IMG/VR virus record: IMGVR_UViG_3300032047_000122
Span: 1-24,778 of that record
Reading direction: 5' to 3' (one strand)
DNA length: 24,778 bases
From: a virus
Shown: piece after piece, positions 1 to 24,778 of the stretch
Position numbering within the stretch: the stretch's first letter is position 1
Layout of the letters: each line of letters starts with the position of its first letter
The notes under the pieces: generated by a model
The model's database searches: none
Seen by the model: only the letters and a program-made list of their open reading frames with translations
Told to the model about the DNA's origin: nothing
Program-made: the position numbers and the translations under genes

Positions 1-236
1 AATCCAAGTTGTGCCAATTTTGCTTCCATTTGAGCAATAGCGGCCTTTGGATTTAGGAATTCTGCAACTGCAACGTGTCCTAAAATGGCGTTGATCGCCC
101 CTTTCACCTCTGCATCTTCAATATCATGAGGAATATGATTGCTTGATAGACCTGCACTTCCTTGGAAGAACACTGAAGAGTTAGTTGGTATCTGAGCACC
201 ACCCTCTTCTATGATGTAGTCTTTAAAAGTTTTCAT
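1..236 (-). CDS. Unknown late protein with capsid-targeting-like N-terminus (partial)
   Basis: The 5' end is inside the window and the C-terminus runs off the left edge; 78 complete codons are visible. The ATG at 236 is preceded by a clear AGGAGA Shine-Dalgarno 5 nt upstream, which fixes the start. The protein opens MKTFKDYIIEEGGAQ, which resembles the T4 internal-protein capsid-targeting sequence (T4 IPs begin MKTYQEFIAEA). After that comes a Ser/Gly-rich stretch and a helical segment rich in Ala, Glu and Lys. It is the last gene of the collinear run and follows the 94-aa gene by 14 nt. I do not recognise a family, and function is unknown. The packaged-protein idea is inference from the N-terminus only. 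Confidence 0.75.
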   Translation of the reverse strand, partial: MKTFKDYIIEEGGAQIPTNSSVFFQGSAGLSSNHIPHDIEDAEVKGAINAILGHVAVAEFLNPKAAIAQMEAKLAQLG

Positions 237-250
237 AATTTCTCCTAGTT

Positions 251-535
251 TTAACTATCTGCTAGTACTGAATCGTCGTCAACATTTGCTGTTCCAACAT
301 CATCATCGTGGTCAAAGTCGGCAACGTCTGCCCCCATTGATCCGCTTGACATTGCAACCAATGTTTCCCACTGAGTTCTAGAACCGACAGTTTTTTTCTT
401 TACCCAACCCTCTGAAATAACTCCTGCGTTAGCACCAACTTCAGCGGTGTCTGCACCGTAAGTGTTGGCCTTATCAGCATCGGAAAGATATTTAGGTTTA
501 GATGCTTCGTTATCTAATAATCCCCAAAGTGCCAT
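251..535 (-). CDS. Small conserved marine-phage protein, unknown function
   Basis: 94 aa, ATG preceded by AGGAGAAAATC, a good Shine-Dalgarno. The N-terminus MALWGLLDNEASKPKYLSDA is of a type I associate with short proteins in marine T4-like phages (aromatic-Gly start, then SKPKYL). The middle holds GVISEGWVKKKT followed by a region reading WETLVAMSS. The tail is strongly acidic, with runs of Asp between residues 70 and 92. No transmembrane segment or enzyme motif is visible. It sits 9 nt downstream of the 197-aa gene and 14 nt before the next gene, so it is likely part of the same late transcript. A virion role is plausible from context but not shown. Confidence 0.8.
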   Translation of the reverse strand: MALWGLLDNEASKPKYLSDADKANTYGADTAEVGANAGVISEGWVKKKTVGSRTQWETLVAMSSGSMGADVADFDHDDDVGTANVDDDSVLADS

Positions 536-544
536 GATTTTCTC

Positions 545-1138
545 CTATCTGTTGTTTGCTACTTTCAGTATAGCACCGAAAGTCTTTTTAAAAGTATTTT
601 GATCTTTTTGTAAAAGTTGTAAGTATTTAGTACGCACGGGTGCTCTAACTGACATTAAAGTGTCATGTACTTTGACTGCATCATCACGTTTGACTTTGAT
701 TTTCTTCATGTCATCTGTTCTGACTTCACCATCTTTAGTGACATCTTTATACTTTCTCAATTGAATCAACATCGATGCATCGGGTCTGTTCTGTACACCC
801 TTTGCTTTCGACTCTAATGCATCTAAGGCACGTTGATAGACTTCGTCCTCACTTGCCTCTGCATATTTGCCCTTTGCCATTGTAGAGATTTTCTCTAGTT
901 TCTGCTTAAGGTCTTTTTCATTCTTACTCTGTGCTACTGCACGAGCAATCTTTTTGTTGCCTGAATCTGACATCATGCCAAAATCTGCGATTTTTTCCAT
1001 GATTTTATTAACCATTTTCGCATCTTTCTTGACATACCCTAGTTTCTTTAATTTCTCTTTGAAGACTTTAAATCTAGCATCGGTAGTCATCAATGTTTCT
1101 ACTTCTTTTACGGTCATGCCTGTGTCTTCTTTTTTCAT
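545..1138 (-). CDS. Unknown basic helical protein
   Basis: 197 aa, rich in Lys and Glu and predicted by eye to be almost all alpha-helical. Its ATG overlaps the stop of the 312-aa gene as TAATG, the commonest junction in this window, so translation is probably coupled. The N-terminal part (residues 10-110) carries repeated K-K-x-x-M helices. The C-terminal third contains DDAVKVHDTLMSVRAPVRTKY followed by a Lys-rich helix. No catalytic motif, signal peptide or membrane segment is visible. I do not recognise the family. Its place in the uninterrupted run of late genes suggests a virion or assembly protein. Confidence 0.8.
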   Translation of the reverse strand: MKKEDTGMTVKEVETLMTTDARFKVFKEKLKKLGYVKKDAKMVNKIMEKIADFGMMSDSGNKKIARAVAQSKNEKDLKQKLEKISTMAKGKYAEASEDEVYQRALDALESKAKGVQNRPDASMLIQLRKYKDVTKDGEVRTDDMKKIKVKRDDAVKVHDTLMSVRAPVRTKYLQLLQKDQNTFKKTFGAILKVANNR

Positions 1139-2076
1139 TACTTTAACCCTTTAGTCAACATCTTATCTACTTGAGGTGTTGACATATCTTTTTCTGTTGG
1201 ATCTCCGTATGAAGATTTACCAATAACTATTCTTAAGAAGTCATTGACTTTTTTCTTTGGTCCTTTAATTCTGATATGCTTGTGCATAACTGCTGATTTT
1301 AGTCCAAATCTTCTTGCCTGCTTTGCAATCTCCATACCATGATATGCTTGTTGTTGCCCACTGTTGATTCTGTTTTTAGGGTCTACAGTGATGTTTGCAA
1401 CTTCTTCGTTTAGATTGCCTGCTTCTTCCCACATTGATCTGTAGGTGTCCATTACGTTTGTGTCTTCAGTGTAGAATGATGGATCTTCTTTATATCCGTC
1501 TTTCTTCATCTTTGCAATTTTTTGTTTGTCTTTCTTGAGGTGCAAGGTTGCTCTTTCATATCCACCTTTAGTATCTCTTACTAGTCTGACATACTCTTTC
1601 TTTTTACTTTTTGACATTGACCACTTTTTGACTAGATCGTCTCTGCCGTAAAATGAACCCTCTTCAACTTCTTCTTTAACTGGGTTCTTCTGTCTGATAT
1701 CTACTACTGCTCTCCATAACTCTTCTCTAGTCATAGTGTCACTTAGACCTGAACCTTTGGCATGCATTTCACCATACTTGTATAGTTCTTTATAGATACC
1801 TTCTGCATCTAACTTTGAACCTGCAAGTTCTCTTAACTTACGATTCATCTTTGCGTTTTGCTGTGCTGATACTCTTGCAGAATCATTTATGAATGCAAAA
1901 TAGTAATCACCATCATAGATAGGATAACTTAGAGAAGTCCATGCATTTTTCAATGCACTGTTATTGTAGTAGTGGTCATCTTTATCGTTCTTTAAGATCC
2001 ACTCTTCTTCACTAGGATTCCACCTATACTGCTTTGCAAAGACTTTAAGTGGCATTTTCTTTGACATTTTTGCCAT
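1138..2076 (-). CDS. Unknown late protein with VMDTYRSMWEE motif
   Basis: 312 aa. The ATG is preceded by GAGG spaced 7 nt, and the Shine-Dalgarno lies across the end of the upstream 242-aa gene. The N-terminal half has aromatic-rich segments around residues 17-65 (RWNPSEEEW, YPIYDGDYYFAFI) followed by helices. At residues 208-218 it carries VMDTYRSMWEE, nearly identical to VMDTYKTMWAE in the next gene upstream. After this motif, residues 240-290 form a basic domain (QQAYHGMEIAKQARRFGLKS, then IRIKGPKKKVNDFLR). That domain could bind nucleic acid or a capsid partner. No enzyme signature is seen. The shared motif suggests both products dock on the same partner, which is inference. Confidence 0.8.
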   Translation of the reverse strand: MAKMSKKMPLKVFAKQYRWNPSEEEWILKNDKDDHYYNNSALKNAWTSLSYPIYDGDYYFAFINDSARVSAQQNAKMNRKLRELAGSKLDAEGIYKELYKYGEMHAKGSGLSDTMTREELWRAVVDIRQKNPVKEEVEEGSFYGRDDLVKKWSMSKSKKKEYVRLVRDTKGGYERATLHLKKDKQKIAKMKKDGYKEDPSFYTEDTNVMDTYRSMWEEAGNLNEEVANITVDPKNRINSGQQQAYHGMEIAKQARRFGLKSAVMHKHIRIKGPKKKVNDFLRIVIGKSSYGDPTEKDMSTPQVDKMLTKGLK

Positions 2077-2079
2077 GAT

Positions 2080-2808
2080 TTACCTCGGTAGTCCTTTAGG
2101 TGCTTTACTCTTTCTCATCTTGGACATGATTTTTCTTTCCATGTTCTCTTCGATAGGTGCCTGAGGTGCATACTTCTCACCCTCTGCCCACATTGTCTTA
2201 TATGTGTCCATGACTGATTCGTTTTTCTTTTTCTTTGCGATTGCGATTGCGGCCTGTTGATCTGGTGATACTGCTTCGTCACCTTGTTTGAGATATTTCT
2301 TTGCTTTCATTCTATCGTGATAAGTGAACTGGTAGTTTTTACCATTCTTATCATCTTTGACGATATAACCTTTAGGTGTCATCTTAATAACTTTACCCAT
2401 GTACTTAGCACCATCACCACGATAGTAATCAATCTCTGTTCCTACTTTGATTGAGTTCTTTGTTTCAGTACCCATACCATGTTTAGCAAGAACTCTGTAG
2501 TTCTCGTCGATGATTTGACCATTCTCAATGACTGATTCGTTTGCGAATTGAAGTGCTTGTTGAACTTCTTTTGATTTTAGAATCTTATCGCCGTAAAACT
2601 TTTTGATTTCTTTACGAGCAATAGAGTCTGCACCGCCAAGATCGAGTGCAACTTGCACTGCTTTTTTGACCTGAGCATCAGATACTTTGTTTCTTCTGAA
2701 ATAGGTTGATATTTCTCGACCAGTTAACTTTTGTTTACCATATGGTCCAAGTGCATTGACTTTACCATCTTTATCGAGAACTTTCTTTGCTTCTGCGAAT
2801 AAGTTCAT
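2080..2808 (-). CDS. Unknown late protein with VMDTYKTMWAE motif
   Basis: 242 aa, ATG with AGGA Shine-Dalgarno that overlaps the upstream stop. Residues 28-75 form a basic helical region. A small beta-rich segment at about 120-165 (KVGTEIDYYRGDGAKYMGKV, GYIVKDDKNGKNYQF) looks like an SH3- or KOW-like barrel, giving a possible RNA- or protein-binding module. Residues 199-209 carry VMDTYKTMWAE, shared with the downstream neighbour. The C-terminus ends in a short basic tail (KIMSKMRKSKAPKGLPR). Family not recognised. The gene spacing of a few nt on both sides puts it in the same operon. Confidence 0.8.
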   Translation of the reverse strand: MNLFAEAKKVLDKDGKVNALGPYGKQKLTGREISTYFRRNKVSDAQVKKAVQVALDLGGADSIARKEIKKFYGDKILKSKEVQQALQFANESVIENGQIIDENYRVLAKHGMGTETKNSIKVGTEIDYYRGDGAKYMGKVIKMTPKGYIVKDDKNGKNYQFTYHDRMKAKKYLKQGDEAVSPDQQAAIAIAKKKKNESVMDTYKTMWAEGEKYAPQAPIEENMERKIMSKMRKSKAPKGLPR

Positions 2809-2809
2809 A

Positions 2810-3247
2810 TTAGTCCTGTTTGTTTACTCTATCTTTCTCTCTTTCTTGCTTTGAATCCATTCTTTCTTTTTCTTTAGCATGTTTCAATGCAAGTCTTGCC
2901 TTCTCTTCAGCATCTTCTGAAGTAACTTCTTTTTCTTTAAGTTTTTCTTTTGACTTTAAATCTTTCTCTAACTCTTCTACTTCGTCACAAGTGTACTTCT
3001 TACCAGCAACTACAAACTCTTGATCGCCATTTTTTCTAGCAACCATAAGTGCTTTGGTAAATTCGTTACCTTCATCTTTCATTGCTTTGCCAATGGCCGC
3101 TCTTCTTTTCTTTAGATACTCATCTGAAGAATCTACATCTCCATCGTTATCTACGTCTGCATCTGCTTTGCCAACTGGATCGAGTTTTTTGCCCTCAAGC
3201 ATTGCACGTGAGTCTGCGATCAGTTTCTTTGTGAGTTCATCGATCAT
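2810..3247 (-). CDS. Unknown protein with a single dockerin-like EF-hand loop
   Basis: 145 aa. The ATG overlaps the upstream stop as TAATG. Residues 31-42 read DVDNDGDVDSSD, which fits the calcium-binding loop D-x-D-x-D-G-x-V-D-x-x-D of dockerin-type EF-hands, followed by the helix EYLKKRRAAIGKAM. Only one copy is present, whereas true cellulosomal dockerins carry two. The C-terminal 60 residues are an extended, highly charged Lys/Glu helix, probably coiled coil. No signal peptide is seen. Similar single EF-type loops followed by KKRRAAIGKA are, from general knowledge, common in late proteins of marine phages. A Ca2+-dependent folding or assembly role is inference. Confidence 0.8.
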   Translation of the reverse strand: MIDELTKKLIADSRAMLEGKKLDPVGKADADVDNDGDVDSSDEYLKKRRAAIGKAMKDEGNEFTKALMVARKNGDQEFVVAGKKYTCDEVEELEKDLKSKEKLKEKEVTSEDAEEKARLALKHAKEKERMDSKQEREKDRVNKQD

Positions 3248-3825
3248 TATAGTTCCCCTTTTTCGAAGTATGAAAACATTTTCTGTTTTCCCTCTTCATT
3301 CAGTTTTAATTGTTTTGCCAGTCTACCTAGCATATTTCTTTCTGCGAGTTTTTCGATTGTCTTTTCTGGTGTTTCAGTTGACTCGGGTATAGGTTTTACA
3401 CCTTGGTCTTTGAACATCTTCATTAACTGATTGTTTGTTGCTAGTTTGATTTTGCTATCTCTACCAAGTGCTTTTACAGTATTCATAAATCCCTTAGGAT
3501 TTTGTTTCTGCATTGCTTGAACAACTTTAACACCTGTCATGTTTAACATCTTAGCAACACCGTAACCCGCATCTTTATCGCCCTTTAGATTGAATAACTT
3601 ATCAATCATATCGCCAGCAGATGCTTCTAAAATTACGTCTTCGTCTAGGTTAACCTCTGTATCATCAGATACAGTCTTTTCATCGAATTCAGAATTGAGT
3701 AGGTTTTCAATTTCTTCATGTAGTGACTCTTCTTCAGATACAATCTTCGGTTCTACTACAGGTTTCTCCTGCATAGATTCTCGGACTGCCTGAAGACTTT
3801 CTTTCCAACTCTCTTGTTTACTCAT
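3247..3825 (-). CDS. Unknown acidic late protein
   Basis: 192 aa. The first 70 residues are acidic and probably disordered (SWKESLQAVRESMQEKP, then many Glu and Asp). The rest is helical, with two K/M/L-rich helical segments (RNMLGRLAKQLKLNEEG at the end). There is no Shine-Dalgarno next to the ATG. Instead a perfect T4-type late promoter TATAAATA ends exactly 6 nt before the ATG, which suggests a leaderless or nearly leaderless transcript. It is then the first gene of a late unit running down to the left edge. Family not recognised. Confidence 0.8.
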   Translation of the reverse strand: MSKQESWKESLQAVRESMQEKPVVEPKIVSEEESLHEEIENLLNSEFDEKTVSDDTEVNLDEDVILEASAGDMIDKLFNLKGDKDAGYGVAKMLNMTGVKVVQAMQKQNPKGFMNTVKALGRDSKIKLATNNQLMKMFKDQGVKPIPESTETPEKTIEKLAERNMLGRLAKQLKLNEEGKQKMFSYFEKGEL

Positions 3826-3831
3826 AATAGT

Positions 3832-3839
3832 TATTTATA
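3832..3839 (-). promoter_or_regulatory. T4-like late promoter TATAAATA
   Basis: Perfect match to the T4 late promoter -10 element TATAAATA (read by the gp55-type late sigma factor in T4). It overlaps the end of the upstream 98-aa gene, whose stop codon TAA (ATA TAA ATA) lies inside the element. With T4 geometry the start site would fall 1 nt before the ATG at 3825. Confidence 0.65.
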
Positions 3840-4131
3840 TTTCCTCAATACGCAGGACCAAATTATTAGACCCTTTTATTAGTCTATGGTACTCCATTTT
3901 CATTATAAAATAAGATTTTCCCACTTCCATGTACTCTGGCAACTTATCTTCTTTCTGTAATTGCCATCCCATGCCTTGTAGAACTGTAATTCTACGAGAT
4001 TTCTTATCTCTGTGCCAAATTAATTCATCACCATTGACTTGTTCATCAAATGTTCGAACAAAGTATCTTAAACCTGTTCCGTGTTGAATTTCTTCTTTAT
4101 CAGTGTAGGGTTTCTGTCGATCTTCTGACAT
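3835..4131 (-). CDS. Small cupin-like protein
   Basis: 98 aa; the ATG at 4131 has GAGG five nt upstream, overlapping the end of the 67-aa gene. The sequence reads like a minimal single-domain cupin: DELIWHRDKKSRRITVLQGM (first half, with W-H-R-D), then LPEYMEVGKSYFIMKMEYHR (second half, with the turn P-x-x-x-x-x-G and a late His), and ending in a beta strand NLVLRIEEI. Residues H39-H40-type positions are not all conserved, so metal binding is uncertain. Cupin folds in phages can be structural or enzymatic; nothing here decides which. The stop codon is embedded in the late promoter of the next gene. Confidence 0.75.
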   Translation of the reverse strand: MSEDRQKPYTDKEEIQHGTGLRYFVRTFDEQVNGDELIWHRDKKSRRITVLQGMGWQLQKEDKLPEYMEVGKSYFIMKMEYHRLIKGSNNLVLRIEEI

Positions 4132-4139
4132 ATTAACCT

Positions 4140-4343
4140 CTATGACACTTCTTTAATCAACAATGATACCCAGTTCTCTGCAACATTTTCTGCATAACTT
4201 TCTGAATGGGTATGAACCTCTACAGTTTTTTCAAATACATCATCTTGATATAAATCTACTTCATAACCTGCTTCGGTCTTGACTACAACACCAGATCTCT
4301 GGTTGTCATAGTACTCTGAAAGAATCTCTCTCTCACCTGCCAT
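4140..4343 (-). CDS. Small conserved phage protein, unknown function
   Basis: 67 aa with an AGGAG Shine-Dalgarno 7 nt before the ATG. The sequence is beta-strand-like in the first half (EILSEYYDNQRSGVVVKTEA, then a strand reading YEVDLYQDDVFEKTVEVH) and ends in a helix containing SESYAENVAENWV. The pattern H-S-E-x-x-A-E-N-x-A-E-N is, to my reading, typical of a small family in marine T4-like phages. No enzyme motif or membrane segment is seen. The upstream gap (4344-4371) contains a copy of the TAGTAACAGGAGTAT box that recurs in this window. Confidence 0.8.
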   Translation of the reverse strand: MAGEREILSEYYDNQRSGVVVKTEAGYEVDLYQDDVFEKTVEVHTHSESYAENVAENWVSLLIKEVS

Positions 4344-4371
4344 AATATACTCCTGTTACTAATATATAGTA

Positions 4372-4911
4372 CTACCAGAAGAATGATCCACCACCAGATA
4401 ACCCTAACTGTTTCGCATAGTAAGGGAGACGACATGCCCAATAACCTGGTTTGGTTTTATCATTTTTTGTAGAACATTGATGTCTTGCTACAAATGATTT
4501 TCTTGCTTCTGGATTGTTTAACTTAACTTTAAGTCCTGTTGTATCACCCCAAGAAACTTTCTTTACTTTCTTGGTCTGTGGGTCTCTGACATAGACGTAG
4601 TATTTTTTTGCACCACCAACTTTGGGTTTGTTTAATTCTACGTCCTTATCTTCTTCTTCTGAAATCATTGGACAATCGAGTGCGACAAGTTGTCCTTCAT
4701 GAACATCATATTCACCTAAGTCTGTTTCTATGATTTGCTTGTCAACTTCAGTAAGTCTATATTTACCTTCTTCGATTTGTTTTCTTGCTTCTTTAATGAC
4801 TTCAAAGTACATCATCGATCCAAGTCTGAATGGATTGTCTGTTAAGTTAGTATTAGACTCTTGTAAGTCTTCTAAGACTTGATCGATTGCTACTTCTTTT
4901 AGTGTCTTCAT
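4372..4911 (-). CDS. Late protein with C-terminal Cys/His-type basic domain
   Basis: 179 aa. The ATG overlaps the upstream stop as TAATG. The N-terminal 90 residues are helical and acidic (MKTLKEVAIDQVLEDLQESN onwards). Residues 98-179 form a distinct module: KKYYVYVRDPQTKKVKKVSW, then LNNPEARKSFVARHQC, then WACRLPYYAKQLGLSGG. The spaced H-x-C ... C residues (RHQC and WACR) suggest a small structural metal site or disulfide-free knuckle. From general knowledge this RKSFRARHxC ... YWxC module is found at the C-terminus of several unrelated late proteins in marine phages, sometimes attached to prohead proteins. The function is unknown. A head-assembly or packaging role is inference. Confidence 0.75.
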   Translation of the reverse strand: MKTLKEVAIDQVLEDLQESNTNLTDNPFRLGSMMYFEVIKEARKQIEEGKYRLTEVDKQIIETDLGEYDVHEGQLVALDCPMISEEEDKDVELNKPKVGGAKKYYVYVRDPQTKKVKKVSWGDTTGLKVKLNNPEARKSFVARHQCSTKNDKTKPGYWACRLPYYAKQLGLSGGGSFFW

Positions 4912-5624
4912 TATGATACTTTGGCCGCTAAATCTTTATCTGCACCACCCCAAGTTCCTTTTGACTTAGTTGCAAATGAATTTACTCTTGCCAATCCCCA
5001 TTGTGTTGGATTAGTTCCTGGTCTGTGACCTGTTCTCCAAGCGGCAACACCTCTGTCGAATACTTTCTTTAATATTCCATATGGCATACCAGACTTGTCT
5101 GCTTTTTTAGTGAGTGCTGTTTTGACACCACCTTCACCTTCGTCTAAATCTATTTCTAACTCTTCATGTGTAGAAGTCATATCAAGACCTTTAATCTTTC
5201 CTGCTAATGCTGATTGCATTTTTTGAAGTTGCTTCTCATCACCAGCAAAAGTGATTACTTCACCACTTTTAACTTTACCTTGACGTTTGACACTAAGACC
5301 TTTAAATTTTTTCATTGCATTTTGGGCAAGTTTAACATTCTTGTCGCCTCTAACTGTCAATACAAGATCGAGTTTTTCGTTCAAGTCACCAAATTCTTCA
5401 ACTGCTTCTTTTAGATGTACTTCAAACTCTTCGTTATATGGAAATCCTTTTAAAGGATTTTGAAACACTTGACTAAAATGTTTCTTAGAGTTTTGTTGTT
5501 GCACCTTTTGTGCTTCTCTAATTGCTTTGTCTACAATTTGACCTGGTGTATCACCTTTATATGAGTTTACAATCTCATCTGTGCCGATTTCATGAACTCC
5601 GTTATCGTTTTTATTACCTGACAT
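4911..5624 (-). CDS. DUF5824-like protein
   Basis: 237 aa; ATG with GAGGAG Shine-Dalgarno, overlapping the upstream stop as TAATG. The last 70 residues contain KADKSGMPYGILKKVFDRGV followed by AAWRTGHRPGTNPTQWGLAR and VNSF. This matches, as I remember it, the DUF5824 signature of phage and giant-virus proteins (Y-G-I-L-K ... A-W-R-x-G-H-R-P-G-x-x-x-x-Q-W-x-x-A-R-V). Residues 70-150 contain an alternating strand/helix segment (LDLVLTVRGDKNVKLAQNAM) that may be a ferredoxin-like fold. The N-terminal 50 residues look disordered. DUF5824 has no established function that I know of. Its invariant Arg, His and Trp residues could make an active or binding site, but I cannot say more. Confidence 0.75.
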   Translation of the reverse strand: MSGNKNDNGVHEIGTDEIVNSYKGDTPGQIVDKAIREAQKVQQQNSKKHFSQVFQNPLKGFPYNEEFEVHLKEAVEEFGDLNEKLDLVLTVRGDKNVKLAQNAMKKFKGLSVKRQGKVKSGEVITFAGDEKQLQKMQSALAGKIKGLDMTSTHEELEIDLDEGEGGVKTALTKKADKSGMPYGILKKVFDRGVAAWRTGHRPGTNPTQWGLARVNSFATKSKGTWGGADKDLAAKVS

Positions 5625-6442
5625 TATTTTTCTCCTCTTGCTCTTTCGAAATCACCAGGTTTTGGTGCTCCTTTAGATCCTGGTTTTCTCATGGGACGAC
5701 CTTCTTTTCTTTTCTTATGAATGTTTGCCCACAATGATTCTTTTTTTACTTCTTCTTTATCTTCACCCATAACGAGAGACGATAACTGATTTATTATAAT
5801 TGACAACTGTGTAGTATTCATTGTTGCCAATACTTGCATCTGATCTTTTGTAAGACCTTTAACTTTTTTCAATGCCTTTTTTATATCTACGTTTTCAGTC
5901 ACTTCTTCTGATTGACCAGCACGTGTAGAAATATTTAGTGAACTCTTAAGATATAAATGATTCTTATGTTTGTGTGACTTAGACACCTTTACACCTTTCA
6001 TATATCTTGCGATGTTATTCATCAATGTTATGCCTTCTTCTTCTGACTTCTGAAAGGTCTTACCTATGTTTGACTTTACCATACTTGTAAAAGCATTTAT
6101 AATTTCACTAGTTCCTGCTACATACTTACCTTCTTCTAATTCTCTGTGAATCATCAAGTCTTCTAAATCTGGCAATGAATCTTCGCCAAATTGTTTGTCA
6201 AACTTCTTAGTATGTTTAGAAGGTTTTGTTTTTGCAGTTGCATCTCCAGGAGCAGGTTTATATGCCGCTGGATTATCGTCATCTATTTTTGAATGCTTTT
6301 TGAAATGAGCATCTCTTTTATCTTTAGTTGACTTAGATAGACCCTTATAGTACACATCAGGTTGTGTCCCTGCTTTATCCTTAACGTCTGGGTCTTGTTT
6401 TACCCTACGTCTCTTTTCTAGTAATGTATCTATAATTGCCAT
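5624..6442 (-). CDS. Modular late protein with LSKSTKxKRDAHF and SLWANIHKKRKEG motifs
   Basis: 272 aa. Three regions stand out. Residues about 17-75 contain PDVYYKGLSKSTKDKRDAHF and DDDNPAAYKPAPGDATAKTK, a basic linker-like module that I recall from many marine phage proteins. The middle is helical and Lys-rich. The C-terminus (about 238-270) reads ESLWANIHKKRKEGRP and MRKPGSKGAPKPGDFERA, another short module that recurs at the ends of unrelated marine phage proteins. No catalytic site or membrane segment is visible. The upstream junction holds CATAAATA only 4 nt before the ATG and no proper Shine-Dalgarno. Probably a virion or assembly protein, with function unknown. Confidence 0.75.
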   Translation of the reverse strand: MAIIDTLLEKRRRVKQDPDVKDKAGTQPDVYYKGLSKSTKDKRDAHFKKHSKIDDDNPAAYKPAPGDATAKTKPSKHTKKFDKQFGEDSLPDLEDLMIHRELEEGKYVAGTSEIINAFTSMVKSNIGKTFQKSEEEGITLMNNIARYMKGVKVSKSHKHKNHLYLKSSLNISTRAGQSEEVTENVDIKKALKKVKGLTKDQMQVLATMNTTQLSIIINQLSSLVMGEDKEEVKKESLWANIHKKRKEGRPMRKPGSKGAPKPGDFERARGEK

Positions 6443-6445
6443 CTT

Positions 6446-7750
6446 CTATTTATGTTCCTGTGATTTATATAATAGTTCTTTTTCTCTCCATGCATTCGCA
6501 AGTTTATTACCAGGAAATTTACTTGACCACTGCATGAGTTTACTATAAAGTTTTGTTGCTTTTGCTTCTAACGTTTTTAGATCATCGTCATTTGATATCT
6601 CTACAAAATCTCTCTTAAAGATTTTTCTTAATGCGTTTGCGTTCTTCTGAGCATTTTCCCAGTCGCCTTGTACAATCTTTGCTGGTAACTTTCTGCTTCG
6701 CATTGAGTTACGTTTTTGAGCATTGTCTAATGATGCATTAACAAATATCATTTTAGATTCATAACCCAATTTGTCTAACATCTTTTTATAGTCTTCAACT
6801 TTTTTGATGTTAGCAGAAGTGGTGTCAAATATCATTCCGAGTCTACCTCTGATGTATGAATCCATATTTTTAGTTGTAATACTCTTTGCTTTAGCACGAA
6901 TAGGATCTACTTTACTGAAGTCTGCACCTCTAAGATCGAGTGACATACCTGCTTTCTTAAGTCCGTTTTCAAATGCTTTGTCTGTGTTAACAAGTTTAAG
7001 TCCTAATGCTTTGAGTGATAACTTATCTACAACTGTTGATTTACCAGAACCTGGACCACCAGAAAAGAATACTGCTTTGAATGTGCCTGGGTCATATACA
7101 CCTTCAGTAATCAATTCTTCTAACATGTATTCGGGCATGGTGTTACCTTCCATAATACCCATACCTTTTCGAATATCGTTGTATAGTTTTTCTGCGAAGT
7201 TTTTACCAGTTCTTGGAACTCCATTTTTAAACTCTTCGAAGTTTCCATCTTCTGCATATTGTCTCATTTTAGATGCTGACATTCCTGAAACGTCATCGGA
7301 ATCTGGGTCACGTTCACCAGCACTAACTATGTTTATATCATCGAACTTATAGAAACCATGTCTTGCTTTGACTGAGTTATACTTCTTAATGAGATTGTCG
7401 AATTCTCTAATTCTATCTGACCCTACAACCATAGTCACTGAAGTGTACCCTTGCTTGTACAATTCATTACAGATATCAAATACTGTTCTTGCGTTTGTGT
7501 TTGGTACTGCGACTTGTTTGCCAAAGAACTTCTTTAAATAGTTCTGCTTTTGTTTAAATGTTAATGGGTTCTTCTTCTTATCGTTAGAGTGTGATGAAAA
7601 AAGAATCGGTACACCTCCAACTGATTTAGACACCTTCTGTAATCTATCTACTAACTTTGCGTGACCAGTTGTGGGTGGATTAAATCTACCAAATGTGAAT
7701 ACTGCTGGTTTCTTTTTTGCTTCTCTTAAAAATGTATCGAAAGACTTCAC
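6446..7750 (-). CDS. Nucleotidyltransferase / P-loop kinase fusion, NadR-like architecture
   Basis: 434 aa. The start is a GTG at 7750, with GGAG 8 nt upstream; it overlaps the previous stop as GTGA. Residues 1-11 (MKSFDTFLREA) resemble the T4 capsid-targeting sequence. Residues 16-200 form a cytidylyltransferase-type Rossmann domain: GRFNPPTTGH at 21-30 (HxGH-like, here T-x-G-H), MVVGSDR at 108-113 and a late GMSASKMR at 156-163 (ISxTxxR-like). Residues 226-434 form a P-loop kinase with Walker A GPGSGKST at 232-239, then a Walker-B-like strand (LGMIFDTT). An NMN adenylyltransferase domain followed by a ribosylnicotinamide kinase is the order in NadR, so NAD salvage is a reasonable guess. Other nucleotide-transfer or end-repair roles remain possible. 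Both domains look intact. Confidence 0.75.
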   Translation of the reverse strand: MKSFDTFLREAKKKPAVFTFGRFNPPTTGHAKLVDRLQKVSKSVGGVPILFSSHSNDKKKNPLTFKQKQNYLKKFFGKQVAVPNTNARTVFDICNELYKQGYTSVTMVVGSDRIREFDNLIKKYNSVKARHGFYKFDDINIVSAGERDPDSDDVSGMSASKMRQYAEDGNFEEFKNGVPRTGKNFAEKLYNDIRKGMGIMEGNTMPEYMLEELITEGVYDPGTFKAVFFSGGPGSGKSTVVDKLSLKALGLKLVNTDKAFENGLKKAGMSLDLRGADFSKVDPIRAKAKSITTKNMDSYIRGRLGMIFDTTSANIKKVEDYKKMLDKLGYESKMIFVNASLDNAQKRNSMRSRKLPAKIVQGDWENAQKNANALRKIFKRDFVEISNDDDLKTLEAKATKLYSKLMQWSSKFPGNKLANAWREKELLYKSQEHK

Positions 7751-8136
7751 TTCTTCATCTCCAATCCAGACTTGACTGGTTTCTTTCTTTTCTTTGTTAA
7801 TTCTTTTTGTCTGACTTTAGGTAATAGTTTCTTTGCAATCTTGGCGATCACTGCTTGTTTCTTTGCAAGTCTTTTCTCTATATCTTTTTTAAGACCTATT
7901 CCTAAATCTGCTTTATCTTTATTTTTGATAATCTTTTTAATTAGAATATTACGTGCTTGTTTTCTGGCACGATTCATAAGTTTTTTCGGGTCGATGATGA
8001 CTCTTTTTGCGGCCTTCTTTCTTGCTCTTAAGATTTTGTTTTTGTTTTTCCTAAAGGAAGCACGTTTCTTCATACGAGTTTGTAGTGAATCTACCTCGTG
8101 TAAATCTGTTTCGCAAAATTCTTTAAAACTCTTCAT
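7747..8136 (-). CDS. Very basic capsid-internal-like protein
   Basis: 129 aa, about 40 percent Lys plus Arg by eye, with almost no aromatic residues. It begins MKSFKEFCETDLHEV, a capsid-targeting-like start (MK-S/T-aromatic-x-E-aromatic-x-x-E), and continues with repeated basic helices (RMKKRASFRKNKNKILRARK, KKLMNRARKQARNIL, KKDIEKRLAKKQAVIAKIAK). T4 internal proteins IPI-IPIII are likewise small, basic and carry this kind of N-terminus, which the prohead protease removes before DNA packaging. The ATG overlaps the upstream stop as TAATG, and its own stop overlaps the next GTG. Similar basic proteins are, from memory, widespread in marine T4-like phages. A nucleic-acid-binding internal head protein is the best guess, not proven. 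Confidence 0.75.
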   Translation of the reverse strand: MKSFKEFCETDLHEVDSLQTRMKKRASFRKNKNKILRARKKAAKRVIIDPKKLMNRARKQARNILIKKIIKNKDKADLGIGLKKDIEKRLAKKQAVIAKIAKKLLPKVRQKELTKKRKKPVKSGLEMKK

Positions 8137-9347
8137 TACTTATTCCAATTTTTTGCTACTGTAAAGTTATTTAGTGAGAATTCCATACGATCTACCAGTT
8201 TTACTGCTTTACCTTGCTGATCAATAGCAACATAACCTTCTGGGTTTACAACCTTATACCCTCTGTCTGTTTGTGCAAATGTGCCAATAGACTTAACTCT
8301 ATTCAATGCATCTACAATAATCTTTTTAGAATCGATTAGACCTTTCTGAAAATCTGTAAGTGCTGTAATACATTTCTTTAGTCTACGTAACTCTGAAAGT
8401 GATTGTTGTTTAATTTCTTCTTTAATTTGTTTTGTTTTTTCCATCTTGACTTTAGCAATTATCTTTTCGTCAAAATATTTTTCGACATACTTTAAATAAT
8501 CTGGATATGACGGATCAAATTTGCCTGCTCTTATCTTCGAGTTAACATATGTTTTATAGTTGGCACCTACTGCCGATTTACTGCCAAACATATCCATAAT
8601 CTTCTGAAAACTTTGCAGGTCTTTCTTTGTGATATTTCTAAAGGTCTTTCCAACGTTTGTCAAGTGTCTTGACAATGCTACAGATTCTTTGGCAGTCATG
8701 GATCCATTACCACTTACGTCTCTGTAAGTAGCATCATCTATCCACACATCTTTATTATGACCTAGTGATGAGATATCTGCACCAAATTTTGCAGACAAAT
8801 CTGCAAGTGTAGAACCTGTATATGTTGTATGAAATACTATACCGTATTTTGCTTGATCGATTGCATTACCAAGTGGTGATCCTTGTAATGCGGCATATAG
8901 TATTGTGTTAGGTTGAAATGTGATATAATCTAACTCACCAATCTTTGTGTTTTTCTTATCTGATGAAGTGAACATTAAGTCACCTTGAAGTATTTTATCA
9001 CCCCACGATAACTTAGATAGATATCTAAATGACTGTAAAAACTTGTCCTCGAGATCACCAGAGAGTTCTGGTGCATCTTTAATCTGTTGTTCAGACGTAT
9101 AGTGTAGTTGTTTCTTAGTAAAGAGAGACTTCTTAGCAACAAAAAAGTTACCAGTCTCGGGATGTTTCCCTGCCCATATAGCAGGAGCACCGTCCCACTT
9201 CACTGTCATATTTACTCTTTTCTTTGAGTGACCTTTGAGCATGTTACGAAGTTCTAAAAGAAAATAGATAGAGGCACGACCACCATCAATTCCGTTATTG
9301 ATGATTTCGTCTTCTAAATGCTCTAAGTGTAAGTTCTGAACTGCCAT
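8136..9347 (-). CDS. KxDG-motif protein, possible ligase-fold nucleotidyltransferase (DUF6267-like)
   Basis: 403 aa. Residues 47-60 read MTVKWDGAPAIWAG; K50-W-D52-G53 fits the KxDG motif I where covalent nucleotidyltransferases (DNA/RNA ligases, capping enzymes) take up AMP or GMP. Further along, ILQGDLMF (119-126) sits where motif III (xxGExx) would be, and AKYGIVFHTTY (167-176) resembles motif IV (DGIVxK-like). The motif V Lys-x-Lys is not obvious. I recall the family as DUF6267, without known activity. The gene follows a 59-nt gap that holds CATAAATA (9384-9391) and a TTACTAACAGGAATAT box; the ATG itself has no strong Shine-Dalgarno. It opens the long late run to the left. An RNA or DNA ligase-like role is inference from motifs. 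Confidence 0.7.
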   Translation of the reverse strand: MAVQNLHLEHLEDEIINNGIDGGRASIYFLLELRNMLKGHSKKRVNMTVKWDGAPAIWAGKHPETGNFFVAKKSLFTKKQLHYTSEQQIKDAPELSGDLEDKFLQSFRYLSKLSWGDKILQGDLMFTSSDKKNTKIGELDYITFQPNTILYAALQGSPLGNAIDQAKYGIVFHTTYTGSTLADLSAKFGADISSLGHNKDVWIDDATYRDVSGNGSMTAKESVALSRHLTNVGKTFRNITKKDLQSFQKIMDMFGSKSAVGANYKTYVNSKIRAGKFDPSYPDYLKYVEKYFDEKIIAKVKMEKTKQIKEEIKQQSLSELRRLKKCITALTDFQKGLIDSKKIIVDALNRVKSIGTFAQTDRGYKVVNPEGYVAIDQQGKAVKLVDRMEFSLNNFTVAKNWNK

Positions 9348-9383
9348 AGTAGTATTTTAACATATTCCTGTTAGTAATACTAC

Positions 9384-9391
9384 TATTTATG
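9384..9391 (-). promoter_or_regulatory. Late-promoter-like element CATAAATA
   Basis: Matches NATAAATA, the relaxed form of the T4 late promoter in marine T4-like phages. It lies 36 nt upstream of the ATG at 9347 and is followed by a TTACTAACAGGAATAT box. The predicted start near 9378 would give a leader of about 31 nt. Confidence 0.45.
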
Positions 9392-9406
9392 CTATTTTAT
9401 TTCTGT

Positions 9407-9814
9407 TTATTCTGAAGGTGGTGCTTCTGCGGGTGGTAGTTCAGTATCATCTACTCTACCTGCATCAATGTGTGCTTGAACTTCTGCAATGTTATTATCC
9501 ATTTCAACAACTTTTGCTTTTTGGGCGGCAAGTCCATCTGCATCATCATCGACACCATCATTGTTAAATGATGTCCAGAGTTCCCAAATAAAGTTCTCAT
9601 CTTCTGTACCATTATTACCATCTAAACTAGAATTGTTTGATCTCCAGTCGGCCCAGAATGCAGTTGCACCTCCAGTTCCTGTAAATGTGTGCGAAGTATC
9701 GTTTCTGTATACTGTGAATGTGTTTGAATTTACACCTTCGACCCAATCAATTTTCTTTTGAAGATAATCTCTGTGTGCTTCTAAGTCTGCTTTTAAATCT
9801 GTGAATTTGGCCAT
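9407..9814 (-). CDS. Unknown acidic protein
   Basis: 135 aa, ATG preceded by GGAGG 5 nt upstream. The first 30 residues form an amphipathic helix (MAKFTDLKADLEAHRDYLQK). The middle (30-90) is rich in Thr, Asn, Gly and Trp (DTSHTFTGTGGATAFWADWR), more like a beta-rich exposed domain. A second helix follows (LAAQKAKVVEMDNNIAEVQA), and the tail is Pro/Glu-rich (ELPPAEAPPSE). Helices at both ends around a compact insert resemble small phage fibre-associated or coiled-coil decoration proteins, but there is no family match I can name. Upstream is the 57-aa ORF, 30 nt away. Confidence 0.75.
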   Translation of the reverse strand: MAKFTDLKADLEAHRDYLQKKIDWVEGVNSNTFTVYRNDTSHTFTGTGGATAFWADWRSNNSSLDGNNGTEDENFIWELWTSFNNDGVDDDADGLAAQKAKVVEMDNNIAEVQAHIDAGRVDDTELPPAEAPPSE

Positions 9815-9844
9815 TAGTCCTCCGACTTTTTAATACAATACTAT

Positions 9845-10018
9845 TTAGTTTTTTGAGAGTGGGGACGACGACAATTTCTCAGAAATTTGAGAAATTTTTT
9901 GATTTAATATTTCTGCTTGGCGATCTCTGTTCTCTTCTTTTGCCAATTTTAAATCTTTCTTTAGTTGTACTTTCTGACTAATTAACTGTATAACTTCTGT
10001 TGGTTTTAAATTCTTCAT
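9845..10018 (-). CDS. 57-aa coiled-coil protein coupled to the lipoprotein gene
   Basis: Short gene of 58 codons including stop. The ATG at 10018 overlaps the stop of the large lipoprotein gene as TGATG, so it is probably translated by re-initiation. The product starts MKNLKPTEVIQLISQKVQLK and is almost entirely a charged helix with heptad-like spacing of Leu and Ile (ISQKVQLKKDLKLAK, ILNQKISQISEKL). It has no membrane segment or signal. A partner or regulator of the lipoprotein is possible from the coupling alone. An inverted repeat in the 3' part of the gene (TTTCTC ... GAGAAA) may be incidental to the ISQISEK coding. Confidence 0.6.
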   Translation of the reverse strand: MKNLKPTEVIQLISQKVQLKKDLKLAKEENRDRQAEILNQKISQISEKLSSSPLSKN

Positions 10019-11463
10019 CACATATTATTTGAACAAACATCGTATGCCTCATTGCCTGTCCAAACCTCTCCTGTCGATACATTCTGACATGTTTGTTCTT
10101 GACCAGAGTTATTCTGCTCATGGTACCTCCATGGGTCATTTGATATCCAGTGTGCATCACTATCAAATAACATGTATCTATTGTTTGTAATGTTATTTAT
10201 GTCAACATTTAGGTCTTGCATTTCAAGATATAAACTTTCTAATGTGTATTCATTTAGACTCGATGCTAGTTGCTCTATGTCATAATCTAAGTATGTATTA
10301 GATGAATTTATTATACTGAGTGTGTAACCTTGTATTAGACCAACGTGAAACCTTCTTTCAACTGGCGTTTGTACGTATCGTGTAATGTTGATGTTTTCAA
10401 ATGTGCCAAATTCAATTGCATTCTCACCATCTACCATATCAAAGATTACTTTTATGTCATTAAAGATTGCTTCTTTACTCTCAATCTTGCCTGAAATATG
10501 TAAGTTTCCGTATTGATTTAGATTTTCTAAAGTGATTGCATATTCTTCGCCTTCAGAATTGATTAATGTTCCGTTCTCTGTTGCTGTAAGATTGAGATAG
10601 TTTCTCTCTGTATAGTATACCCACGTATCATCTTCTGAGAAGTCTGTGGAGTTATTGATATCGAATGTGATAGTAGTGAACTCTTCATCATTCATAATCG
10701 CATTCCATAACTCATAGTCAATTGGTGCATGAAAGTCTGTGCCATAATTGACACTGAGTAACTCACCCACTTTATAGATAGTGGTCATGAAGTCTACAAT
10801 TCTTTCACCCTGTCTCTGTAATACTGCATCGCCACTTGCAATGTAATCATCATAGAATGTAAATATGTCTCTATTCCATTGATTAGAGAGTTGGTCGACT
10901 ACTTCTTGTATCTCTGAGATAACATTCAGTGCTATTTGATCTGCTAATGTACCACACGAATCACTAACTGATATGTTATTGCCTGTTGTATAATCTGTAA
11001 CGAATGATGCAAACAGACTTGTGAATGGTGTAACGTTTGCTTGTTCAACTTCTGAGTCGTATTCGTAAGGATAATACATCATAGTATATGCATTCTCTAC
11101 GTACCCTCTATCTGAATCATAAGCACCTACGGGAACCTCTGCGATTCTAGGTCTATTATAAAAGCAACTTGAAGTAAAGTTATCTATCTCAGAAAACTGG
11201 TCAGACTCCCAATAATAAATTTCGTTTACAGTGTCTTCGTAAGCATAGGGTTCACCAGGATCTTTAGTTAGATTCCAATTCATATCAACGAAGACGTTAG
11301 CACCACTAACATAACCATCGATTACTTTAGTTGTACCAATATTTGTTGACGTTTGTACGGGTGGTGTAATTGTTTGAATCTCTAGTGCAAGAGGAGTTAC
11401 TGAACCCCCACCACCACATGCTGTAAGTAGCATGACACCAGATATCAATATAGCATTTCTCAT
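10018..11463 (-). CDS. Large secreted lipoprotein of bacterial type
   Basis: 481 aa from the ATG at 11463. A start five codons upstream (TTG) is less likely because it lies in the -10 element. Residues 1-16 (MRNAILISGVMLLTAC) are a lipoprotein signal peptide with lipobox LTAC; Cys16 is the acylated residue. The following GGGGS suggests outer-membrane sorting (no Asp at +2). The mature part begins with a Thr-rich linker, then VIDGYVSGANVFVDMNWNLT, a motif like that in bacterial surface proteins (GYLSGAxVFLDLNxNG), and ends in a Cys pair region (EQTCQNVSTGEVW ... YDVCSNNM). No catalytic site was recognised. It has its own sigma70-like promoter and no Shine-Dalgarno. It may modify the infected cell surface, block superinfection or be captured host DNA; I cannot decide. 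Confidence 0.8.
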   Translation of the reverse strand: MRNAILISGVMLLTACGGGGSVTPLALEIQTITPPVQTSTNIGTTKVIDGYVSGANVFVDMNWNLTKDPGEPYAYEDTVNEIYYWESDQFSEIDNFTSSCFYNRPRIAEVPVGAYDSDRGYVENAYTMMYYPYEYDSEVEQANVTPFTSLFASFVTDYTTGNNISVSDSCGTLADQIALNVISEIQEVVDQLSNQWNRDIFTFYDDYIASGDAVLQRQGERIVDFMTTIYKVGELLSVNYGTDFHAPIDYELWNAIMNDEEFTTITFDINNSTDFSEDDTWVYYTERNYLNLTATENGTLINSEGEEYAITLENLNQYGNLHISGKIESKEAIFNDIKVIFDMVDGENAIEFGTFENINITRYVQTPVERRFHVGLIQGYTLSIINSSNTYLDYDIEQLASSLNEYTLESLYLEMQDLNVDINNITNNRYMLFDSDAHWISNDPWRYHEQNNSGQEQTCQNVSTGEVWTGNEAYDVCSNNM

Positions 11464-11469
11464 ACGAAC

Positions 11470-11499
11470 ATTATACAATAATAATGAGTATGTTGTCTA
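11470..11499 (-). promoter_or_regulatory. sigma70-like promoter giving a leaderless lipoprotein mRNA
   Basis: TAGACA (11494-11499), an 18-nt spacer and a perfect TATAAT (11470-11475). The ATG at 11463 starts exactly 6 nt after the -10 element, where transcription would normally begin, and no Shine-Dalgarno exists. The first three bases of the -35 are the TAG stop codon of the upstream gene. An A-tract followed by CCCTC precedes the -35, as at the other early-type promoters here. Confidence 0.65.
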
Positions 11500-11973
11500 G
11501 AGGGTTTTTAGTATTGGAACTTGAATGAAGGGATTAGATAGTTCTTCTATTTTATCGTTTACATCAAATGCAATTGTGATTCTTTTCTCTGTAAACTTCG
11601 TGTTTGATACGACTCTATGTTTAAGATTGCCTGGACCTATATACATGCTACCGACTTCATTCTCTATTTTTCCATCTTTGAATTCAGTTACAGTATCGTG
11701 TGGTCTTATACTGAGATACCCATGAAATAAAGACTGGTGATCATGCCAGTCTAGTAGTTCATCTTCTGAGTGATAATTAATCCATGCTTTTACAAAGATT
11801 GTTTCTGAATCACCCTCATAGTACTCACATATGATTGATAAGAGTTCATCGAATACTACGTTATAATGTGGTAGACCTCTTAAGAGTGTGATTGCATTAT
11901 ACTTCATATAATGTGCTGTAGAACCCTTGAAGTCATTGTCTGACTCTTTAAAATAGGGTGCATAGAATTTCAT
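11497..11973 (-). CDS. 2OG-Fe(II) oxygenase-like protein (double-stranded beta-helix)
   Basis: 158 aa from the ATG at 11973. A longer reading frame runs into the tRNA-Ser gene and is rejected. The segment WHDHQSLFHGYLSI (76-89) supplies a candidate proximal metal motif (H77-x-H79; the classical form is HxD/E). YIGPGNLKHRVVSN (111-124) supplies a distal His119, and R131 in KRITIAFD lies 12 residues later, where the 2-oxoglutarate-binding Arg sits. Together these suggest a cupin/2OG-oxygenase fold of the kind common in marine T4-like phages. The unusual H-x-H and the small size leave room for a non-catalytic protein. No clear Shine-Dalgarno precedes the start. The substrate is unknown. Confidence 0.6.
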   Translation of the reverse strand: MKFYAPYFKESDNDFKGSTAHYMKYNAITLLRGLPHYNVVFDELLSIICEYYEGDSETIFVKAWINYHSEDELLDWHDHQSLFHGYLSIRPHDTVTEFKDGKIENEVGSMYIGPGNLKHRVVSNTKFTEKRITIAFDVNDKIEELSNPFIQVPILKTL

Positions 11974-12038
11974 CAAGTTATCAACGTGTCTACCCAAGAT
12001 ATCATGATGTTCTTCAACACTTTTTAATTTGTAAAGTC

Positions 12039-12128
12039 TGGCGGAGAGGGAGGGATTCGAACCCTCGATACGATCTCTCGTATGCTGGTTTTCAAGACCA
12101 GTGCGTTCAACCACTCTGCCACCTCTCC
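12039..12128 (-). tRNA. tRNA-Ser(UGA)
   Basis: Full cloverleaf: acceptor GGAGAGG pairs with CCTCTCC, followed by an encoded GCCA end. The anticodon arm is CTGGT-CTTGAAA-ACCAG with anticodon TGA at 12092-12094. The long variable arm ATACGA-GAGA-TCGTAT is the class II (Ser) signature, and the T arm is GAGGG-TTCGAAT-CCCTC. It reads UCA codons, which are frequent in AT-rich genomes. Its 5' 22 nt overlap the 3' end of the neighbouring small gene. Confidence 0.95.
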
Positions 12129-12295
12129 TGTTCTATCTTTTTCAAAACTTTATTATATCCTGCAAGTTCACCATATAACTGTCCTCTAATATGATCTGGT
12201 ATATCTTTGACTGTTGTATGGCCTTGTAATTTCCTTAAAATAACTTTTTTCTGTACATGAATGTATTCAATTAGGTCTGTCATATCAGGTTTCAT
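12107..12295 (-). CDS. Small conserved protein between two tRNA genes
   Basis: 62 aa from the ATG at 12295, chosen because GAGG lies 6 nt upstream; an in-frame ATG at 12307 has no such site. The product is basic and helical (MTDLIEYIHVQKKVILRKLQ, then DIPDHIRGQLYGELAGYNKV) and reads as a real protein with conserved-looking residues. I recall similar short proteins in marine T4-like phages but cannot name a function. The last 22 nt, including the stop TGA, lie in the 5' acceptor and D-arm region of tRNA-Ser. The two products therefore share sequence. Confidence 0.65.
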   Translation of the reverse strand: MKPDMTDLIEYIHVQKKVILRKLQGHTTVKDIPDHIRGQLYGELAGYNKVLKKIEQERWQSG

Positions 12296-12311
12296 TTTTT
12301 GCCTCATAAAT

Positions 12312-12387
12312 TGGCGTCCCTGCTAGGACTCGAACCTAGAATAGAAGTTTAGAAGACTACTGTGATATCCTGTTTCACCACAGGGAC
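12312..12387 (-). tRNA. tRNA-Arg(UCU)
   Basis: 76 nt. Acceptor GTCCCTG pairs with CAGGGAC, with encoded GCCA. The D stem is GTGA/TCAC. The anticodon arm is GTAGT-CTTCTAA-ACTTC with anticodon TCT; one U-U mismatch lies in the anticodon stem. The T arm is CTAGG-TTCGAGT-CCTAG. It would read AGA, the favoured Arg codon in AT-rich genes. It lies 10 nt downstream of the helicase stop, so it may be cut out of the helicase transcript. Confidence 0.93.
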
Positions 12388-12397
12388 AATTAAATTG

Positions 12398-13783
12398 TTA
12401 AATTTTAAAGTCTGAGAATTTTGATCTTCCTCTATCAGCAACAGGTATAGAATCATCATATTGATCCGCACTGTCTACAAGTTCTTCTTGTGCTTCTTGT
12501 TCTACATCATAGAACTTCATTCGTGATCGATCAACACCAATTACAAATCTTTTAAAGATTGTTGGATCATTGTATCGATTCTTTAATTGTTTTACCACCA
12601 TCTGATCTAACTCTTCTAGTTCATCACTTGTAATCAATGCGAACATAAGATCAGCAGTTGCTGGTAAACCAAAACTTTCTGAAGTGTCTTCTAGTCCAAT
12701 ATCAGATGAACCATAACCACTTCTTGTAGTCTGAGTTGCACTTACGATTGGTACATCGAACTCAACTGCAAGACCACGTAATTCTTCAGCAATACTCTTT
12801 ACTAATGTGTAAGAGTTTGCACCAGCACCTGGTTTGATTCGGTGTGATGCACAAATGTTTAGATAATCTATGAAGATGATATCAGGTCGAAAATCTTTTT
12901 TGATATCAAGTTCTTGTAATAGATGTCTGAAATGCCCTACATGTGCTGAAGCAGTAGGGTATTCTTTGACAATCAATTTACCTGTTGTCTTATTCTTAAG
13001 ACGTTGTATCTTTGTTTCAAATTGTTTCTTAGATAGATCTGGTATTTCTTTAATTGGTATGTTCAATGTATTTGCATCGATACGTTCTGCAATCTTCTCT
13101 TCTGACATTTCCATAGTCAAGTATAGAACGTTCTTACCCATCATTAAACATGATGATGCTTGGTGACACATGAACATAGATTTACCAACACCAGTACCAG
13201 CAAGACAAATATTTAAAGTCTTGTTTGGCAAACCACCTTTAGTAATCTTGTTGAAGTATTCTAAATCAAATGGAATCTTTTCTTCTTCTTTGTTATAGAA
13301 TTCAAATCGATCTTCATAATCTTCTATGACATCATGACCGATATGTGAATCAAATGATACTGCAAGGGCATCTTTAAGAAGGTCTGGTATTTCACCTGTT
13401 GATCTCTGAGACTTTTTATCGAGAACTTCGATGGAGTCCATGACTGCAATATAGATTGCTCTATCTTTGCACCACTGTTCCGTCTCATCAACTATCCACT
13501 CAAATGCGGACTCTTCTGTATTTTTCTTTAAGTGATCTAACAGTAGTTTTGACTCTTGTACAACTTTCTCATTGACTGAGGTTATGTTGTCAAGATTAAT
13601 GAGAAGTGCTTCTGCTGTTGGATTTTTTGTATACTTATCGAAATATTCTGAGGCCAGTTTGAAAACTAACTGCTCAGAAGAGTCGGTGAAATACTCTGAC
13701 CTAAGAAATGGAATGACCTTTCTTGTGAAAGATTCATTCTGAATCAGATTCTTCAGTATTGTTTGTTCTAGTCTTGTTTCCAT
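12398..13783 (-). CDS. 41: Replicative DNA helicase, T4 gp41 type
   Basis: 461 aa (T4 gp41 is 475). DnaB-family 5'-3' helicase that would unwind the fork and work with the primase and polymerase. Walker A is AGTGVGKS at 195-202, Walker B is [10 protein letters not shown] at 301-310, and the flanking [17 protein letters not shown] and [19 protein letters not shown] match the T4 protein closely. The N-terminal helical domain (about 1-150) shows the T4-like SFDSHIGHD junction at 143-151. The ATG lies 50 nt inside the end of uvsX, with no strong Shine-Dalgarno, so it probably relies on coupling. The order 41-uvsX is the same as in T4, but the T4 gene 40 between them is missing. The C-terminus is short and ends KFSDFKI. 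Confidence 0.95.
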
Positions 13784-14786
13784 ATTTAAAATATTCTTGT
13801 ACTACCTTTTCTAATTGTTCCATCACATCTTCTGTGAAGTATTTTTCTGGGTTGTTGTTGATAGTTTTCCCAAATTCTGTTTTACCATTAGGTAATTTAA
13901 CTCTTGTTGATGCTTTCTCAAATACACCTGATGCAAGTGCTAAGTCTAGTAAACCATAGTATCTGTCGAGTCCTTTATCATATGATAATCTGACATCGAC
14001 GATTCTGTTCTCTACAGTCAATCTTGATTTTGCATTCTTACAGTGTATAATATTTCCTACAACTTCACTACCCTCTTTTTCTTTTTTCTTTGAAAGATAT
14101 ACGATTGAAGATGCGGCGTACTTAAGACCAGACCCTCCACCCATTTCTTTCTGTGGGAACATTGAACCAATTACATCGTAAGTATGATTTGTTACAATCA
14201 TTGGAACACCTGCTCTACCGAGTTTAAGTGTAAGAACTCTGAAAGCACCTTTAACTAATTGGGAACGAGTCATGTCTCTAGTTTCTTTACCATCTGCTGT
14301 GTCTTCGATCTCTTTGGTAGTAGATAACATGCCAAGAGAATCTAAACAAAACATCATTGGTGGACGTTTTGACTCGTCTGTTTCAAGATACTTATCAAGT
14401 ATGGATATTGCCTGTGTTCTGAATTCTTGAACTGTTACCACGGGCACAATAACAATTCTGTTTGAATCGATACCTCTTTCTTCAATCATTTCTTTTGTGA
14501 TTGCAGATTCAGATTCGAAATAAATTACTGCTGAATCTGGATTATCAGCAAGAAACTGTTTAACCATTCCTAATGCAAAGAATGTTTTACCAGTTGCTGA
14601 TTCACCTGCGATTGCAGTAATTTTGTTTTTTGGAAGTCCACCATATAGTGAACCCGATAATAAAGCATTAAAGATGTAACTACCCGAATCGACGAATGAG
14701 TCAACATCACCTGCTTGAACACCATCTGCAACGATGTTCGCAAACTCGTTACCTGATGCTTTTACTAAGTCTTTAATAAATGACAT
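13734..14786 (-). CDS. uvsX: RecA-like recombinase UvsX
   Basis: 350 aa from the ATG at 14786, chosen because GAGAGG lies 5 nt upstream; a GTG two codons earlier is in frame but less likely. It forms filaments on single-stranded DNA and drives strand exchange and recombination-dependent replication in T4. Walker A is GESATGKT at 61-68. The Walker B/L1 regions ([39 protein letters not shown]) and the TNHTYDVIG and [20 protein letters not shown] segments match T4 UvsX closely. It is a little shorter than T4 UvsX (391 aa), with a shorter acidic C-tail (NNTEESDSE). It has its own promoter just upstream and overlaps the helicase gene by 50 nt. Confidence 0.95.
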
Positions 14787-14810
14787 ATTCACCTCTCATA
14801 ATGTATATTC

Positions 14811-14839
14811 AGTATACTATGTAGTGAGTTATTTGTCTA
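14811..14839 (-). promoter_or_regulatory. sigma70-like promoter of uvsX
   Basis: TAGACA (14834-14839), a 17-nt spacer and TATACT (14811-14816). GAAAAAACAC immediately precedes the -35, giving an UP-element-like A-tract. The leader would be about 18 nt and contain the GAGAGG Shine-Dalgarno. It also contains an 8-codon mini-ORF (ATG at 14799) that overlaps the uvsX start in another frame. The -35 lies within the end of the small membrane protein gene. Confidence 0.6.
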
Positions 14840-15011
14840 GTGTTTTTTCTGGATTATCTTCAAATGTTTTATCGCACAAACGTGTACGATACATTGTGTG
14901 TTCTTTCATCATTTCTGATAAAATTTTTAATTGAGTTTCAATATGAACTATGAAACCGAAAATGACACAGATCATACATATGTAAAATATGTCCATGCCT
15001 GTAATCATCAT
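14829..15011 (-). CDS. Small single-pass membrane protein
   Basis: 60 aa. One hydrophobic segment at residues 7-23 (DIFYICMICVIFGFIVHI) is followed by a charged helix (QLKILSEMMKEHTMYRTRL) and an acidic end. Its ATG overlaps the nuclease stop as ATGA (two consecutive ATGs; the second may be used). Orientation is probably N-in, with the tail in the periplasm or cytoplasm depending on the charges. No family was recognised. It sits between nuclease and uvsX, in the T4 region that holds imm (superinfection immunity), so a membrane role in exclusion is a guess. A spanin-like role is also possible, but 60 aa is short. Confidence 0.7.
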   Translation of the reverse strand: MMITGMDIFYICMICVIFGFIVHIETQLKILSEMMKEHTMYRTRLCDKTFEDNPEKTLDK

Positions 15012-15448
15012 AACTCTACTACACCTTTCTCTAAAAGAATATCTCTATTCGTAAGATGATTGTTTGCTATGTCTTCTTTGGATTGCCCATCGTATGGAAC
15101 TGCATGATTATCTTCAATCATTTGTGCATTGGCACAAAACTTTGTTTCGTATGTTGGATGTCCGACATTGTCCCAACAATATAAGTCACCTAAGATTCTT
15201 CCGAACTTGCCTTTGTCATGTGATACAAGTGTGATTTTTTCACAAGCACCTAACATTTCTTTTAGATGTTTCTTTGATGCCTTTCCGAATTTCTTTTCTA
15301 CTAAGTCTCTAGTTCTGGATTCTGGTGTATCAATACCTTTCATTCTGACTCTTTGCTTTTTATAAGTCATACCAAAACCGAGATCGATGTCTACGTCTAC
15401 TGTATCACCGTCAACTATCTTAACTACTTTTACGTTATATTCATACAT
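15008..15448 (-). CDS. Staphylococcal-nuclease-like (SNase/TNase) protein
   Basis: 146 aa. Expected Ca2+-dependent endonuclease. Residues IVDGDTVDVDIDLGFG (11-26) give the beta-strand with D13. RVRMKGIDTPESR (33-45) gives R35, D40, T41 and E43, the same numbers as in the classical nuclease, and KFGRILGDLY (81-90) supplies R84 in place of R87. All catalytic residues are therefore present. No signal peptide is seen, so it acts in the host cytoplasm, for example in host DNA breakdown or recombination. No Shine-Dalgarno precedes the ATG. TATAAATA sits 11 nt upstream, and an overlapping AATAAATA ends 7 nt before the ATG. It overlaps the next gene by 4 nt. Confidence 0.85.
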   Translation of the reverse strand: MYEYNVKVVKIVDGDTVDVDIDLGFGMTYKKQRVRMKGIDTPESRTRDLVEKKFGKASKKHLKEMLGACEKITLVSHDKGKFGRILGDLYCWDNVGHPTYETKFCANAQMIEDNHAVPYDGQSKEDIANNHLTNRDILLEKGVVEL

Positions 15449-15459
15449 AATGTTTTATT

Positions 15460-15467
15460 TATTTATA
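15460..15467 (-). promoter_or_regulatory. T4-like late promoter TATAAATA of the nuclease gene
   Basis: Perfect T4 late consensus, overlapping a second AATAAATA shifted by 4 nt (15456-15463). It lies directly downstream of the CAAGGGGAC hairpin, giving a hairpin-then-promoter boundary. The transcript would have only a few leader bases before the ATG at 15448. Confidence 0.6.
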
Positions 15468-15470
15468 ATG

Positions 15471-15494
15471 CAAGGGGACTCATTTGTCCCCTTG
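15471..15494 (-). other. Strong hairpin, possible terminator or processing site
   Basis: Perfect 9-bp inverted repeat CAAGGGGAC ... GTCCCCTTG with a 6-nt loop. On the minus strand it is followed by GCATTATAAATA, not a U-run, so a canonical intrinsic terminator is not shown. It ends the lipoprotein unit and abuts the late promoter. Its GGGGAC/GTCCCC core repeats in the terminator at 20249-20264. Confidence 0.6.
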
Positions 15495-15560
15495 TCTAAC
15501 TGTTGCCTTACATTTTTGTGGAAACTCTGAGCAATATAACATCATTGCTTCTAAAAGCAT
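15480..15560 (-). CDS. Possible 26-aa peptide
   Basis: ATG at 15560 to TGA at 15480, product beginning MLLEAMMLYCSEFPQKCKAT. It is too short for firm support. A GAGG lies about 15 nt upstream, too far for a good ribosome site. The Met/Leu/Cys content and the position right after the lipoprotein gene make it plausible that it is a real small gene. The stop lies in the hairpin stem-loop. It could equally be untranslated leader sequence. Confidence 0.3.
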   Translation of the reverse strand: MLLEAMMLYCSEFPQKCKATVRQGDK

Positions 15561-15580
15561 TGTGGTCGAAATGACCTCGT

Positions 15581-15853
15581 CTACTTTTTTTCAGGTTGTT
15601 CCTGTAGTTCATTAGTTTGTCTATCGACTTCATCTGCTACAGTGTCTATAACACCTGTAGTAGTATCTGCGACTAGAGTACCAACTGAGACTACATCATC
15701 TGCAACGGCGTTTACAACTGTTTGAGTACCTTTAACGGCACCGTCTACAACGCCAGTTGAGAATTCTTTTCCGCCTTCAATTACGGCACCAACTGAGGCA
15801 CATGAAGGAAGTAAGAATACACAAAATAGTAATGAATACATTAAATTATTCAT
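15581..15853 (-). CDS. Small lipoprotein
   Basis: 90 aa with AGGAG 8 nt before the ATG. Residues 1-18 (MNNLMYSLLFCVFLLPSC) are a lipoprotein signal with lipobox LPSC; Cys18 would be acylated, and Ala-Ser follow, so outer-membrane sorting is expected. The mature 72 residues are a regular pattern of small and Val residues (EGGKEFSTGVVDGAVKGTQT, then VADDVVSVGTLVADTTTGVI) with an 11-residue-like spacing. This suggests an amphipathic helical surface, as in small envelope lipoproteins. The C-terminus is charged (NELQEQPEKK). Its place between polymerase and uvsX, where T4 has imm, suggests superinfection exclusion. An outer-membrane spanin is the alternative. Neither is shown. Confidence 0.75.
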   Translation of the reverse strand: MNNLMYSLLFCVFLLPSCASVGAVIEGGKEFSTGVVDGAVKGTQTVVNAVADDVVSVGTLVADTTTGVIDTVADEVDRQTNELQEQPEKK

Positions 15854-15882
15854 TGCTGACTCCTAAATAGAAGTTCTAAACT

Positions 15883-15900
15883 GATAGATAAAAATCTATC
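15883..15900 (-). other. Stem-loop in the leader of the small lipoprotein gene
   Basis: Inverted repeat GATAGAT-TTTT-ATCTATC, a 7-bp stem with a 4-nt loop. It lies between the CATAAATA element and the AGGAG of the lipoprotein gene. It is AT-rich and could be a weak attenuator or an RNA-stability element. Confidence 0.45.
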
Positions 15901-15907
15901 CCCACTG

Positions 15908-15915
15908 TATTTATG
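15908..15915 (-). promoter_or_regulatory. Late-promoter-like CATAAATA over the polymerase stop
   Basis: NATAAATA element whose TAA is the polymerase stop codon (GCA TAA ATA). It precedes the small lipoprotein gene by 54 nt, giving a leader that includes the stem-loop and an AGGAG. Confidence 0.5.
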
Positions 15916-18427
15916 CAAAAAAACTATCTAATGATGCAACTGGTTCTACATTCCAATTAATCAGATTAACTACAGTCTTCAAAGGTTCTACAAATGATTT
16001 GTCGAACTGCATATCATAATCTACGAATCTATGTAAATCAAACTCTCTGGGTAAAGAATTCATAAAACTAATAACATTCTCATTGATTGGATTAGGTGTA
16101 GTTAGATAAGTAAACAGAATCTTCTCACCATTTTTGATTGTTTCATACCTCATGTCGAGGTTCTTGGATTCTAACAAATGATTATATAATAACGAACCTC
16201 GAACATGAATTGGTGTACCCTTTGCATAGATTGTAGTGTTGTCTTTGTATTGACCTAGACCCCTACACCCTCTAGGGAATGCTACAGTCTCGGGTGGTAA
16301 CTCTCTAAATTCTTTTCGTGCTTTCTCTACAAACTGCCACAAGTCTTGCTCTGTCTGAGTCATGATAACATTGAATGCTTCAGTAAGTTTGGTTCTTACC
16401 CATTGTGGTGTTGACGACTTAGCAGTTTCAATACCCATCATTTTGAGTTTTGGTTTTGCTAGTCTAACACCCTCATTGTCAAATACATTTAGAATGTATC
16501 TTTTCTTTGCAGTCCATATACCACGATCTGCAATCACTTCTCTACCCATTTCCATTTTGTTTTGAAATGCATTTGTATAATCTGCTAACTCTTTGAAACC
16601 ATCAGCAAGTGCATTCTCTACCTGCTTCTCTGCTTTAGATAGAAAGTCTACAATCTTATTCTTATCTTGTTCATCAGGCATAACTGCTTGTACAAGTTTA
16701 TCCATTGTAATGTAAACTGAATCAGTGTCCATTGCAATCACATAGTCTTCGTTATCAGTTTTAAGAATCTTGTTAAGATAATCATTAACAGTTCTCTCTG
16801 CCCACTTAATGACTAACTGACCAGACATAGTAATTGCTTCTGCAAGATCGATAGAAAAGAATGCGAAGTATTGATTTGCCATTGCACCATAGGCAGAGTT
16901 CAATGCAATCTTACGAACTTGCTGATTGTTATATGCACGTTTGATAAGTGTATCAAGTTCTCTCTTACGTTTTGGATCAGTGCATGTTTCTTTTTCTTTT
17001 TGAAACACAATCATTTTCTTTTTCCATTCTTTACGTTCTTCATAGAATGTTTCCATAAGTTCTGGGAACATACCTTGTTTCTCACGTGAGAATAGAACAC
17101 CATTAGGTGCTATCGTTGTATTTGTTTGCTTACAGTATGATGTGTCTGTTTGTTTATCAAGTAACTTCTGAATGTTTGTTGTTTCTCTATGACCAGGCAC
17201 AATCTTCTCAGGTGAGATATTGTATTGCATAATCAAATGTGGATATAGTGAGTTCAAGTCAAAAGACATAACCCAATTATGACCACCAACTTGAGGTTCT
17301 TTTACATATGCACCAATGATAGGTTTAGTTTTATCATTGCCAGTTTTCAATCTTTGTGGTGGGGTTTGTATACCTTGGTCTTTTAAGAAATTATAGATGA
17401 TAGTTTCCCAGTACTTCACCATACCAAATGTATCTTTGTAGTTACATTTGGCAGTATATGCCTGAGACATAATAAGTTCTAAGAAACCTAGTTTGTCGTC
17501 TAGTTCTTCTACGAGAACAACATCACGTACATTATACTCTAAGAACTTTGCATAGTCGTTCTTATATAATGTATGAAGTGAACCATACTCTGAGTAATCT
17601 ATCTTACCTTTGCCAAGTTCTACTTGTGAAATGTGATCGAGTTTATACGACTCTTGGTTTGAGAAAGTTCTTTTACGATACAGTTCGAGGTAGTCAACAA
17701 CATTGATACCAAGTAAATCATACACTTGTTGTTTCTGATAACCAAATGCTGTAAACTCTCTACTACTTGATTGATTCCATGGTGATAGTTTTCTATGTTC
17801 ATTCTCACCAAAAAGTCTATCGATTCTATTACAAAGGTATGTGATATCGAATGAGTCTACATTCCAACCTGTGATAACATCAAAGTTCTGACTACGCCAA
17901 TACTTTATGAACTGAGTAAGTAAGTCTGCTTCATTCTTACAATCGATATAGATTACTTTAGGATTGTCATGATTCCATGGACCAATACCAAAAACTACTG
18001 TTTCTTTTTTGAATGGTTTAATTGAAATAGCATTAACTCTTTCACCTGCTAACATTGGATCTGGAAATCCATTCTCACATTCACATTCTATATCGAGTGT
18101 TGCGATTCTAATCTTATTGAAGTCCCAGTCGATCTCGCCTTGAAACTTGTCTGAGATATAGGTGTAAACATATCTATCATAACCATGTATCTCAAACCCT
18201 TGAACACCATCGTACTGCTCTCTAAACTTTCTAGCACCACCCATAGAGTTGAGTTCAACAACTTCTAAGTATCTGCCATCTAGTGAACGATAAGGTGTTT
18301 GACCTTTCTTTGAGGGAATGAAATGCTTCGGTCGATAGTTGACCGTAAGTTTCTGTTTCTTGTTTCCTTGATAACCCGTGACCAAAATCTTGTCACGTGT
18401 ACGACACACATTTGTATAAAAATCCAT
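15911..18427 (-). CDS. 43: DNA polymerase, family B (T4 gp43 type)
   Basis: 838 aa (T4 gp43 is 898). Replicative polymerase with 3'-5' proofreading. Exo I is DIECE with D112 and E114, the T4 numbering; Exo II is NVDSFDITYL at 189-198; Exo III is YNVRD with D302. Pol motif A is SFDLNSLYPHLI with D390, motif B is KIALNSAYGAMAN from about 506, and motif C is AMDTDSVYI with D567 and D569. The C-terminus ends SLDSFFA, a likely clamp-binding (PIP-like) peptide as in gp43. All catalytic residues are intact, with no insertion or intein. The ATG has no Shine-Dalgarno and directly follows a hairpin and a TATACT box, so control at initiation is likely. Autogenous repression is known for T4 gp43. Confidence 0.97.
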   Translation of the reverse strand: MDFYTNVCRTRDKILVTGYQGNKKQKLTVNYRPKHFIPSKKGQTPYRSLDGRYLEVVELNSMGGARKFREQYDGVQGFEIHGYDRYVYTYISDKFQGEIDWDFNKIRIATLDIECECENGFPDPMLAGERVNAISIKPFKKETVVFGIGPWNHDNPKVIYIDCKNEADLLTQFIKYWRSQNFDVITGWNVDSFDITYLCNRIDRLFGENEHRKLSPWNQSSSREFTAFGYQKQQVYDLLGINVVDYLELYRKRTFSNQESYKLDHISQVELGKGKIDYSEYGSLHTLYKNDYAKFLEYNVRDVVLVEELDDKLGFLELIMSQAYTAKCNYKDTFGMVKYWETIIYNFLKDQGIQTPPQRLKTGNDKTKPIIGAYVKEPQVGGHNWVMSFDLNSLYPHLIMQYNISPEKIVPGHRETTNIQKLLDKQTDTSYCKQTNTTIAPNGVLFSREKQGMFPELMETFYEERKEWKKKMIVFQKEKETCTDPKRKRELDTLIKRAYNNQQVRKIALNSAYGAMANQYFAFFSIDLAEAITMSGQLVIKWAERTVNDYLNKILKTDNEDYVIAMDTDSVYITMDKLVQAVMPDEQDKNKIVDFLSKAEKQVENALADGFKELADYTNAFQNKMEMGREVIADRGIWTAKKRYILNVFDNEGVRLAKPKLKMMGIETAKSSTPQWVRTKLTEAFNVIMTQTEQDLWQFVEKARKEFRELPPETVAFPRGCRGLGQYKDNTTIYAKGTPIHVRGSLLYNHLLESKNLDMRYETIKNGEKILFTYLTTPNPINENVISFMNSLPREFDLHRFVDYDMQFDKSFVEPLKTVVNLINWNVEPVASLDSFFA

Positions 18428-18428
18428 A

Positions 18429-18443
18429 CTGTTAGTATAACAG
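18429..18443 (-). promoter_or_regulatory. Hairpin / -10 element abutting the polymerase start codon
   Basis: Inverted repeat CTGTT-ATACT-AACAG (5-bp stem, 5-nt loop) ending 1 nt before the ATG. It may be an RNA operator; T4 gp43 represses its own mRNA by binding a hairpin at its ribosome site. The same bases contain TATACT (18434-18439), exactly 6 nt before the ATG, which would make a leaderless mRNA. No good -35 is seen for it. Confidence 0.5.
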
Positions 18444-18457
18444 AAAGACTAGTCTTT
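18444..18457 (-). other. 14-bp perfect palindrome upstream of the polymerase gene
   Basis: AAAGACTAGTCTTT reads the same on both strands and includes the TAG stop of the upstream 79-aa gene. The loop would be too small for a stable RNA hairpin, so a DNA-binding dimer site is more likely than an RNA element. It may be chance in AT-rich DNA. Confidence 0.4.
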
Positions 18458-18688
18458 TAATAGTGTTTTTTCGGTATATTCTGAGAAATGTTTTGCTACT
18501 ACATCTTTGATATCTTCATAGTGTGCAATCTTTTCCATTTCTTGTTGGATAGTCTCAACATGGTCGCCGTGTTCAGCAACACCTACTGAGTTCTTACATT
18601 GAACTAGCACATTGGTTTTGTGTTTTGCGATCTGACCATCAGCATGTGCTACTACTGATTTCAGAATTTCATTTGTCATATCTTTCAT
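18449..18688 (-). CDS. Small conserved protein upstream of DNA polymerase
   Basis: 79 aa. The ATG overlaps the upstream stop as TAATG; a second in-frame ATG three codons on (MTNEILKSVVAHADGQIAKH) is also possible. The protein is mostly helical, with a KHKTNVLVQCKNSVGVAEHG segment and an acidic C-terminal helix. I recall similar short proteins next to DNA polymerase in marine T4-like phages, which supports its reality. No enzyme motif or membrane segment is visible. The last codon and stop lie in the palindrome in front of the polymerase gene. Confidence 0.75.
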   Translation of the reverse strand: MKDMTNEILKSVVAHADGQIAKHKTNVLVQCKNSVGVAEHGDHVETIQQEMEKIAHYEDIKDVVAKHFSEYTEKTLLKD

Positions 18689-19017
18689 TATTTAAGTCCT
18701 TCTACTCCTTCAGGTAATACACCTTCTACTTCTTTCACATTGACTGGACAAGGTTTGTACTGATAACTTCTGTTCCACCTTCCCAATAAACTAAGCAAGT
18801 CTGCTCTCTCTTGTGCAAGTTCAGTTGCATAGTGATCGTCAATCTCTTGTAGAAGTTGACAAATGGACATCCATGTATCATCGTCATTTACAACATTACC
18901 TTCTAAATAACCATGAATCATACTTCTAGTTAACTGTTCCATTTGATGCAACGACAACGTAGGATCGTTTTGATGTCTTGGGATAACGTTTACTTTATCG
19001 TCTACAATTTCACTCAT
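18688..19017 (-). CDS. Unknown small acidic protein
   Basis: 109 aa. The ATG overlaps the upstream LSm-like gene as ATGA, so translation is coupled. The sequence is helical, with HQMEQLTRSMIHGYLEGNVV and WMSICQLLQEIDDHYATELA, followed by RADLLSLLGRWNRSY and a Pro/Glu-rich tail (PCPVNVKEVEGVLPEGVEG). No signal peptide is seen. I do not recognise the family. It belongs to the string of small genes between lysozyme and polymerase. Confidence 0.75.
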   Translation of the reverse strand: MSEIVDDKVNVIPRHQNDPTLSLHQMEQLTRSMIHGYLEGNVVNDDDTWMSICQLLQEIDDHYATELAQERADLLSLLGRWNRSYQYKPCPVNVKEVEGVLPEGVEGLK

Positions 19018-19298
19018 TTTTTACCTCTAATCTTATTGCCTGTTGCCACTTTGAAGTTTGTTTCTAATTGTGGTTTAGGTTCAAAAACAGTCTGTATCTG
19101 ACTGTTGTTTATATTATATTTATATTCTTTGGCATAAGGTATCCATGGAGCAAAGTTAACTTCCATTTTTCCAGAATCTGCTACAGTTAAAACGATTTGA
19201 GGATCGACAATTTGCCAACCATTTCTCAAAAGATTTTGCTTTGCAAATCCCATAATGACTTCGCCTGTATTGAGACGAATGCATTTTACTTCAGACAT
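19014..19298 (-). CDS. LSm-like small beta-barrel protein
   Basis: 94 aa. The N-terminal MSEVKCIRLNTGEVIMGFAK followed by WQIVDPQIVLTV, then a strand block VNFAPWIPYAKEYKYNI, fits the phage LSm/Sm-like pattern: strand, G-E-x-I-x-G turn, strand carrying an I-x-x-P, then a PW-x-P-Y segment. Such proteins are found in marine T4-like phages. Oligomeric RNA-binding rings are known for cellular LSm proteins, but function in phages is not established. The C-terminus is basic (KVATGNKIRGKK). The gene overlaps the lysozyme gene by 8 nt and the next gene by 4 nt. Confidence 0.65.
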   Translation of the reverse strand: MSEVKCIRLNTGEVIMGFAKQNLLRNGWQIVDPQIVLTVADSGKMEVNFAPWIPYAKEYKYNINNSQIQTVFEPKPQLETNFKVATGNKIRGKK

Positions 19299-19743
19299 TT
19301 AATACTAACTCTTGCAGTTCTTTTGAACGTCTACCTACTTGACCAAACCATCTTGAATCTTCCATCTGACGTGCCATTTCTTCCCAGTCTGATACTGAAC
19401 ATGCTTTTAACATGTTTCTGAATTTACCTAAACGATTTGCACCTAGATTGAAACACATATTCACTAGTACATGTTGAATGTCTTCTGGTAATGAATCAAA
19501 GTCTATGTTATGGTCTTTACAAACATGTAGAGTTTCTTCTACGTGTTTATCAAAGTCTACTTCATATACTTCATCAACTCTTTCTTGTGACACTGGTGTT
19601 CCTTCTGGTTCACCGAATTCTGGGTCATCTTCTCTAACTAGGTGTCCTACACCAAAAGTTAAATAACCTAGTGAATCTTTATATACTTCTAGTACTTCAC
19701 CCTCGTGTCTTTTGATTTGCTCTTTCAATATTTCTTTATTCAT
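19291..19743 (-). CDS. e: T4-type lysozyme (GH24 muramidase)
   Basis: 150 aa (T4 lysozyme is 164). It cleaves the MurNAc-GlcNAc bond of peptidoglycan at lysis. The catalytic triad is visible: E14 (RHEGE), D23 (YKDSLGY) and T29 (GYLTFGVGHL), with exactly the T4 spacing (E11, D20, T26). The later helices (VLVNMCFNLGANRLGKFRNM, ARQMEDSRWFGQVGRRSKEL) match the C-terminal lobe and its SRW motif. There is no signal peptide, so it needs a holin, which is not seen in this window. The ATG has AGGAAAATT upstream, and that Shine-Dalgarno overlaps the end of the previous gene. Confidence 0.95.
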   Translation of the reverse strand: MNKEILKEQIKRHEGEVLEVYKDSLGYLTFGVGHLVREDDPEFGEPEGTPVSQERVDEVYEVDFDKHVEETLHVCKDHNIDFDSLPEDIQHVLVNMCFNLGANRLGKFRNMLKACSVSDWEEMARQMEDSRWFGQVGRRSKELQELVLNV

Positions 19744-19750
19744 AATTTTC

Positions 19751-19927
19751 CTATTCTGATGCTGAAGTGAAGTTTCCTTCTTCGTCTTCTACTGGAGCAT
19801 CTACTTCTCCAACATATTTGAAACCTTCACCCATCAGTTCTATTCTTTTTCCATAGACAAGATGATCTTCTACTTGATGATGAAAACCTTCTCCGTCTTT
19901 TGTAAATTTAATGTTTGCTGTTGCCAT
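19751..19927 (-). CDS. Unknown small protein
   Basis: 58 aa from the ATG at 19927. A longer frame starting at 19969 would lie inside the preceding gene and is less likely. GAGA lies about 8 nt upstream and AGGAG about 13 nt. The product, starting MATANIKFTKDGEGFHHQVE, looks like a short strand-rich protein with an acidic tail (VDAPVEDEEGNFTSASE). It overlaps the previous gene by 20 nt. No family was recognised. Confidence 0.6.
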   Translation of the reverse strand: MATANIKFTKDGEGFHHQVEDHLVYGKRIELMGEGFKYVGEVDAPVEDEEGNFTSASE

Positions 19928-20237
19928 TTTTGGTCTCTTTCTCCTGATCTCTTTCGACTTGATGCTCAATCAACTCTACGAGAATATCTCCCATGAGTTG
20001 ATTTAATTCACTATTATTTAGTAAACCTTCGATCTTTTCCTCAGTTCCTTCGACACCTTCTGGCATTCTTCTGATAGTTCTTTTGAAGTTCATTTCTGGT
20101 TTTCCATCGACCAACTGAACTTCACCATATTGATAGACAAGGCCTTTCCACTCGCCCTCAATTAATTCTATACCCGCATCTTTTTCAAAGGGGTTTTCTA
20201 CAACTCTGTAGACTTTGTTAAATAACTTTGCTGACAT
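19908..20237 (-). CDS. Unknown small protein just after a terminator
   Basis: 109 aa. The N-terminus (MSAKLFNKVYRVVENPFEKD) leads into a beta-like middle (GEWKGLVYQYGEVQLVDGKP), then RTIRRMPEGVEGTEEKIEGL and an acidic helical tail. There is no Shine-Dalgarno. The ATG lies only 3 nt after the U-run of the peroxiredoxin terminator, and no later in-frame ATG occurs before residue 49. It must be read from transcripts that pass the terminator or from a start very close to the ATG. Family unknown. Confidence 0.7.
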   Translation of the reverse strand: MSAKLFNKVYRVVENPFEKDAGIELIEGEWKGLVYQYGEVQLVDGKPEMNFKRTIRRMPEGVEGTEEKIEGLLNNSELNQLMGDILVELIEHQVERDQEKETKNGNSKH

Positions 20238-20240
20238 AAT

Positions 20241-20264
20241 AAAAAAAAGGGGACTTTCGTCCCC
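20241..20264 (-). terminator. Intrinsic terminator after peroxiredoxin
   Basis: GGGGAC-GAAA-GTCCCC, a perfect 6-bp GC-rich stem with a GAAA tetraloop (20249-20264), followed by eight T on the minus strand (20241-20248). It starts 6 nt after the peroxiredoxin stop. Confidence 0.93.
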
Positions 20265-20270
20265 AGTGGG

Positions 20271-20789
20271 TTATCCTTGTTCGTAATAATTTATTACGTT
20301 CTCTAACACGTTTTCAGGTGTTGAGACTACATAAGGATCTGTGTCGATATTATCGTTGAATCCGTCTTCTGCAAAGACTTGTTCAATAACATTATCGTTC
20401 ACTACCATGGCATATCTCCACGATCTCATACCGAAACCTACATTTGCTTTAGCAACTGTCATGCCTAATGCTTCAGTTAGTTCACCATTTCCATCTGGTA
20501 ATGGCAATACATTCTGAATGTTTTGTGCTTCAAACCACGCATTCATTACAAATGAGTCGTTAACACTTAGACAATAGATTTCATCAATACCCTTTTCTTG
20601 GAACGATTCGAATTGCTCGTCGAAACCTGGTAATTGAAATGTAGAACATGTTGGTGTAAATGCACCTGGTAATGCAAAGATTATCACTTTCTTTCCAGCA
20701 AATTGCTCTTCTGTATTAAGCATGATGAATTCACCATCTGCTCGTACAGGCATAACAATATTTGGTACTGAATCTCCAACTTTAATCAT
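20271..20789 (-). CDS. Peroxiredoxin, Prx5-like
   Basis: 172 aa from the ATG at 20789, chosen for AGGAGA 6 nt upstream; a longer frame adds seven residues without a site. It reduces H2O2 and organic peroxides. The peroxidatic motif PGAFTPTCS (41-49) has T45 and Cys48. GFGMRSWRYAMVV supplies the conserved Arg of the active site, and SVNDSFVMNAW is typical of the Prx5 group. A second Cys (EIYCLSVND) sits where some members have one, so mechanism (1-Cys or atypical 2-Cys) is open. No signal peptide is seen; it acts in the host cytoplasm. It has its own sigma70-like promoter and a strong terminator, making a monocistronic stress gene. Confidence 0.9.
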   Translation of the reverse strand: MIKVGDSVPNIVMPVRADGEFIMLNTEEQFAGKKVIIFALPGAFTPTCSTFQLPGFDEQFESFQEKGIDEIYCLSVNDSFVMNAWFEAQNIQNVLPLPDGNGELTEALGMTVAKANVGFGMRSWRYAMVVNDNVIEQVFAEDGFNDNIDTDPYVVSTPENVLENVINYYEQG

Positions 20790-20813
20790 AATGTTTCTCC
20801 TAATTATCAATAG

Positions 20814-20843
20814 ATACTCCCATTATACTACTAACAGGAGTAT
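20814..20843 (-). other. Inverted repeat overlapping the peroxiredoxin promoter
   Basis: ATACTCC ... GGAGTAT with a 16-nt centre that includes the -10 TATAAT. It could be a hairpin closing the hsp20 mRNA, or an operator site around the promoter. The 5' arm shares the CTCCTGTTAGTA box found elsewhere in reverse orientation. Confidence 0.4.
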
Positions 20844-20850
20844 TCTTCAA
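20822..20850 (-). promoter_or_regulatory. sigma70-like promoter of peroxiredoxin
   Basis: TTGAAG (20845-20850), a 17-nt spacer and perfect TATAAT (20822-20827). An A-tract with CCCTA directly precedes the -35. The start near 20815 gives a 25-nt leader with AGGAGA. Confidence 0.75.
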
Positions 20851-20859
20851 TAGGGTTTT

Positions 20860-21267
20860 TTAAGAAATGCTGATAATCTGAGGTTTCTCTTCTTCAGGCA
20901 CATCTTTGAACAATGAGATAATGAGTAAACCATCCTTCATTTTAGCATCGCCCACTTTGACGTAATCGCCTAGTGTCCAACTTTTCATGAAGTTACGTTC
21001 TGAAATACCTTTGTGAGAGAACTCTACATCTGCTCTAGTATCTTTCTCACCTGCGATGGTAAGAATAGAATCTTTGAACTGAATATTGATTTCTTCTTTT
21101 GTAAACCCTGCAACTGCTAACTCAATTTCGAACTCATCGTCATTAAGTTTAATGATGTTGTAAGGTGGGAAGTTTGTGTGAATGTTTGATAACTTTTCCA
21201 TATCTTCGAAAATTTTATCAAACCCGATTGTGATAGGTCTGAATCGACCAAAGTCTATACTTGTCAT
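20860..21267 (-). CDS. hsp20: Small heat-shock protein, IbpA/Hsp20 type
   Basis: 135 aa; ATG at 21267 with AGGAGA upstream. ATP-independent holdase chaperone that binds unfolding proteins. The N-terminus MTSIDFGRFRPITIGFDKIF leads to NFPPYNIIKLNDDEFEIELA and VAGFTKEEINI, the IbpA-like start of the alpha-crystallin domain. GLLIISL is the conserved G-x-L-x-I-x-L strand, and the C-terminus holds the I-x-I anchor (PQIISIS). Hsp20 genes are common in marine T4-like phages, perhaps helping capsid assembly. It is preceded by a long structured leader and a perfect late promoter, so late expression is expected. Confidence 0.93.
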   Translation of the reverse strand: MTSIDFGRFRPITIGFDKIFEDMEKLSNIHTNFPPYNIIKLNDDEFEIELAVAGFTKEEINIQFKDSILTIAGEKDTRADVEFSHKGISERNFMKSWTLGDYVKVGDAKMKDGLLIISLFKDVPEEEKPQIISIS

Positions 21268-21323
21268 AAGTTTCTCCTATATTAATAGCAAGTTTATATT
21301 ATCGACCCCTTATGGGCATCGAG

Positions 21324-21415
21324 TAGTGTTTGAGAACCGGGCACTTTTGAAGATTGTTGCTACCAAGAAATTGGTTTGTTATCAACCCGTGCCCTTTTTA
21401 AGTTCTCGCACACTA
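21324..21415 (-). promoter_or_regulatory. Structured 5' leader of hsp20 (candidate RNA regulatory element)
   Basis: The arms TAGTGT, GAGAAC and GGGCAC pair in order with GTGCCC, GTTCTC and ACACTA, giving an 18-bp interrupted helix with 1-7-nt internal loops. The closed 44-nt part holds a 5-bp hairpin ACCAA-TTTC-TTGGT and a GTTG/CAAC pair. A late promoter ends 2 nt outside it, so most of the structure would be the start of the mRNA. A sensor, stability element or thermometer is possible; I match no known riboswitch. The AGGAG itself lies further downstream, in 21268-21285. Confidence 0.5.
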
Positions 21416-21416
21416 G

Positions 21417-21424
21417 TATTTATA
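21417..21424 (-). promoter_or_regulatory. T4-like late promoter TATAAATA of hsp20
   Basis: Perfect TATAAATA. The start would be near 21411, giving a leader of about 143 nt before the hsp20 ATG at 21267. A 6-bp hairpin TATAGT-TAATC-ACTATA (21430-21446) sits just upstream and may end the preceding small-gene transcript. Confidence 0.65.
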
Positions 21425-21429
21425 TATTA

Positions 21430-21446
21430 TATAGTGATTAACTATA
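21430..21446 (-). other. AT-rich hairpin after the 36-aa ORF
   Basis: TATAGT-TAATC-ACTATA, a 6-bp stem and 5-nt loop without a U-run. Together with the T-run at 21461-21469 (minus strand TTTTTTTAAAAAA) it lies in the 57-nt stretch between the 36-aa ORF and the late promoter. It may act as a weak transcription end. Confidence 0.35.
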
Positions 21447-21473
21447 AAATTTCAAGTAGTTTTTTAAAAAAAC

Positions 21474-21584
21474 TTAATAAATGTCTCTGATTACGTTCTG
21501 TAATCTTCCGCATTTCATAAGGTTGTGTAGTTTGTCTGCTTGTGTCCGTAGATACGAGGCAGACAATGATGCTAATTTTCGCAT
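21474..21584 (-). CDS. 36-aa peptide
   Basis: ATG at 21584 with AGGAG 7 nt upstream, the best initiation site in this gap. A longer alternative frame here starts with GTG and has no ribosome site. The product starts MRKLASLSASYLRTQADKLH and ends CGRLQNVIRDIY, a basic helix without a membrane segment. No family was recognised. The 106-nt upstream gap (21585-21690) holds a TATAATGTCTAAATA stretch that may be a promoter. Confidence 0.45.
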   Translation of the reverse strand: MRKLASLSASYLRTQADKLHNLMKCGRLQNVIRDIY

Positions 21585-21690
21585 TTTTATCTCCTGTTAT
21601 GTTTGTAACTATCCGTGATCTGGACTTCGTTTGTAACACAAACTACTTACTCTTGTCACATAATTGTCACATTAGTATTTAGACATTATA

Positions 21691-21897
21691 TCAATTGAAT
21701 ACTATATTTGCAAGACCCTTTTTGTTTCTTCGAACAATTTCGTTTTTTACTTTTTGTTTTAACTTTGGTATCACTGGTTTATTATATGCTTCTATCAACT
21801 CTGCATTTGATTTACACTTCATATACTCATGAACTATAGTCACTTTTTTTGTAGCACGATCTACTTGTTTCGAAGTTTTACCGTATTTCACTGGCAT
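21691..21897 (-). CDS. Small conserved basic phage protein
   Basis: 68 aa from the second of two adjacent ATGs (21897; GGAG lies 6 nt upstream, against 3 nt for the first). The sequence MPVKYGKTSKQVDRATKKVT, then VHEYMKCKSNAELIEAYNKP and KQKVKNEIVRRNK, looks like a small basic helical protein of a type I recall from marine T4-like phages. Lys and Arg make up about a quarter of it. It may bind nucleic acid, but function is unknown. A GATAAATA late-promoter-like element lies upstream. Confidence 0.75.
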   Translation of the reverse strand: MPVKYGKTSKQVDRATKKVTIVHEYMKCKSNAELIEAYNKPVIPKLKQKVKNEIVRRNKKGLANIVFN

Positions 21898-21928
21898 CAT
21901 TATCTCCGTTATTATTATTATTATGAGT

Positions 21929-21936
21929 TATTTATC
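21929..21936 (-). promoter_or_regulatory. Late-promoter-like GATAAATA over a stop codon
   Basis: NATAAATA whose TAA is the stop codon of the 93-aa gene (CGA TAA ATA). It would start transcription near 21923, with a 26-nt leader and GGAG before the ATG at 21897. Confidence 0.5.
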
Positions 21937-22213
21937 GTTTGGGACACTGTCTCTTTGCCTTATTAATCACTTGTAAATTATTGTTTACAACATACATTGA
22001 AAGAAGTATTGGCCACATCATGTCATCATATGTTAACTGATTGCTTGAATACATATCATAGAAAGGATATGTAAAGACAACTTTGTGTATGACTAATCTA
22101 TCTAAGTGTGGTACTTTGGGTAGTAATGGATTTGCTTCATATACACAAGAGTAATCCATTCCTCTATTGGTTGTCCATACATCTGCTAGTTGCAATGACC
22201 AGAATAATGCCAT
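21932..22213 (-). CDS. Small membrane protein (DUF5658-like)
   Basis: 93 aa from the ATG at 22213; no strong Shine-Dalgarno. Much longer in-frame starts lie inside the cyclase catalytic domain and are rejected as overlap. The N-terminus MALFWSLQLADVWTTNRGMD is a hydrophobic helix with the L-A-D-x-x-T-T-N pattern, followed by CVYEANPLLPKVPHLDRLVI. That order (helix with D-x-x-T-T, then E-x-N-P-L-x, then a second helix) recalls the DUF5658-type membrane family. Two or three membrane segments are likely. It directly follows the membrane cyclase, 43 nt away, so the two may work together at the inner membrane. Function unknown. Confidence 0.65.
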   Translation of the reverse strand: MALFWSLQLADVWTTNRGMDYSCVYEANPLLPKVPHLDRLVIHKVVFTYPFYDMYSSNQLTYDDMMWPILLSMYVVNNNLQVINKAKRQCPKR

Positions 22214-22256
22214 TGAGTATTTGTCAATTTTTGCTGGTTCTTCTCGCCATTCAATC

Positions 22257-24095
22257 TTAAATGGTGTATACGTCCACCTTCTCGGATTTTCCTTTAACAG
22301 TGATGCTGTCGACTTTTGTAAAGAATCCATCTTTACATAATCCAGCACTTCTTCCCGATAACAACACTCGAACCCCATCATAATTTCTTGTTTGACCTTC
22401 GAGTCGAGATGCCAAGTTGACTGCATCTCCAATGACGGAATAGTCAAATCTAAGTTCCGATCCCATGTTTCCGACGATGCAATCACCTGAATTGATCCCA
22501 ATCCCAACATCAATAGTAGGGAGACCTTGTGACTCAATTTCTTTAATAAGTTCATCTGCTTTTTCTGATATCTCACGTGCTGAATCTACTGCCCTCTGAG
22601 CATGATCTTCACAATCAAGAGGTGCATTCCAAAACGCCATAATACAATCTCCCATATATTTGTCTATGGTACCACCATTCTTAAGAATGATTTTAGTCAT
22701 CGTATCTAGATATTTATTAATTAACTCTACTAACCCCTCTGGGTCATTGTTGTTTTTATAGTGTTCTGATATAGGTGTAAAACCACATATATCCATGAAT
22801 AAGAACGTCATCTCTTTTCTGTCCCCACCCAGTCTTAACTTACTAGGGTCTTTTTGAAGTTCTGCAATCATGTCAGGAGATAAATACTTTTCGAACTGCT
22901 TCTTAATTTGTTCTTTGAGTTGATATGTAATATAGTATTTGTTGAAAGAAGCATGACCAAACACTATTAAGGAACTTATAGATGACCAGAAGGTATCGAA
23001 AAGAACGAGATCAGAAATCCAAAAGTAGTAACCCCCACCCAACTGAAGTCCTAAAATACCTAGACTCACTATCGCCGCAAGACTTGTGGGAACATTGTAA
23101 ACCACACCCAGAATTAATAGCAGTGTTACCAAAAGAAAAACAACTTCAAGAAATTCAAGATAGTAGGATTGTTGTATTCGAACTTCTTGCCAGACGGTAT
23201 GGATTAGGTTTGCTTGAACTTCGTGAGGATATAATACTCCCACTGGAGTTGAAATTGGATTATTCAGTCCCTCAGCAGTTAGACCCCATACTAAAACCTT
23301 GTTTGTAAGATTTAGTTGATCTAGTTCACTTGCTGATACACGATTGAATTTATTCCAATAACTGATCATCACATCTGCTGTAGATGTAGTCTCGATGGGT
23401 TTATCTTTACCCATTCTAATCCACTCTATTCCAACTTCGGGTGTTACTTTTGTATTGTAGTTTGGGAGATCATAATATGCTCTCAATACTTCGAGTGCAA
23501 TTGAAGGATAAATTGTCTCGCCAGTTCGGACGACCAGTGGGGATGACCTCACGGTTCCATCAAAATTAGGTGTCCCTGCGACTGAAGGTGTAGCAGACGT
23601 GACACCTACTCCATAAGTATTGTCTTGTAATATAGAGATGGGTGATGAGATGCCAGGATAACTCCATACAGAATCTTCAATACTACCCCCACCAAATGTA
23701 GTTGTCTTTACATAAGGTGCAGAACCTGTATCTAACTGTGTAGTTGGGGACGCCGAAAGAATAGTTAGTCTATTGATAAGTGCTTCAGCAAACTCTTCGT
23801 CACCACCAAATCTATCTGGTTCAGAAAAGTTTATTGCAAAAACATGAGTGTTTGTTGGATCAGTTTCCCATAACAAGTCTGCATAGATGTTTCTTGGCCA
23901 TGGAAACTGTCCGTACTTCTGTAATGATTTCTCGTCTATGTCTACTAGAACAATATCATCTACTTGTTCTATTTCTTTTTGTTGATGAAGATAGTCAAAC
24001 CATGACCATGAAATGTTCTCTATAAAATATGGATTCCATATCTTAAGACCTACTAAAAGACCTATAGTTACTAATACAGTTTTCCAATTATACAT
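22257..24095 (-). CDS. CHASE2-domain class III adenylate/guanylate cyclase
   Basis: 612 aa. It should make cAMP (less likely cGMP) at the inner membrane. One N-terminal hydrophobic segment (5-20) is followed by a CHASE2 sensor domain (about 30-305; IVLVDIDEKSLQKYGQFPWP at 48-67) facing the periplasm. Three membrane helices follow at about 312-335, 337-360 and 364-385. The linker FEKYLSPDMIAEL leads to the catalytic domain (428-612). Metal-binding Asp are D435 (FMDICGFT) and D483 (KYMGDCIMAF); K479 is the base-specifying Lys. DYSVIGDAVNLASRLE supplies S553 and the transition-state N560 and R564, all in place. K plus S/T favours ATP. The ATG overlaps the IscU stop (TAATG). Bacteria often have this architecture; in a phage it is unexpected. 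Confidence 0.93.
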   Translation of the reverse strand: MYNWKTVLVTIGLLVGLKIWNPYFIENISWSWFDYLHQQKEIEQVDDIVLVDIDEKSLQKYGQFPWPRNIYADLLWETDPTNTHVFAINFSEPDRFGGDEEFAEALINRLTILSASPTTQLDTGSAPYVKTTTFGGGSIEDSVWSYPGISSPISILQDNTYGVGVTSATPSVAGTPNFDGTVRSSPLVVRTGETIYPSIALEVLRAYYDLPNYNTKVTPEVGIEWIRMGKDKPIETTSTADVMISYWNKFNRVSASELDQLNLTNKVLVWGLTAEGLNNPISTPVGVLYPHEVQANLIHTVWQEVRIQQSYYLEFLEVVFLLVTLLLILGVVYNVPTSLAAIVSLGILGLQLGGGYYFWISDLVLFDTFWSSISSLIVFGHASFNKYYITYQLKEQIKKQFEKYLSPDMIAELQKDPSKLRLGGDRKEMTFLFMDICGFTPISEHYKNNNDPEGLVELINKYLDTMTKIILKNGGTIDKYMGDCIMAFWNAPLDCEDHAQRAVDSAREISEKADELIKEIESQGLPTIDVGIGINSGDCIVGNMGSELRFDYSVIGDAVNLASRLEGQTRNYDGVRVLLSGRSAGLCKDGFFTKVDSITVKGKSEKVDVYTI

Positions 24096-24523
24096 TACAT
24101 TCCGTTTTCAGGATACAGTTGAACGTCTTGTTTCTTTTCTTCCCAATCTTCTATTGCTTTTCTTATTGATTCTTCTGCTAACACTGAACAGTGTATTTTG
24201 ATAGGTGGCAATTCCAATGCTTCTGCAATATCTTTATCTTTGATCTCTTTTGCTTCTGTGATTGTCTTACCTTTGAGTAAGTCTACGAACATAGATGCAG
24301 ATGCAATTGCACTTCCACATCCATAGGTTTTAAATTTTACATCTGTGATGAGTTCATTCTCATCTAGTTTGAGTTGTAGTCTCATGACATCACCACATGC
24401 TGGTGCACCTGCCATACCTGTAGCAACATCTTTATCTTTTGGATCAAATCGACCCACTGAGAATTGCTTCGGTGAATTGACCACTCCTTCGAATCTTTCT
24501 AAGACTTTATCTGAATATGGCAT
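24095..24523 (-). CDS. iscU: IscU-type Fe-S cluster scaffold protein
   Basis: 142 aa. It holds nascent Fe-S clusters for transfer to apo-proteins. All key residues are present: Cys43 and Asp45 (APACGDVM), Cys69 (TYGCGSAIASAS), and His111 with Cys112 (IHCSVLAEESI). LPPIK at 105-109 corresponds to the LPPVK site bound by the chaperone HscA. The N-terminus (PYSDKVLERFEGVVNSPKQF) fits IscU. The length is like the bacterial protein, so it is probably functional. Its ATG overlaps the curlin stop and its stop overlaps the cyclase ATG, both as TAATG, so the three are translated as a coupled set. It may support host Fe-S supply under infection or oxidative stress (a peroxiredoxin lies nearby), which is inference. 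Confidence 0.93.
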   Translation of the reverse strand: MPYSDKVLERFEGVVNSPKQFSVGRFDPKDKDVATGMAGAPACGDVMRLQLKLDENELITDVKFKTYGCGSAIASASMFVDLLKGKTITEAKEIKDKDIAEALELPPIKIHCSVLAEESIRKAIEDWEEKKQDVQLYPENGM

Positions 24524-24778
24524 TAGTTACCTTGTTGAACTGATACTGTGCAACCACCAACTGTATAACAATTTTGTGTTAGTGAATATGTTTGTGCAGT
24601 TGTTCCTAATTGTTTGAGAGTTAAATTTGTTCCATAAGTTCCATCAAGTGTGACATTTGCTGTATGGATTGTATTTGCACCCTTTTGTCTAAGTGTGACA
24701 TTGTTATCATCATTATAGATTGTGAGATTCATTTCTTTTGCACCACTTGATTGTTGTCTTCCATTAATCTCATTCCAA
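24523..24778 (-). CDS. Curlin-repeat-like protein (partial, N-terminus outside window)
   Basis: The frame is open to the right edge with no stop, so the real start is outside. An internal ATG at 24732 is probably not the start, since WNEINGRQQSSGAKE precedes it in frame. The visible 84 residues show curlin-like spacing of N, L/I/V, Q and G: NNVTLRQKGANTI, then TNLTLKQLGTTAQ, then CTVSVQQGN. Two Cys (QNCYTVGGC) lie near the end. Such repeats form amyloid beta-helices in bacterial curli, and curlin-type genes are known from some marine (SAR11) myophages. The protein may be exported or be a fibre or adhesin of the particle. The stop overlaps the IscU start. Confidence 0.7.
   Translation of the reverse strand, partial: WNEINGRQQSSGAKEMNLTIYNDDNNVTLRQKGANTIHTANVTLDGTYGTNLTLKQLGTTAQTYSLTQNCYTVGGCTVSVQQGN

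Follow-up and report, generated by a model that had tools for sequence, protein, structure and literature searches.

A predicted class of leaderless messages in marine relatives of phage T4

In the window, a 24,778-nucleotide contig from a marine T4-like phage that has not been cultivated, promoter-like boxes stand so close to several start codons that one may ask whether the messages begin at the ATG itself. The original prediction cited four such genes, and all four sequences are present in the window as it gave them: two of sigma70 type, TATAAT-GTTCGT-ATG (start codon at 11463) and TATACT-AACAGT-ATG (18427), and two of late type, TATAAATA-ACTATT-ATG (3825) and AATAAATA followed by 7 nt and the ATG (15448). 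It reported no ribosome site before them, and indeed none of the four has a Shine-Dalgarno (SD) sequence at normal distance; its statement that most other genes are SD-led did not hold, with a clear SD in only about half. Four cases in the window alone would be weak evidence, but among relatives the pattern greatly exceeds chance, and what the window shows is part of a class that spans whole phage genomes. Judging from sequence, many messages in this ocean family of T4-related phages appear to begin precisely on the start codon and to lack a ribosome-binding leader, among them those of the DNA polymerase, the late sigma factor and the portal.

We therefore suggest, as very probable, that this marine T4-like lineage places two kinds of promoter so that transcription begins at or near the A of the start codon. 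In some 6-11% of the lineage's genes, transcription would start on this A or within 1-3 nt of it. Host sigma70-type promoters (-35, TATAAT, 6 nt, ATG) would drive genes of replication and regulation (gp43, gp55, primase), and T4-type late boxes (NATAAATA, 5 nt, ATG) would drive those of the virion (portal, gp25, tail-fibre assembly, gp2). Given the established geometry of such promoters, either distance would make the A of the ATG position +1: T4 late boxes occupy positions -13 to -6 (PMC2988020), so that a gap of 5 nt puts +1 there. The mRNA would have no SD leader, and the ribosome, most likely in its 70S form, would thus have to start on a 5'-terminal AUG; where the 5' end lies and how the ribosome enters are both inferences. 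All class members described, including gp43, gp55, primase, portal, gp25 and gp2, start with ATG, the start codon to which the search was confined.

Candidate genes in the window

All features given here lie on the minus strand. The box-to-ATG distances of the cited cases are 6, 6, 6 and 7 or 11 nt. A shared spacing of 6 nt, as originally proposed, is present at 11463, 18427 and 3825, but it lumps two box types together: the zero-leader gap for a T4 late box is 5 nt, so the message from 3825 would carry a 1-nt leader. Membership of the class is uneven, with solid sequence support for the polymerase, the gene at 3825 and most orthologues of the DUF6267 gene, the latter at 6-8 nt.

The DNA polymerase gp43 (family B; 15911..18427; phrog_262, E=0), predicted to be leaderless, has a TG-extended -10 element (TGT-TATACT; TATACT at 18434..18439) 6 nt before its ATG. 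A -10-like hexamer stands at the same distance in 79/79 relatives with upstream sequence, most of them with a TTGACA -35 at 17-18 bp and none with a ribosome site before the ATG; the window's own polymerase promoter has no good -35. An inverted repeat, CTGTTA-TAC-TAACAG (18429..18443), spans the -10 and the discriminator. In relatives, a change in one arm is matched in the other (TGTAGT/ACTACA, ACTGTA/TACAGT), and the inverted-repeat score is 12.48, versus 10.97 +/- 0.26 when discriminators are swapped. Between clades, the stem moves and its loop varies in size. The other sigma70-type case is a putative lipoprotein gene (10018..11463) with a signal/lipobox-like N-terminus, MRNAILISGVMLLTACGG, whose product had no match in Pfam/PHROG. 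It is predicted to be leaderless, with TATAAT (11470..11475) 6 nt before the ATG and, across an 18-bp spacer, a -35-like TAGACA (11494..11499) that is conserved in L225, L041 and L232. The spacing is kept in its single close relative in the scan (88% identical) and in some of a handful of distant ones.

Among the late-type cases, the conserved phage gene at 3247..3825, whose function is unassigned, has TATAAATA (3832..3839) 6 nt before the ATG, the box holding the upstream gene's stop codon; the message is predicted to be leaderless or to have a 1-nt leader. The AGGA before it is 16 nt off, within the upstream gene. There are 68 related loci, and nearly all orthologues with an alignable start have T/CATAAATA 5-8 nt before the ATG, those at 6-8 nt with predicted leaders of 1-3 nt. 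The SNase-like nuclease gene (15008..15448; PF00565) is a short-leader candidate: the AATAAATA cited for it is indeed found at 7 nt (15456..15463), but a full TATAAATA at 11 nt (15460..15467), which overlaps it and had been overlooked, predicts a leader of about 6 nt. Its relatives are mixed: 28 of the 91 members of the family carry a box 5-8 nt from the ATG. The late boxes of both genes are exact matches to NATAAATA.

A fifth case, TAAAAT-ACTACT-ATG at 9347, was missed originally. This additional candidate, a DUF6267 gene (8136..9347; PF19782, E=8e-94), has a -10-like TAAAAT (TGT-TAAAAT; 9354..9359) 6 nt before the ATG, and 53/84 relatives have such a hexamer, mostly TATAAT or TATACT, at 6-8 nt. 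A late box CATAAATA (9384..9391), also conserved in relatives, lies 36 nt before the ATG, and between the two is a conserved hairpin, AGTAGTATT...AATACTACT (9348..9384); the inverted repeat was found in 45/45 variants folded, and its arms co-vary by eye. We rejected a simple 5' leader hairpin here, since most of the 5' arm precedes the predicted late +1, and the late transcript therefore cannot form the full stem. With an inverted repeat abutting the ATG in both the polymerase and DUF6267 genes, RNA containing the repeat could also matter.

Spacing and SD loss in relatives

When the fixed spacing from -10 to ATG was searched in relatives, we observed single-nucleotide peaks at 6 nt for sigma70-type and 5 nt for late-type boxes. 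Across 2203 unique upstream regions, TATAAT occurs 54 times at 6 nt from the ATG, versus 0-10 at most distances, and TATACT 28 times at 6 nt; NATAAATA occurs 138 times at 5 nt, versus 0-6 at most distances, and TTGACA peaks at 29-30 nt. Control words gave no such peaks in these regions. A test free of gene calls, which counted the offset of ATG after promoter boxes in four relative contigs of 106-151 kb, found an ATG at exactly 5 nt after 31 of 175 NATAAATA sites (3.5 expected, p=3e-20) and at 6 nt after 30 of 516 -35/-10 pairs (10.3 expected, p=3e-7), p-values that assume independence between sites, some of which are orthologous. Taking one random gene per family, the late box is found at 5-8 nt in 13.4 families versus 0.3 in dinucleotide shuffles; sigma70-type boxes are in modest excess, with 9.0 families versus 2.5 (shuffle maximum 7). 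The SD, sought at 4-17 nt, is present in 7/311 genes of the class versus 151/283 genes with a promoter 20-40 nt upstream.

The boxes are also kept in divergent orthologues. TATAAT or TATTAT, 6 nt and ATG precede the gp55 gene in 7/7 lineage contigs, and a gp55 homologue (phrog_234) is encoded in 9 of the 10 records searched (7/8 relative contigs, HTVC008M and Melnitz). Box-N5-ATG is kept at the gp25 and tail-fibre assembly genes in 4/4 genomes; the same box is found in HTVC008M and/or Melnitz, but there an SD leader follows. The original prediction had named unconserved -10 elements as the outcome that would speak against it, yet these elements are kept in relatives. Together, fixed spacing and SD loss support its proposal of a leaderless class covering sigma70-like and late promoters.

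Alternative explanations

The spacing could be due to chance, or could follow from AT richness and from stop codons in front of genes (such as the TAA in TATAAATA). The window has a GC content of 33-40%, degenerate TATAAATA matches occur in it at chance frequency (52 found versus 53.2 expected), and the 3825 box does contain a stop codon. However, single-nucleotide peaks stand out against shuffles and other offsets, T4 at equal GC content (35%) has no peak, and several families keep the box while the stop-codon context differs. Contradicted by both the gene-call-free and the family-level shuffle tests, chance is hardly credible. Another explanation, very improbable, is that the true start codons lie downstream, leaving ordinary leaders. 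Each start was indeed taken to be the first ATG of its frame, but the first ATG and the N-terminus following it are conserved in orthologues (MDFYTN of gp43 in nearly all relatives; MELFGFE or MEIFGFE of gp20, and MAIIANL, each in 4/4 genomes), and the gene-call-free test does not depend on these calls.

Two explanations accept the promoters as real. The messages may be near-leaderless, with leaders of 1-8 nt and another SD-independent route of initiation, as the 6-8 nt spacings of the 3825 orthologues and DUF6267 relatives and the 7 or 11 nt of the nuclease would suggest; this seems unlikely given that, for either kind of box, the main peaks coincide exactly with the zero-leader distance. We regard it as distinctly unlikely that the translated mRNAs are instead led from starts further upstream, with the sequence at the ATG, especially that of gp43, acting as an RNA hairpin operator that controls translation. 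In its favor are the co-varying inverted repeat at the gp43 ATG, the longer conserved one at DUF6267, and the autoregulation of T4 gp43, which represses translation of its own mRNA. It leaves unexplained why TTGACA stands at 17-18 bp, why the late spacing is exactly 5 nt across unrelated virion genes, why gp55 and primase have the same spacing, and why the SD is lost; moreover, the position of the stem and the size of its loop differ between clades. A readthrough RNA with the hairpin could coexist with the predicted leaderless RNA.

Other phages, the host and bS21

Late transcription in T4 is a textbook system whose messages have SD leaders. This ocean branch of T4 relatives seems to drop the leader from the polymerase, late sigma, primase, portal and gp25 messages, apparently using two promoter systems at single-nucleotide precision. 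The leaderless late class is absent from T4, Syn9, KVP40, phiM12 and Cr30, each of which was tested; in T4, Syn9, KVP40 and AG-345-L05, the late box stands 9-50 nt before the called ATG, never 5-8 nt. The 8-bp box of T4 late promoters (TATAAATA; gp55) is nevertheless identical to that of the window lineage (PMC2988020). The same gene and box, with and without a leader inside one superfamily, thus offer a natural comparison, which bears on what leaderless initiation gives a virus and whether phage bS21 takes part. The Pelagibacter phage HTVC008M shares the late part of the class, which is weak in Melnitz; its box-N5-ATG genes include homologues of gp25 (31132-31575) and gp2 (18392-18916). As HTVC008M is cultured with its host, the class is directly testable there. 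Where they require an SD, gene callers and promoter surveys can misplace such starts.

A plain alphaproteobacterial-host explanation was rejected, since phiM12 (Sinorhizobium) and Cr30 (Caulobacter) lack such a late class. Inheritance from the host was tried with SAR86, in which the window's NifU-like gene has its closest bacterial relatives, and was also rejected: 400 kb of a SAR86 genome gave no excess in the gene-call-free test, and by gene calls TATAAT or TATACT stands at 6 nt in just 5/439. Relatives of the peroxiredoxin, also sought for host assignment, were not found.

Leaderless mRNA is already known from lambda cI and phiYS40, and the two-promoter class in T4-like phages is a new variant; our literature search, which left most subscription journals outside its coverage, found no description of leaderless mRNAs in T4-like phages or pelagiphages. 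The cI message of lambda, from the sigma70 promoter PRM with its -10 about 12 nt before the AUG, concerns one regulatory gene of a temperate phage, whereas the predicted class is genome-wide and includes virion and replication genes. The parts consulted of Zheng et al. 2011 (PMC3160421) cite lambda as the founding case and call genes with TA-boxes about 12 bp upstream leaderless; TANNNT replaces the SD there, with the geometry of our sigma70-type class, but in bacterial and archaeal genomes, and T4-type late boxes are unmentioned in those parts. In phiYS40, a phage of Thermus thermophilus, middle and late mRNAs are leaderless (PMC3594737). It is likewise a lytic phage with a whole transcript class leaderless (in our lineage, a predicted one), but it is unrelated and its host is rich in leaderless genes, whereas the window lineage belongs to the T4 superfamily, uses sigma70-type and gp55-type promoters, and has the class in a minority of its genes.

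It is conceivable, though improbable, that the leaderless starts form a translation programme for which the phage alters the ribosome via bS21, the ribosomal protein adjoining the anti-Shine-Dalgarno. If true, phage bS21 would move ribosomes from SD-led toward 5'-AUG-led messages. A programme like that of phiYS40 would involve altered IF2/IF3 levels in favor of leaderless mRNAs; an IF3 C-terminal domain is encoded in none of the 10 records searched. The link between the class and phage-encoded bS21 is suggestive only: bS21 is encoded in 5/8 larger lineage contigs, HTVC008M and Melnitz, and the seven tested T4-like phages without it include all six without the leaderless late class. One genome has TATAAT at 6 nt from the ATG of the bS21 gene itself.

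Promoter boxes at the start codon

Leaderless genes spanning sigma70-like and late promoters had been proposed for the window, and every sequence quoted in the original prediction was found there as stated. At the nuclease gene (start codon at 15448, -) the AATAAATA box does lie at 7 nt, but an overlapping full TATAAATA box at 11 nt had gone unmentioned, and a fifth case, the DUF6267 gene at 9347 (-), had been overlooked. The evidence from the window by itself is weak, because degenerate late boxes occur there at chance frequency. When the suggested spacing check was run on relatives, the distance to the ATG across 2203 unique upstream regions peaked at 6 nt for TATAAT and TATACT and at 5 nt for NATAAATA, and control words gave no such peaks. 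These peaks, together with the conserved boxes, support the proposed class and extend it beyond the window.

The signal does not depend on gene calls: in four relative contigs of 106-151 kb, ATG follows NATAAATA at offset 5 in 31 of 175 sites versus 3.5 expected (p=3e-20), and a -35/-10 pair at offset 6 in 30 of 516 versus 10.3 expected (p=3e-7), both p-values presupposing independent sites. With each family represented by a single random gene, late boxes at 5-8 nt were present in 13.4 families versus 0.3 in shuffles, and sigma70-type boxes in 9.0 versus 2.5. In these four contigs box distances form two humps, one sharp and right at the ATG, the other broad and leadered at about 20-40 nt. Shine-Dalgarno (SD) motifs precede 7 of 311 genes of the class, compared with 151 of 283 genes whose promoter lies 20-40 nt upstream.

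In T4, the late box extends from -13 to -6 (PMC2988020), so that with a 5-nt gap the A of the ATG becomes +1; a sigma70 -10 hexamer ending 6 nt 5' of the ATG gives the same result. This -10 geometry serves as a criterion for leaderless genes in Zheng et al. (PMC3160421). The strongest argument that transcripts of the class are leaderless, a prediction supported by promoter geometry, is that two independent peaks, at 5 (late) and 6 (sigma70), both fall on the zero-leader value.

Member genes and inverted repeats

Sigma70-type members include gp43, the gp55 late sigma (7/7 lineage contigs), primase, DUF6267 and one bS21 gene (relative's locus L308:8632-8865, -; contig G001 68632-68865), with TATAAT 6 nt ahead of its own ATG. 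Late-type members include portal gp20, the gp25 baseplate wedge, a tail-fibre assembly protein and the gp2 DNA end protector, among others. In the phages HTVC008M and/or Melnitz, an SD leader stands between this same late box and the gene for both gp25 and the tail-fibre assembly protein, so box and gene can stay the same while the leader is gained or lost.

For gp43 (18427, -), each of the 79 polymerase relatives whose upstream sequence was available has a -10-like hexamer 6 nt 5' of the ATG, most have TTGACA at 17-18 bp, and none has an SD; the -35 sits within the final codons (TTG ACA GAA TAG) of the preceding gene. At the gene at 3825 (-), T/CATAAATA is kept 5-8 nt ahead of the ATG in nearly all orthologues with an alignable start, in varying upstream contexts. 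For DUF6267, 53 of 84 relatives have a -10-like hexamer 6-8 nt from the ATG. The lipoprotein gene (11463, -) has few relatives, the closest keeping the spacing and distant ones partly so; those of the nuclease are mixed.

The -10 and discriminator of gp43 lie within an inverted repeat whose arms covary between clades (a signal inflated by related sequences). A longer conserved hairpin separates late box and ATG at DUF6267 (window 9348-9391, -) and at a head-tail adaptor gene, this second locus lying upstream of 1248-2063 (-) in the relative's locus L306. Its 5' arm overlaps the late box end and discriminator, mostly 5' of the predicted late +1, and its 3' arm contains a -10-like element. Such repeats could be DNA operators, or readthrough-RNA hairpins silencing the start codon unless the leaderless promoter is used. 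A perfect 14-bp palindrome, AAAGACTAGTCTTT (window 18444-18457, -), covers the stop codon of the gene that precedes gp43.

Other T4-like phages and bS21

Of the two classes HTVC008M shows only the late one (9/45 sites, p=1.6e-7; 11 genes), which is weak in Melnitz (4/42, p=0.011). No such class was seen in T4, Syn9, KVP40, AG-345-L05, phiM12 or Cr30. Base composition was ruled out as the cause, since T4 has the same GC content without the class. Leaderless mRNA is a known kind, and phiYS40 already has a phage-wide class (PMC3594737); the present lineage differs in combining two promoter systems, in T4-like phages, with single-base precision, a variant of which the literature searched gave no account.

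Phage bS21 (PF01165), already known and in the case of HTVC008M incorporated into E. coli ribosomes (PMC6375957), occurs in 5 of 8 larger lineage contigs, HTVC008M and Melnitz, and is absent from T4, Syn9, KVP40, AG-345-L05, phiM12, Cr30 and phiM9. Among the phages compared for both (phiM9 entered the bS21 search only), its presence tracks the leaderless late class. We hypothesize, from few and related genomes, that phage bS21 is linked to leaderless starts.

The phage and its lineage

The window, a viral contig of 24,778 bases from IMG/VR, encodes replication proteins of T4 type, namely DNA polymerase gp43, UvsX and a gp41-type helicase. Its polymerase is below 60% identity to all phage records of the annotated collection searched (best about 47%, to cyanophages), and the uncultivated marine lineage comprises at least 598 polymerase relatives, pattern-matched in a viral collection. 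A NifU/IscU-like gene (24095-24523, -) is nearest to SAR86 bacteria (66% identity), an affinity hinting at a SAR86 host; NATAAATA stands mostly 5-6 nt ahead of its ATG in 35 of 45 relatives, and not so in the window. A tRNA-Ser (12039-12128) runs into the 5' portion of the open frame 11497-12114 (-), so that the true start of this frame is probably downstream of 12114. Peroxiredoxin and HSP20 genes (20271-21267, -) both have ordinary SD leaders; the sigma70 promoter ahead of the former carries the inverted repeat ATACTCC...GGGAGTAT.
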